Below are positions 1 to 64,000 of a stretch of DNA of 64,000 nt, one piece after another; position 1 is the first letter of the stretch, and each line of letters opens with the position of its first letter. The stretch lies in contig JAFFSR010000088.1 of assembly GCA_017163975.1 (NCBI GenBank), positions 583,001 to 647,000 on the forward strand. The letters are read 5' to 3'. The notes beneath the pieces are model-generated. The model had not been told where the DNA came from, searched no databases, and saw only the letters and a list, made by a program, of their open reading frames with translations. This DNA comes from Anastatus disparis. Lineage: Eukaryota > Arthropoda > Insecta > Hymenoptera > Eupelmidae. A program made the translations under genes and the position numbers.

Positions 1-226
1 CAGCTTTCATTTAAAATAAGTTTCAAGCTTCTAGCTATCAATGCTAAAGAACTGTAAGTGTTTGAAAATCTAGTAACTTTTTTAGTGAATTTCTTTAATT
101 ACCTGTAACTAGCGAAATATTGAGCGTTAGATTCTAAACTTTTAGGAAACATGTTTTTTAGGTAAGATCAACTATTTCTCACAGTTTCAGACAAATCTGT
201 GACCCGCACATGTGATACTCTCCTTG
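1..226. mobile_element. Right end of a fold-back MITE (TAA target site)
   Basis: This stretch matches the right half of the fold-back element at 23248-23916 along most of its length, including the shared block from CAGCTTTC at its start to the terminal ACTCTCCTTG. It is followed by TAA (227-229), as in the two other copies in the window. The left half lies outside the window. A 3-bp TAA target site suggests a PIF/Harbinger-type non-autonomous element; this is an inference from target-site size only. No coding capacity. Confidence 0.7.
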
Positions 227-622
227 TAAGTATTTATTTACAAAAAATATAAAATTATTAAATATATGAATTTGCAATATTTTTTATTACAGTCAAAAAT
301 TTTACGTGCTGTTTTTAATACAAATTCTTATAAATTTTTAAACAAAATCGTAAACTCCGTCAACCAATAAATACTCGTCACCCTATTACACATTATGTTT
401 TCTGTTCCATGATTTATAAATTTGAAATATAATTTATAGTACAATGTTTTGAATAAATGTGAAGATGACTAGCCAAACGTTCAGAAGCGTTTTGTTTAAA
501 ATATGATACAAATTCTTGTGCCAAACTATATATATACGTGAGCTAATCTTCTGCGATACTAGTCCTGGCAATGTAAAACTAAATTTATTGTTGTCTTAAT
601 CGTCTGACAGTAACGTAGTGTT
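227..622. other. AT-rich stretch without recognisable gene
   Basis: Nothing coding is seen. It leads into the transposase-like reading frame at 623 and may hold its 5' flank. The phrase GTAAACTCCGT at 351-361 recurs after the gene at 3264-3274, in the same orientation, so it may be a terminal or subterminal motif of that element, but I could not define inverted termini. Confidence 0.4.
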
Positions 623-1429
623 ATGAAAACGCGAAAGAAAAATTATACCTTTTTGACTCCTTTAAAATATTCTGTATTAGAAGAGAAAAAGTGTAAAAAT
701 GATTACATGCGTGAGTATATGAAAAAAAGAAGGCAGCGCATAAAAGACAATCCGATAGAGCATGAAAATTATAAAAAACTGGAGCGTGAAAGATGGCATA
801 GAAGAAGAGCCCTTCAAAATAATAAAAAGATTGATAACTTTGATAAATTTGAAGAAAAACGTAGAATTTATATGAGAAAATATCGTAAAATGTGTAGAGA
901 TAAACAAAAAATAAATGCCAGAAAAAAAATAGTTAGTGATATTTGTGGAAATAATTTGAGTGTTTCCCGCAAAAAAAAAGCTGGTCGAAAACAAGTTTTA
1001 CGAAACAGAAGTAAAACTGTATACGAGTTGAATAAGACGAAAAAAGAAAACATCAAATTAAAAAATGATAATTGTATTTTGCAAAGAAAAGTGTGGCGTT
1101 ATGTAAAAAGATTAAAGAAATGTGAGCCAAACAAAACAAAATTATGTGTAAAAAAAGTCGATAATCAATTAAAAAATAGATTCCTAAGTAAAGACGCGAT
1201 TCGAAAAAAACTAATTTTACATGAAGCATTGAAATTACAAATAAAAACTAGTCTCCAAAATATTCGAGATACAAAAGTAAAGGAAAATTTTTTTAAAGTA
1301 CTAAATGGAAATATTTTGCGTGAATATAAGTTATTGACAACATGTAACGACTTCCTTTCACCTAGGCGATTACGTCGATCACATAGAGACATTAAATATT
1401 TAATGTTATCAGCAGCAAAATTGAAATAA
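623..1429 (+). CDS. Basic N-terminal part of a transposase-like protein
   Basis: A 268-residue open frame, extremely rich in Lys and Arg. The first ~60 residues contain a basic helical stretch with the pattern MREYMKKRRQRIKDN and RERWHRRRA, which in arthropod and cnidarian genomes is commonly found in front of uncharacterised DDE-like proteins (from memory, not checked). The last third has hydrophobic/basic helices. It is followed after ~120 bp by more frames of the same gene (1554-3214), so this is probably the first part of one protein of about 800 residues, broken by stops and frameshifts. No catalytic residues lie in this part. Function inferred only from its companion frames. Confidence 0.55.
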   Translation: MKTRKKNYTFLTPLKYSVLEEKKCKNDYMREYMKKRRQRIKDNPIEHENYKKLERERWHRRRALQNNKKIDNFDKFEEKRRIYMRKYRKMCRDKQKINARKKIVSDICGNNLSVSRKKKAGRKQVLRNRSKTVYELNKTKKENIKLKNDNCILQRKVWRYVKRLKKCEPNKTKLCVKKVDNQLKNRFLSKDAIRKKLILHEALKLQIKTSLQNIRDTKVKENFFKVLNGNILREYKLLTTCNDFLSPRRLRRSHRDIKYLMLSAAKLK

Positions 1430-1487
1430 AAAAAATTGAAAAATGTTGTTTATGAATTCTTTTTACGCGACGATGTTAGTAATAGTG

Positions 1488-3214
1488 CCAGGAAAAAATG
1501 CCACTATTACTTAAAATAAAGTAAAGCAACAAAAAAGACGCTTAACAAATTCAATGGTAGAACTACATAAAAAATTCATTAAAGAAACTCCTTATTCAAT
1601 ACCTTTATCTTCTTTTTATAAATTGCGTCCATTTTTTGTTATTATGCCAAGTGGTACTTCTCGAGATACGTGCCTATGCGTAACGCACGAAAATATTGAA
1701 CTATTTACCACTGCTTTATACTATAATAAGATTATCTCTTCTAAAACTATAAGTAAAGTTGTTAAAAGCATATGTTGTGATTTAAAAAATGAAGATTGTT
1801 TATTAAGAAAATGTGTTAAGTGTAAACACAAAATTATAGAATACTTACCCTTTAAAAAAGGTAACTTATCCAGAAAAATGTGGCTGACTGAAAAAATTCA
1901 ACGAATCAGCGGAAAAACAAATAAACCAATCATTGTACAACGAATGGTAAAAAAAGTAATAACAGAAAATATTGATGAAAGTATTATATGTTTTAACAAC
2001 TTACTACAAAAATTTATGTCTCATTGTGCAAGAGTATACCACTAATATCGAACATTTCAGTTACTAAAAAATAGTATTGCAGAAACAGATATTATACTGC
2101 ACATAGATTTTGCAGAAAATTATTCCTGTAAGTATAGCAATGAGTCTCAGTCAGTTCATTATGGAGCTTCACGCGAACAAATTACCTTGCACACCGGCGT
2201 TCTTTACACAATCGAAGATAGACGCTTATAGAAGCGTACTTCTGGGTTAACTTTGGGGGCCCAGCTTTTGGAGGACACTTTAACATTACGTGTATATCTA
2301 TATATATGAAAACATCGGTATATATTGATATAGAAATACATGGCATTTTAGTAGCGCCACCACGCGGCTGGAGGACATAAGCTTTAGATTTTGAGCACCT
2401 GTTCGCCCATTTAAAGTACGCTTCTATAAGCGTCTATCTTCGTTGTTTACACTGCCAATCAAACGAAATCATTTTGTACATTATCTGAATCTTTAAAACA
2501 CGATTCAGCAGCGATTATAGCTCACTTAATTCCGATTTTGGCTAACTACCTAATTGAAAATCGTCGATTGGTTAATACGTTACGCCCTCAACGCAGTACA
2601 GAAATAAAAATACTTTCTTTTTAATGGTATCATATTTACCCAAGATTTTCAACAAGATTCAAACCATAACTTATAATTTTATCGAAGCTGGTCATGGAAA
2701 GGGTAGTTCAAATGGCGTAGGTTCAGTAATAAAACAAGCAGCCGATAGAGCAGTAGCGCTCGGTACAGATATATGTAATCTTCATGAAAAGTTTTAGGTA
2801 TTGAAGTCTTGTGTAAAAAATGTTCATCTTGACATTGTAAGACCTAAAGATATTGATATTGTAAGTCAAATATCATGTGAACACTTAAAGCCATTTAATG
2901 GTACTATGTCTACTCATCAATGGACGTGGAAAAACAGCAAAAAAGATCTTATTCATTTTAACAGTATGAGTTGTTATGATTGTCCACGTAGAGAACGATG
3001 TGTGCACTACGCAGTAGACGATCCATGGTCGATAAGAAGTATAGTGAATAATGGAAAAAAGTCAATAAATAAAAAAAAAAAAACGTTAAATAGAAAAATA
3101 AGTAAATATTTTTCCGAGTTTTTGTTTCAACATTTAATGTTTATGCATATTAATTGGTTTAAAAATGATGTTTGGAATACTTTGTATTTAAATAAATGTT
3201 ATATTACTGTTTAA
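1488..3214 (+). pseudogene. Decayed transposase-like gene, C-terminal part (family related to 7920 and 34135)
   Basis: Frames at 1554-2045, 2046-2212, 2453-2623 and 2650-3214 together match the layout of the genes at 7920-9975 and 33807-35616. They show a cysteine cluster (CLCVTHENIELF at ~1670, then CVKCKH at ~1820), an acidic motif HIDFAENYS at ~2100, and a glycine-rich GHGKGSSNGVG motif at ~2693. The DFAEN and GHGKG blocks are the two most conserved parts of the family. Here the motif is followed by HYGAS rather than HW.KNQ, so this is a diverged subfamily. Damage: a stop at 2043, a MITE at 2210-2445, a stop at ~2622, a frame change near 2650, and a TAG at ~2797. The end (2801-3214) carries a Cys pair CYDCPRRERC. 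I call it a transposase remnant by analogy with elements that have inverted termini; termini of this copy were not found. Confidence 0.55.
2210..2445. mobile_element. 236-bp MITE with 28-bp perfect inverted repeats
   Basis: Bases 2213-2240 (CGAAGATAGACGCTTATAGA...) are exactly complementary to 2415-2442. The flanks carry the direct repeat TTTACAC at 2203-2209 and 2446-2452. Removing the element and one repeat rejoins the reading frame of the surrounding transposase-like gene without a shift, which fixes the boundaries. The 7 to 8-bp duplication suggests a hAT-type MITE. No coding capacity. Confidence 0.88.
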
Positions 3215-3541
3215 TAAAGAAATTATTATTTATTTAAAATTGTAATACTTTTTTTTCATTTTTGTAAACTCCGTTAACTCGACGTAACCTCCGTTAACTT
3301 AAGGTACTCATTGAAAGGTATTCATGAATACTTAAGCTCAAATTTCATCTTAAGAGTATTATTCAAGTTAAATATAATACATAACAATAGGAAATAATAA
3401 TTTTTTTCAAGCATCATCATTAAAAATTTTTTTTTGTAATCGGCTAATTCTTTGAGAATTCACCATATGATAAATAAATAGTAATAAAATTTGTAAAAAT
3501 AATATAATGATAAAAATGATTATTTTCGGCAATTATTTTTA
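3215..3541. other. AT-rich stretch, no gene seen
   Basis: Short repeated phrases CCGTTAACT occur at ~3272 and ~3292. No reading frame or termini recognised. Confidence 0.4.
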
Positions 3542-3545
3542 TATA

Positions 3546-3606
<61 letters not shown>
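3542..3606. repeat. (AT)n microsatellite
   Basis: About 60 bases of nearly pure AT/TA dinucleotide directly abut the left end of the fold-back element at 3607. A second tract of the same kind follows that element (4836-4852). Confidence 0.95.
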
Positions 3607-3608
<2 letters not shown>

Positions 3609-4835
3609 GTCAATCCACGTCAAACAGATAATAGCTCTGTCCAAAATTGTAGATCACTAAAAAAATCGTATATAAGCTTAAAATTTTCGTCTTACTCTCT
3701 ACTTTTTTTTGCAATGTAGCGATTTTAAAAAATCCAAAATGGCGGCTCCAATACGGCGGCTCAAACCTAGAGATATCATAAAAAATTTTTAAAAATTGAT
3801 TTTAATTTATTTAAATCAGATCCTACATATTTTTTAACGTCAGAAATCAATTCAGCGTTCAATTTTACATAGGAATATAGTATTGCACTCGAGGTAAAAA
3901 AAATTTACAATGTCATCGGAAGGTCATATCGGAAAATAATAGTTATTCCTCAAATTACTCATTGATCAATGTTGATTAGTGAGGAAATGGAGATACTGAT
4001 AGATAACTCGAGTTACTGAATTTAAATCTGATGTTCGCTTAACCCTACAAGATCTGTATGAAAGTCATTTGAAGGTCAAATCGCAAATATCTTTTATTAT
4101 TTGATAACATGAGGACACCTTCAAGTTTTACGTGTGGCTGAATCCGAAACCAAGATCTGTTGGAGTGTCAAACGGCGTAATTACATCAAAATTAATCAAA
4201 TACTGACTAAAAGAAAATTTTTGTTCTCCAAGAAACCACAGTTTGAAACGAATTTTTCTGTAATTACGTCGTTTGACACTCCAACAGGTCTCGGATTCGG
4301 ATCCAGCATCACGTAAAACTTATAGGTGTCTTAATCTTATCAAATAATAGAAGATATTCGCGATTTGACCTTCAAATGACCTTGATGGAGACTGGTAGGG
4401 TTAAGCGGATATAAGATTTGGATTCAGTAACTCGAGTTACATAACAGTATCTTCATTTTCTTACTAATCAACGTTTATCAATGATTAATTCGAGAAATAA
4501 CTATTGTATCGCGATATGACCTTCTGATGATATTGTAAAATTTTTTTACCTTGAGTGCAATACTGTATTCTCATGTAAAATCGAACGCTAAATTGATTTC
4601 TGATATAAAAAATATGTAGAATAAGATTACAATAAATTAAAATTAATTTGAAAAAATTTTTTATGAACTTTCTAGGTTTGAGTCGCCATATTAAGGCCGC
4701 CATTTTGGATTTTTCAAAATCGCCACATTACAAAAGAAATTAGAGTGTAAGAAGAAAATTTTGAGCCCATGCACGACTTTTTTAGTGATCTACAATTTCG
4801 GACAGAGCCATTATCCGTTTGACGTGGATTGACCC
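3607..4835. mobile_element. 1.23-kb fold-back (long inverted repeat) element inserted in an (AT)n tract
   Basis: The left end GGGTCAATCCACGTCAAAC is mirrored by GTTTGACGTGGATTGACCC at the right end. The complementarity runs nearly the whole length, down to an inner palindrome around 4135-4315 containing GTTGGAGTGTCAAACG and its complement. Both flanks are AT microsatellite, so the duplication (ATAT or TA) cannot be read unambiguously. No credible coding region; the open frames inside are by-products of the palindrome. Non-autonomous. Confidence 0.85.
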
Positions 4836-4852
4836 ATATATATATATATATA

Positions 4853-4999
4853 TTATCTTATAGTAAAATATTTTATCACCTTGTATGAAAATTATTTTGT
4901 AAAAGTAGAATAATGCTGCGAATAAACAAATGATTATAAGAAAATATTGAAAACTGTAAATAACAATAAAAAAGCGTTAGGCTAGAAATAAATAATGGT
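4853..4999. other. Unassigned AT-rich sequence
   Basis: Short spacer between the fold-back element and the repeat field; nothing recognised. Confidence 0.3.
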
Positions 5000-5790
5000 T
5001 CTCACATAGCATGGAAGATTTTACTGAAATATATCGATTTATTCCACTTGAATATTTCAATGGAACCTTTCATGCAGATTATTGAAAGTCTTCACTGAAT
5101 ATTTCAGAATATTCCACTGGAATCTTTCATTAAAAGCTTCCAGCAATATTTCAGGAATATTTCAAAGGAATGTTCGAAAACTTTTTCGAAATATTCCATG
5201 TAATATTCACGAAAGATTTCTGAAATATTTCATAAAATCTTCCATGTAATGTTTATGAATATTCCAGTAAAATATTTCATGGAAGATTCCAGAAAGATTC
5301 CATAAATATTTCGCTGGAAGATTCCGATAAACATTAAAATCGTACAGCGGAATATTACATAAATCTTCCATAAATAATCCACGAAATGTTCCACAGAAAT
5401 ATTTAAGTAACCTTCCAGTGGAATATTTCATGAAAGATTTCAGAAAGATTCCATAAACATTTCACTGGAAGATTACAAAAAACTTAAAAATCGTACAGTG
5501 GAATATAACATAAATCTTCCATAAATAGTCAACGAAAAATTCCACAAAAAGATTTAAGTAATCTTCCAGTGGAATATTTCATTAAAGATTTCAGAAAGAT
5601 TCCAGTAATATTTCACTGGAAGATTCCTAAAAACTTTTAAATCGTACAGCGATATATTACATAAATCTTCCGTAAATATTCTACGAAATATTTTACGCAA
5701 AGATTACAGTAATCTTCCAGAGGAATATTGCTTAAAAGATTCTAGAATGATTCCATGAACTTTTCGTTGGAAGATTGCGCGGAACGTTAC
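5000..5790. repeat. Degenerate short tandem repeat field, block 1
   Basis: Dozens of imperfect copies of phrases such as ATTCCATGAAATATTTC, AAAGATTCC and TCTTCCA in both orientations. Longer units also repeat: the segment with TTTAAATCGTACAGCG / ATTAAAATCGTACAGCG appears at ~5333, ~5487 and ~5636, giving a higher-order period of about 150 bp. Open frames here are artefacts of the repeat. Confidence 0.8.
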
Positions 5791-6019
5791 GGGAGGTTTC
5801 TAGTAACGCCGATAAGGGGATGTTTGTTAAATGGGAGTTTTATCCCCAAGCGGTTACAAGATACCTCACTTACTATAAAAGCGAAAGGGTATCAGCACTT
5901 TGATGTGCACAGTCGAAGCGAATATTTAAATGCGATTTTATAACTAAATGTTTATGTATGCGTATATATATTGATGTATAAGTGTAATGTGTTATTATAT
6001 AATATATATACCATCCCCT
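5791..6019. other. Unique island inside the repeat field
   Basis: A less AT-rich, non-repetitive 230-bp island separates the two repeat blocks. It contains a short open frame (5755-5943) that starts inside the repeats. No similarity recognised; I do not regard it as a gene. Confidence 0.35.
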
Positions 6020-6695
6020 CACAGCATTTCACATTTTCCAAAAATCTTCCAGGAACATTTCATAAAAGATGAGAGATTACCCAAACCTTCCATTTTTATA
6101 TTCTTGAAATCTCTCAAAAGTATTCCATGGATTATTCCAATGTAGGAAGAATCAAGGACATACGAATATTACAGGAATATTTCACGAAAGATTCCTGAAA
6201 TATTCCAAATCTTCCGTGCCAATATTCTGCGGATCTTTCATAAATATTTTGCGGAATATTTTACGATAGATTGCTAAGATCTTCCAGAAATATTTCATGA
6301 AATATTTTATGAAAAATTCTATAAATCTTACGTGCATATTCCATGAAAGATTCTTTAGATCTTTCGTTTATATTCCATGAAAGGTTCATAAAATGTTTCA
6401 AATCTACCGTTCCCATATTCCGGAAATTTTCAATGAATGTTCCAACGGAATAGTTCATGAAATATTCCTGCAAGACTCCTGAAATATTACAATAAAAGAT
6501 CTGAGATGTCTTAGATCTTCCAATGAAATATTCTTAGAATCTTCCAACAATATTCCATGGAATATTCCAATGTAGGAAGAATCAAGGACATACGAATATA
6601 ACAGGAATATTCCATGAAAGATTCCTAAAATATTTCAAATCTTCGCTGCCAATGTTCCAGGAAGCTTCTAAAAATATTTCATGCTGTGTGGATTG
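6020..6695. repeat. Degenerate short tandem repeat field, block 2
   Basis: Same type of phrases as 5000-5790 (TTCCATGAAAGATTC, GAATATTCCA). A longer segment, CATGGATTATTCCAATGTAGG... at 6127 and CATGGAATATTCCAATGTAGG... at 6558, recurs with a spacing of about 430 bp, indicating duplication of larger blocks. Confidence 0.8.
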
Positions 6696-6872
6696 TTTAT
6701 TATCATTTATACATTATTCAAATGTAGATACTGCAAATAACCATAAATAACTGTAAAAAAATTGAAGAATACAATTATTAAAAATAATTCAAAATAATTT
6801 TGATTTTAGTTCTTTTTACAACAAACTTTTTTTAATAAATAAATATATTTATATATATATATATATATATAT
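6696..6872. other. AT-rich spacer ending in (AT)n
   Basis: No gene. Bases 6849-6872 are an AT dinucleotide tract directly abutting the transposon terminus at 6873. Confidence 0.6.
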
Positions 6873-7590
6873 GGCTGATTCCATTCAGATTCGTGCAGGC
6901 CGTCACTGATCAAATTTTTTTTTTTTTTCTAGGTAATAAAAATACCTTCTATTATGTATATAAAGATAAAATTTACCTCATAGAACGCTCAAAAAAAATT
7001 TTTTTTTTACTACAGCGATCCTAGTGTTGGATGTAGTAACGAAAATTCAAAAATTAAAAATGAACCTCTACTTTTAAATGACTATAGCCCCGTCAATTTT
7101 TAACCTTTTTGGGCGTTCTGAAAACGAAAGTGTGCGGAATTTGATCTAGTTCAAAATGCAATCTCGATTTTTGTAATACAATTTGATCTCACTGAGTTAT
7201 TTACGAAAAACCGAAAAAAGCGATTTTCTTTAAACACGACTTTCTCAAAAACTATTTTTTTTTTTTTTTAAATTTTTATATGATTTTATACATAAAAAAT
7301 ACTAACTTTTAGGGTAGGTGAGAATATGCGATTTTGCCTTTTTTTTTAACAAATTTTTAAACGTTTTTTTTATATTTTTGATTTTAAAACATTGATACCA
7401 TGGCGCATCGTACTATTTTTCCAACTTAACGTGTTCTTACAACTATTTTTATGCTTTTATTTATTAATATATCAAAAATATCAACAATAATCTTTAAAAT
7501 AAACCTCGGATCGAATATTATGATCAATTACAACCAAAGTTATGACGATTTCAAGTTTAAAAAAAAATGCTGAAACTTTAAATAAATATG
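6873..7590. repeat. Left terminal inverted repeat of the 6873-10936 transposon
   Basis: Nearly perfect complement of 10215-10936, ending inward near GCTGAAACTTTAAATAAAT. Sub-features include T-rich runs and GGGGCTATAGTCATTTAAAAG (seen from the right side). Such long arms are unusual for a DNA transposon with a single gene. Confidence 0.85.
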
Positions 7591-7919
7591 ATATTTACAT
7601 TGAGGAAACGCAACTTTCGTTAAAGATTAAAATCTTAAAATATAAATTTTTTTATTTAAAAAAAAATTATTTTGATTTATCCTCTTTTTATGGTATATTA
7701 TTATAATAAAAATTTTTTTGTTGAAAAATATAATTTTTTTATCAGTTTGAATTTTGCGCCTAAAATTTGAATTTATTTTGTAGGAAGTTGACGCATGTCA
7801 CTACTAGGTGGCGATAATTCGTTCTTTGCATTCTCATCAACGACTTGACGCGTTTAAAAATATAAAAAAAGGAAGATAAAAAATAAAGTTGAAGAAAAAT
7901 TATTTTTTTCGATCTGTCA

Positions 7920-9975
7920 TTGAACATAATATCAATAATGGCATCACTGATTGTTAAAATGAAGTGCAAGGATTTAAAAGAAAGGCACAAAAAAGTTGTT
8001 TATGATTGCTTCGAAAGTCCACTTAAAGAATTAGATGATCTAACGGAGTCTTTAAAGCGCTCGTATCCAAATACTTCTTTCTCTAGAGAAGATAAAGTAT
8101 GCCCTTTGTGTTACAAAATATTATTAGATGAAGTAAAAAATGCGCCTATTTCATCGACTTCAAGCAGTCAACAAACTTTGGAAGATTTTATTCATAGTGA
8201 GGCTGTGGTAGAACAGCTCAACGAGATTTCAAGTAATTTGAAATTAAACATTTCACCAATTAAAATGCCTCAAAGTATCAATATTAAGATGCGAGAATCT
8301 TATGCTCTCCGAAAAAGAAAACAAATAAACGATGCATTTGATTCACAAATAACAAGTAAAATGATGAAAGTCTACGATACAACGGATTTGCCCGCATTGA
8401 ATGAAAATAATGAATGTAAAACAAATGATAAATGACTTGAGCATATTAAAATTGCATTAGATGATTGTTCAAATTTTCTTGAGAAAGTGCGATTACTGAG
8501 TATTATACCAAGTGATATTTCCAAAGATTATTTATTATCAGTTTTACCAAATGTAACTATTTATATGATTGATGGAGCACGATCATTAGTGAATAATAAT
8601 AAAAAAATTTACAAGCAGTCTGAGAACTATTGTGGCCATTCTTTGTATAGTGAAATTGTAATGAAAGTAAAGGATTATTATCTGAACGATGATTTTAATT
8701 GTTCTCGTCAAAGTGCAAATAAATGCGACACAGTATCTATCAAAGAAAATGGTATAAAAACTAAAAAAGTCAAACGCTTTCTTACGCGAAGTATAAAAGA
8801 AATATATCAATTATTTAAAGACGAAAATCCTGAAATAAAAACAAAAATTGGTAAATCAACATTCTACGCTTTAAGACCGAAGTGGGTTATACCACATCCA
8901 CCGATTCGTGTCTTTGCGTTTACTGCGAAAATCTTAAACTTATGTTAGATGCTTTGAATAATTATAAAAAAGAGAATAAACAAGACATTGCAGATTTGGA
9001 ATTGAAAATATGTTCTTCACTTTTTGTTCAAAAGATGATATAAATTGTGTACTAAGAGAATGTAAAGAATGTCCCATTGGAGATTCTATTGATTTACAAG
9101 TAATTTCTTTGACAGAAGAAGATTTATATGAAGAAATAATTTATGGTGTTTGGGAAAAATCAAATTTACTGAATAAAACTAGCACAATTGAAAATTTTTT
9201 AATAGAGTTAAGAGAGCGTGCTTTCACTGTAAGAGCTCATAAATTGGTCAAAGAAATTTAACGTATAGCAATTAAAGAGGTTGAACTTTTAGCGAAAAAT
9301 AATGACTTCCAATTAGTTATTCATGTCGATTTTGCAGAAAATTGGACAGTTCTGCTTCAAAATGAAATTCAAAGCTATCATTGGAGTAAAAACCAAATAT
9401 CAATATTTACGTCAGTATGCTATTTTCGAAATGATGAAACAGCCAGTTATGTCACCGTCTCTGACGATATTAAACATGATTCGTCTCATGCCCTAACAGC
9501 TATAAATTCAATCATCGATAACTTAAAACAAAAACATATTGCGCAAGATCTTGATGAAATCATAACCATATCCGATGGAGCTGCCAGTCATTTTAAAAAT
9601 AGATATCAATTCTATGAGCTTCAAAACTCGAAACTAAACAGAAAAAGCTTTTTTCTGCAACAGGTCATGGTAAAGGCGCTTGTGACAGTATTGGTGGTTT
9701 AGTTAAACATTATGCTACCACGCATAATCTGTCCAAAATGAGTGCAGATTTTATTGGAAACGCTGGAAATTTCGCCACTCACGTATCAAAATATACTCCG
9801 TCGATTAACATTCTTGTTATCCGCAAGGATGAGTTAGAAGTTTTTCGACTGGCAAAAACAATGGAATGGTTAGGAAATGCTAAAGAAATTAAAGGTATTC
9901 AAAAGATTCACTGTTGAAAAGTGAACGAAACCAAATCTACACTGCCAAAACTTCGAGACATGAGTGGCAAGAAGT
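7920..9975 (+). pseudogene. Broken transposase-like gene of the GGCTGATTCCATT family
   Basis: Segments 7920-8435, 8436-8900, 8905-9261, 9262-9635 and 9640-9975 encode successive parts of one protein of ~680 residues. Visible are a zinc-type pair CPLC (~8100), the block LNDDFNCSRQS (~8681) and KTKKVKRFLTRS (~8758), a Cys pair CKECP (~9064), HVDFAENWT (~9322), ISDGAASHFKNR (~9570) and GHGKGACDSIGG (~9665). The Asp residues in DFAEN, SDGAAS and the CDSIGG block are my candidates for a DDD/E catalytic triad; this is inference. Damage: in-frame TGA at 8433, frameshift near 8905, TAA at 9259, frameshift near 9635. It is homologous along its length to 33807-35616. Orientation and placement between the inverted repeats support a transposase role. 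Confidence 0.7.
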
Positions 9976-10104
9976 AAATTGAAAGGTTTAATTCAAATTC
10001 GGATTTTTTTATTCACATTAGTTATCAATTTATTAGTGTTCTTTCTTAATTGAATCGCATATTATTTGTTCATTGAAAATGACCAAATAATATATTTTAG
10101 TATT

Positions 10105-10216
10105 TAAAAAACTCACCTTTTCAAAATTCAAATTCAAAATTCAAAATTCAAAATTCAAATTCAAAATTAAAAAATTCAAAATTCAAATTCAAAATTCAAA
10201 ATTCAAAATTCAAAGT
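10105..10216. repeat. (AAATTC)n-type simple repeat
   Basis: Tandem ATTCAAA/TTCAAAATTCAAA units fill the interval between the transposase remnant and the right inverted repeat. Confidence 0.9.
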
Positions 10217-10936
10217 AAATATATTTATTTAAAGTTTCAGCATTTTTTTTTAAACTTGAAATCGTCATAACTTTGGTTGTAATTGATCATAATATTCGAT
10301 CCGAGGTTTATTTTAAAGATTATTGTTGATATTTTTGATATATTAATAAATAAAAGCATAAAAATAGTTGTAAGAACACGTTAAGTTGGAAAAATAGTAC
10401 GATGCGCGATGGTATCAATGTTTTAGAATCAAAAATATAAAAAAAATGTTTAAAAATTTGTTAAAAAAAAGGCAAAATCGCATATTCTCACCTACCCTAA
10501 AAGTTAGTATTTTTTATGTATAAAATCATATAAAAATTTCAAAAAAAAAAAAAAATAGTTTTTGAGAAAATCGTGTTTGAAGAAAATCGTTTTTTTCGGT
10601 TTTTCGTAAATAACTCAGTGAGATCAAATTGTATTACAAAAATCGAGATTGCATTTTGAACTAGATCAAATTCCGCACACTTTCGTTTTCAGAACGCCCA
10701 AAAAGGTTAAAAATTGACGGGGCTATAGTCATTTAAAAGTAGAGGTTCATTTTTAATTTTTGAATTTTCGTTACTACATCCAACACTAGAATCGCTGTAG
10801 TAAAAAAAAAATTTTTTTTGAGCGTTCTATGAGGTAAATTTTATCTTTATATACATAATAGAAGGTATTTTTATTACCTAGAAAAAAAAAAAAATTTGAT
10901 CAGTGACGGCCTGCATGAATCTGAATGGAATCAGCC
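10215..10936. repeat. Right terminal inverted repeat of the 6873-10936 transposon
   Basis: Complement of 6873-7590 with scattered differences, for example GCGCGATGG at 10403 against CATGGCGC in the left arm. Terminates GGAATCAGCC at 10936, followed by ATAT. Confidence 0.85.
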
Positions 10937-10986
10937 ATATATATATATATATATATATGGATAAATATAAATATATATATATATAT

Positions 10987-11943
10987 GGAACATTTCAAAC
11001 CAACTGGAAGAGCTGAGAAATAAAAATCTCTGAAACTCTGAGAATATATCCTGCCTGTTACTCAAAATGTGTAAACAAATTTTCAAGGATTTAGATTGGG
11101 AGGATCAAGAGCCATAAATTCTTGAAATTTGGAAATTTTTCAAAATTTTTGTAAAAATTCCAACTTGATCATTTTTTTCCTGAAAATCCTAATATTTTGG
11201 AGAGAAATTCATGAGAATACTTCTTGCTGTTAATGAAAAGCAGAGTTAGCATGATTCTTTATAGACCTGAATTTTGAAGTTTTCTATTGGTTCTTATATG
11301 TATTACATGGTAATTGAAATTACTTATTGCTCCATACTATTTACCTCTATTTTACGTGAACTTCAAATTGAATTTTTGATCATGTAAGTCAGAGCCATTA
11401 ATAAGGAGTTAAAACAGTTTAAAATATATATTATCATGTATAATTAATTTTTATATTGAAAATAAATTAGACATGAAAATATACATTTTAAACTGTTATA
11501 ACTCCTTATTGGTGGCTCTTTCTTACACAGTTAAAAATTTATTATTAAGTTGATAAAAAATAGAAGGAAATAAGCCCTCGAAAAGCAATTTCTGAAGTAG
11601 CAGACAATGGGTAATTTCAATTACCATGTAATACATGTAAGAACCAATAGAAAACTTCAAAATTTAGCTCTGTAAAAAATAATGCTAACTCTTCTCTTTA
11701 TCTAGAACAAGAAGAATTCTTATGAATTTCTCTCTAAAACATCAAGATTTTCAGAAAAAAAATCATAAAGTTGGTAGTTTTCCAAAAATTTTGAAAATTT
11801 CCAAATTTTAAGGATCTATGGCTCTTAATCCTTCAAATCTAAATCCTTGAATATTTTTTTACACATGAGTAACAGACAGAATATATTCTCAGAGTTTCAG
11901 CGATTTTTCTTTTTTTGCTCTTCCAGTTGGTGTAAAATGTCCC
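10987..11943. mobile_element. 0.96-kb fold-back element inserted in an (AT)n tract
   Basis: The left end GGAACATTTCAAACCAACTG pairs with the right end CAGTTGGTGTAAAATGTCCC, and inner parts also pair (for example TTGGTTCTTATATGTATTAC at ~11288 with its complement at ~11626). It is bounded by AT microsatellite on both sides (10970-10986 and 11944-11980). No gene. It lies only 50 bp from the transposon ending at 10936. Confidence 0.82.
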
Positions 11944-11948
11944 ATATA

Positions 11949-11980
<32 letters not shown>

Positions 11981-11981
<1 letters not shown>

Positions 11982-14182
11982 GTTTCATTTCACCAAAAAA
12001 TTTCAACATCAAAACTAATTCTCTAATGTAAAGAATGAAAAATTAAATTGGTATAATTTTGAAATTTTGATATGGGAATACTTTTTATAAATAACTTTTT
12101 AATAATTTTGAATAATGGTAAATTTTTAAAATAACTTGTGGTATTGAATGCTAATTAAATTTAGTTTTAACATGAAGTTAATTATTTAGGTTGGAAATGT
12201 ATTCAATAAAATAATATAACTATTTATAAGTTATCACTTAATTTTTTGAACTTTTTATTCATAGTTGACAATTATATTGAATATATGATTCTCATTTTAA
12301 TAGTTTTTATATGATATGAAGTGAATTTTATAAATATAAATTATTTAAGGAGATGTAAAATGGACAGCACACTTCCACCCATAAATATTGATTATATTTC
12401 CATTGTATTTTAAAATTTTAAATAAATAGATGCATTAACATACAGTATGTATCATGAAGATTATTCAGTTAAATTTTTACATAAATCTATTCATTAGTTA
12501 TTGAGAAGTTTGGGTTCCAATATTATTCACTAAAATTTTTCCATTTGGAATCAGAAATTTAAATATCTTGAAAACTAATAATTGGAATAATTTAAAAATT
12601 CAAATAAATAATCATCACGAGACATACTACAAGTTAATACATTCCTTTTATGGAAATTCAGCAATAGAATGGAAAGACAGTTAATTTTTTTATCTTCTTA
12701 TAGTAAAATGTAATCAAACTTTGACAACAAATTTAACATAATGAAATAATTGTGCTTTCAATGATTTGTATCATATTTAATACAAATTATAGAGTGATAT
12801 TACAGAATATTATTTTTTTCCGCATTCATAATAAATGTTTCGCAAATAATAAGTAAATTTTCTTTTGAAATGTTTACTTTTTTATGGGGAATTCTACTTC
12901 TATCTAGACAGTTCATACATATAAATGCATAATTATAGACATAATCAGAAACATTTATTCATATTTTATATATTGTCCTATCTTTATAATTGACTATTAA
13001 AAAAATTTAATATCTAATAAATAATTTTTTTTAATTGTATTTCATAAAATTTATGTTCAAACGATATTAAAAAAAATATTTTTATATCATGTAATTATAA
13101 TTTTTTAAATGAGTTAATTTGATATTTTTTAAAAATTAATGTTTCTCTTATTAAAAATATTATTGCTTCAATAAAATGAATTGCTAACAATTTTTATATA
13201 AATCACAATTAATTTAAATATAAACACGTGTACAAATGAAAATGTAATTAAGGTTAAATGTATGCTACTATAAATGTAATTAAGGTTAAATGTATGTTAC
13301 TATAAATGTAATTAAGGTTAAATGTATGTTACTTATAAAAAATTGTTAACAAGTAACTTTTTAAATAATATATTTTCATGAAAACTAATTTAAATACCTC
13401 ATTCTCTGAATGATAACTGAATTCAATTTTAATTTAATAAATTCAGTTATACAATTATAAATATATAATATTTATATAACTTTTCATCAAATAAAATTAT
13501 TATTTTCTTAATACGTATACATTAAAAAAATAATTATTACAATAGATTGTAGTTAAATAAAAATGTTTATTTTAATAATTATAGCGTTGAAATTTATTTT
13601 GATGAAAATGTTATTTGATTGACATTTACAGTATTATTTTAACTATTTTTGAAAAGTTACTTGTCATCAATAAAAAAATATTTAATTTTCCAAATTAATA
13701 ATCTATTAATATAAAGAATTTTCTAAAAATTATCATATTTATGATATGCAAACCTTACTTGTGATATATACACTTTGTAATATTTGTATCTCATTAAATT
13801 TTTATATTAGATGCAAAAAGGATTGTTAAGTAATTGCAAATATTTATTTTATTATTCCAAAATATTCGAATTTAAAATTAACTAAAATGTTGTATTTTAA
13901 TCTTATGATTTTTTCTATTTAGATTTCGTATTTCATATATATGAAATACATTTGTGAAGATATTTTTATTAGAAATTAACACGAATTTCTTTTAAGCATG
14001 TTTTACTTATAAATTAATTTCATAATTCAAATTTATGGTCATATATTGAGGTCTGGAAATTATAGTTGTAACTCAGTACCCAGTTCTCAGTTGATTTACA
14101 TCAAATACCGTACTATCTTTGTTTTGCTAATGGAAGTAGAGTGAAAAATAGTCACTTGAAATAAATTATACGCTTTTTTACT
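11981..14182. other. 2.2-kb AT-rich gene-free stretch
   Basis: Very high AT content, frequent stops in all frames, no motif recognised except the short direct repeats at 13228-13331. Confidence 0.5.
13228..13331. repeat. Three tandem copies of a ~36-bp unit
   Basis: The phrase GTAATTAAGGTTAAATGTATG followed by (C/T)TACTATAAAT occurs three times in a row, with one C/T difference. Confidence 0.85.
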
Positions 14183-14186
14183 TTAA

Positions 14187-14568
14187 GAGGAGGTCGCGTA
14201 TTTCTGTCCTTTTCTAATCAAAGAAATGATTTTTTTTTTTTAAACTAATAACTTTAGCAAAAAATAAAGAGAAAGCCGCACCTTGTATCGTAAAGAGCAA
14301 TGTTTTCTTTGATAAGGAAAAATTAATTTTATTGCTTCGTTCTCAAGAAAACCTTGAAAAACCAAATTGTCCACCCTAACCTCTATGATTTGAGTTTTTC
14401 AAGGTTTTCTAGAAAACAAAGCAATAAAATTAATTCTTTTTTATCAAAGAAAATATTGCTTTTTTTGATACGAGATGCGGCTTTCGCTTCATTTTTTGCT
14501 AAAGTTATTAGTTTCTGTAAAAAACTGAATTTTTTTATTAGAAAAGGACAGAGATACGTGACCTCCTC
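14187..14568. mobile_element. 382-bp palindromic MITE flanked by TTAA
   Basis: The left end GAGGAGGTCGCGTATTTCTG is mirrored by the right end at 14549-14568, and the two halves fold on each other through TCAAGGTTTTC near the centre. TTAA lies at 14183-14186 and 14569-14572. TTAA duplication is typical of piggyBac or Kolobok-type elements. A second copy starts at 63749 and a decayed one lies near 56255. The open frame 14354-14572 is a by-product. Confidence 0.87.
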
Positions 14569-14572
14569 TTAA

Positions 14573-17162
14573 GTACATGTGTACATATATTTTTATATTA
14601 TGTTTCATCAAATTATTTTCAATTTTATTCAGTACTCAAAATTAAATTAATTAATTCTTATTTACTTAAAATTAGTCATTTATACATAATAATATAATAA
14701 AAGAAAATTCAACTAAGCGACGTTGGGAGCGAAAAACTCCAATATAATTATTACCTGTTAACGTAAAACCCGATAAATTGTGTAACGATTTTCAACAGTT
14801 GATAAATATAATGTAAATCATATAATATATATATCAATTTTAAATTCCTAATCATTAATTTAAAACTCAAAAGTAACTATTTTAAAACGGAATATAGAAG
14901 ATAAACATGTATCGTTTTAATCTTTGAATATCACGAATTTAAATATTAATTATTAGTAATTTTAAAGAGTTATATATTATATAAATAATTCTATATTTAA
15001 TCATTTTCAATTTTAGTAATAGGAAAAGCCGCACAAAAAGAGGTTAATAATTGCATTTTCTGCGAAATATTGCCCTTGAATCGAGTAGGTGAAAGATCAG
15101 TCTTAATACCAAAAAAAAGCAGTAAGCATCGCAAATTTATGCTCTTACTTCATAATATAATAGTACCAACATTGGTCCCTGAAATTCAAGCTATAGTACT
15201 AATTGAAATTATATTGTCACTTTTTTTTAAGTACCTTAATACATAAATTAGATATACTTGATTTAGAACCTATTTTAACAATTCTTTCTTTTCTCCGTGT
15301 TGTTAGTTCTAGTAAACGTCAACTACTGTTTTCGATTATTTCATGGTTCGTGATTAAAACACTTGATTAAAAAGAAAAAATTCCTATTATATTTTTTCAT
15401 TGATTCAAATGCAATTTAGTAGAACAAATTCTTAATTCATCATGATATAATTTGTATCTAAACAATTTTTATGCACATTGTAACTTTAATTAATCTTTTT
15501 TATAAAAATAGAAAAATTTAATTTAGTACAAAACTACAATATCTTAATTCATTAGTTGCGTCAATTTTTTTTATTTTAAAATCGGCCAATTTATACATAA
15601 CAATATAATATATGAAAATTCAACCGAGCGACGTTAGGAGCGAGGTATTTTTTGCTAGTTTTGTATTAAAGAAAAAATGTTTCATTTTTAGTCAAGAATA
15701 TATATATTTAATGACCTAAAGTTTCGGGAAAAAAGTTTTTTTTTACTCGTTTAATTAAAAATTTTTACTTTTTTTTCATGAAATTTCCCTAAAAAAATAA
15801 GTGAAAAAAAATTTTTTTTTCTGAAACTTATTGGTCACAAAATATATATATTTTAGACTAAAAATGAAACCTTTTTCCTCTAACAAAAAATTTTCTATCT
15901 TTCTTAGTTTATGAGATAATCGTGGTTGAAAAAATAGGTCTTTTTTTCGAAAAAACACTGTAACTGTGGTTTAAAAAGTCACAGAAACATTTTACTTAGC
16001 TCATTTTGAAGAGGACTATTAGAGTTTTAAAACCTATTTTTTTTTTTCAATATCATAATTTCAATAAAAATGACATTCATTTTCATGTGGGAAAAAAAAA
16101 TTAGTAAAAAAAATTTTATTTTACATTGCTATAAGCAATTAGGAAATGACTTTTTCCATATCGGACTTACTTCATTTCAAAGATTTTTGTCCAATCTTTC
16201 AAACGCCGTTTGGATTTTGAAGATGCGATTATTAGTTCCGGAGATATAAAACTTTTTATTTTAATTAATTTTACTCTAGGGTGGGCAAAAGCAATTGAAC
16301 AGCAGTGTATTTCGTTCCAATTTTCTACATTTTTTTGGTTTCTGAATAATTAAAGAACGCAGTGAAAAAAATTTTGGGCTTAATTCATGACTTCAAAAGT
16401 TTTATTAATAAATGAATAAAAAAAAATGTTTTTTTTAATTCATTTTTTATATTAATATTAACTATAATTCGTTAAAAATCTATACAAAAGGTTTGGTATG
16501 TTAATCAGTTATGAATTCGATGTTAGATTTTCAAAATTCAGAATGTCAGATCCAAAATGACTGGTTGAAAACATTTGTATACTGCAAATTTCACTGCATT
16601 TTAGCGACATCAATTATTATGTACAGTTTAATTATTAGAAACTTTAGAATTTCCTTTTAAATTCATGTTTTTTTAGTTGTTGAATTCATATCTCAAGTTA
16701 CATAGGCCGTTTTGACAATTTATAGCTGTTAATAAGTTGCCAAATTGCTGTCAACTGTTGGAAATCTTAATTTATTTTATGGCACTAGGTGTCTTAAATT
16801 TGCTAATACCTCCTGTTTTTGCGTATTGTTTGTAGCGATTGATAGCATTCCGTAAACGACAATTCTTACACGCGGTGCTTGAAACAATGTGTCTCATCAT
16901 ATTGTACATTAGTTTGATGCATGCGCATTTCAACTTTTTCGTGTCTATATCTACGTCTATCCTCTTCTATTTACCCGTTATAAGCATCAACTCTCTCTCT
17001 TTCTCTTTCTCTACAACTCTCTGTTTATTTCATTGTTCACTCCCCTGGTAAAAATATGTATGTAATTTTCACATGATATTATCGATGGTTTCATCACGTG
17101 AAAATCACGTTCATATTATTGTGACTATAGAAATTTTTTATAAAAAAAATGGCTGTGATTAA
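14573..17162. other. 2.6-kb AT-rich gene-free stretch
   Basis: No coding region recognised. The phrase TTATACATAA(C/T)AATATAAT...AAATTCAAC followed by GAGCGACGTTAGGAGCGA occurs at ~14680 and ~15590, suggesting a diverged duplicate. A fold-back segment lies at 15640-15905. The last 300 bp contain a CT-rich run (16992-17015). Confidence 0.45.
15640..15905. repeat. Imperfect inverted repeat (fold-back remnant)
   Basis: The segment around 15675-15740 (TTTCATTTTTAGTCAAGAATATATATATTT...) pairs imperfectly with 15835-15880 (AAATATATATATTTTAGACTAAAAATGAAA). Probably a MITE remnant; ends not defined. Confidence 0.55.
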
Positions 17163-17167
17163 GTTTG

Positions 17168-17603
17168 TGTTGAGGTTTAATTAATTCTCAATTTATGGTT
17201 TATTATATATGTAATAGATGGCGCATATGTTCGCGTTGTACCTTGAATATTTCTTTGTAAAGTGGATTTCTTTTTTAGTCAGAAGAGTAAGAGTCGTTAT
17301 GGCATGTAAGGTCTTGTAATTTTGTATGTAGATTCTTTTCTAACTAATGTGTCATGTAATGAATAAAGTTATGTTTAGTTTGTATGGATAAAAAGGTAAT
17401 ACCTACTTTATAGAGAGTAATCAATGTAATAAAATATATATGTAACGCTTATATGTGATGTTTGTTTTACAGGCGTCTTTTTGTTATGACTTTTGTAAGA
17501 CAACAAGAGAATAAATTGTATCACTTTTCATCTTAATAAAACGTATTGTTTTATTCATTCTTTTCACGCTTATTATTCAACATAAATGTATAAAATCGCA
17601 ACA
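17168..17603 (+). repeat. 5' LTR of the Copia element
   Basis: Matches 21037-21472 at nearly every base; differences include GGCGCATATG against GGCGCACATG. Contains AATAAA-type signals (for example AATAAAGTTATG) expected in R/U5. The sequence immediately after it (GGTTTTGGGCTCAGG) is the presumed primer-binding site. Confidence 0.93.
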
Positions 17604-17781
17604 GGTTTTGGGCTCAGGTTGAAAGAAAGTCTAAGGTGAAAAGTTGAAAGCACGTGTTAAAAAGTAAGGTTAGAATTGAAATCGCAGTGTAGTGAAATAT
17701 ATATCAGTCTATCAAGCAAAATAGAAATTTGCTAAGTCAGTATTCTAAGAATAGTCAGAATAATATATTTTATAGTTAATC

Positions 17782-18771
17782 ATGGATACTATAAAGTCGC
17801 AATTAGAAACTTTAACTGAAAATGGGTAAGGCCAAGTTAATTATATTTCTTGGAGATTTAAATTGAATTCAGCAACAGGAATAACGCTAAAGCCTGAAGG
17901 AGATGAAATGTCTCAAACAGTAACAGGTTGGAAAAAGAAAGATGTTGAAGCTAGATCACTCATAGGTTTAAATGTCAGTAGTAATCTAGCACTGAAAATA
18001 GCAAATTGTAAATCAGCATATCAAATGTTGAATAAACTGGAAACATTATATGGTAAGAAATCAGATGCTACAATTGAAGGTTTGCGAGAGCAATTTTTTG
18101 CTTTTCAATATGATGAAGAAAAGTCAATAGTAGAAAACTGTCTGAGAGTACAGCAATTAGCAGAAGAATTAACTAGTGAAGGAGATGAAATAAAATATGG
18201 TTGGATTATATCAAAAACTTTAGGAATTCTCCCACCTAAATTACATCATTTTAGAACTGGCTGGGATAGCACACCCTCAGTTGACAAAAATTTAAGTAAA
18301 TTAATTGAAAGGCTACAACTAGAGGAAGATAGGTTGAATGAAAATGAAAAGTCAAATGAATGCAGTGCAAAGAATGCTTTATTGTCAAAAGGAAATAGTC
18401 AGAAAATTAAAAAATCACAGTCAGTGAACAATGAGTCTCGAAATTCTACACTTGAATGTTTCAAATGTGGACGTAAAGGTCATATTAAAAAGAATTGTTA
18501 TAGTAAGCCATGCCAGAAATATCTAGAATATTGTAAAAATAATTATAGTTGTAATAATTGTCAGGAAAAAGGTCATTTTTCTAAAGAATGTCCAAAGAAG
18601 GATCAGACTAGTCAAGAAAATAGTCAGAAAAGACGAGCTTGTATCACAGTAGCTCTATCAAGTGCAAATATTAAAAATATTCAGTCTGCAAATAAAAGTG
18701 ATAGAATTTGGTACCAAGATTGTGGTGCTACGCAGCATATGGCATCACATAGAGATCTATTTGTTAGTTAA
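17782..18771 (+). pseudogene. gag: Copia gag and start of protease
   Basis: Start at 17782 (MDTIKSQLETLTEN) with an in-frame TAA at 17827; the frame then continues openly to 18771. Gag proper shows the usual helical region (CKSAYQMLNKLETLYGKK) and two zinc knuckles, CFKCGRKGHIKKNC (~18460) and CNNCQEKGHFSKEC (~18553), which bind RNA. Directly after comes the start of the aspartic protease with QDCGATQHM, a variant of the usual DSG.S.HM active-site motif (Cys for Ser). The frame stops right after LFVS, at the deletion junction. Would make virus-like particle protein in an intact element. Confidence 0.9.
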
Positions 18772-19078
18772 TCTAATTCTAATTCTAGATCAATTAGGCA
18801 TATTTCATAGTAAGACATGTGCATATACTCCACAACAGAATGGTCGCATAGAGCGAGAGATGCGCACAGTTGTGGAGACAGTCAGATCAGTTTTTCATAG
18901 TAAGGATTTTAATGAAAATTTATGGGCTGAAGCTATGTATTACGTAGTTTTTACCCTTAATCAGACTGGCACAAGTAGTGTAAAAGATAAGGCACCAGCT
19001 CAATTATGGTTTGGTCGACAGATTGATGTTAACAAGTTAAAAATATTTGGAGGTGAATGTATTAATTCAAGATCATAA
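18772..19078 (+). pseudogene. Copia integrase, C-terminal end of the catalytic core only
   Basis: Begins abruptly with LDQLGIFHSKTCAYTPQQNG; the block AYTPQQNGRIERE contains the third catalytic acidic residue of the integrase. The zinc-binding part, the first two catalytic aspartates and the end of the protease are missing between ~18771 and 18785, consistent with one internal deletion. A frame change near 19065 leads into the next segment. Confidence 0.88.
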
Positions 19079-20870
19079 AAGAAGAAAAATGGATAAGAAA
19101 TCGGAAAAGGGATTATTTGTAGGTTATGATCTGGATTCACCTAGCTACAGAATTTACCTAGAAAGTAAAAATGATGTTATAAGTTCTGAAAATGTAGTAT
19201 TTAATGAAAAACCAAATATTGTGAAAAGTAGTATAGGAACCAAATGGAACTGTGATAATTCTGAAGAATTGTCTGATGAAAGAAATGAAAATTCAGATAA
19301 AGATAAGCATGAAAATCAACCTGAAGATAGAAATGATAATAATGTAAATAATCTTTTAGATAATATGCAAGGCAATGTAGAAAATCCTTTAAAGAAAATT
19401 AATCAACCAATAAGGAGACTACGAGATCGTAGTAAAATAAAAATGCCAATAAAATATCATGATTATGATATAGATAGTAATTACAAAAAGGATTTTACAA
19501 TGATAGGTGAAATTGAAAGTATTACAGTTGCACGAGCTCTAAAGGATGAAAATTGGAGAAAAGCAATGCAGGAAGAATATGATTCTCTCACTAAGATGAA
19601 AACATGGAAATTAGTAGAAATTCCAAGACATACAAAACCTTTAACGTGTAAATGGATTTTTACAAAGAAAAGTAATAGAAAATTTAAAGTTAGACTTGTA
19701 GCAAGAGGATATGAACAGGAAGAAGGAATAAATTATTTTCAAACTTACAGTCCTGTTGCTAGACATGAGTCTATAAGACTAATTATAAGCATTGCAATTT
19801 CAAGAAAAATGCTGATCAAAACCTTTGATGTTAAAACAGCCTTTTTGAATACTGAATTGAAAGAAGATATCTACATTTATCAACCAGAAGGATTCAACGA
19901 TGGGTCAGGTCGTGTTGGAAAATTAATGAAAAGCTTGTATGGTTTGAAGCAAGCTTCCAAAGATTGGAACGCGAAGTTCACGACTTTTTTAAAAGATCTT
20001 GGGTTTGAACATACAGATGATGATCCATGCATCTTTTATAACAAAGATAGAAGTGTAATTATCGCAATTTTTGTAGATGACGGCCTAATTATAGGTATCA
20101 ACGAACAAGAAGTAATCAAAATTTTGGAAAAATTAAGTAACAAATTTGAAATTACTTATGAAATGGAGATGAAAAATGAATTTTCCTATATTGGTATGGA
20201 AATTAAAATAAATACAGATAACAATGAAGTTTTTATTAACCAGTCTAGCTATATAGAAACAATTCTCAAACAATTTCAATGCCAAGATATAAACCCTGCA
20301 TCGACACCCATGGAAAGTGGTATGCTGACAAATGAGGAAAAATTCTGTAATGATCATGTATTGGATAGCTCAGTACCTTATCGTCGAACCATTGGATGCT
20401 TGTTATATCTATCAACGATTTCACGACCTGATATTAGTTTTGCAGTTAATTACTTGAGTGGATTTAACAATAAACCCATGATGAGTCATTGGAAAATGGT
20501 TAAAAGAATTTTTCAATATCTGAAAGGAACTGTAAATTATGGAATAACTCTTAATGGAAATCATAAACTAGAAGCATATTCAAATGCTGATTATGGAGGA
20601 AATTTGAAGACAAGACATTCAACTACAGGAGTATTAGTACTCAGAGGTGGTCCAGTAGTATGGTTTGCTCAAAAACAACATGTGGTTGCAACGTTATCAG
20701 CTGAAGCTGAATATAGAGCAGCTGTGTCTGCAATCGATGAAGTAAGCTGGATACGTCGAATTGGAAAGAAACTAGGTATTATTGATGAGAATCATCCAAC
20801 AGTATTAAATATAGACAATCAATCTGCTATACATATGCTACAAAGTACATGTGACGGAAAAATGACATGA
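19047..20870 (+). CDS. pol: Copia integrase tail, reverse transcriptase and RNase H
   Basis: A 607-residue open frame. After a hydrophilic linker comes the reverse transcriptase (from ~19540): KWIFTKKSN, LVARGYEQEEGINYFQTYSPVA, FDVKTAFLN (first catalytic Asp), LYGLKQASKDWN and IFVDDGLIIG (the catalytic DD pair). RNase H follows: YSNADYGGN, SAEAEYRA and NIDNQSAI carry the acidic active-site residues. The frame ends at a TGA (20868) in the conserved end of RNase H; the homologous reading continues to ~21000 through a further TAA. RT itself looks intact, so trans-mobilisation cannot be excluded. Confidence 0.94.
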   Translation: MEVNVLIQDHKRRKMDKKSEKGLFVGYDLDSPSYRIYLESKNDVISSENVVFNEKPNIVKSSIGTKWNCDNSEELSDERNENSDKDKHENQPEDRNDNNVNNLLDNMQGNVENPLKKINQPIRRLRDRSKIKMPIKYHDYDIDSNYKKDFTMIGEIESITVARALKDENWRKAMQEEYDSLTKMKTWKLVEIPRHTKPLTCKWIFTKKSNRKFKVRLVARGYEQEEGINYFQTYSPVARHESIRLIISIAISRKMLIKTFDVKTAFLNTELKEDIYIYQPEGFNDGSGRVGKLMKSLYGLKQASKDWNAKFTTFLKDLGFEHTDDDPCIFYNKDRSVIIAIFVDDGLIIGINEQEVIKILEKLSNKFEITYEMEMKNEFSYIGMEIKINTDNNEVFINQSSYIETILKQFQCQDINPASTPMESGMLTNEEKFCNDHVLDSSVPYRRTIGCLLYLSTISRPDISFAVNYLSGFNNKPMMSHWKMVKRIFQYLKGTVNYGITLNGNHKLEAYSNADYGGNLKTRHSTTGVLVLRGGPVVWFAQKQHVVATLSAEAEYRAAVSAIDEVSWIRRIGKKLGIIDENHPTVLNIDNQSAIHMLQSTCDGKMT

Positions 20871-21027
20871 GGCAAAAAACATGTTGAAATACAAAGGAAG
20901 TTTATATAAGAACATATTGATAAAACTGTAAAACTAAAGCATGTAAGAAGTTCTGAACAATTAGCAGACATTTTAACAAAACCATTAACTCGTAATCTTT
21001 TTGAAAAATGTAGAAAAGAATTAATTA

Positions 21028-21036
21028 AAGGAGGAG
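21028..21036 (+). promoter_or_regulatory. Polypurine tract (plus-strand primer) of the Copia element
   Basis: AAGGAGGAG lies directly before the 3' LTR starting TGTTGAGG, the usual place for the plus-strand primer. Confidence 0.8.
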
Positions 21037-21472
21037 TGTTGAGGTTTAATTAATTCTCATTTTATGGTTTATTATATATGTAATAGATGGCGCACATGTT
21101 CGCGTTGTACCTTGAATATTTTTTTGTAAACTGGATTTCTTTTTTAGTCAGAAGAGTAAGAACCGTTATGGCATGTAAGGTCTTGTAATTTTATATGTAG
21201 ATTCTTTTCTAACTAATGTGTGATGTAATGAATAAAGTTATGTTTAGTTTGTATGGATAAAAAGGTAATACCTACTTTATAGAGAGTAATCAATGTAATA
21301 AAATATATATGTAACGCTTATATGTGATGTTTGTTTTACAGGCGTCTTTTTGTTATGACTTTTGTAAGACAACAAGAGAATAAATTGTATCACTTTTCAT
21401 CTTAATAAAACGTATTGTTTTATTCATTCTTTTCACGCTTATTATTCAACATAAATGTATAAAATCGCAACA
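21037..21472 (+). repeat. 3' LTR of the Copia element
   Basis: 436 bp, same length as the 5' LTR, followed by the duplicated GTTTG. Confidence 0.93.
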
Positions 21473-21477
21473 GTTTG

Positions 21478-21837
21478 ATAGCACAGCCACACCAAAACAA
21501 ATGTTATAACCCACGGACCAGACTATGTACATCTTATGTTTTTGAAGTCACTAAATCAGAATCCGTGGTCCGTTTGACCCCATGACCTGAGAGTCAAGGT
21601 CATTTCAAGTTCAAATCAACAAAATTAATAGCAACCATATTTTAACAGTATATATTTATGTTATTGAGGTCGTTGGATTCAAATCCGTGGTCCGTTTGAC
21701 ACCATCACCTCAGGGTCAAGGTCGTTTTAAGGTCAAATCTACAAAATTAATCGCGACAATATTTAAGCAGTATATATTTATGTTTTTGAAGTCGCTGAAT
21801 CAAAATCCGTGGTTCATTTGACGTGGTCCATTTCATA
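21478..21837. repeat. Three modules of a ~122-bp tandem repeat, with an end CACAGCCAC
   Basis: AATCCGTGGTCCGTTTGAC followed by CAAGGTC-rich sequence recurs with starts at ~21544, 21666 and 21788. The segment begins ATAGCACAGCCACACC. The same modules occur in inverse orientation at 53690-53905, ending GCGTGGCTGTGTAA. This looks like the end of a DNA element with subterminal repeats, but no second terminus was found nearby. Confidence 0.65.
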
Positions 21838-22858
21838 ACGCTTCTCCATCACTTTAATGTCTTAGTGAAAATGCTTTCCCTGTTCTTCACTACAATCTCC
21901 ACAGTTGTCAGGAAAACTACCCGAATGATTGTGTAGAAAACGTAATTTGTAATTCATTAGGCAACCCATTTTTCTAAAGTTCTCAACCATTTTAGATACA
22001 ATTTCTTTGTGATTTGAGATTCTGCGATTACCTAAAAAATTTTCAGTAACTTACTAAAAGCTAAGCCATGCAGCTCTTTCAATGTTTGTCATGGAACTAA
22101 TAAACTGATCATCAGACATCATTTTTCTTATTTCTAAACCATCAAAAATACCTTTCTTTAATTTTGCATCCGATTTATTTGGAAACTTATTTCCAAGTAT
22201 TTGAAGCACTGGCTATCTTTATTCGAAGCCTTAACGAATTGTTTCATTACACCAAGTTTTATGTGCAATAGTGACATGAGAATTTTTTTTGTGTCGACCA
22301 ATGGTGTAGCTATAATGTTACTCTTTCCGACTTCGAGAGATTTTCTTTCAGGCCATTTATGGATTGTATAGTTCTCTGCACGGTCTCTATGATTCCACAA
22401 GCACAAGAAACATGGTGTCTTTGTAAATCCAGACTGCTGTTCTAACAATATTCCAGAAACTTACAAATCGGCACATATAAGCCATTTATGCTTGTCATAG
22501 TGAATTTTTTGTAGGATAATTTTGAGATTGTCATATGTTTCCTTCATTGTAGTGGAGTGCGCTGTACGGAATTAGGCATAGTGGTTGCTGTTGTGTAGTA
22601 ATACAACTTTTAAACTTCTGTTTAATGAATCTATAAACAATCTCTATTCTTCGACTTCATTTACATTAGGCTTAATTTCATTCATCAAACCTTTTCCATC
22701 TTTACAATATACTATTTTATCACCATCATGATTCATTTCTTCATAATCTGGTTCGAAACTTTTGCTTCTTGTTCTGTAAAAAGATACTTTAGTAGAATTT
22801 GTCAAGTGATTCATGCCTTTTGAAGCTGAAGCTAAATGTATCGCTCCATTTTCAGGTA

Positions 22859-23230
22859 CACTGAAAAAAGTACGGGAACTCTCCGTTACCACAGCGTAGT
22901 GTCGCTGTACGAAACGCACATTCGTCTTTATGTTTTAAAACTTAGGACCGTTGATATACATGTTTGAGCGAGTATATGTATAAACAACTGAAACGCGATG
23001 ACATACCGGCCTTTGAGAAGTCTGCTGTTAGAATGTAGGTAAGAAGACGACCTACGACGTATAGTTGTCATCTTAACAGTGTGTATTAGATTTCCCTCTT
23101 AAGCGTACGTGCTCTAGCTTTAATTTTTGAGATAGCAGCTTTCCCAAAAACATAGCAAGGATCTCTATTAAGCGCAACACGGCTGCGCGTTGGCATTTAG
23201 TACAACTGTTATCCCCAACTTTTTTCAGTG
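22859..23230. mobile_element. 372-bp MITE with CACTGAAAAAAGT ends and TA duplication
   Basis: The left CACTGAAAAAAGT and right ACTTTTTTCAGTG are complementary, and TA flanks both ends (22857-22858, 23231-23232). The inverted paralogue at ~25535-25560 is an empty site: its sequence runs straight through this point with one TA. Tc1/mariner-type non-autonomous element by target site. Confidence 0.93.
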
Positions 23231-23247
23231 TAAGTTAAGCTCTCTAA

Positions 23248-23916
23248 CTAATAAGGAGAGTGTTTCACCTTCAGATTATCGTTTTTGCTCAAATTTTGGG
23301 AATGTTTTCTGGATGCAGGAATATAAAGAAAGCTAAAATTTTAGAGGCCAACGCTCAATATTTCCCTAGTTAGAGGCCATTGAAGAAAATTACTAAAAAA
23401 TTTACTAGATTTTTAAACGCTTATAGTTCCTTAGCATAATTAGCTATATGCTTAAACCTTTTTTTAAATGAAAGCTGAGCTAAAATCCTTTCAAAATAGT
23501 AGTTATAGCGTATCAAAATATTATTTTTTTCCAAAGTTATAGCATAATAAATAATATTGAACCCAATTTTAGATTTTATTATTAATTAATGTTTTAGACG
23601 AAAAATTCAGGTCCAATCTTTATTACACTCTAACTTTGGAAAAAAATAATATTTTGAGATTCTATAGGTGCTATTTTGAAAGGATTTGAGCTCAGCTTTC
23701 GTTTAAAAAGGTATAAGCTTCTAGCTGACAATGATGAAATACTATGAGCGTTTGAAAATCTAGTAACTTTTTTAATGATTTTTTTCAATGGCCTATAAAT
23801 AGGGAAATATTAAGCATTGGCCTCTAAAATTTGGGCTTTCTTCATGTTTCTGCATTCAGAAAACATTCTCAAAATTTGAGCAAAATTGGTGACCCGAAGG
23901 TGAAACACTCTCCTTG
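23248..23916. mobile_element. ~670-bp fold-back MITE, TAA target site
   Basis: The left AAGGAGAGTGTTTCACCTTC pairs with the right GAAGGTGAAACACTCTCCTT, and complementarity continues through most of the element (for example CTCAAATTTTGGGAATGTTTTC with its complement near 23868). The empty site in the inverted paralogue (CTCTCTAAGTTGTTTAG on the complement of ~25500-25525) shows that TAA was duplicated (23245-23247 and 23917-23919). The exact left base is uncertain by ~5 bp. The right half is the same family as 1-226. Confidence 0.85.
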
Positions 23917-24596
23917 TAAGTTGTTTAGTTTATTTTAAGTCCATAACTTTACGCTTTTGTCTTTTTGGCCCACTGGAAGGAAAATGTCGTCATCGTCATC
24001 GTCATCATCATTATTTTCAGTTTCTTCATAACTATTGCTTTCATAAGATTCATCTTTTAAATCATTTTTATTAATTGCATCTCCATCAGTACCGTCACTG
24101 ACTTCGTCGTTATCTTCGTCATCATGTTTTTCATCGTTAGAATCTGATTCAATTGATAACCTCTAAAAAAGATCTAATTCTTAATCTAATTTTCTTTTTT
24201 CGGTAAGTCTTTTTACAGAAATAACATCAGCATAATTCAGATTTGTTTTATTTTTACTATTAATTCCTCATAATTTCGGTGATACAGAAGTAACAATTTT
24301 CTCTTCTATCTGGTTGATACTATACCATCCGGCTATCAAATTTAACTTGGTCATCTTTTTTTGTTTTATCCCACATACAAAGCATTTTACGACATTGTTC
24401 GCAAATACTACATGGAGTCCACTTATCTATATTTATATCTGTTTTTAATTTAAAGCAAGTTTTGTAAATGTTTCTGAGATTCTCATTGAAATGTCTTCGA
24501 TTTTTTAGCGGCATGAATACTCCACAGACAAAACAAAAAAGATTACAATTATTTAGACAAATATGTCCTCGAGACATAGAAGGTAAACGATCCATT

Positions 24597-25049
24597 GTAT
24601 TTAGTATAATCCCGCACGTTAGGGATCCTGGACCGGTCAGAGATGAGTCCCGGAGGAGATAACTCTTATACCTCTCTGGAGCTAAGTATAAGAGCTTTTC
24701 GACTTTGACGAGGACAATGTCAACATGTTGTCGGATACACTACAGCTTCATCCTCACACCCTAATGTCCTGCAAGGCAGTGCGCTTCCACTGGCATCGTT
24801 ATCTCGACAAACTTATGAGCGGATCATTTCACACATTTCCATTTGGGGTAGTGTCACCGTCACAGTTTTTGTTAAGGGAGCAGGTAAAGGCCTATTTGAC
24901 GAAAAAAAATTCATGTTTAAATTTTTTTTATTCATCCAACTGTATATTTATACAATTAGAAAAAGCTTTTATTCTTTAAAATAACCTTATGTTAAATCGA
25001 AATTAAGCTGTATTTTACAACAACCCCAAGATACCGTGGTTGAAGTCTG
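24597..25049. other. Spacer between the arms of the inverted pair
   Basis: Noticeably richer in GC than the surroundings up to ~24900. It contains palindromic-like phrases (AGAGATGAGTCCCGGAGGAGATAAC). I recognise no gene; two short open frames (24468-24662, 24725-24979) show no motif. It may be a fragment of another element. Confidence 0.35.
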
Positions 25050-26456
25050 TTTTGCTTTGTATGTGGGATGAAACAAAAGAATATGACAAATTTAATTTTG
25101 ATAGCCTAATGAAATGGTATTAACCAGATAGAAGGGAGGATTGTTACTTCTGTATCACCGAAATTATTGGAATTAATAGTAAAAATAAAACAAATGTGAA
25201 TTATGTTGATGTTATTTTCGTAAAAAGACCTATCGAAAAAACAAGAAGAAATGAAGAATTAGATCTTCTTAAGAGGTTATCAATTAAATCAGATTCTAAC
25301 AATGAAATATATGATGACGAAGATAACGAAGAAGTCAGTGACGGCATTTATGGAGATGCAATTAATAAATATGATTTAAAAGATGAATCTTATAGAAGTG
25401 ATGGTTATGAAGAAACTTAAAATAATAATGATAATGATGACGATAACGACATTTTCCTTCCAGCGGGCCAAAAAGATTAAAACGTCAAGTTATGGACTCA
25501 AAATAAACTAAACAACTTAGAGAGCTTAACTTACCTAAAAATGGAGCAGAACATTCAGCTTCAGCTTCAAAAGGTATGAATCAGTTGGCAAATTCTACTA
25601 AAGTATCTTTTTACAGAACAAGAAGCAAAAGATTCGAAACATAATTTGAAGAAATGAATCATAATTGTGATAAAATAGTATATTGTAAAGGTGTAAAAGG
25701 TTTGATGAATGAAATTAGGCCTAATGTATATAAAGTCGAAGAATGGAGATTGTACATAGATTTATTAAACAGAAGTTTAAAAGCTGCATTACTACACAAC
25801 AGCAACTACTATGCCTCAGTTCCTGTAGCGAACTCCACAACAATGAAGGAAACATATGACAATCTCAAAATTATCCTACAAAAAATTCACTATGACAAGC
25901 ATAAATGGCTTATATGTGGCGATTTGTAAGTTTCTGAAATATTGTTAGGACAGTAGTCTGGATTTACAAAGACGCCATGTTTCGTGTGCTTATGGGATCT
26001 TAGAGACCGTGCAAAGCACTGTACAATCCATAAATGGCCTGAAAGAAAATCTCTCGAAGTCGGAAAGAGTAACATTATAGCTACACCATTGGTCGACACA
26101 AAAAAAATTCTCATATCACTATTGCACATAAAACTTGGTGTAATGAAACAATTTGTTAAGGCTTCGAATAAAGATAGCCAGTGCTTCAAATACTTGGAAA
26201 TAAGTTTCCAAATAAATCGGATGCAAAATTAAAGAAAGGTATTTTTGATGGTTTAGAAATTAGAAAAATGACGTTTGATGATCAGTTTATTAGTTCCATA
26301 ACAAACATTGGAAAAACTGCATGGCTTAGCTTTAAGTAAGTTACTAAAAATTTTTTGGGTAATCGCAGAATCCCAAATAACAAAGAAATTGCATCTAAAA
26401 TGGTTGGGGACTGTGGAAAAATGGGTTGCCTAATGAATTACTGTCAAAATTAGCGA
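25050..26456 (+). pseudogene. Transposase-like gene, right copy of the inverted pair
   Basis: Mirror copy of 21838-24380 without the two MITEs. Starts inside the N-terminal cysteine region (CMWDETKEYDKFNFD, CYFCITEI), continues through an acidic stretch (25196-25420), then KVSFYRTRSKRFET, LVDTKKILISLLHIKLGVMKQ and further blocks to about 26456, with stops at ~25120, 25418, 25642, 25927, 26230 and frame breaks between. It lacks the first ~70 residues present in the left copy, and the final block with SEEQG. Probably arisen by an inverted duplication or two head-to-head insertions. Confidence 0.68.
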
Positions 26457-26863
26457 GAGATGATCTGAATAAAATAAAAGAAATTAATTAGTAATAAATA
26501 ATTTATTATAAAATACACAAAGATATAATACAACTTGACTGTCCAATAGTCAACCACGGAATGAACAAACGCATCTCGCGTTCATCAGAAATAACCCGAT
26601 TTACGGCGGCGCCACATACTACACACACGATTGAGCATGTCTATATTTTTAACGCTTTCTCCCACGCTCAGTGTTATTTATCATACATAAATAATTTTTT
26701 ATTGGAATACATAAATGAAAATGTATAAAAAGAAATTAAATTTTTAAGGTTTTCAATCTTGATATAAAGATGACTGTCGTTTGCTCTGTTACTTGTTGTT
26801 TTATTTAGGATCTGTAATACTTACACAGTGAGGAATATTAAAATAAAATTGAATAAATAAATG

Positions 26864-26903
<40 letters not shown>

Positions 26904-26949
26904 TTATTTTTGTCAGTATTAAATACTATTATTTAATACTATTATTTAA
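26457..26949. other. Gene-free stretch with (AT)n
   Basis: Contains a GC-richer patch (26560-26650) and an (AT)n tract at 26866-26900. It could hold the remains of the LTR of the minus-strand Copia element that follows, but I found no matching second LTR. Confidence 0.4.
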
Positions 26950-27508
26950 ATATTATTAAATACTCTTTTAACTATTTGTTAGATTTCTTTTGTTGTCATG
27001 TATGTTAAGTCATCTTCAGTGGGTTTGATTTGGAGTCTGCTTAGAACATTAACATCATAAGCAATATTTGGCCTGCTTGCATTAGCTAGATATAATAATG
27101 TGCCAACTGCTTTGCGATAGGGTTGATTAAATTTACTTTTTGTCATTAGTTTTGCACTTCATCCTTTTCTTCATACTGCTTTTTCTTTCACCTAATTGAT
27201 TACCATAAATATTCGTTGAAGAGTTGATTGATCAAAACTAAACTTCTTTAGCATTTTGTTTATCTATTCTTCTTGCTTAATGCTTAGTATCCTTTCCTTT
27301 CTGTCTCGCTTTGTTTTTAGGCCTAAGAAATTTTAAGACTTGCCAATTTCTATCATTTCAAATTCTTTCTTCAAATTTGTCTTCATTTTCTCAAGCATCT
27401 ATAAATTATTGCAAACTAGCAGAATATTGTTGACATACAATATTAAAATAGGAAATCCGTCTTTTTCTTGCTAAGTAAATAAACAAGGCTGATTGTTGAA
27501 TTATCTAA

Positions 27509-28168
27509 AAAGGAGAGCACTCCACCTCCGGAAAACGGAATTGGCTGAAACTGCAGGATATGATTTTTTTATGAAAAAAAATGAACCCGTGTTTTTTCTT
27601 TTCGTCGAATAGGCCCACTAGACAAGGATATAGACATTTCTTTTAAAATATGGTGAATAAGAGCCTTTATAAGAACTTAAATAACCAAAGAATTAAGACT
27701 CTTATAAAAAAATGCATAGAAGATAAAATGAATCACGAATTAAATGCTTTTATTTAAGTTTCGTTGCATTAAAAAATCTTTAGTGGTTCAAAAGCTATGG
27801 GCGATTAAAATATGTTAATGAAATAACGTGAAAAATTTATCATATTTCATATGCTAAAAATATTAAGCAAATACGTGGTAATATTTAATTAAGAATAACT
27901 TTCGAACAAGAAGAGCTTTTTTAATGCAATAAAGCTTAAATTAAAGCATTCAATTCGTGCTTAATTTTATCTTATATGCATTTTTTTGTAAGAGTCTTAG
28001 TTCTTTGGTTATTTAAGCTCTTATAAAGGCTTTTATTCGCTATATTTTTGAAAAAATGTCTACATCCTTGTCTAGAGGGCCTATTGGACGAAAAGAAAGA
28101 ACACGGGTTCATTTTTTTTCATTAAAAAATCATATCCTGCAGTTTTCGGAGGTGGGGTGCTCTCCTTG
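27509..28168. mobile_element. 660-bp fold-back MITE inside the Copia reverse transcriptase, TAA target site
   Basis: The left AAAGGAGAGCACTCCACCTC pairs with GAGGTGGGGTGCTCTCCTTG at the right. TAA is present at 27506-27508 and 28169-28171. Arms of ~300 bp are complementary (for example CCTGCAGTTTTCGG with its complement at ~27550). The flanking Copia RT reads on through the empty site. Ends match those of 23248-23916 although the interior is different. Confidence 0.9.
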
Positions 28169-29161
28169 TAAGTTCATATTTCTTTACTGCTTTCTTAAAT
28201 TTTTAATTCTAACATTTTAGACTGACTTTCAAATAGTATAAAGCCTTTTCCAGTTTACAAATTTTGTTTTGTTTGATCTTTTCATAAACAGTTATCCCTT
28301 TAGGTATTTCCATCTATATTTCACTGTTTAAATATCCATTTAAAAAAGCTGTATTCACGTCCATCTGATATATTATTAAATCAAGTTTGTTTGCCATTGC
28401 CAGTATAGACCTCATTAAAGGTAATCGTCAAACCGGTGCATATGCAAATCATATTTATTTCTATCTTTGAATCCACGAATTACTCGTCTGGGTTCATATC
28501 TTATTTTACAGTCTTTTAAATACCCATCTTGAATGTATAGTGTTTGATCTTTTTCTGTTATTCATTCCAGTTGACTAACAACTTATTTCCATACGTTATA
28601 AGTCTTCATTAGTAGTTTTGATCTATTTTTATTTATCTTTTAACTTTGTAGCTTCCAAGTATGTAGTCAGATCACTATTTATTTCAGCTAATAAAACATG
28701 AGTTTCTTCGTCCATCTTATTTTCTGTACTCATTTGTGTTTCCATTAGTAATTCAATTTGTCGTTTTGTTTCCTCTCCCTCCGATTCTCGCACTTCATAT
28801 TTAGTATTTTTTTCTTAACTTTTGTCGGTCGTGCTACTGATTTTTTTTTTATTTTCTCTCCCTTCGGTTTTTGTTTCTTTTTATCAGTCTTATTATTTTC
28901 TTTTCTTGGTTGTCCGAATGATCTTTCGACTTTCTCTCCCTCCGGTCTTTGTATTCGTATATTATTCTCTCTGTCTGCTTTTTCAAAATTCATAAACCAT
29001 GTATTTTCATTTGTTCATCAATTTGTTTCCAATCTTGTATACCATTTGTTGTATATTTGTCCTTGTAGACTAATTCCGTTCGTTAAATCGTATGTCTCTG
29101 CTTTTGAATAATTTCCCTTCTTTTGGTTTTAGTAAGATGTATCCAGTCTCTTTGCATCCTA

Positions 29162-29613
29162 TTAAAATAACTGTCTTTGCAATAAATGAAATTTTGGAGC
29201 AACTTTCCTTTGCACTTTCATATAAGCAAAACATCTAGAACGTTTTATTTGATTCAAATCTATTTCATAATCATTCTTGAATTTTTGAATTGTTGGTACC
29301 ATGTCATTTATTGCATGCGGTGTTATGTTGTAGGCATAAACTGACGCATTTAATGCCAAGTTTCACATGTTCTTTGGTAAACCAGAATCATATATAAGGG
29401 CTCTTACCTTCTCTTGTACGATTTGATAAAACCTTTCTGCAATTTCATTGTAGCTGTATAAACAAATTGATTTTCTGCACTCAGTCTTTCCAAAACTTCT
29501 TGAGTATATCCACCTGTGTACTTAGTGCCTTGATCTGTCCTTAAAAAGCATACTTTTAAATATATTATTTGCAGAGGTTCAGTCGCTCTATGCCTAACTG
29601 TCTTAAATTGCAA
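29162..29613 (-). pseudogene. Integrase fragment of the minus-strand Copia
   Basis: Frames 29404-29613 and 29162-29359 show LRTDQGTKYTGGYTQEVLERL, containing the second catalytic Asp of the integrase, and further on NITPHAINDMVP and NQIKRSRCFAYMKVQRKVAP, the usual end of the core. A stop and shift lie between. Confidence 0.8.
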
Positions 29614-29643
29614 TTAGTTAAACTTTACAATCATAACTGACTT

Positions 29644-29771
29644 CAATGTCATATGGCTTATGGAGATTTCTGTCTGCAATAGTGTTTTCAAAATCCAAAT
29701 ATTTTTCCAATGTCATATGGCTTATGGAGATTTCTGTCTGCAATAGTGTTTTCAAAATCCAAATATTTTTC
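29644..29771. repeat. Perfect 64-bp tandem duplication
   Basis: Bases 29644-29707 (starting CAATGTCATATGGCTTATGG) are repeated directly at 29708-29771. It lies in the decayed integrase region of the Copia element; recent by its identity. Confidence 0.93.
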
Positions 29772-30252
29772 TTCTTTAACCATCCGATTTCTTCCTTTAC
29801 ATTGAATTAATTATTTTTTTCAATATTCTGTTCTTTATTCATTTTTCTTGTCGTTACATATGCTAAAACCTATCTTTGTTTTGAGTTATTTTTCGTCGCA
29901 TCTGATTCAAATTCAATCAACCAATATGGCTATTTATATATTTCTGTCAAAAATGATTCATTCGAAATGGAGCTATATGTATCTATTATTTTATTCCCTA
30001 ATTAAATCCTTAGAACTTTATTTGCAACTCTTCGTAAGGATGATTTTCATTTCAGTTTTCCACGCAGATTACTCTGTCCAAAGTAATAAGTTTTTTATCA
30101 GCCGTATTTATTCGCACGTTTCCTTTTCTCTCAGATTTAAGATTTGCGCTCCTGTCTTTATTTGCACATTGGATTTCGTCCAGCTGCTTAATAAATGTCT
30201 TGAAAATCAACTTTGAATTTGTCAAATGTTCTATCGTACCACTGTCAGCACT

Positions 30253-31172
30253 CTATTCATTAGTCTTCTCATTTCTAGATTTTGATTGGTTAGAAGTGCC
30301 TTCTTTTCTATATTCTCCTCTGTTGTATTTTACATCATTTTCTTGTCTCCTTTCATTGTCAGATTTCGCTCGTTTTTGATTGTCATAATTAATTGGATTA
30401 GTTATCTTACGTTCGAATGCTGTCCGAATCATACCCTTCTCTGTTGTTCTGTCACGAGTCTCCCTGAAAATTTGGAAATGTTGAGATTGCATGGTCACAA
30501 GTGAATCTCTGATAGAAGAAACACTTCTTTATGCTAGTTTCCTATCGTCGTCAGTCACTGGCATAGTATAATAACCGTGGCATTCAGAATATCACACTTT
30601 CTGTATCACCGCTGACTTTGCCATCATAGCTGTTATTGGATGTTTCTCTGTCGATTGGTAGCCTTCAACTTGCAGAATAAATAACTTCAGTTTATCATAA
30701 GATAACCCTTTCACCGCCACACTTTCTGTCATGAAATTTATTCCTTCTACTTGATGTACTTTGCTTATGATAACATTATGGAAAAAAATTTTTCCGCCTT
30801 TTTCAGACAATGATTCAACGTTTGACATGTTATTATAACTTCTTACTATTTCTTCAAATCTGTCTAGAAAATTAACTGCCTTTTCTTTCGCTGGATTATA
30901 CTGTATGTTGTACAATTTTCCTTATGCTAGATAGAATTACATTTACCTTGCTTAATTTAATTTCTTTAAATACTGTTTAACAATTCAACTGGATCTTTAA
31001 TTTCCATAAGTCTAGCATGATAGTCGTCATCTATTCTACTTATTAAAATATCACGAATTTTATATCTATGTTTTTCATTTATACTTTCAAATAAACTTTT
31101 ATATGCTACAATGGTACTATCAACAACATTCAATAAGTCTATCGAACTTAATTCAGACATAAAATAATCCAA
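30253..31172 (-). pseudogene. Gag region of the minus-strand Copia
   Basis: Frames 30966-31172, 30592-30915 and 30253-30498 in order. The first contains the helical gag pattern SIDLLNVVDSTIVAYKSLFE and ISRIDDDYHARLMEIKDP; the second continues with NPAKEKAVNFLDRFEEIVRSYN; the third is hydrophilic and runs into the protease. No CCHC knuckle survives that I can see. Stops at ~30540 and ~30935. Confidence 0.65.
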
Positions 31173-31353
31173 AAAGTTTTCGAATTAAGTTTAGTTTAAT
31201 TAAGACATTAATTTAAAATTTATAATTGCGTTTTGCTGGTCCATCTTTTTCAGTCAGTCCCGTTTCGATAGTTTCTGTAAACTGTTTACAAACGTCTAAA
31301 ATACCGTCGTTTTCCTTACTAAGTCTTTTATTAGGCTTTATTTGCATTAAACA

Positions 31354-31605
31354 CTTAGAGCATATACTACTGGAGGCAGCTCTGAATGCACCGTGCGCGT
31401 GGTTAGGTTGGGAAAGAGAAAGATATACTAAGATTGATAGCTATCTATATCTTTCCGTCATGTGATAAAGGAGTAGGGAACAAAATAAACCAATTACGTG
31501 CCGAAGAAAAAGAGATATCTGTCAACCTCAATATATCTTTCTCTTTCTCAACTTGACCACGCGCACGGCGCACTCAAAGCTTCCTCCAGTAGTATATGCT
31601 CTAAG
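31354..31605. mobile_element. 252-bp MITE with 8-bp target duplication (hAT-type)
   Basis: The left CTTAGAGCATATACTACTGG is exactly mirrored at the right end. ATTAAACA occurs at 31346-31353 and 31606-31613. Inside, GTGCGCGTGG and CCACGCGCAC and AGAGAAAGATATA pair as well. The 8-bp duplication indicates hAT. No gene. Confidence 0.92.
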
Positions 31606-31773
31606 ATTAAACATGATATTTTCAACTTATTTACCGGTCCAAAGTGTTAGTCCAAGACTGTCGAGTTCCCGAAACCTTCTGCGTTAAGTGTATAATTTTT
31701 AAAATCATTGTTTACCTTCATGTCGTTTTGCTGCCTCTGGATTTATCTGTCCTTTCTGCCTCGTTACCTGTAG

Positions 31774-32300
31774 TCATTTTTGTTTAAATTCCTTCCTTAT
31801 CGTTTCCAGAGTGTGGTTGTTAAAGATTTGCATGGCGTTTCTTTCTTTTATCATCGAAGTTATTAAAGTGTCATCTCTTTTCTGCTCTATTCTTCTTCTC
31901 TTTTCTTCGTCTCTCTTGTTGTTTGCTATTTCTGCCTTAACTGAATTTAGCTTATCCATTACCTTGTCCAATTTGTCAGATAGGTCTAAATCAAAATTTT
32001 CATTATTATAATCATGCTCGAATATTTTACTCTTATCATCAATTTTTCTGTCATCGTTTTCTATTTGTTCTATCGGCGAAACAACGAAATGTTTATTTAT
32101 AAATATTTTATTTTATTTTATTATTTTTTTAACTCTTTCATTTGACTTTACTATTATTTGTTCAGCTGCCAATTTGGCTTCAGTTATTTCATTTAATTTT
32201 GCTGTCGAACCTTTAACTTATTTTTGTCTTTTTTTATCTGTCGCAATTTGACCTCCTGCAGTTACTTTAACTACAGCTTTTACACTATCTCGTTATATAA
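31774..32300 (-). pseudogene. Charged coiled-coil reading frame, origin unclear
   Basis: On the minus strand, frame 31971-31774 begins MDKVMDKLNSVKAEIANN and is rich in Lys, Glu and Arg with heptad-like spacing. Similar charged sequence continues upstream in broken frames to ~32300 (GGQIATDKKRQK, TAKLNEITEAKLAAEQII). It could be an extra 5' frame of the minus-strand Copia, or another element. Function not assigned. Confidence 0.35.
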
Positions 32301-32479
32301 CCCCTCCATCTTTTCGGTCTCATAACTGTTGTTAATTCTGTCTTTTCTCTTTTTCTTATCAGTCATATTGCGGCCACCTGTCGTACAATAGGGCATATAT
32401 AATCTGTCTCCATCTCTGTAACTGTCCTTATCACCAGGTCGAATTCTTCACTCGTAACGTACTTCTCAACTATAAGGGA

Positions 32480-32946
32480 ATAGTAAACCAATAAAAATAA
32501 GATTCATATAATTTTGCCGAACACAAGCAAAACTAGATAATTTATGTTGGAGTTAATTATATATATTATGAGCTTCACAGACCGAACACAAGCCTTTCAA
32601 GCTCAATATATCAATCACATATCTATGGAAAATAAAGAAAATCAACCTAGTGTGCTGAACACAAGCAATATTAGGTCATTCATATTTATGACAATTAAAG
32701 AGAATCAAACCAACATGCGGAACATAAGCAATGTTAAATGATTCAAATTTGTCAGTTATTTATGTATATTTGTATATTTTCAATTATGCATATGTGCTGT
32801 TATTCCCATACACAATATACTGAACACAAGTATTACTATGTATGTGAAAGCAGTAACTATGATCGATCAATATTATTTTAAAACCATGGATATATTTTTT
32901 TATTAATCATTTATATACGTACTATTATACGTTCAAGCTTGATAAA
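32480..32946. repeat. Diffuse repeats with the motif GAACACAAGC
   Basis: GAACA(C/T)AAGC occurs at ~32519, 32584, 32657, 32718 and 32823 with spacing of about 65-105 bp. Otherwise AT-rich; the frame 32544-32741 is a by-product. Confidence 0.5.
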
Positions 32947-33806
32947 GGCTGATTCCATTTCAAATCGAACAGTCAGTATACACTCAAGTCACCAATTACT
33001 GCGCTAATGGAGTATGTTATTCTACCCTAAAAATAAAGGTATACGTATTTTTTTATTTTGCTGAAATATCAAAATTGCATCAGATATGCACTTTTGAAAA
33101 TTGCATACAAAAACTAAATGTTAAAACTGAAAATGTTGAGAATAACTTTAGAGGGCTATCGTTTTACCAATTTTCAATGAATTTTGGTAAACCTTAATTT
33201 GTTTTATTATGTTTTAAGCCCTCTTTAATTCAGTGCAAGAAATTTCAAAAAATGACTAAGATATGTGCATTTTACCAAAAAATGCACTTTTTATGCACAT
33301 GCATTTTTCTCGAAAAACCCATTTTTTTTTTGCTGAAATTTTTTGTGCTCATAGAGGACCAAATTACCTATCTAATGGTACTTGGTTGATCCCGTACTTA
33401 TTTGTTTGAAGCGAGAAAAAAAATTCACAAATTTTATTGGTGAAAAATTTTTGTATATACGTTCGAAAGTCTTAAGCAATGTTCATTCCAACGCTGTCGC
33501 ATGCTGCGCTCATTATTTGTTTACCTTTGTATGTATGTATATATCATCAATAGTGATATATATATATATAAAAATTCGTAATATAAAAATAAATATTAAA
33601 AAATGGAAAATAATAATTCTATTTGTGTATATCTATATTATGTATGTTTCGATGTACAGACAATAGGAGGCTCATTCGCGGACAAATACCTCGCGTAACC
33701 AAAACAGCATATTAGAATTGTTATATACGAGCTAGTTATTCTTACATCTGCTTTAAAAGGTACTTTTCGGACTTGTGAAAAAGTAAACAAAACTCTGCAA
33801 TTACGA

Positions 33807-34134
33807 TGTCCGATGCGTCTCGCCGCTAAAAAGAAAAACTGTAATACCTAAAAATTTAACAGAAAATTACGTATCTAAAAAGAAAAAATCTTTAATTTCA
33901 GCTTTTTCTGCTACTGTCGGAAGTAAATTAGAAGATGCGTATGGCATTTCAGTTGAATCAATAGAATCGGACAAAAGTCCGACTGAAAACTATTGGAACG
34001 AATTTGTAGAAAATTTTAAATCGGCTTTAGAAAAATGTTCTTCTGTTTCGGAGAAAATAAAACTTCTAACTCTACTACCTTCAAAATTAAGCAAAATAAA
34101 AATTTGCTCACTATTCCCGAAAATAAGCGAGTAT
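33807..34134 (+). pseudogene. N-terminal part of the transposase-like gene, copy 2
   Basis: An ATG at 33807 opens a frame that stops after seven codons. The frame continuing into 34135 is open from about 33790 (through SAFSATVGSKLEDAYGISVE and ENYWNEFVENFKSAL), so a single frameshift near 33825 separates the start from the rest. This adds about 110 residues before the methionine at 34135, which is therefore internal. Confidence 0.6.
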
Positions 34135-34662
34135 ATGATAAATAAATCAAGAAATCTCGTGAAAAATAAAGGAGTTTATTCGGAGCCAGATTCATATACT
34201 GGTCATCCTATTGATGAAAATACAAAAAATATCGCTATGGAATATTTTTTAAATGATGATTTTAATTGTAGTAGACAAAGTCCAAATAAATCTGATGTTG
34301 TTACTGTTAAAGTTAATAATACAAAAACTAAAAAAGTTAAACGGTTTCTTACTCGAAGCTTAAAAGAAACATATAGTCAATTAAGACAAGAAAATCCAAA
34401 CTTACAAATAGGAAAATCGAAATTCTATAGTCTAAGACCAAGTTTCGTCTTAACAAGCCCTGTGAAGGAAACTTGTCTTTGTGTACATTGCGAAAATTTT
34501 GAACTGTTTCTTACAAGTTTAATTCGTTTTAGAGGCGATAATAATTCTGAATTAGATTTAATTCGTTCAGAAATAACTAACGCAATGTTGTGTTCTAAAC
34601 CATCTGATTCGTGTTTCTTGCAAGAATGCAATTATTGCCCCGGTAGTGAGGGTATCACATGA
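34135..34662 (+). CDS. Transposase-like protein, middle part, copy 2
   Basis: 175 residues, and open further upstream. Shared blocks with copy 1 are LNDDFNCSRQSPNKSD, TKTKKVKRFLTRSLKE and IGKSKFYSLRP. A cysteine cluster CLCVHCENFELF and CFLQECNYCPG probably binds zinc. The frame ends with a TGA at 34660 in a short region where AAAATTGTGAA is repeated twice; the gene resumes at ~34690 in another frame. Likely DNA-binding and scaffold part preceding the catalytic core. Confidence 0.65.
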   Translation: MINKSRNLVKNKGVYSEPDSYTGHPIDENTKNIAMEYFLNDDFNCSRQSPNKSDVVTVKVNNTKTKKVKRFLTRSLKETYSQLRQENPNLQIGKSKFYSLRPSFVLTSPVKETCLCVHCENFELFLTSLIRFRGDNNSELDLIRSEITNAMLCSKPSDSCFLQECNYCPGSEGIT

Positions 34663-34710
34663 AAATTGTGAAAACTGAAAGAAAATTGTGAAGATGAAAT
34701 TACGTTTGCT

Positions 34711-35616
34711 TTGTGGGATAATGGTAATTTTATCAAACAAACAGTAAGCTTATCAGTTTTAAAAGAAAAATTTTCAATCTGCGCACTAAAAGCAAGTACT
34801 CACGTATACATAAAAAATATTCAACGTAAAGCTATAAAAAAAGAAAAAGAAGACGGTAAAGCTGATTCTACTAAGTTAATTATCCACGTTGATTTTGCAG
34901 AAAATTGGTCTGTAATAAATAATAAAGCGGTTCAGGGAAATCATTGGGTAAATAACCAAATTTCTATTTTTACTGCAGTCTGTTACCAAGGAGAGATAAC
35001 GCAAAGCTTTGCGATCATTAGTGACGACAAAGAGCATGATACTGCATATGCGCTATTAGCAATAAATAAAATTATCGATCTTATGAAAAATGATTTAGTT
35101 ACTAAAGTCACTATTATATCAGATGGAGCTGCAAGCCAATTTAAAAATCGTTTTCAGCTACATGAATTCAAACATTTTTCTTATCAAATGAAATGGTTAT
35201 TTTCTGCGACTGGTCATGGGAAAGGAGCCGTTGATGGAATAGGTGGGCTTCTAAAGCATTATGCTACTTCACATAACTTAAAAAGAGTTCATGAAGAATC
35301 GATACAAAATGCTGACGATTTTATAAATTGGGTTCAAAAGTACACTAGTGCAATCAAAATCATATTATTACCAATAAATGAGATTGAAAAATTTAGAAAA
35401 GAAAAAAATATTGAATGGAGTACAGTTCCTAAATATAATGGGATTCAAAAGAGTCATATGTGGTTAAAACAACTTGGGGAATTGAAATCGCATATATTTA
35501 TTGGCAGAACAGCTATACATGCACTGACTAAAGTGAAAGACAAGAAAAAAAAAGTCAAACGTCGTAAGGCTACACTTAGAACTAAAAATAATAAGTGCAA
35601 AAATAAAAAAAAGTAA
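34711..35616 (+). CDS. Transposase-like catalytic part, copy 2
   Basis: 301 residues, uninterrupted. Motifs in order: IIHVDFAENWSV (~residue 60), NHWVNNQISIFTAVCY, IISDDKEHDTAYA, VTIISDGAASQFKNRF (~135), SATGHGKGAVDGIGGLLKH (~170), then a basic tail of ~25 residues rich in Lys and Arg (KDKKKKVKRRKA), probably nuclear localisation. The Asp of HVDFAEN, of ISDGAAS and of AVDGIGG are candidates for a DDD/E metal-binding triad; I infer this from their conservation between this copy and 7920-9975 and 1488-3214. The true start is upstream, so the methionine at 34711 is not a genuine initiator. Confidence 0.75.
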   Translation: MWDNGNFIKQTVSLSVLKEKFSICALKASTHVYIKNIQRKAIKKEKEDGKADSTKLIIHVDFAENWSVINNKAVQGNHWVNNQISIFTAVCYQGEITQSFAIISDDKEHDTAYALLAINKIIDLMKNDLVTKVTIISDGAASQFKNRFQLHEFKHFSYQMKWLFSATGHGKGAVDGIGGLLKHYATSHNLKRVHEESIQNADDFINWVQKYTSAIKIILLPINEIEKFRKEKNIEWSTVPKYNGIQKSHMWLKQLGELKSHIFIGRTAIHALTKVKDKKKKVKRRKATLRTKNNKCKNKKK

Positions 35617-35650
35617 TTATTTATAATTATATTTTTGACGCATCCCAACA

Positions 35651-35749
35651 GTGAGAGGCAAGGGGAACTCACTTTAAAAAAGCACCCCGAAGGTAACAGA
35701 AACCTTCTACGTCCACGTCGTTGTTCCTGGGTAATGCTAAAAGAAGGAT
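35651..35749 (+). other. 98-nt conserved module downstream of the transposase stop
   Basis: Starts GTGAGAGGCAAGGGGAACTC and includes GTCCACGTCGTTGTT. It matches the reverse complement of 59881-59978 at roughly 88% over ~97 bases without gaps (counted by eye). Both lie shortly downstream of a transposase stop codon and on the coding strand. GTGAG and CTCAC near its start can pair. Function unknown. Confidence 0.75.
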
Positions 35750-36302
35750 AGTGTTTAAATCTACATTGCTTAAAATTTCCGAACGTATATACAAAAATTT
35801 TTCACCAATAAAATTTGTGAATTTTTTTTCTCGCTTCAAACAAATAAGTACGGGATCAACCAAGTATCATTAGATAGGTAATTTGGTCCTCTATGAGCAC
35901 AAAAAATTTCAGCAAAAAAAAAATGGGTTTTTCCAGAAAAATGTATGTGCATAAAAAGTGCATTTTTTGGTAAAATGCACATATTTTAGTCATTTTTTGA
36001 AATTTCTTGCACTGAATTAAAGAGGGCTCAAAACATAATAAAACAAAATAAGGTTCACCAAAATTCATTGAAAATTGGTAAAACGATAGCCCTCTAAAGT
36101 TATTCTCAACATTTTCAGTTTTAACATTTAGTTTTTGTATGCAATTTTCAAAAGTGCATATCTGATGCAATTTTGATATTTCAGCAAAATAAAAAAATAC
36201 GTATACCTTTATTTTTAGGGTAGAATAATATACTCCATTAGCGCAGTAATTGGTGACTTGAGTGTATACTGACTGTTCGATTTGAAATGGAATCAGCCTA
36301 AA

Positions 36303-37100
36303 ATAAAATTTTTAAATATAGAATAATTATTATTCAATACTTAATTTATATTCAATTTCTGTCATAGTTTTGAATCCAATGCTGTCTCAGATGACTATCA
36401 CATACATTTCCTCATGAAAATGCTTCTTTACAAAATTATTTACCGTCTCATGAGTTTTGAGAAACAGCAATAAGCTTCTCTCCTCTGTACAATGATAATT
36501 TTAAATTAATATTTTAAAATATATTTTACTTTCGATTTATTTTATATATACTCGTTCGTATCAGTCAGTTAATATTTAAATTGCATTATCATAGTGTTAC
36601 TCAAGTTTCTTATATACGCATGTATATGTATCTGTATATATATTTTCAGTCGTCCGTACACTGTTATACATTAATGATGCTCATATACAGACATACACAC
36701 AAATATATATACGTTCGTATAGTCTTATCCGCCATTCTTTACGTTTATTAATTTTTATAGCTGTCTTATATATTTATTTAATTAATTTTATTTTTTATTA
36801 AAATCATTCTTTTCTTTTTCTTTTCAATTGGTCTTTTGCACGCATTCACGCTTCACTCATTTTGTCTTTTTCTAAAGTAGTTATTTTTATCGCGACAATA
36901 TACACACTTCTTCATACAAACTCTCACGTATACACTGTCTCTTTTGTTTATGCCATTGCTATTCTGTTTTTACATTCATGCGTGTACACATACATACAAA
37001 CACACATATACATATAAGCCCGCGCGTTTATTTTCGCCTGTCAGTCGTCGTCTTTCTCTCTTTTTTTGTAGTTGCGCGCGCATGTCCTCGCAGTCTTTTC
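36303..37100. other. AT-rich stretch without gene
   Basis: Nothing coding. From 36990 the sequence becomes richer in CG and CT (GCCCGCGCG, TCTCTCTTTTTTTG) directly before the Polinton insertion. Cryptic (CATA)n-like phrases at 36600-37010. Confidence 0.4.
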
Positions 37101-37106
37101 ATTGTA
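37101..37106. repeat. Target site duplication ATTGTA, left
   Basis: Identical to 53612-53617; six bases, as expected for Polinton integrase. Confidence 0.95.
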
Positions 37107-37230
37107 AGTAGATAGGCTATAGGCATACTGGCACACCCGGATTGTAGCACACCCCCTCTCCTCCCCCAAGTGTGTTAGAATCCGTGTCATTTAAAATACA
37201 TGTGAACTCCACCCCCTGTTTAAAAAATGA
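37107..37230. repeat. Left terminal inverted repeat and subterminal region of the Polinton
   Basis: The first ~46 bases pair with the right end except for one base (GGATTGTAGCACA against GGATTCTAGCACA). Further in, TGTGTTAGAATCCG and TGTGTTACAATCCG (37163, 37262) echo the TAGAATCCG units of the right end. Confidence 0.9.
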
Positions 37231-37690
37231 AAAAGGATAAAACACTTGTCTCCCTCCACTAAATGTGTTACAATCCGGTCTATTTAAAATACGTATAAGT
37301 CTTCGCTTCCTTAAAAAAATGTATTTTCTTTTAGGAAAGGGCTAGCCCTTCTCTCTTCTTATTTTTAAGGAAAGGATAGAGCGCCGCCCACTGTATGTTC
37401 TATTTTGGGGACGCAGAAAAATTGACCTACTCTTAGAAGAGAGGGAAAGGGCAGACCTTTTAGGCAGTGCTGGTCTACTATGCGTTTTCTTTGACATTGC
37501 ATGAAAATTTATCTGCTTTTAGAAGAGAGGGAAAGGGGCGACCTGTCTCTAAATGCAGTACACTGTGTGTGTTCTTTTTTAAGTCACAGGTGCATGAAAA
37601 TAATGAATTGCGCCTTTTTTTAGGATATAGTACATAAGCAAAGCTATAAATTTGCTTTCTATTATATTTTTTAAGTCACTGTTTTTGAAA
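37231..37690. other. Subterminal non-coding region of the Polinton, left
   Basis: Repeated phrases AGAAGAGAGGGAAAGGG (37436, 37520) and CTACTATGCGTTTTC / ACTGTGTGTGTTCTTT. No reading frame recognised. Confidence 0.5.
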
Positions 37691-37699
37691 GATTATCTT

Positions 37700-38340
37700 T
37701 TGTTCTTTTTTTGAGAAAAAAAAGATTCATTGAAAGCGTCAGCTACCTTTTCTTTTCTTGTTTTAAAATAGAGAATCCTTATTTGAAGAAAATATACGAG
37801 GTTTTACTCTGTTAAAAAAGGAAAATGCTGTTTTGAAAATGTTTCTTTTATACTCACAGGCGCATGTCGGCTTTCTTGAGAAAAAGTATCTTGCAGGGGG
37901 TTCAAAGATTTCACGTGCAAAAGTTTTTTAATATGAAGAGACATTTATTGAAAGGGTTACTTGTATTCATTTTTTAACTTCTAAGATATTGTCTTATATC
38001 ACTTTTTGTTAAAGAAAATCTTTTTTGAGAAAAAAAGATTTATTGAAAGGGTCAGCTACCTTTTCTCTTCTTGTTTTAAAATAGAGAATCCTTATTTGAA
38101 GAAAATATATGAGGCTTTACTCTGTTAAAAAAGGAAAATGCTTTTTTGAAAATGTTTCTTTTATTTTCACAGGTGCATGTCTGCTTTCTTGAGAAAAAGT
38201 ATCTTGCAGGAGGGTCAAAGATTTCACGTGTGAAAGTTTTTTAAGATGAAGAGTTATTTATTGAAAGGGTTACTTGTATTCTTTTTTAACTTCTAAGATA
38301 TTGTCTTAAGTTACTTTTTGTAAAAGAAAATCTTTTTGAG
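37700..38340. repeat. Two tandem ~313-bp repeats in the Polinton
   Basis: The block with GTCAGCTACCTTTTCT, AAAATAGAGAATCCTTATTTG and TTTCTTGAGAAAAAGTATCTTGCAGG occurs at 37731-38043 and again at 38044-38330, about 93% alike by eye. No gene within. Confidence 0.85.
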
Positions 38341-38894
38341 AAAAAATCAGAGAGTTCCGCTGAAAATAATCAGCAATCGACACAGCAGTCGACATTACAG
38401 ATAAATCGGCGGTCGAGGAATCGCAGCTCAAGCTCGAGTTCATATTCATCAAACAGAGGAGCAAAACAGAGCAACAAGGGACAAAAAAGATCAATTAATG
38501 ATCTTGGACCGATCCCCATGAAGAAAAAGACGCTAAGTAAGTTTATTTTTTTTAATGATTTTTTTTTAAATTTTACATATAATTTTATTTCTAATATTAT
38601 TTTCTTATTTTTGTTTACAGATGATTCTGAAAACAGACATCGCCATGAAGAGAAATCGGTTCCCTCTACCTCTTCAGGATATAGAGCAACGGAACCAATA
38701 CCATCAACCTCCTCGGCGGGCCAAGAATTTAAGCAACAAACACCGTCTACTTCAAAAGGTAAATTATTCAAAATAAATAAATAAATAAATAAATAAAATA
38801 TTCATATTATTTCATTTTTCAATTTTACTTTATAGGAAGCAAAAAAGAAGGAAAAGTTCAGCAAGAAAAAAAACCAACTTCAGCACGGGAGTAG
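38333..38894 (+). CDS. Ser/Arg-rich protein gene with two introns, start not located
   Basis: Exon 1 ends 38536 (donor GTAAGTTT), exon 2 is 38621-38758 (acceptor TTTGTTTACAG, donor GTAAATTA), exon 3 is 38836-38894 ending in TAG at 38892. Both joins keep one frame, which supports the model. Exon 1 encodes a run rich in Gln, Ser and Arg (RRSRNRSSSSSSYSS) followed by a basic patch KKK; exon 2 is rich in Ser, Thr and Pro (VPSTSSGYR, PSTSSAGQE). Low-complexity, presumably disordered and nucleic-acid binding or phosphorylated; no known family recognised. The frame is open upstream to ~38293 without a clear ATG, so a further 5' exon is likely. Position next to the left terminus suggests an early or accessory Polinton gene. 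Confidence 0.55.
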
Positions 38895-38952
38895 ATGAAA
38901 AAAGTTGGCCGACAGCTTGCTGAAAAAAATAAGAGTTCGGCTACTACCAGCG

Positions 38953-39289
38953 CGTCATCATCAGCAGACCGACATTCGGCTACAGCGTGCACGCCATCAG
39001 CAGCAGGCCGACATTCGGCTACAGCGTGCACACCATCAGCAGCAGACCGACATTTGGTTACAGCGTGCACGCCATCAGCAGCAGGCCGACATTCGGCTAC
39101 AGCGTGCACACCATCAGCAGCAGACCGACATTCGGCTACAGCGTGCATGCCATCAGCAGCAGGCCGACATTCGGCTACAGCGTGCACACCATCAGCAGCA
39201 GACCGACATTCAGCTACAGCGTGCACACCATCAGCAGCAGCCGACCTACATTCAGCTACAGCGTGCACACCATCAGCAACAGTCCGACC
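38953..39289. repeat. 39-bp minisatellite, about 8.6 copies
   Basis: The unit CCATCAGCAGCAGGCCGACATTCGGCTACAGCGTGCACG is repeated head to tail with few changes (GGCCG/GACCG alternate). Because 39 is a multiple of three and the unit has no stop, three forward and at least one reverse frame are open. It starts ~60 bp after the stop of the Ser/Arg-rich gene. GC content is far above the surroundings. Confidence 0.95.
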
Positions 39290-39309
39290 TCGTATGCGCG
39301 AGGATATAA

Positions 39310-39889
39310 TTATACGCGAGGATACAACTATAATAGAATAGTTATATTTAAAACTTTATATTTTAGTATTCTGTTGTAATACATACTTATATTTATATAT
39401 TTTTAATGAATATCTTTTAGGATTTAAAAAAAAATAAAATAAATAGAAATAATTTGATTCTTCTTTTTTTTCCTTATACTCATATTCCTCCTTTCCAATT
39501 CCTTTACAATAAATAACTTAATATTAAACTTAATAACTCTTAATTTTATAGATAATTAAATACAATAATATCAATAATATGAAAATTAAACAGTCAAGTT
39601 AATAAAATAAAATAAAGTGTAAATAATACATACAAATTTAGTTAGTACATTAAAATTATGCAACGAAAAATTTATTATTATTATTGATTTGAATATTTAT
39701 ATCTTTAGGATTACTAACATTACTTTACAAAGATCATGTAAATTATCTTGTTCGTATTTAATATTAATTAATTTTTTTTCTAAAGTTTTTTAATTCTCAA
39801 ACATTAAACTTATAATTTTTTTTTTTTTTAATGAGGATCATAAGAAGGGTTGAGAAAAAACCAGAATTCTATTTTTTATTCAATTTAAT
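39310..39889. other. AT-rich non-coding region in the Polinton
   Basis: No gene; separates the minisatellite from the minus-strand gene ending at 39890. Poly-T and ATTATT runs. Confidence 0.5.
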
Positions 39890-40853
39890 TTATTTCCAAT
39901 ATAACTTTATACATTCATCATTATTAGAAATTTTATCGACTTCATCTTTGGAAAATTTAGCATCTAGGTAATCATGTAACCATTTGCGCATCGAAATAGC
40001 ATTAATAACAGCGCACATAGGTTTTCGCCTTAAACAGAGGTCGTGGTTGAAACATGTATATCGTGTACAATTCATTATTCTTTCTAATGATGGGCATCCG
40101 AAGTCTTCAATGTTGCTGATTGTTCTGAAAATAAAGAGGAGAAGGTAATGTAACTTAAAGTATATACAACATGAAAAATAAAGTATTATAAAGTATTAAT
40201 AAGGTTAAATACAGTATGTTAAAGTATCAAAATAATTAAAAAAGTATAAAAAAGTATCAAATAAGTATGGAAAATTATAAAAAAGTATCAAACAAGTATG
40301 GAAAAGTATAAAAAAGTATGAAACAAGTATGAAAAAGTATAAAAAAGTATCAAATAAGTATGGAAAAGTATGAAAAAGTATCAAACAAGTTTGAAAAAGT
40401 TTGGAAAAGTATTAAAACAGCAAGAAAAGTATGAAAGTTGAAACATAAATGTATTACTTACACATTTGGTAAAAGATCAGCTAGCTATTGCGCTTTCTGC
40501 TCACCCTTGACAAATACTTTTTTGACTCCTTGCGAACAAATTTCAAAAATTTTTTGAAGACGATGGTAAGGTATATCTCCAGAGTTCCATTGTATTCCAT
40601 GGTGATACTTTTCCAACCATTGCGTTGTACTTTTTTCTTCTTGACTCAATTCTCTCCATGTCATCGGAGCTTTAAAGAGATACGCAGTTGGAAAAGCAGT
40701 TTTCCTAAAATTCAGAAAACTGACTTCCTTAAAAATAAAAGAATCCCCAGACATGCCTTGAAATCCTTGTATGTTACAAATATAAACGTTCTCTTCAGAA
40801 AATTCTAATATTGCATTTTTAATCATTGCACCATAGTCACAGGTTCTAGCCAT
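39890..40853 (-). pseudogene. Polinton protein of unknown function, left paralogue, with one intron and a stop
   Basis: Minus strand. Exon 1 is 40853-40462 (donor GTAAGTAATA); exon 2 is 40124-39890 (acceptor TTTATTTTCAG). Joining gives a continuous frame apart from a TAG at 40485-40487. It is homologous to the gene at 52935-53408 at the other end: both share IQGF/MIGFK, YLFKAP.(T)W / HLFKKPFSW, HGIQWNSGDI / HGIAWNTDGL, KKVFVKGEQK / TKIFVINEFK, then C..H.....CA in the second half (TCFNHDLCLRRKPMCAVINA). At the TAG position the paralogue has Trp, so the stop is a single-base nonsense change. Cys/His positions suggest metal binding. Function unknown; the family occurs in other insect Polintons as far as I recall. 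Confidence 0.7.
40190..40440. repeat. AAGTAT-based short tandem repeats inside the intron
   Basis: AAAAAGTAT(C/G)AAA(C/T)AAGTATGG units of about 20 bp are repeated a dozen times. They occupy most of the intron of the 39890-40853 gene. Confidence 0.9.
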
Positions 40854-40979
40854 CTTACAACTCTGAATTTCTTTCAGCGAGAAGTGATTTGAGAGACTGA
40901 ATAAGAAAATTCTTAGTTTTTGGATAGTTTAAAAGAAAAATTTATCCCTTCCTAAAAACTTTTTCCTTCTTTATTTTCC

Positions 40980-41395
40980 AAATTTTTCTTTTCACTATTG
41001 GTCAAATCTCGAAATTTGTATCCCTTATTAAATTTTCTTTTTACTATTGGTAGAATCTTGTAATTTGTATCCCTTATTAAATTTTCTTTTTACTATTGGT
41101 AAAATCTTGTAATTTGTATCCCTTCTTAAATTTTCTTTTTTACCATTGGTCAAATCTCGAAATTTGTATCCCTTCTTAAATTTTCTTTTTTACTATTGGT
41201 AGAATCTTGAAATTTGTATCCCTTCTTAAATTTTTTTTTACTATTGGTCGAATATCACGATTTGTATTCCTTCTTAAATTTTCTTTTTTACTATTGGACG
41301 AATTTTCAAATTCGTAACCCTTCTTAAATTTTCACTAACTTTTCCTTTTACTATTGGACGAACCTTAAAATTTGTATCCCTTCTTACATTGTTTT
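40980..41395. repeat. 49-50-bp tandem repeats, about eight units
   Basis: Units with ACTATTGGT(C/A)(A/G)AATCT, AATTTGTATCCCTTCTTAAAT and TTTTCTTTTT recur with ATTGG at 40997, 41046, 41095, 41145, 41195, 41243, 41293 and 41353. They lie directly upstream of the polymerase start and between two divergent genes (40853 leftward, 41525 rightward), so they may be part of a bidirectional regulatory region; that is inference. Confidence 0.88.
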
Positions 41396-42168
41396 TACTT
41401 ATAAAAAGCGAAGCTATTTCTTGGATGACTACACTTCGTATATAACAATCAGTGAGATTTATTCTTGAATATCGTGTGAGTTGAAACTGTTGCTCTAGTC
41501 ATCTTTTAGTTAAAAAAAGTAAAAATGACTTCAATCGATTTTTTTGAACGTCTTGTCCAATTACTTCGTGATACTTTACGAAGTATAAACGAATTGAGCA
41601 ATGATGATATTCATTATTAGTTAGATATGTGTAATTCTGCTGTCATTAAATTAAACAAAAAAATGGTTCGACCTAACCTCACAAGAGGGGTGAAACAGAA
41701 ATGTCAAACTTGTTTGACACATCTTTCGTGCATGCAAGTGCAGTTGGAACAAAATCTTCATCAAGGAGGCAATCTACAATCTGAAGAAACTGAAGCTAGA
41801 GTCGAGTGGCGAGACGTAGAGTCAGCTTTCCAAAATCGAATCAGAACTGGTGTAGTGGTAAATATTAAACATGTGGACATTCTGAGTTTTTTGAGTGATG
41901 CACAAAAACTTTTTAAAGTTAAGGTTCAGGCGTGCTTAGAAGAATATAATGCGTTAAAAATAAATTCTGATTTCATCTCTGAATTTTCTGTGCAGAAAAA
42001 TACTGAGAAATTAAATGATACTTAATATTTTACAAGTGAAAGTAATACAGTATACATGTCAACTGATTTAGAGGAATGGTTCAAAGATAATATCAAAGAG
42101 CCTATTCTTACGCAAATAGAGGAATTTCAAGAAAAGGATTCAGGTGGACTTTAAAGAGTATAATAAGT

Positions 42169-42915
42169 TTGTGTATAAATATGAAAAAATATTCTCCTTT
42201 GAAGGGTAGTTCTTACATACCTCTTCCGAAGTTTATAGAAAATAAGAAAGCGTGTATTAATGTTCGCAATAATGACAATCAGTGTTTCAAATATGCTGTA
42301 CTTTCCGCATTATATCCTAGTAACCGTAATCCTCAAAGAGTGGATCATTATCTACCGCATAATAATAAGCTGAGGTTTGATAATATTGAATTTCCAGTAA
42401 AAATTAAAAATATTACGAAATTCGAAAAATTAAATAATAATATTTCAATAAACTTATACATGTTGAAAAAGTATGGTCCGAAGTTTGAAGCATCGCCGTG
42501 TCATATTACATCAGAAAAAAAGGTACAACATGTCAATTTGCTCATTATCCAAGATTTCTACATAGATGAGTATGAAGAAAATAATGATGCTGATGATGGA
42601 GACATGCCTCAATATCATTATGTTTGGATTAAAAACTTGTCTCGACTTCTGGCTTCTCAAGTGTCTAAAAGCCATATAAAATCTTACCATTGTGAGAGGT
42701 GTTTACAAATTTTTTATAGTGAAGAAAGATTCGTAATTCATGAAAATAATTGTAAAAATTTAAATAAATGTCGAATTAATTTGCCCGACTCAAAAAATAA
42801 TATTCTCAAATTCGAAGATTACAGCAAGAGTGAAAAAGTTCCTTTTGTTATTTATGCAGATTTTGAATGTTTATTGAAACCTACAGACAGTGGAGAAGGC
42901 TTTTCAACTTCATGA
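42169..42915 (+). CDS. polB: PolB open segment: N-terminal domain to exonuclease motif I
   Basis: 248 codons open. Contains NKKACINVRNNDNQCFKYAV, typical of the Polinton and adenovirus-like polymerase N-terminus, the Cys/His finger and the exonuclease DFE motif. The methionine at 42169 is internal to the protein. Leaves frame at ~42890. Confidence 0.85.
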   Translation: MCINMKKYSPLKGSSYIPLPKFIENKKACINVRNNDNQCFKYAVLSALYPSNRNPQRVDHYLPHNNKLRFDNIEFPVKIKNITKFEKLNNNISINLYMLKKYGPKFEASPCHITSEKKVQHVNLLIIQDFYIDEYEENNDADDGDMPQYHYVWIKNLSRLLASQVSKSHIKSYHCERCLQIFYSEERFVIHENNCKNLNKCRINLPDSKNNILKFEDYSKSEKVPFVIYADFECLLKPTDSGEGFSTS

Positions 42916-43184
42916 AGCATACAGTATTGGATACTACATGAAATGCAGTTTTAATGATAAATTATCTTATTATAAATCATACAGAAGGATTAACGAATGT
43001 GAAGAGACACCTGCAGAATGGTTTGTTAGAGAATTAAAATCAATGGGTGAGAAAATTGATGAACTCTACAAAAATCCAAAACCAATGAAACTTACAGATC
43101 TAGAAGAATTGATTTTCCAGAGGTCAACTAACCAATCCGTGCCGAAGAACTTGCAGTACGAGACCATTGTCATCTCACAGGACG

Positions 43185-43255
43185 GTAAGTTGTCCAATTG
43201 GTTATAATTAAATAAAGAAAATTAATCTGGTTATTTTACGTTTATTTCTTTTTAG
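43185..43255 (+). other. 71-bp intron in the Polinton polymerase
   Basis: Donor GTAAGT at 43185 and acceptor TTTCTTTTTAG ending 43255 lie between the conserved RDHCHLTG-type block and YRGAAHNSCNL. Splicing keeps one frame across the join. Confidence 0.75.
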
Positions 43256-43446
43256 TTACAGAGGTGCAGCTCATAATTCATGTAATTTGAATTATAAGAT
43301 TTCGCGATTCATTCCTGTTATTTTTCATAATCTCAATTATGACACTCATTTAATCTGAAAGAAATTTGGACTTCTACATTGATGAAGGGACGAATGACTC
43401 TAATACCTCATAATAAAGAGAAATACATTTCTTTCACAAAATATAT

Positions 43447-43854
43447 ATGGATAATAGTGACATCAATTTTAGATTTATAGATTCTTGGCGTTTTCTACCA
43501 TCATCATTGGAGAAGCTTGCATCGTACCTCGAAAACGTGCCAATAGCAGTGAGAGAATTTCAAACAGATGGATTTACAGATGCTAAGATAAATCTTCTTA
43601 GACGGAAAGGTGTATTCCCGTACGATTTTGTGGATGGATTAGATAAATTGATGTCTACAAAGCTGCCAGAAAAAAAGGACTTCTACAATAAACTAACGGA
43701 TTCTCATATAGCTGAAGAAGATTATGAGCACGCTGTTCAAGTTTGGAATGATTTCAATATAAAAACTTTAGGAGAGTACTCGGATTTATACTTAAAAACC
43801 GATGTTTTGCTATTGGCTGACGTCTTCGAAAGTTTTCCAAGAGACCTCTCTTAA
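43447..43854 (+). CDS. polB: PolB open segment: exonuclease domain end to palm start
   Basis: Contains INFRFIDSWRFLPSSLEKLA and YLKTDVLLLADVFE, usual exonuclease motif III region of Polinton polymerases. A frame change follows near 43840. Confidence 0.85.
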   Translation: MDNSDINFRFIDSWRFLPSSLEKLASYLENVPIAVREFQTDGFTDAKINLLRRKGVFPYDFVDGLDKLMSTKLPEKKDFYNKLTDSHIAEEDYEHAVQVWNDFNIKTLGEYSDLYLKTDVLLLADVFESFPRDLS

Positions 43855-44386
43855 AGCCTACGATTTATGTCCTGCTCATTTCTACACAACTCCAGGCTTA
43901 ACGTTTTCAGCAGCTCTTAAAATGACGAAGGCAGAATTGGAACTTTTGACAGACATTGACATGCTAATGTTTATCGAAGCAGGTATCCGTGGAGGAATAA
44001 GCCAGTGCTGTAACCGGTATGCAAAGGCAAACAATCCATACATGGGTCCTTCATATGACGAAAATCAGAAAAAGAAGACCCTTCTATATTTTGATATTAA
44101 TAATCTTTATGGTTGGGCGATGATACAACATTTACCGATAGGAAAATTTGAATGGATTGATTATGAAACAATTCCAGATTTCTTCAATACACCGCCAGAT
44201 TCGGATATAGGATATATTGCTGAAGTGGATTTAGAATATCCTGTGGAAATCCATGATGAACAACGGGATTTATCTTTTTGCGCAGAACATCGTCCACCAC
44301 CAGGCTCGAAGCAAAAAAACTGCTTACTACTTTGGACAACAAGGAAAGGTATGTCATACATTATCGGACGCTTAAACAAGCGTTAG
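43802..44386 (+). CDS. polB: PolB open segment: palm with motif A
   Basis: Contains AGIRGGISQCCNRYAKANN and the metal-binding motif A YFDINNLYGWAM (Ile in place of the common Val). Frame change near 44330. Confidence 0.85.
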   Translation: MFCYWLTSSKVFQETSLKAYDLCPAHFYTTPGLTFSAALKMTKAELELLTDIDMLMFIEAGIRGGISQCCNRYAKANNPYMGPSYDENQKKKTLLYFDINNLYGWAMIQHLPIGKFEWIDYETIPDFFNTPPDSDIGYIAEVDLEYPVEIHDEQRDLSFCAEHRPPPGSKQKNCLLLWTTRKGMSYIIGRLNKR

Positions 44387-45786
44387 ATAATAGACTTGGA
44401 TTAAAAAAAGTACATAGAATTTTAAGTTTTGAACAAAAGGCTTGGCTCAAACCTTATGTTGAATTAAATACTGAGAAGAGGAAGCAAGCGAAGAATGAGT
44501 TTGAAAAACTCTTCTATAAATTGCTTATTAACTCTGTATATGGAAAGTGCATCGAACGAGAGCGGTCACGTGTTGATGTGCGATTAATAAATAAATTCAC
44601 AGGTAGATATGGAGCAGAAGCACGCATAGCTCAACCAAATTTTCACAGTTGTGCAATTTTCGATGAAAATTTGGTAGCTATTCAGCTGAAGAGAACGAGT
44701 ATCACAATAAAAAAACCTATATACGTTGGTTTTTCCATCCTTGATTTATCAAAAACACTGCTATATGAGTTTCATTACTCATATATGAAACAGCGACTAG
44801 GACAAAAATGTAAACTTCTATATACAGATACGGATAGTTTAATATATGAAGTTGAAGACATTGATATGTATCAAACAATGAAGGAAGACATTAACAGATT
44901 TGATACTTCTGATTATGCTGAAAATAATCAGTTTAATATTCCACGTGTCAATAAGAAAGTTCCTGGATTAATGAAAGATGAATGCTGTGGCAAGATTATG
45001 TCTGAATTCATAGGTTTGCGGAGTAAAATGTACAGTATTTTGGTTGATGGAGGAGACACAGTGAAAAAAGCTAAAGGTATCAAATCTAACGTCGTGAAGA
45101 AAACAATCACTTTCGAGGATTACCGAAGTTGTCTTCAGGATCTTGTCATTATACACCGTGAACAGTGCAATATTCGATCAAAATTACACACAGTGCATAC
45201 TGAAAAGCAAAGAAAAATTGCACTAAGTCCACACGATGATAAGAGATTTTTATTGCCTGATAGTACAGACACTTTACCATGGGGTCATTTTAGAATTGAA
45301 GAGATACAGATGGCGCAAGCTGCACTTGAAGTAGAGAGGGAATATGCAAGAAAAATGGCTGCTGAAAAAGAGCAGGAGGTGGAAAAGAAGAGGGGACACA
45401 AAGTATCCAATAAAAATAGAGTAACGCGAGTGGGGATGGATGTTACAGAGCATAGCAGAGAGGGGGAAATTGAGAGAGGGGATGAACCATCCAATGAAAA
45501 TAGTGCAGCACGAGTGGGGGTGACACTTCATGGCAACCAAGGTGAGCAAATCATTATTGAGTATGACGTATTAGAGGAGTTCATACATGACTGGGATCCA
45601 TCAATAGAGGGGATAAGTTCCGAAGAAGGTGAGAGAAGGGATTTATTGCAAGTGGCGATGGAAAGGGCAGAAATCGAGGTGGGGTATGGGCTATATCAAG
45701 GGACGGAGCACGATGAGGAGCACATTCAAGTAATCGAAGAGCTTGAGAACGATCAACCTCCTACAAAGAAGCCAAGAGTCAACTAA
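44278..45786 (+). CDS. polB: PolB open segment: motifs B and C and an acidic C-terminal extension
   Basis: 502 codons open. Motif B KLLINSVYGKC, motif C YTDTDSLIYE with both aspartates, and the following thumb (VPGLMKDECCGKIM, EFIGLRSKMY) are intact. After WGHFRIEEIQ the typical polymerase ends, but the frame continues about 160 residues with heptad-like charged sequence (EVEREYARKMAAEKEQEVEKK) and two imperfect units VSNKNRVTRVG and PSNENSAARVG. Either a lineage-specific extension or a former separate gene fused in frame. Confidence 0.88.
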   Translation: MRRTSSTTRLEAKKLLTTLDNKERYVIHYRTLKQALDNRLGLKKVHRILSFEQKAWLKPYVELNTEKRKQAKNEFEKLFYKLLINSVYGKCIERERSRVDVRLINKFTGRYGAEARIAQPNFHSCAIFDENLVAIQLKRTSITIKKPIYVGFSILDLSKTLLYEFHYSYMKQRLGQKCKLLYTDTDSLIYEVEDIDMYQTMKEDINRFDTSDYAENNQFNIPRVNKKVPGLMKDECCGKIMSEFIGLRSKMYSILVDGGDTVKKAKGIKSNVVKKTITFEDYRSCLQDLVIIHREQCNIRSKLHTVHTEKQRKIALSPHDDKRFLLPDSTDTLPWGHFRIEEIQMAQAALEVEREYARKMAAEKEQEVEKKRGHKVSNKNRVTRVGMDVTEHSREGEIERGDEPSNENSAARVGVTLHGNQGEQIIIEYDVLEEFIHDWDPSIEGISSEEGERRDLLQVAMERAEIEVGYGLYQGTEHDEEHIQVIEELENDQPPTKKPRVN

Positions 45787-45889
45787 CTAATCATGTAAGT
45801 TTACAGTATAATTTTTTTTTTTTTTTTTCTAATAAAATATCATCTTTAACAGAAATTTTAATTTTTACTTTTTTATTTTTGATTCCAGA

Positions 45890-46189
45890 ATGGATTTATC
45901 AACACTTAATAAGATTGCTGGAAGCGACTTCTTGCCAAGGAAAAAAGTTACAGACTTGGAAAAAGATCACCAGTACATGGTGACAGCACTTAAAGAGGTG
46001 AAGACACGATATGGTGTCAAGATTGTAGCAGAATTCGAGCAAAGTTTTCAAGTATTTCTACCAGAGAAGATTTCATCAGCAATTCTAAAAGATGAAGAAT
46101 TTTTTTACAAACTCTGCGATGAAGCAGACAAACTACGTTTGGTCGCAATGTATTTGGGAGAAACTTCTTTCAAATTTGATCGGGTATAA
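45890..46189 (+). CDS. Small Polinton protein, 99 residues, unknown function
   Basis: Intact frame just after the polymerase; the sequence before the ATG, TTTTTATTTTTGATTCCAG, could be a splice acceptor, so a non-coding or short first exon is possible. Begins MDLSTLNKIAGSDFLPRKK and contains TRYGVKIVAEFEQSFQVFLPEKIS, a pattern of alternating hydrophobic residues compatible with a small beta-barrel. Proteins of this type accompany Polintons and some other elements in insects (recalled). A single-strand DNA-binding role would fit the position next to the polymerase but is only a guess. Confidence 0.75.
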   Translation: MDLSTLNKIAGSDFLPRKKVTDLEKDHQYMVTALKEVKTRYGVKIVAEFEQSFQVFLPEKISSAILKDEEFFYKLCDEADKLRLVAMYLGETSFKFDRV

Positions 46190-46425
46190 AAAAATGTATC
46201 TACGAAATGATTTTTAGAACTATTTATTGTCACTTGTACATAATAATACATAAATAAATAAAAATCTATTAACATTATACGTTAGTTTTTTTATTTATCA
46301 TCACCACCTATAGTTATCATTATATTACAATATTTTATTTAAATATATCTAAATAATATAACAAAATACAATTAAATTTTTTTTATTTATTACATTATTA
46401 TATTTAAAAATACATTTTAATTTTT
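46190..46425. terminator. AT-rich convergent intergenic region with polyadenylation signals
   Basis: AATAAA occurs on the plus strand near 46250 (ATAAATAAATAAAA); the minus-strand integrase gene ends at 46426. Convergent 3' ends of the left and middle gene blocks of the Polinton. Confidence 0.5.
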
Positions 46426-47364
46426 TCAAACAATCTCATTTTTATCTATCCAACTATTATGCTTGTTACTTAGACCTAACCACTTAACATATACACGTTT
46501 ACCACTTTTCTTTAAAACTTTTTCTACTAAATAAATTTCTGGATACATAGTCTTTTGAATTTCCGTTTCATAAAAGCCTCCGGAGACTGGTTCATCATAA
46601 TAATCTTTGACGTGGTAAGTTATGGGATTGGTTTTTACAACTCTTGTTATTGTGAAAATTTCAGTAGACCAATTTGGTGTATAGCCTTTTTCAAAAACTT
46701 GTTTTATCTTACTTATTCGCACTTTATCTCCTACTTTGAATTTTGGTTTTTTTACAGGTCTTTTTTCAGTTGGGTAATTTTTCTTGACTTCTTTTTCATT
46801 TATCTTCGTAACGTTTTCAGGCTCGATTCCTATTGTCCGATGTTTTCTTGAATTGTATGCTTTCACTAACTCAGGCAGAATATCCAACCATTTATAACTT
46901 CCTTGTTTGCTGAATTCTAACCACATTGCATTTTTTAAAGTTCTATTAAAGCGCTCACATATGCTTGCATGAAGATTACTATGTGAAGAGTAGTGATTTA
47001 TCTTGTACTTTTTCATAAGATTCTGAAAGTTTGAATTGTAGAATTCTTTCCCTTGGTCAGTTTGCAAATTCGATGGCACCCGTCCTTGTTTTAATATTGA
47101 CTTCATAGCTAGAGTAACATCATTGCCACTCTTCGATTTGACTGGTACAGCCCATGCATACTTTGAAAATATATCTATGACAGTTAGTAAGTAGCGAAAA
47201 CCTTTGTTTTCCTTAAAATAAGGTATCATTTCTACAAGGTCAGCTTGCCAAGTCTCATCTAATCCACGTATGTCATATTTTCTTCGCTTGTACCTTCGAC
47301 GTGCTGGCTTGTGTAGCTCTTCAACTACTCTTTGACGTTCCATCTTAAACTTCAACTTTAGCAA
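46426..47364 (-). CDS. int: Polinton integrase (retroviral-type) with chromodomain
   Basis: 312 residues, intact. The likely initiator is the second methionine (MERQRVVEEL), since the first lies inside the upstream gene. DDE core: WQADLVEM (D42), LQTDQGKEFY (D103), CERFNRTLKNAMW (E137), spacing as in retroviral integrases. Then SRKHRTIGIEPENV, an SH3-like KPKFKVGDKVRISK region, and a C-terminal chromodomain YLVEKVLKKSGKRVYVKWLG...NSWID, which may bind histone marks. Inserts the element with 6-bp duplications, in accord with ATTGTA at the ends. Overlaps the neighbour (47345-47788) by 20 bases, suggesting co-transcription. Confidence 0.95.
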   Translation of the reverse strand: MLKLKFKMERQRVVEELHKPARRRYKRRKYDIRGLDETWQADLVEMIPYFKENKGFRYLLTVIDIFSKYAWAVPVKSKSGNDVTLAMKSILKQGRVPSNLQTDQGKEFYNSNFQNLMKKYKINHYSSHSNLHASICERFNRTLKNAMWLEFSKQGSYKWLDILPELVKAYNSRKHRTIGIEPENVTKINEKEVKKNYPTEKRPVKKPKFKVGDKVRISKIKQVFEKGYTPNWSTEIFTITRVVKTNPITYHVKDYYDEPVSGGFYETEIQKTMYPEIYLVEKVLKKSGKRVYVKWLGLSNKHNSWIDKNEIV

Positions 47365-47788
47365 TATCCGATCGTCTATTCATTTCTTTAATTATATATT
47401 CAATACTTGCAAAATTTCGTTGAGTCATATCATAGACATAGGTTAATTTTTCGTCTATTTCTGCTTTATATATTTCAACTTTGTTCTCATATTCTTGTAT
47501 AGCTTTAGCAACTTCTATAATTTTAGAAGATAAGTAATCAACTTCTTTCTGTAGGATATTATTTAGTGAATTCAAACTAATGGCATCATTTGAATCATTA
47601 GCCTCTCCAATATTGCAAAGCCGCTTATTTTCTAAATCAAAATGACCATCTGATGTAACATTGAATCCAATACCTCGAGGACCACGACTCACTTGCGAGC
47701 CCTCAAGTTTTCTTCCAAACACATCGAGACTCATGTTACTACTGTTGATTTGAAAATTGTGTACGTCAATATATATGCCCAGCTTCAC
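47345..47788 (-). CDS. Fibre-like or structural Polinton protein (147 residues)
   Basis: Minus strand, overlapping the genes on either side. MSLDVFGRKLEG (residue 19 may be the true start) is followed by SRGPRGIGFNVTSDGHFDLENKR and LCNIGEANDSNDAISLNSLN, a pattern reminiscent of phage and adenovirus-type tail-fibre stems (DG.FD..NKRL.N...P...DA). The second half is a coiled coil (LQKEVDYLSSKIIEVAKAI). Together this suggests a trimeric fibre or attachment protein, by inference from the pattern alone. Intact. Confidence 0.7.
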   Translation of the reverse strand: MKLGIYIDVHNFQINSSNMSLDVFGRKLEGSQVSRGPRGIGFNVTSDGHFDLENKRLCNIGEANDSNDAISLNSLNNILQKEVDYLSSKIIEVAKAIQEYENKVEIYKAEIDEKLTYVYDMTQRNFASIEYIIKEMNRRSDIAKVEV

Positions 47789-48760
47789 GTAGTTCCTCTA
47801 TGATTGATTGGATTTCATTGTTGTGATTATTATTTCCAGCAGATCGTTCGGCTATTAATAATCGCAGTCTTTCGACAAGCTCATTCGGATCATCCCAGTA
47901 GACTAGATCTATGGAAGTATTCTTTTTTGCTATTTTATATTTAGGTATGAGACCCCCTCCGCTGGTAGATATTCTACTGCGATCACTGCGGAACATTGGT
48001 GCTATGATTTTTGAATATTTTCTACTCTTCGAAGAGCGTATATTCTCACTTTTGCTATGTCTTTTTCTATGGGCATTTGTTGCTTCCAGGATAATGCGAT
48101 AGTTCTTGCGATCTGTTGTACTTAAAAGATTATTATCTGGTTCTTTTTTGAAAAGCAATTCGATTAGACCACTGCTTTTAGGAAAACTTAAATCTTTCAC
48201 TTTTATTAGTTTATCATCAAATTGAATTTGTGAATCACCCATCATGTATACCCCACTGACTTTTCTCACTCCGTATATGTTATCGATTTTGCTGCGGCTT
48301 CCATTTAGCATTGATAAAAAGTCTGTCGGTTCAGTTTCTTTATGCGCAGGTACAAATGGTGAATATATAGATTTGAATGATGAATTTGCAGAATTGAATG
48401 ATGAATTCATCATTGTGCTATTTATCGGAGAAAAATCATCGCCATTAGAAGCATTATTATCAAACGCAGAACCCGAGTCATTAATATCGTTTAAAATATA
48501 ACTTGATTCGTCGAATCTCAATCTTTTTTTTGCCGATTTTCTGTTACTGTCTATAGCTGAAATGTGATTAGAACGTGACACACTTTCAGTTGTCGAATCG
48601 ACAAGCTTTTCAAGTGGTGTAATAACTGGTTTTAAAGTATCACCAATAACCTTTTCAAAATCATCTCTCTCCTTTTTTAATAAAGAGTATTTTTTTTTAA
48701 TAGCCTCACGTGCTCGTAAGAGCTCGCTAAGAACATTTTTTCTTTCTTAAAGTCAGGCAT
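47766..48760 (-). pseudogene. Polinton protein of unknown function, frameshifted near its start
   Basis: A frame from 48581 down to 47766 is open (271 residues), but the same frame extends upstream through a coiled-coil stretch (EAIKKKYSLLKKERDDFEK, TLKPVITPLEKLVD) to about 48738, where a one-base shift separates it from MPDFKKEK at 48760. C-terminal block DLVYWDDPNELVERLRLLIA and NEIQSIIEELREAG is the most conserved part in other insect Polintons, as I remember. The middle is Ser/Asn-rich. Possibly a virion core or linker protein; function unknown. The last 23 bases overlap the next gene. Confidence 0.78.
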
Positions 48761-48803
48761 GCTGACAAGATGCTGTCTACAATCGAACTGCAAAGATTAA
48801 GAT

Positions 48804-49497
48804 TTATACTTCCTTTTTAATGGCAAAACAGTCAAATCCTTTTCTATATCTACCATCATTCATTGCTCTATCTTTGTCAATAACAACAAATCCATACTTG
48901 TCATTCTTCCAGCATTCAGTACAAAGATTTCGAAATTCATTTAAAGTTAAGTCAGTATTCACATGGTCTTCATAGATATGTTTAAGATTAACATCATCTT
49001 GACGATAAATTACCATCAAATTAATATTGTCCCTGATGAGATGTTTCGGTATATGAGCATATGACTGACATAGATAAAAGCTATCTACACTTTTGTGTCT
49101 CCCCATACAGAAAAAAGCTCTGACGTTATCCTGCTTCTCACAAGCCACATCGTCAAAAATTATAATTGAATTTGGTAGGGCTTCATCTGGAGACACTACA
49201 GATGCATGTTCACTGAACGGTAGATATGATATACCTTCAATTGGCTCTAAAACTTTTTGAAGAAATTGATATTTCGGTTGATTTAAGGATTTAGAGTATA
49301 CATACAAATTTTCAAATCTAAGACCATTAGGGTGTGTAATTAGAGCCAATAAACTATTAGTTTTTCCACAGTTTGATGGGCCACAGAATACTGCTCGTAT
49401 ATTATCTGGAAGTAACTCCCCATGTCGCTTTTTTTTTCGTTTTCTCAAAATCAAAGTTGGCGACGGGAAGTTTGACGTTCTGCTCAGTAAAATCCAT
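48804..49497 (-). pseudogene. A32-type genome-packaging ATPase, one frameshift in a poly-A run
   Basis: The frame 49454-48804 (216 residues) holds Walker A GPSNCGKT (25-32), Walker B IIIFDD (97-102), and KSVDSFYLCQSYAHIPKHLIRDN, the family's sensor region. The natural start is upstream at 49497 (MDFTEQNVKLP); a run of nine A (49429-49437 as T on the plus strand) carries the shift between them. The annotated Met at 49454 is thus internal. The protein powers packaging of the genome into capsids in virus-like relatives. Confidence 0.92.
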
Positions 49498-49595
49498 GTT
49501 TACGTAACAAAGTCAAATCTAAGATTGACCTTTTCAAAATATAAACGCTTGTTTTATATTTTGATCATCAGTTGTAAATCAGCACTCGAAGAGAG
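49498..49595. promoter_or_regulatory. Divergent promoter region between ATPase and virion genes
   Basis: About 100 bp between the ATPase start (49497, minus) and the minor virion gene (49596, plus). TATAAACG (49540) and TTTTATATTTTG (49551) can serve as TATA-like elements on either strand. Inferred from position. Confidence 0.45.
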
Positions 49596-50408
49596 ATGCT
49601 CGTACACAAATCACAGAAGCACCCTAAGGGTAAAGGGTTACTTGATAAAGTAATCAATAACTTACCTATTGAAATGCATATTCCTGGATATCAATATTGT
49701 GGTCCCGGAACAAAACTGAAAAAGCGTCTAAAAAGAGGTGATGCAGGTATCAATCCACTTGATCAAGCATGTAAAGAACATGACATATCTTATTCTGATA
49801 AAAATGCTAATCGAAAAGTAGCTGACATGAAGCTCGCTGATAAAGCTTGGCAGCGTGTTAGAGCCAAAAATGCAAGTCTTAGCGAAAAAGCAACTGCTTT
49901 TGTTGTTGCAAATGCTATGAAATTAAAAGGAAAGACAGGAATGGGTGTAAAATTGAGTAAATTAGTAACTGCAAGTAAAAAATCATTAAAACCAAGTAAA
50001 CATTCTCGCAAAGTTATACAGTCCGCTTTAAAAGGTGCACGTGAAGCTCTCAAGATTGTTGGCGGTAAGAAAAAAATTATCATTCCACGTATTCTACCTG
50101 TTCCATCAAAAATAGGTGGCGCTCTGCCTTTTCTCATACCATTGTTCGCAGCACTAAGTGCAACTGGTGCTCTGGCTGGAGGAGCTGCTGGAATAGCTAA
50201 AGCAGTAAATGAGGCTAAAGCTGCACAGAAAAATTATGAAGAAAGTAAGAGACATAATAAAACTATGGAAGCTATTGCTCTAGGAAAAGGTCTCTATCTT
50301 AAACCATATAAAACTGGAATGGGATTATTTATGAAACCTCATATCGGTAATGGTCAAGTTAAAAAAAAAAAACTTCGATTTAACTTTGCCAAATCGTGCA
50401 CTGACTGA
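49596..50408 (+). CDS. Minor virion protein with phospholipase A2 domain and membrane-active segment
   Basis: 270 residues. N-terminal PLA2 of the parvovirus VP1u type: calcium loop YCGPGT (34-39) and catalytic HD (62-63) followed by Tyr66. Then a basic region, IIIPRILPVPSKIGG and a hydrophobic glycine/alanine-rich segment LPFLIPLFAALSATGALAGG, and a repeat-like end (GKGLYLKPYKTGMGLFMKP) as seen in adenovirus pVI/pX-like proteins of adintoviruses. PLA2 would act on membranes during entry. The frame runs through twelve A (50361-50372); the protease frame starts in the overlap, one base out of register. Confidence 0.88.
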   Translation: MLVHKSQKHPKGKGLLDKVINNLPIEMHIPGYQYCGPGTKLKKRLKRGDAGINPLDQACKEHDISYSDKNANRKVADMKLADKAWQRVRAKNASLSEKATAFVVANAMKLKGKTGMGVKLSKLVTASKKSLKPSKHSRKVIQSALKGAREALKIVGGKKKIIIPRILPVPSKIGGALPFLIPLFAALSATGALAGGAAGIAKAVNEAKAAQKNYEESKRHNKTMEAIALGKGLYLKPYKTGMGLFMKPHIGNGQVKKKKLRFNFAKSCTD

Positions 50409-50742
50409 CTATGATCTTATAAAGTATGCTCGTATGATGAAAATCCCATATTTTCGAGGTGTTTTCATGAGAAATAATCTACCTTCTGATGGCCCATGGC
50501 ATAACGAATCTGCTATAGTTAACTTAGATGATTTTCAAAACAAAGGCACTCACTGGGTATGTTATCGAAAACGAGGTTCTGAAGTGATTTATTTTGATAG
50601 TTTTGGTGATCTTAAACCCCCTATAGATCTCATGTTATATTTTAACGTGAAAGAAGTGAAATACAACTATAAAAGATATCAAAATTTTGACTCATTTATT
50701 TGTGGACATCTTTGTCTTCAATTCTTGTGTGAAAGACTATAA
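50350..50742 (+). CDS. Adenovirus-type cysteine protease
   Basis: 130 residues visible. Catalytic residues His68 (GTHWVCY), Asp83 (YFDSFGDLKPP) and Cys118 (FICGHLCLQFL) are all present. The region from NRALTDYDLIKYAR and GVFMRNNLP is the usual N-terminus. No convincing initiator: Met at 50350 lies in the end of the PLA2-protein frame, and a poly-A run of twelve lies between, so the protease was probably fused to the upstream protein or expressed through a frame change. It would mature capsid precursors. Confidence 0.9.
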   Translation: MVKLKKKNFDLTLPNRALTDYDLIKYARMMKIPYFRGVFMRNNLPSDGPWHNESAIVNLDDFQNKGTHWVCYRKRGSEVIYFDSFGDLKPPIDLMLYFNVKEVKYNYKRYQNFDSFICGHLCLQFLCERL

Positions 50743-50787
50743 AAGAAGAGTTTTCAGACAAGCAGGATCATTCTTTTTCAAACAGTC

Positions 50788-51477
50788 ATGGAAGATAGTT
50801 TCACTTTGAGTCTTTCAGGCAAATCTTCTATCTTAGAAGCGCAATATTTTCCTTCAATAGAACTACCACAGCATAAGAATTTTGTTTTGGGTTTAGTTGA
50901 ACTTTTAACATTCAACTCGATTCCCAATGTTGACGATTCGAATAATAAACTTCATATAAACGGAGAGAAGATTATTATTATTCCTACTGGCAGTTATGAA
51001 ATTGATGCTATTAATCAATTTTTGCAAAAAGATTTGAAATCTAAAGGAATCGAATTTTCCTTAAAAGCTAACAACAATACTCTCAGAAGTGAAATTTATT
51101 GCAGCCATGAGATAAATCTTAGACCTCGGGATTCAATAGGCAGTCTTCTCGGTTTCACTCGTCGCGTTCTTCATGAAGACACTCATCACAGCTCTGATTT
51201 ACCTGTGAAGATATTGAAAATAAACGCACTCAGAGTAGAGTGTAATATTACTACAGGTGCTTACATCAACGACAAAAAAGTTCACACGATCCATGAGTTT
51301 TTCCCAAAAGTTCCTCCAGGATATAAAATCATAGAAGTTCCATCGCATGTCATATATTTACCACTCAATGTTAAAAGTATAGATCATCTTCAAATCCGAA
51401 TTGTTGATCAAGACGGAAATTTAGTGAATTTCCGAGGAGAGGAAATTACTGTTAGACTTCACATAAAATCTGTATAA
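50788..51477 (+). CDS. Minor capsid protein (penton-like, single jelly roll)
   Basis: 229 residues, intact. Alternating strands typical of jelly-roll proteins; conserved blocks RPRDSIGSLLGFTRRVL, LRVECNITTGAYIN, HTIHEFFPKVPPGYKI, QIRIVDQDGNLVNFRGEEI. This is the Polinton mCP, predicted to form the capsid vertices. Starts 45 bp after the protease; likely the same transcription block. Confidence 0.92.
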   Translation: MEDSFTLSLSGKSSILEAQYFPSIELPQHKNFVLGLVELLTFNSIPNVDDSNNKLHINGEKIIIIPTGSYEIDAINQFLQKDLKSKGIEFSLKANNNTLRSEIYCSHEINLRPRDSIGSLLGFTRRVLHEDTHHSSDLPVKILKINALRVECNITTGAYINDKKVHTIHEFFPKVPPGYKIIEVPSHVIYLPLNVKSIDHLQIRIVDQDGNLVNFRGEEITVRLHIKSV

Positions 51478-51653
51478 TGGGAATCGTTTATAATTCAAGT
51501 GTGCATATAAGTCAGCCATCATGTCAACCCACCATCAGTCGTCCAAAGGTACTCAAACTGTTAACACGGAAGAGCATCCAGTTTCTCAAAAGCATAGGTC
51601 TCAAAGTACGTGGAAAAAGATAAATTGTATCATTCTCTGCTGCTTTCAGAAAA
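51478..51653 (+). other. Gap before the major capsid gene, possible short frame
   Basis: Contains an ATG at 51521 opening about 60 codons (MSTHHQSSKGTQTVNTEEHP) that overlap the capsid start out of frame. It ends in TGCTTTCAG directly before the capsid ATG, so it may also hold a 5' leader with splice acceptor. Undecided. Confidence 0.35.
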
Positions 51654-52895
51654 ATGGACGAAATTCTAAGCATTCAATCAGGTGTCGCATTCGATGAGTC
51701 TATTGCTCATTATGAGGTTCACGCACATCAACCATACTCCACATTAAGTTTCAATAACAGTGATGAAATCCGTATTTCTATTCAGCATCAAGATTTATGC
51801 CTCTTACCATCATGTAGTTACATCCATGTATGTGGAAAATTACAAAAACCAGATGGACAAGCACTAACTAAAACTAATTTCGTTAACAATGGCATTTGTC
51901 ATCTGTTTGATGAAATTCGATATGAACTTAATGCTGTAGAGATAGATAAAAGTAAAAATGTTGGTCTGAGTAGTCTCATGAAGGGATGCACTTCATTTAA
52001 TCCAAATCAGACTCTAACATTAGAAAATGCAGGCTGGCTTGGTGTTGAAGAAGGAAACAAAACAATTGTAGATGATCATGGAAATTTTGACGTTTCTATC
52101 CCACTAAGTATGATTTTAGGCTTCGCAGAAGATTACAAGAAAATTGTTGTTAATATGAAGCATGAACTCATTCTCACAAGATCAAGAAATGACCTGAATG
52201 CTATAGTACAGGAAGGTACTGTAGTCAACAATGCAACCACATATGAACCTTATCAAATAAAAATATCAAAGATAGAGTGGTTAATGCCATATGTTATTGC
52301 ATCAGATAACAAAAAAATCCAGCTGTTAAATTTCATTGGCAAAGATAATCCTATTTCTATGAGTTTTCGTTCATGGGAGTTATTTGAATATCCTCTTCTT
52401 CCAACAACAAATAAACACGTCTGGACGGTAAAAACTTCAAATCAATTGGAGAAACCACGTTTCGTGATTCTTGGATTACAATCGGGAAAAAAAGGTTCAA
52501 GACCTAAAAATGCCAGTCGCTTTGACCACTGTAATATTAATAATGTGAGACTTTTCTTGAATTCGCAATATTATCCGTACAACAATCTCAATCTTGACAT
52601 ATCTAAGAATCAATTTGCTATTCTATATGATATGTATGCTAATTTTCAGAAAAGCTATTACGGAAGAGATTCACAACCATTGTTGACAAAGTCTCAGTTT
52701 ATCAACTTTGAACCACTCATAGTTATTGACTGTTCACGACAAAACGAATCTCTAAAGAGCGCTCCTGTCGATGTACGTCTAGAATTTGAGTCTCAAACTG
52801 ACTTTCCAGCTAATACTTCAGCTTATTGCATGATCTTACACGATCGCATCGTTCAGTACAATCCTATTAGTGGAGATGTTCGGAAGCTTGTCTGA
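51654..52895 (+). CDS. Major capsid protein (hexon-like, double jelly roll)
   Basis: 413 residues, intact. Conserved Polinton MCP blocks: LSIQSGVAFDESIAHYEVHA, GICHLFDEIRYELNAVEID, GFAEDYKKIVVNMKHEL, then near the end CNINNVRLFLNSQYYPYNNL and YDMYANFQKSYYG. Two jelly-roll halves are expected, as in adenovirus hexon. Its integrity beside a broken polymerase suggests that the loss of function is recent. Confidence 0.95.
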   Translation: MDEILSIQSGVAFDESIAHYEVHAHQPYSTLSFNNSDEIRISIQHQDLCLLPSCSYIHVCGKLQKPDGQALTKTNFVNNGICHLFDEIRYELNAVEIDKSKNVGLSSLMKGCTSFNPNQTLTLENAGWLGVEEGNKTIVDDHGNFDVSIPLSMILGFAEDYKKIVVNMKHELILTRSRNDLNAIVQEGTVVNNATTYEPYQIKISKIEWLMPYVIASDNKKIQLLNFIGKDNPISMSFRSWELFEYPLLPTTNKHVWTVKTSNQLEKPRFVILGLQSGKKGSRPKNASRFDHCNINNVRLFLNSQYYPYNNLNLDISKNQFAILYDMYANFQKSYYGRDSQPLLTKSQFINFEPLIVIDCSRQNESLKSAPVDVRLEFESQTDFPANTSAYCMILHDRIVQYNPISGDVRKLV

Positions 52896-52934
52896 ATTAT
52901 CTTCACTTTTACGTAAAAAAATTAATATTTCGAA

Positions 52935-53408
52935 ATGGAATATGCGGTAGACATGATTGGTTTTAAGCAAATGGGTGGTGAATATGTTCTAAAGGAAATA
53001 GCAATCATTCCTCTCAACGACAGTGGTGATCCCATCGTTCATCTATTCAAAAAACCTTTTTCATGGAAAAGGCTCTCTGACAAATTGCAAGAAGAAAACA
53101 TTCGACTCAAACATAATCATGGAATAGCTTGGAACACTGATGGACTAGATTACTCTCAAATTGCAAACTTACTCCGTGAACATTTACATGATGCTACAAA
53201 AATTTTTGTTATTAATGAATTCAAACGAAAATGGTTGCTAAGATTCAAATTTCCCGTTTATAACATCAATGAATACGGATACCCATTAAACCCATCTTTC
53301 AAATGCGTTACTGTGTGTACAAACCATAATCCAATTCATAAGACTGTCTGTGCACTACACAATGTCAAACTCATGAAATTATTCTATCTCTCACAAAACC
53401 ATTTATAA
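52935..53408 (+). CDS. Polinton protein of unknown function, right paralogue
   Basis: 157 residues, intact, last gene before the right terminus. Homologous to 39890-40853 across its whole length (shared patterns GFKQMGGEYVLKEI, HLFKKPFSWKRLS, HNHGIAWNTDGLDY, C..H.....CALHNVKLM). It has no intron, while the left paralogue has one. The C-terminal Cys/His set may bind metal. Function unknown. Confidence 0.8.
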   Translation: MEYAVDMIGFKQMGGEYVLKEIAIIPLNDSGDPIVHLFKKPFSWKRLSDKLQEENIRLKHNHGIAWNTDGLDYSQIANLLREHLHDATKIFVINEFKRKWLLRFKFPVYNINEYGYPLNPSFKCVTVCTNHNPIHKTVCALHNVKLMKLFYLSQNHL

Positions 53409-53442
53409 GAAGAAAAAAAAAAAAAAAGTAGAAAAAGTAGAA

Positions 53443-53611
53443 AACGCTATAGGCATACTAGTTCACATTCGGATTCTAAAACACTTGGGCTGTGCTAGAA
53501 TCCGTACGGGTTCTAACACACCATGGGCTGTGCTAGAATCCGTACGGGTTCTAGCACACCATGGGCTGTGCTAGAATCCGGGTGTGCCAGTATGCCTATA
53601 GCCTATCTACT
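53443..53611. repeat. Right terminus of the Polinton, hairpin-like with tandem units
   Basis: The outermost ~46 bases are the terminal inverted repeat. Inward, GGGCTGTGCTAGAATCCG and GGGTTCTA(A/G)CACACCATGG alternate twice with period ~46, and at 53449 CGCTATAGGCATACTAG repeats the left-terminus phrase in the opposite orientation to the outer end. The whole 169-bp segment is therefore foldable on itself. Confidence 0.85.
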
Positions 53612-53617
53612 ATTGTA
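53612..53617. repeat. Target site duplication ATTGTA, right
   Basis: Identical to 37101-37106. Confidence 0.95.
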
Positions 53618-53689
53618 TCATGGCGTCGACGTTTCTTCGTCAAATCGCTTTGTACCTATGGCCGCCATGTTTACTCGCGCCTCCATCTA

Positions 53690-53905
53690 CACGGATTTGG
53701 ATTCAGCGACCTCGAAAACATAAATATATACTGTTAAAATATGGTTGCCATTAATTTTTTAGATTTGATCTTAAAATGACCTTGAATCTGAGGTAATGGG
53801 GTCAAACGGACCACAGATTCTGATTTAACGACCTCAAAAATATAAGATATACATGGTCTGATCCGTGGGTTTTGACATTTTTTTTGCGTGGCTGTGTAAT
53901 TCATA
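53690..53905. repeat. Inverted copy of the AATCCGTGGTCCGTTTGAC modules
   Basis: GGGGTCAAACGGACCACAGATTC and CATAAATATATACTGTTAAAATATGGTTGCC correspond to the complement of 21530-21660; ends GCGTGGCTGTGTAA. Probably the end of the same repeat family as 21478-21837. Confidence 0.7.
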
Positions 53906-54278
53906 ATTAAAATACGTATTAATTAGTTGAGTTTCGTAAATTACTTTTTAAAACAACTGCTTAAAAGTGTAAAAACATATATATTCCAATCTTTTTTTCA
54001 TTGACTTTTTTATTACAGAAAATGTATTATTACATACTAATATTTCACTATTTATATTTCAGTACAGGAATTATTATACATCAACTATGAAATATATTTT
54101 GGCATTAGATGCTTATGTCTCTATACTACATTTAAGAATTTTTTTTGCTTTCTTATAGAGAAAGCATTATATCGATAGCGAGGGCGCTAAATTTGCACGA
54201 GGGCCGCAAATCCCCTATTTCACGCCCGCGGTACACATACTGTTTTTTCATTTAAAGGGTGAAAAATTTGATTTTCTA
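53906..54278. other. AT-rich, no gene
   Basis: No coding region; a GC-rich patch at 54176-54235 (GAGGGCGC, GGGCCGC) leads into the hairpin. Confidence 0.4.
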
Positions 54279-54383
54279 TGTTTGTAAAGTGGGCGCAAAA
54301 TAGTACATTCCCACCCTAGGGCGCAAAATTGGCGTATGCACCCTAGGGTGGGAATGTACTATTTTGCGCCCGCTTGACAAACA
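54279..54383. repeat. 105-nt strong hairpin (43-nt arms, 19-nt loop)
   Basis: Left arm 54279-54321 (ending CATTCCCACCCTAGGG) and right arm 54341-54383 (starting CCCTAGGGTGGGAATG) pair with only a few mismatches. The loop is 54322-54340. The surroundings also pair weakly. Could be a MITE core or a structured RNA precursor; no expression evidence is possible here. Confidence 0.85.
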
Positions 54384-54469
54384 TAAAAAATCGAATTTTG
54401 CGCCCTGAGGGTCAAAAAATTTTTTTCCAGAAAATGTATGTATGTATGTGTGTGTATGAGTTGAGGACG

Positions 54470-55560
54470 TCAATTAGATTTCGAAAACTACTCCATGGAT
54501 TTGCTTCAAATTTTGTATTTAATTTATTTTTTTGTTTAACTCGGCAAGAAGCTATTGGAAATTGGTTTTCTTAGCGTAGTTTTTTTAGAGCCATTTTAAG
54601 AATTTTAAAAAAATTTCGATTTTTTATTTTTTATGTATTTTACGTAAACTACTCAAAGAATTTGCTTGAAAATTCGTATGAAACTTATTTTTGACTGCCA
54701 AAAGAAGAAAAACTTTTGAAAACTGATTTTCCTGGCGCACTTTTGATTTTAGAGAGTTTTTAAAATTTTTATTTTTCATTATTTTTCTATTTTACGAAAA
54801 CCATTCAATAGGTTTGCTCCAAAATTTGTATACAATCAATTCGCTATTGTCTCAAGAAAATAAGCTTTTGAAAATTAATTTTCTTAGAGTAGTTACAATT
54901 TTAGAGAATTTTAAAGATAAAAAAAAATTCGATTCTTCTTTTCTTTTTTTTTAGTTTACGTAAAGTACTCAATAGATTTATTCTAAAATTTGCAGGGATA
55001 TTATTTGCGACTGCCAAATAAAGGGAAATTTTCAAAAATTGATTTACTTAGTATAGTTTTAATTTAGGAGCATTTTGAAATTTTTGGAAAATAAATTTTA
55101 AAATGAAAATGTTATTTATTTGGAAAATTAAATCTTGAAAATGACTCGATGGATCTGCTTCAAATTTTGTATACTATCTATTATTTTGTACAAGTAAGCG
55201 GGAAGCCATTGAAAATTGGTTTTCATTATGTAGTTTTCTTTATAGAGCATTTTAAGAATTTAAAAAAAAATTTCGATTTCTCATTCATTTTGTATTTTAC
55301 GTAAATTACTTGATGCATTTGCCATGAAATTTGCAAGGGAATTATTTGCAATTGCCAAAAAAAAAGATGACTCTTAAAAACAGATTTCCTTAGCATAGTT
55401 TTAATTTTAGAAAATTTTTTCAAAAAATTTTAATTTTTTTTCCATTTTTCGTAAACTACTCGATAGATTTGCTCTAAAATTTGTGTACAAGTTATTTGCT
55501 ACTGCCTTTATAAAACAAGCTTTTAAAAAATAATTTTTTTTGTATAGCTCTTCGTTTACT
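54470..55560. repeat. Degenerate tandem repeat, period ~160 bp, seven units
   Basis: Each unit begins near AAACTACTC(A/G)AT(A/G)GATTTGCT, continues with TTTGTAT and GCCAA(A/G)AA, and ends with TTTTACGTAAA. Starts are at ~54487, 54648, 54798, 54962, 55136, 55302 and 55454. Divergence is high. No gene. Confidence 0.85.
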
Positions 55561-56254
55561 TCTTTTGATTTCTGCTTTAACGCTTTTACTAACTCTCTTC
55601 TTACTTCTTCACTCTCTCTCTGCCCTTCTATCTCAGATTGATCCTAATTTTTGCCCTATTTCTATCCATCCCTGACTCTCTCTTTCTATTTTCTAATCAC
55701 TCTCTCACATTCACTAATTTTTCTTGAATAGAAATTGTATTTTACATTGAAATCACAGTTTTAAAAATAAAATCAAATTACTTTAACTCAATGAGCTCTA
55801 TGAAAAAGCATTGCGCCAAAGCCCTTGACAACGTTTTTTTAATATTTTTTAATTATGACAATAAAAAATATTGATTATATCACAGTTTTTTTTCACTTTT
55901 CGCTAATGGATTTTAAAACTGTTCATTTAAATAAGATAATTGATTAATGGTTATGAGTATACCAGGCAAAAGAGGTTAAACTTAACTTTTCAAAACCGTT
56001 TAAAATGATTAATTATTAACATATAATGATATTTCTAAATTTATGCAAATGCGCCACGTAAACAACAAACGTGTATGTATAACATCGCAATAACTATTTT
56101 CTTTTTTTTCATAGATAGGCTTATAAAAGCATACATTATATTTTCATTCAGAAATTTTTGTACAAATAAGTAATTGTATGATAATAAGTTTTTTAAACAA
56201 TTGATTATTGTTTTGTAATCAAAGAATTAATTTTTTAAAATTCAATAGTTAAAA
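55561..56254. other. Gene-free stretch with a CT-rich run
   Basis: CT-rich at 55570-55720 (CACTCTCTCTCTGCCC). Otherwise AT-rich; nothing recognised. Confidence 0.4.
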
Positions 56255-56385
56255 TGAGAAGAGATCGCTATCTTGTATCATAAAAAAAAATATTTTCTTT
56301 AGTGAGGAAAATTAAATTTTATCAATCAATTCTCAAAGAAACCTTGTTAAACCAAATAGTTAACCTCTATTTTTAAAAATTCTAA
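56255..56385. mobile_element. Decayed fragment of the TTAA MITE
   Basis: GAGAAGAGATCGCTATCTTGTATCATAAAA... and ...TTCTCAAAGAAACCTTGTTAAACC match the middle of 14187-14568 and 63749-64000 with many changes. Only part of the element is left. Confidence 0.6.
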
Positions 56386-57660
56386 TTATGAATAATATAG
56401 TATATTAGGAGCTAAAATAATATACTTTTTTATCAGTTTCAATACGGACACAAGATTTTAAAATGTCCGTCGTTTAAACTGAAGTAATGTCAGGGAAAAT
56501 TTTCACAATCTCATTAATAACTTTAGAGTACCTATAAGGTCTGATTTGTATTAATTAGCACAAAATTCTTTATTACTTTCTTTATCGACTAGAAAATATA
56601 TTATTTGTTATATTTCTGACTTTTTAGTCGTGCAAAATAATTACAAGGTCTTAAATTTTCTTTTCTTGAAGAAGAAAACAAACAGCCATTAATAACTATT
56701 CGTTTAAACATTTTTGCTTTCTTTGATACGTTGAATTTTTCTATATAATTTTGAGATACGATACTTCTTTCACCAAAGTAAGTGATTGATGAAATTTTCA
56801 AGATATTTTTATATTTACGGGTATAAAGATTTTCACAATATTCTAGGACTGTTTTGGAGCAATCTGGAACGATATTAAGTTTTAATACTTTAACAACGCG
56901 TTGAAGATTGTTATTACGAATCAATTGCTAAATAACACTTTTTCCACACTGAATCGCTGACAAAAGATAGTAATTTACAGATTCGAATGAAAATATGGAG
57001 TGTGCCCATAATGGCCCCAGTTGTAAACACTTTCACATAAATAAATAAGCTGATGGACGTTATATTTCATGGCTTTTAAAGAGTACAATTCTTCAACTTG
57101 ATGTACAAATTCTTTTATCATGTTCTTAGCTCCATTCCGTTCTTCAAAATTTATATCGGATTTTAATAATAAATGAATCGAATTTACTATTAGTGAATAG
57201 TGTTTTAAATAACATTTGTTTTTTATTACCAATTCAAGTAGAGGTGTATTATAATGAAGCAGCTAGCTTTCGCCTTCACGGGCTTTCCACTCCGATCACT
57301 TACTTATAATGTTAAACGAGCAACTTAATGGGGCACTTCAATTTTCAAAAGTTGCGTATCAATAAAGTCTAACTGAGGAAGAGATAATTCATTCACAATA
57401 TATTCAGTAAACTGCAAAGTAACACCAGATAAAACGCAATGCATTTAATGGTGAAAATCCCTTAATAATCTTAAATTTTTTTAAAAGAAGCAAAGGAAAA
57501 GCAATTTTCACACCGTATACTGGTTTCTCAATTTTAAGAGATTTTTTCGCCTATTTGATTCTTGAATCACGATTTCTATCTTTCGCAGATTTTTCAAAGT
57601 AAGGGCACCTCATGCTGCCTGCAAAGTGAATTTTCTTTCAAATGTACCAATTACAGCCAT

Positions 57661-59025
57661 ACCCAACTGAAAAAATTCACTTGGATTTCCGCGTGGATTA
57701 CCCATGTGGAAATCCTCATGGGTTTCACATGGATTCCATATGGATTGGCATAGGAATCCACGCGGATTACTCACGTGGATTTCCACATCAAAAATCCTTT
57801 TGGATTTTATAAAATCCTCGTAGACTATCGAAGAATCCATATGGATTCTATGAAATCTACGTGGACTTTCAAGAAACCTACATAGATTTTTAAGAAATCC
57901 ATATGAATTTTATGAAATCGATCTAGATATTTAGAAATCCATGCGGATTTTTAGGTTATCCACGTAAATTTTTTACTTGAATATTCACGTGGATTTAAAT
58001 AAAAATCCACGTGGGAATCCACATGAATATTTTGAATGGGGAATAACCCGATATTTATTTCACATTAAAAGTAAAAACCAAAAACGAGGTAAGCCTCGTA
58101 GTTTTAGCTCTTTGAAGATCAAAGAGCTTCTACGATTCAACTAAGAGTTCCATGGCCTTATATATCTGCGTCTTTGAAATTTGTATAAGAGATCACAAAA
58201 CTAAGAGAAACGCCACCTTCAAAATAGAATCGACGTAATCAATCATCAATTTGACTGTAAGTCACCAGGTGGCGTTTCTCCACGTTCCGTGATCCATCAA
58301 ATAAATTTCAAAATTGCAGATATGTATGACCAGAATACTCTCAATTAAATCGTAGAAGGTTTACCTCTTTTTTGGTTTTTACTCTGAATGCGAAATAAAT
58401 ATCGAGTTATTTTCTATTCAAAATATCCATGTGGATTTTCACTTAAATTCGCATGGATATCCAAGTAAGAAATGTATGTTAATTTCTTAAAAATCCACAA
58501 GGAGTACATGAAATTAACACAGAAGTTATAGAATTCAAGCGGGTGCCTTAAAAGTCCACATAGATTTTATAAAATCCATATGGATTGTTTAACCCTTTCA
58601 GAACCAATATACATTACAATAAACATTGATATTTTTTAGTTTTTTTGAAATTGTGCAAAAGTGGCTACGAATTTTGTAAAAAAATATGTGTATTAGATTG
58701 AAGTGGACTATTTCCGATCTTAAACTGAGGGCCTAAGTTATTATATCTTTGATAGAAACTGAGAAAACTTAAAAAGAAAAAAGTGAAAAAAAATTTTTTT
58801 ATCGCAAAAATTGCTTAATAAATGAACACTTATCATTGCTAAATGGTTATCAGAACTTTTCATGATGAAATAAAAATTCCGTTTTACAAGGGTTAACAGT
58901 TCACAAGGGTTTTATAAAATCAACATAGCTTTCATAAAATCCACATGAATTTTTTTATGTGGAAAATTACGTGGATTTCTACATGGGTAAGCCACGTGTA
59001 AATCCAGGTGAATTTTTTCACCAGG
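57661..59025. mobile_element. Fold-back element with CACGTGGATT subterminal repeats
   Basis: The left CTGAAAAAATTCACTTGGAT pairs with the right end (ATCCAGGTGAATTTTTTCAC). Between are many short repeats of TCCACGTGGATT and TCCATATGGATT type (57670-58030, 58430-58600, 58900-59010). It splits the CACTA-like gene, and itself contains a nested palindromic element at 58035-58420. Non-coding. Confidence 0.78.
58035..58420. mobile_element. Nested ~385-bp palindromic MITE
   Basis: ATAACCCGATATTTATTTC at the left and GAAATAAATATCGAGTTAT at the right are complementary. AAAAGTAAAAACCAAAAA and CTTTTTTGGTTTTTACTC continue the pairing, and inner AAACGCCACCT/AGGTGGCGTTT as well. Flanks TTTTGAAT and ATTCAAAA are part of the surrounding repeats, so the target duplication is unclear. 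Confidence 0.75.
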
Positions 59026-59880
59026 GTTTTTATTATTGAATTGCACTGTGTAATTCATAGTGCAACAAGCTACAGTATCAACTCACAAGTGAATCACAAA
59101 TAATTTAATATTACGCTTTTCTCCTTTAATTGTACAAGGAATTCCAGCCTTTGAAAACTCATTCATAGATTCGACAAAGATTTCTAAATATGCACTCATT
59201 TCTGGTTTACCTAATCCATACCAAAATCCAACTGGAATAATATTTTTTAATCTTTCATTAGAAGGAATCTCGTTTAATGATAAGTAAATTAGATATATTG
59301 CATGATTTGTACATTTAAATACTAGAGCTCCATCTGTTTTACAAATAAGTGTTATACAGGGTGAGGAAAAAGTATGAAAACCCCTGGAAATTTTGCGACT
59401 TTTATAGCAAAACTAAAAAAAAAGAGGCACACTCTAGGTAATGTTGAACAAGGAATCCGATGGTTACCTTGGATTTTACCTTAAACCTTATTTCCAAGGT
59501 TATTTTAAGGTCGACCTCATTTTTTTAAATAGGAACCCCTACTTTTTATACCATAATCAAAAAGAGGAAAAAATTTTACGTCCGGATATGTGTTTAGGTA
59601 TGAGGTTAACGTAACCTCTAGAGGTCAAATAGAGGTCAAAGTATGAGTTCTTAAAAATCTTTTTTGTTTAGTGGTAAAAAAAAACAAAGGAAAGGCATAT
59701 CCTAGGTAACTTTCAATGAGGAACCCAACGGTGACCTCTAATTTTAGTTGGAACCTCATTTTCAAAGTTATTTCAAGGTCAACCTTATTTTTGAGCCCCT
59801 ATTTTTGATGCTGTATTCAAAAAGAGTGGAAAATTGTACGTGTGAAAACAATTCAAGTCCAAAGATAGCATAATCCCTAA

Positions 59881-59978
59881 TCCTGCTTTTAGCGCTACCC
59901 AGAAACAACGACGTGGACGAAGAAGGAATCTGTTCCCTTCAGGGTGCTTTTTTACAGTGAGCTCCCCTTTCCTCTCAC
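59881..59978 (-). other. 98-nt conserved module downstream of the mariner stop
   Basis: On the minus strand it starts GTGAGAGGAAAGGGGAGCTC, 10 bases after the transposase stop. It aligns without gaps to 35651-35749, which lies 34 bases after the stop of an unrelated transposase. It contains GTCCACGTCGTTGTT. Function unknown. Confidence 0.75.
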
Positions 59979-59988
59979 GTGAATGAAT

Positions 59989-61029
59989 TTACAACAGATG
60001 TTTAAATTGTTCTCCATTCGCTTCCGGACAGTAACTAATCCTATTGTAAAATGATTCGATTGTATCTTGGATCATCTGTAAAATAGTATTAATTTCTTGA
60101 ACTATTCTATGTCTTGATTTTTCAAGGTTTTCTGGATTATTTCTGTATACCCGATCTTTTAAATACCCCCACAAAAAATGGTCCAAAAGTGTTAAGTCTA
60201 GAGATCTATGAGCCTACTCTACTGTACCTCTTCTACCTATCCATCTTTCAAAAAATGTCTTAGTCAGGTATTGTCTGACATTGACACCGCAATGAGCTGG
60301 AGCGCCATCTTGCTGAAACCATTTATTTTCAAAATCATCTCCTTTCAAGGCCTGGATGGTAAGAACAATCTGATTTCGTAAAAGTTGTTCATAACTTTCA
60401 TCCTGCAAATTTCCTCCGATAAAAAAGGGACCTATCATTGTATCACCTACCATTCCTGCCCACACGTTCAATTTTTGAGTATATTGTGTGTGACTTTTTT
60501 TCATCCAATCAGGATTTGTATTGGAACAATATTAAAAGTTATGACGATTGACTTTGTCATTTAATTGAAATGTCACTTTGTCTGAAAAAACAATATTTTG
60601 TAAAAATATTGGATTTTCAGCTATCATTTCCATCATCGCCTCACAAAATTCAATCCGGCGATCAGGATCATCCTCATTCAATTCTTGCACAAGTTTCATT
60701 TTGTAAGGATGAAATTTGTTGACCTTTAAAATTTTAAGAATAGATATTTGATCGATGTCCTGTTGCAAAGCTACTGATCGAGATGATTCATGTGGATCTT
60801 CCACAAAAGATAGTAAAACATCCAAAGATTTTTCTTTATTTGTTGCTGTTCGTGGTCTTCCAGTAACAGCACGATTTTTAATAGATCCCGTTTCTTTAAA
60901 ACGTCTCAGGGTCTTTGAAACTGTGGATTTAGACAAAGAAGTATCGCCATCGTCGTTTCGAAATGTTGCATTAAAGAGATTAACAACATTAGTATACGAC
61001 CTATGCAGATCACCCTAACCTCTCATCAT
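59989..61029 (-). pseudogene. mariner transposase, inactivated
   Basis: Start at 61029 (minus) followed by an in-frame TAG four codons on, in a position normally Trp. A helix-turn-helix region (LSKSTVSKTLRRFKETGSI), GRPRTATNKEKSLD, then catalytic blocks IVFSDKVTFQLN (first Asp; following Glu replaced by Lys), FQQDGAPAHCG (second Asp) and LDLTLLDHFLWGYLKDRVY (third Asp, D34D type; two Pro replaced by Leu). Stops at ~60531 and ~60213. About 345 codons in total, as usual. Confidence 0.93.
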
Positions 61030-62346
61030 TAGAAGAGATATTTGCTCTCTTTCGGATGAACGAAATATTTTATGAGTTTTTTAAAACCAACAAGAAAAGA
61101 AAAAATTAAGAAATATTTGACGAATTTCTCAAATTATTTCAACTACAAAACACTATTTGTTCTTTTTTATTGGTCAAGTAATTTTTTATTTTAAGAGTCT
61201 GTTTAATGACAAAACTATGACAACAAAAAAATATGGTTTCAACTTACAATTAATACAAATCAAGAGCAAATAAAATTTTAAAATCCAAATGACAAACAAT
61301 TTTTATTTAAAAATACATTTGTTCAAGCACTTCTATATCATTTCTAAATTTACACTTCTTTCAGATGCCTTTCAAATAATTTAGAATTTTCAATAAAGAA
61401 TTAGTTTTACAGCCCATGAAAGAGGAAAAAATGTAATTTTTAAGAGCTGCCCCCTTTTTTAAAAAATTTTTTTATTTAAAAATAATATAAATTAATGACA
61501 GATCTTCAAATTGCGTTTTATTCTTTTTGTAACAAAAATTAACCTGGTTTTTGTATTTTTGAAAATCCTTTTTCGTAATTTTTTGACATTTATTACTTAG
61601 AAATAAGTTAAAATTTTCCATTAGTAGGCCAGGAGAACTACCCCAGAAATAGTCGTTTGAAATAACTCGCTTGATCTTGAAATAACCTTGAAAATAAAGT
61701 TGAAGGTCAAATCCAAGGCCATCATCAGATTCCTTGTTCATTCGGATTCCTTGTTCAAAATCACCTAGGGTATGCCTTTTTTTATCTTATTTTACTATAG
61801 AAGTCGCAAAATTTCCAGAGGTTTTTATACTTTTTCTTCACCCTGTATATGCATATTCACCATTTACGTTTAAACTTTTAAGAAATTTTCTGTACAATTT
61901 ACCATCATAAATGTGTTTTATATGATTTTTCTCGTGCACTCTTTCTTTTAAAATGTAATCATAGTAATCTTGATAGGTCTTTGGATATTCACGTATGCTA
62001 TCTGATGGGTCAATTAGTGGAAATTAACATGGATTTGATGGAGTTGATGCATTTATTCGTATTCAACACTTTGACAGGTTAAAAAATCATTTAACTCTAT
62101 AAATGTCCCTAATTTTTGAAACGCGATAAACACATAGCATATAACAAGATTTCATTATAGCTCATCAATAGTGAATCGCGTTTCAGGTACAACTTTTTTA
62201 TTGTAAATAAAATTAATAAATTTTAATAAATTAGTAATATTGGTCAATGAAAAGGAGCATTTTAAATAAAATTCCAATGACATTATTAATAATTCTACTG
62301 GACTAGCGATCACAGTGGATTTAATTGATTGCATAAACTCTCTCAT

Positions 62347-62519
62347 ATGTGATAAATTATTAATTGTATGGGAAGAAAACTTTTATTTATTTGTAAATAA
62401 TCTACTGCCATCGATAAAAGATTTGGTGTGATTATTGATAGATAAATCTTGTGTATTTTCTTTGTACCATTGCTGTTCATTATTCTGTAAATAAATATAT
62501 TGTATTGGCTTGGTTCGCC
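62347..62519. other. Unassigned AT-rich spacer
   Basis: Between the start of the CACTA-like gene and the GC-richer 5' region of the non-LTR element; nothing recognised. Confidence 0.35.
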
Positions 62520-62801
62520 TAGCTGAATCTAGAATAGCTTAGCAACTCGAGGTGACCAAGAAACAATCCTTCGACCCTCTCTGGTAATGGAGAGATGTCG
62601 GATGTTAATAAAATACATCACCCCCTGACTGAAGGTGTAATGCGAACCGTGCTGATGCTGTTCATGGCCTAGAGGTTGCAATACGTCTCAAACGGTGCCT
62701 CGTAGATACCGGGAGCCCTCTAAGAGTATCAATGCCTTACCTCTGCATGCGAGGCTCTGTGGAGGCGGATCAACCTTTTCCTAGCTACTTGTGGGACTCA
62801 A

Positions 62802-63377
62802 ATGGAAGTATCTGAAAATAAACTAATTATCACACAACCTGATGGTGTGGAAGGAAGGAGAACCGCTTCATCTGAGCTGCTAACCCAAATGGATGCACGA
62901 CCAGTGTCTGCTACTTTCCTGCTGCACCTGGAAAGAGGAACCGATATCACGCCGGTGAACCTGGAAGGGGGAACCGAAACTACGCCAGTGAAACTGGAGA
63001 GGAAAACCGCTAACAAAATAAAGAAAATGGGGAGTAAGCAAAGGAGGAAAAAACGTCAAGAAAGCACGCTCTCCTTGCCCTTGACACTCTTCCAAACTAA
63101 AGAGTTTAAAAGACCCAAAATTTCATGTGATACTCCACCGAAGGGGCAAAGACCCCCTAAAAAGAAAAATTTTGGTACAGGTGAAGGTTTTCTGTCGATT
63201 GCGCAGAGGATCAATCCACTCATGGAAGTGGTGGTTCTGGTGGAGTACCCTTCGTGGAGTAATCTTCGTAAGGAAATTGAGGAGTTCGTGGATCAAATAG
63301 AGGACAATCAACTGCCAAGGTTCGAGGATTCTGTGTTGAAGAATGGTGCAATGGTCGTCGTACCAGCGGATCAGTAG
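62802..63377 (+). CDS. ORF1-like protein of the non-LTR element
   Basis: 191 residues starting MEVSENKLIITQPDGVEGRR. Contains two imperfect direct repeats of about 11 residues (LERGTDITPVN, LEGGTETTPVK), a basic patch (KKMGSKQRRKKRQ), and a more globular end (VEYPSWSNLRKEIEEFVDQI). No CCHC knuckle before the stop, so the protein is probably cut short. Expected role is RNA binding. Confidence 0.6.
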   Translation: MEVSENKLIITQPDGVEGRRTASSELLTQMDARPVSATFLLHLERGTDITPVNLEGGTETTPVKLERKTANKIKKMGSKQRRKKRQESTLSLPLTLFQTKEFKRPKISCDTPPKGQRPPKKKNFGTGEGFLSIAQRINPLMEVVVLVEYPSWSNLRKEIEEFVDQIEDNQLPRFEDSVLKNGAMVVVPADQ

Positions 63378-63450
63378 GAAGTGGTTTATGCCGCAGATGG
63401 GTGAGAAGAGTCCGCAAAGTGCTCCCATTCTCATAGTAGGGGGGTTTGAG

Positions 63451-63729
63451 CTTCTCTAGAATCAATCCGTCACTCAGGGTGGATGGTTGTTTTTGGGATG
63501 TGACACTAATGCGAACCATACGGTGTGGGGCAGTATGGACACGAATGCTAGGGGATCAGCCCTACTCGAGTACTTAGCTACCACAGAACTAGATATTCTT
63601 AATGGGGGCTTGGAACCTATCTTCTTTAATAAAAAACAGAAGAGAGATGATCGATTTTACACTGTGTTTACAGAACTTTATTTATGCTGTGCAGAATTGG
63701 AGAGTGTCGGAGAAACCGACGCTCTTTGA
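63451..63729 (+). pseudogene. Endonuclease fragment of the non-LTR element
   Basis: FLGCDTNANHTVWGSMDTNARG is the metal-binding central block (usually LGCDANAHHTVWGS.D.N.RG). The first ~100 residues of the domain are missing between 63378 and 63460, and the rest ends at 63729. Non-functional. Confidence 0.8.
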
Positions 63730-63748
63730 TCATGCAAATCACGTTTAA

Positions 63749-64000
63749 GAGGAGGTCACGTATCTCTGTCCTTTTCTAATCAAAGAAATGTTTTTTTTTT
63801 TTAAACTAATAACTTTATCAAAAAATGAAGAGAAAGCCGCATCTTGTATCAAAAAAGCAATATTTTCTTTGATAAGAAAGAATTAATTTTATTGCTTCGT
63901 TTTCAAGAAAACCTTGAAAAACTTGAATCATAGAGGTTAGGGTGGACAATTTGGTTTTTCAAGGTTTTCTTGAGAACGAAGCAATAAAATTAATTTTTTC
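63749..64000. mobile_element. Second copy of the TTAA MITE, cut by the window end
   Basis: Starts GAGGAGGTCACGTATCTCTG after TTAA at 63745-63748 and follows 14187 onward closely (GAGAAAGCCGCATCTTGTATC, TCAAGAAAACCTTGAAAAAC). Runs into the palindrome's second half at the end of the window. Confidence 0.9.

What the first reader, a model, noticed from the sequence alone, without database searches (positions are those of the whole stretch)
37107..53611. Nearly complete Polinton with readable termini, 6-bp duplications and intact capsid genes
Seen directly: AG...CT termini, ATTGTA on both sides, and the full Polinton gene set. Capsid, penton, integrase and right unknown gene are uninterrupted, while the polymerase has about eight lesions. 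Selective survival of integrase and virion genes could be chance or could mean trans-supported or domesticated use of the virion genes.
Basis: partly seen in the sequence, partly recalled or inferred. Interest (0 to 1): 0.8.

Follow-up and report, generated by a model that had tools for sequence, protein, structure and literature searches.

The report
Young wasp Polinton with broken polymerase
This is a nearly complete virus-like mobile element (Polinton/adintovirus) sitting in what looks like a parasitoid wasp genome; its polymerase gene is broken while its capsid and integrase genes read through, most simply because it lost its polymerase recently, and it is a new member of a well-known kind.

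Summary
A 16.5-kb Polinton/adintovirus lies at 37107-53611 with AG...CT ends, 49-nt inverted repeats and ATTGTA on both sides. Capsid and integrase are full length by comparison with relatives; eight other ORFs are open but were not compared. The 31 organism-named capsid relatives of 120 listed are hymenopteran. The polymerase has eight breaks (one stop, seven frame switches); a ninth apparent interruption is a 71-nt GT-AG intron. A left-end gene also seems to have a stop. If the eight breaks were independent, their confinement to the polymerase among eleven genes would have p = 4e-4. But away from the breaks the polymerase is as conserved as capsid plus integrase (0 of 116 against 2 of 174 deviating sites), and relative-rate tests show no long neutral drift (95% limit 1.8%). 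So it broke recently, or the stretch is badly assembled. Long selective survival is not shown; trans-support or domestication is not excluded. Other copies in the genome, the decisive test, could not be searched: the genome search did not complete. New member of a known kind; the intron and a 176-nt palindromic right end are the less ordinary details.

The parts
37101..37106 (.). target-site duplication ATTGTA, left copy
   Evidence: read
37107..37155 (+). left terminal inverted repeat, begins AG
   Evidence: 49 nt, 96% complementary to 53563-53611
38518..39341 (+). left-end ORF region of unknown function with GT-AG intron candidates 38537-38620 and 38759-38835 and a 39-nt tandem array (38956-39288)
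   Evidence: introns by sequence signals only
40125..40853 (-). diverged paralog of the right-end unknown gene, with an apparent in-frame stop (ORF 40485-40853) and a GT-AG intron candidate 40125-40461; its far end was not delimited
   Evidence: (28% identity over 99 residues, E 7e-16); no outside homolog used
41627..45786 (+). family B DNA polymerase in pieces: one in-frame stop and seven frame switches within about 42.02-44.37 kb; C-terminal piece 44317-45786 uninterrupted
43185..43255 (+). 71-nt GT-AG (GTAAGT...TTTTTAG) phase-2 intron inside the polymerase gene
   Evidence: 27 of 27 homologs holding both flanking pieces have exactly the one split residue between them
45890..46189 (+). small ORF; resemblance to a single-stranded-DNA-binding protein is recalled only
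   Evidence: no Pfam hit; no PHROGs hit
46426..47364 (-). rve-type integrase, uninterrupted; chromo-like C-terminus below Pfam cut-off
47345..47788 (-). fibre-like protein, weak similarity to phage tail-fibre N-terminus
   Evidence: PF03906, E 3.6e-4, below cut-off; phrog_13980, E 0.0024
47766..48581 (-). open ORF of unknown function
48804..49454 (-). packaging ATPase (Pox_A32), open ORF
49596..50408 (+). phospholipase-A2-like minor virion protein, open ORF
50350..50742 (+). protease-like ORF (name by order and recalled motif), open
   Evidence: no hit
50788..51477 (+). penton-like ORF (name by gene order and recall), open
   Evidence: no hit
51654..52895 (+). major capsid protein, double jelly roll, 413 aa, uninterrupted
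52935..53408 (+). right-end ORF of unknown function, open
53436..53611 (.). right terminus as one 176-nt imperfect palindrome built of 38-nt units, ending in the right inverted repeat (53563-53611)
   Evidence: (z -13); left end differs (z -4.2)
53612..53617 (.). target-site duplication ATTGTA, right copy
   Evidence: read

Best explanation
It is a fairly young integrated copy of an adintovirus-type Polinton in a hymenopteran, probably chalcidoid wasp, genome. Shown: it entered as a unit, with matched termini and an exact 6-bp duplication, and it carries integrase, capsid, ATPase and polymerase genes. Inferred from the family: the integrase joined the linear DNA to the chromosome, the polymerase copied it by protein priming, and the capsid genes made particles. 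Shown on the sequence as given: the polymerase is now broken in eight places. Inferred: this copy can no longer copy itself, the break-up is recent, and the other genes read through mainly because too little time has passed, with some clustering of the breaks by local events. It could still supply integrase or capsid proteins, or be copied by an intact relative, but nothing here shows that it does.
For: Exact duplication and 47 of 49 matching repeat bases. Conserved-site test at columns at least 97% conserved: capsid 1 of 102, integrase 1 of 72, polymerase pieces 6 of 158, and 0 of 116 more than 60 nt from a break; in the one polymerase piece checked residue by residue (43838-44299), 6 of 9 sites deviating at the 90% level agree with at least one close relative. 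Relative-rate tests with the first outgroup: polymerase 28 window-only against 20 relative-only changes over 530 codons, capsid 22 against 27 over 411, integrase 12 against 13 over 266; extra neutral divergence of the polymerase 0.7%, 95% limits 0 to 1.8%. Capsid end branch 0.15 against 0.14 for its sister P0001. Vertebrate Mavericks: 96% of loci eroded, and whole sets of copies with fragmented polymerase (PMC8097293, sections 6 and 8 read).
Against: If the eight breaks are independent, their confinement to the polymerase has p = 4e-4, and 13 would be expected in the other ten ORFs at the same rate. Counting sites near breaks, the polymerase deviates more: 6 of 42 within 60 nt of a break (0 of 116 elsewhere, p 2.7e-4), and two pieces stand near the top of their homologs (7 of 54 at the 95% level with 1 of 87 homologs as high; 7 of 23 at the 90% level with 0 of 24 as high); at the 90% level all polymerase pieces together give 22 of 281 against 12 of 282 (p 0.08). 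The C-terminal polymerase piece has more window-only than relative-only changes in 11 of 15 comparisons, 17 against 7 at most (p 0.064). No test covers 41627-42885 (no listed homolog covered the piece tried there). Power is low.
Confidence: 0.62

Rival explanations
1. The stretch of about 2.3 kb that holds all eight polymerase breaks is a poorly sequenced or gap-filled part of the assembly, and the real polymerase is intact or less broken; the element may then be a fully coding provirus.
For: All eight breaks fall in about 42.02-44.37 kb and none is seen in the next 9 kb; seven of eight are frame switches; more than 60 nt from the breaks the polymerase amino acids are unchanged at conserved sites, 0 of 116.
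Against: Of the seven break-holding zones printed, one (44.31-44.38 kb) has a single-base run of 5 or more, so homopolymer errors do not explain the rest. One break is an in-frame stop. A second gene, at 40485-40853, also appears to have a stop, outside that stretch.
Confidence: 0.17
2. Selective retention: after the polymerase was lost, the virion and integrase genes stayed under selection, either because other copies or infecting relatives replicate this one in trans, or because the wasp uses the particles.
For: No break seen in ten ORFs (6.76 kb) against eight in the polymerase (4.09 kb), p = 4e-4 if independent. Capsid and integrase show no extra divergence (upper limits 1.1% and 1.5%). 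Parasitoid wasps are known to domesticate viruses (PMC12724227 and PMC11075835, search listings and abstract starts only).
Against: Away from the breaks the polymerase is as conserved in amino acids as capsid and integrase, which long retention of only the latter would not give. Open ORFs include ones that are not virion genes (45890-46189, 52935-53408; roles unknown), so the pattern is not clearly specific to virion genes. Termini and duplication are those of an ordinary mobile copy. No expression or copy-number data. Eight of the ten ORFs were not checked for truncation.
Confidence: 0.12

Closest known systems
Megastigmus wasp adintovirus (P0015 hexon, P0303 integrase)
   Same: Capsid 69% identical in the alignment (68%), integrase 64%; both proteins of near-equal length (414 and 308 aa); a chalcid host
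Polinton/Maverick proteins of Nasonia vitripennis (P0132, P0124, P0142 polymerase; P0008, P0010, P0029, P0064, P0068 capsid; P0328 integrase)
   Same: Polymerase pieces 82-88% identical, integrase 84% over the aligned part
   Different: The five Nasonia capsids among the 120 listed are only 64-68% identical to this one; the closest capsid is the unnamed P0001 (80-81%)
Vertebrate Mavericks of Barreat and Katzourakis 2021 (PMC8097293)
   Same: 6-bp duplication, inverted repeats, core genes; both intact copies and copies with fragmented polymerase are described (sections 6 and 8 read, passages elsewhere)
   Different: Intact vertebrate copies are described there as having intronless ORFs; here the polymerase has a 71-nt intron

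Membership tests
Polinton/Maverick (class Polintoviricetes) | 6-bp target-site duplication and inverted repeats starting AG / ending CT | tested here: met
   the ungapped repeat is only 49 nt, short for the group (recalled); with gaps the similarity runs further inwards
[quoted passage not shown]
   (PF03175 in three pieces, one above cut-off) and 2742 matches of the C-terminal piece among 7988 candidates scored; gene broken; protein priming itself not testable
Polinton/Maverick (class Polintoviricetes) | retrovirus-like integrase | tested here: met
   PF00665 55.8 bits, cut-off 32.6; 7655 matches among 7982 candidates scored
Polinton/Maverick (class Polintoviricetes) | Ulp1-type cysteine protease | tested here: inconclusive
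   ORF 50350-50742 has no Pfam hit; assigned by order and recalled motif
Polinton/Maverick (class Polintoviricetes) | genome-packaging ATPase | tested here: met
   PF04665 34.1 bits, cut-off 22.8
Polinton/Maverick (class Polintoviricetes) | double-jelly-roll major capsid protein | tested here: met
Polinton/Maverick (class Polintoviricetes) | penton (minor capsid) protein | tested here: inconclusive
   ORF 50788-51477, no Pfam or PHROGs hit
Adintovirus (Eupolintoviridae) | hexon recognisable by simple protein search among adintovirus hexons | tested here: met
   P0015, named adintovirus hexon, E 3.9e-191; one direction only; definition from passages of PMC11071296; family name
Adintovirus (Eupolintoviridae) | integrase with C-terminal chromodomain | tested here: inconclusive
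   PF00385 23.3 bits, just under its cut-off of 25.1
Adintovirus (Eupolintoviridae) | polymerase with N-terminal OTU-like domain | tested here: inconclusive
   no Pfam hit of that kind in pieces 41627-42025 and 42169-42915; the region is broken
Domesticated endogenous virus of parasitoid wasps | virion genes kept by selection on the host | not testable with these tools
   needs orthologs or other copies at DNA level; none could be fetched (genome search did not complete)
Domesticated endogenous virus of parasitoid wasps | expression in wasp ovary or venom gland and particles | not testable with these tools
   no transcript or particle data here

The most novel reading that the evidence does not exclude
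A Polinton-derived locus in a parasitoid wasp that has lost its own polymerase but whose capsid, packaging and integrase genes are kept by selection, so that the wasp, or other copies in trans, still makes Polinton particles: a domesticated virus of a kind that I do not recall among those of parasitoid wasps.
Probability: 0.07. Interest if true: 0.85.

Novelty: new member of a known kind. Interest (0 to 1): 0.33.

Why it matters
Whether Polintons still make particles in animals is an open question, and parasitoid wasps repeatedly turn viruses into delivery particles. A recent copy with open capsid, integrase and packaging genes is a good place to look for transcripts and particles. The case also shows a trap: one apparent lesion in the polymerase is a spliceosomal intron, so lesion counts in such elements can be inflated.

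Tried and rejected
Other copies in the own genome: the genome search with the capsid protein was asked 14 times and never answered, so copy number, lesions in other copies and dN/dS are untested. Relatives with DNA: four scans of viral contigs (capsid, capsid alignment, terminal pattern, relative polymerase P0132) gave none. The right-end unknown gene: no Pfam, PHROGs or PDB sequence match and a model of pLDDT 43, not searched further. The capsid sequence itself had no PDB sequence match at E 0.01; the fold did. Rfam at gathering thresholds and tRNA scans of the window: nothing.

Considered and rejected: the 43185-43255 interruption as a lesion (it is an intron); an N-terminally truncated integrase (the 120 listed homologs have a median length of 306, and the 8 whose first residues were printed start within about seven residues of the window's start; a few listed homologs are longer, 394 to 513 aa, and were not examined); all breaks as homopolymer errors.

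Limits: protein searches list only the best 120 of 1825 (capsid), 2742 (polymerase) and 7655 (integrase) matches, chosen by likeness to the window. In one search, homologs covering under 70% of a piece were dropped (under 80%), leaving 120 (capsid), 120 (integrase) and 118, 87, 57, 30 and 24 (polymerase pieces) rows. In one search the piece 43835-44365, whose end is out of frame, gave 6 of 46 deviations with 1 of 82 homologs as high; it was trimmed afterwards. In one search, 23 long relatives were used as probes and the matches of 10 printed. The 2.25 amino-acid changes per codon per unit divergence is an assumption; it uses P0132 as relative for two polymerase pieces and P0142 for the third, outgroup P0121. 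Break positions in scripts were set by eye. The comparison of break counts singles out the polymerase after the fact.

Literature: search listings; passages of PMC4028283, PMC8097293, PMC11071308, PMC11071296, PMC6035795 and PMC8363768; sections 6 and 8 of PMC8097293. Starrett 2021 (PMC8502044) is not held. None of the listings and passages that I saw describes this element; a search for Nasonia with adintovirus gave 0 papers. That is no proof of absence from print.
Full report
What is there. The window holds one integrated Polinton at 37107-53611. Its ends read AGTAGATAGG... and ...CCTATCTACT, and ATTGTA stands at 37101-37106 and 53612-53617. The inverted repeats are 49 nt without gaps, with two mismatches; a gapped alignment carries the likeness further inwards. 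From left to right: tandem repeats and spliced-looking left genes, the polymerase in pieces, a small ORF, then on the minus strand integrase, a fibre-like protein, an unknown protein and the ATPase, then on the plus strand a phospholipase-A2-like protein, protease-like, penton-like and capsid genes and an unknown right-end gene. Pfam supports integrase, ATPase, phospholipase, capsid and polymerase; penton and protease are named by order and recall only.

Whose element. The capsid has 1825 matches at E 0.001 or better among 3397 candidates; of the 120 listed, 31 carry an organism name and all 31 are Hymenoptera or, once, a virus named after a wasp (order assignments recalled except Megastigmus). 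In a tree of 32 capsids the window pairs with the unnamed P0001 (100/100); which named lineage is next is not resolved. Polymerase pieces are 82-88% identical to Nasonia proteins, though the polymerase list also holds a beetle protein at 57% (P0202). The host is therefore inferred to be a hymenopteran, probably chalcidoid wasp; the window gives no independent proof.

The polymerase. Relatives aligned to the window switch frame repeatedly. I count one in-frame stop (relative P0142 aligns through it) and seven frame switches, all between about 42.02 and 44.37 kb; the one near 42.15 kb rests on reading the frames. A further interruption at 43185-43255 is not a lesion. It is 71 nt, begins GTAAGT and ends TTCTTTTTAG, and in 27 of 27 homologs that hold both flanking pieces exactly one residue, the split codon, lies between them (of 120 homologs, 36 held the right piece). 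This is a phase-2 spliceosomal intron by all signs; no transcript was seen. GT-AG candidates also split the left-end genes at 38537-38620, 38759-38835 and 40125-40461, on signals alone. Of the seven break-holding zones printed, one has a single-base run of five or more.

Is the survival selective? Counting breaks says perhaps: eight in 4086 nt of polymerase, none seen in 6762 nt of ten other ORFs; p = 4e-4 if the breaks are independent, 0.02 if they are four events, 0.05 if three. The polymerase was singled out after the fact, and the left-end gene at 40485-40853 appears to have an in-frame stop as well, so breaks are not confined to the polymerase.

Amino-acid changes say that little time has passed. 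At columns at least 97% conserved, the window deviates at 1 of 102 capsid sites, 1 of 72 integrase sites and 6 of 158 polymerase sites; more than 60 nt from a break it is 0 of 116 (Fisher p 0.16 for all, 0.52 away from breaks). In the piece 43838-44299, 6 of the 9 sites deviating at the 90% level agree with at least one close relative, leaving three private ones.

Results against this reading. All six polymerase deviations lie within 60 nt of a break, 6 of 42 against 0 of 116 (p 2.7e-4), and some may be local damage. Two polymerase pieces rank near the top of their homologs (7 of 54 at the 95% level, 1 of 87 homologs as high; 7 of 23 at the 90% level, 0 of 24 as high). At the 90% level the polymerase as a whole is somewhat worse, 22 of 281 against 12 of 282 (p 0.08); at the 95% level 11 of 203 against 7 of 217 (p 0.34). 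The capsid at the 95% level deviates at 6 of 131 sites, with 13 of 120 homologs as high.

Relative rates. Counts with the first outgroup give polymerase 28 against 20, capsid 22 against 27, integrase 12 against 13. Of the 45 single comparisons, four have p under 0.05, and in all four the relative, not the window, changed more; the C-terminal polymerase piece leans the other way in 11 of 15, none significant. The implied extra neutral divergence is 0.7% (0-1.8%) for the polymerase, 0 (up to 1.1%) for capsid and 0 (up to 1.5%) for integrase. So the polymerase broke recently or the stretch is badly assembled; a long life of virion genes without a polymerase is not shown.

How it most likely works. 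Entry by integrase with a 6-bp duplication is shown by the footprint. Replication by a protein-primed polymerase and packaging into particles are inferred from the family. With its polymerase broken, the copy cannot replicate by itself; its integrase and virion genes could still be expressed or help, or be helped by, other copies. Fragmented-polymerase Mavericks occur in vertebrates, where 96% of loci are eroded, and 134 intact ones exist (PMC8097293). Polintons are a sizeable part of the DNA transposons of Nasonia and braconid wasps (PMC6035795, passages), and adintoviruses were assembled from Drosophila samples (PMC8363768, passages).

Less ordinary details. The right 176 nt (53436-53611) fold into one long hairpin (-56 kcal/mol, z -13) built from 38-nt units around a CGTACG centre, with an inward-facing copy of the terminal repeat at its start; the left end does not form such a hairpin (z -4.2). 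A box GTGCTAGAATCCG occurs nine times in the two ends and once elsewhere in the window with up to two mismatches. It may be a binding site for integrase or terminal protein; this is a guess.

Verdict. A new member of a known kind, of moderate interest because of its host.

Noticed in passing
43185-43255: 71-nt GT-AG intron inside the polymerase gene. Six of 120 listed relatives' ORFs start at about this point, which would fit a shared intron, while 27 relatives' proteins are continuous across it (some are gene models in which an intron may have been removed).
   Followed up: yes
53436-53611: The right terminus is one 176-nt imperfect palindrome made of 38-nt units; the left terminus is not.
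   Followed up: partly
47345-47788: Fibre-like protein beside the integrase with weak similarity to phage tail-fibre N-terminal domains (PF03906, phrog_13980).
   Followed up: no
40485-40853 and 52935-53408: Two diverged copies of one unknown gene sit near opposite ends of the element on opposite strands; the left one appears to have an in-frame stop and a candidate intron.
   Followed up: partly
44317-45786: The polymerase runs about 160 residues past the point (45297) where most relatives printed stop aligning; P0121 shares this tail.
   Followed up: no
38956-39288: 39-nt tandem array open in several frames on both strands.
   Followed up: no
17863-20870: Copia-type retrotransposon pieces (PF07727 in 19047-20870; the rest by reading).
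   Followed up: no
8487-8948 and 34135-34662: Two copies, 52% identical over 112 residues, of an uncharacterised gene family with no Pfam hit.
   Followed up: no
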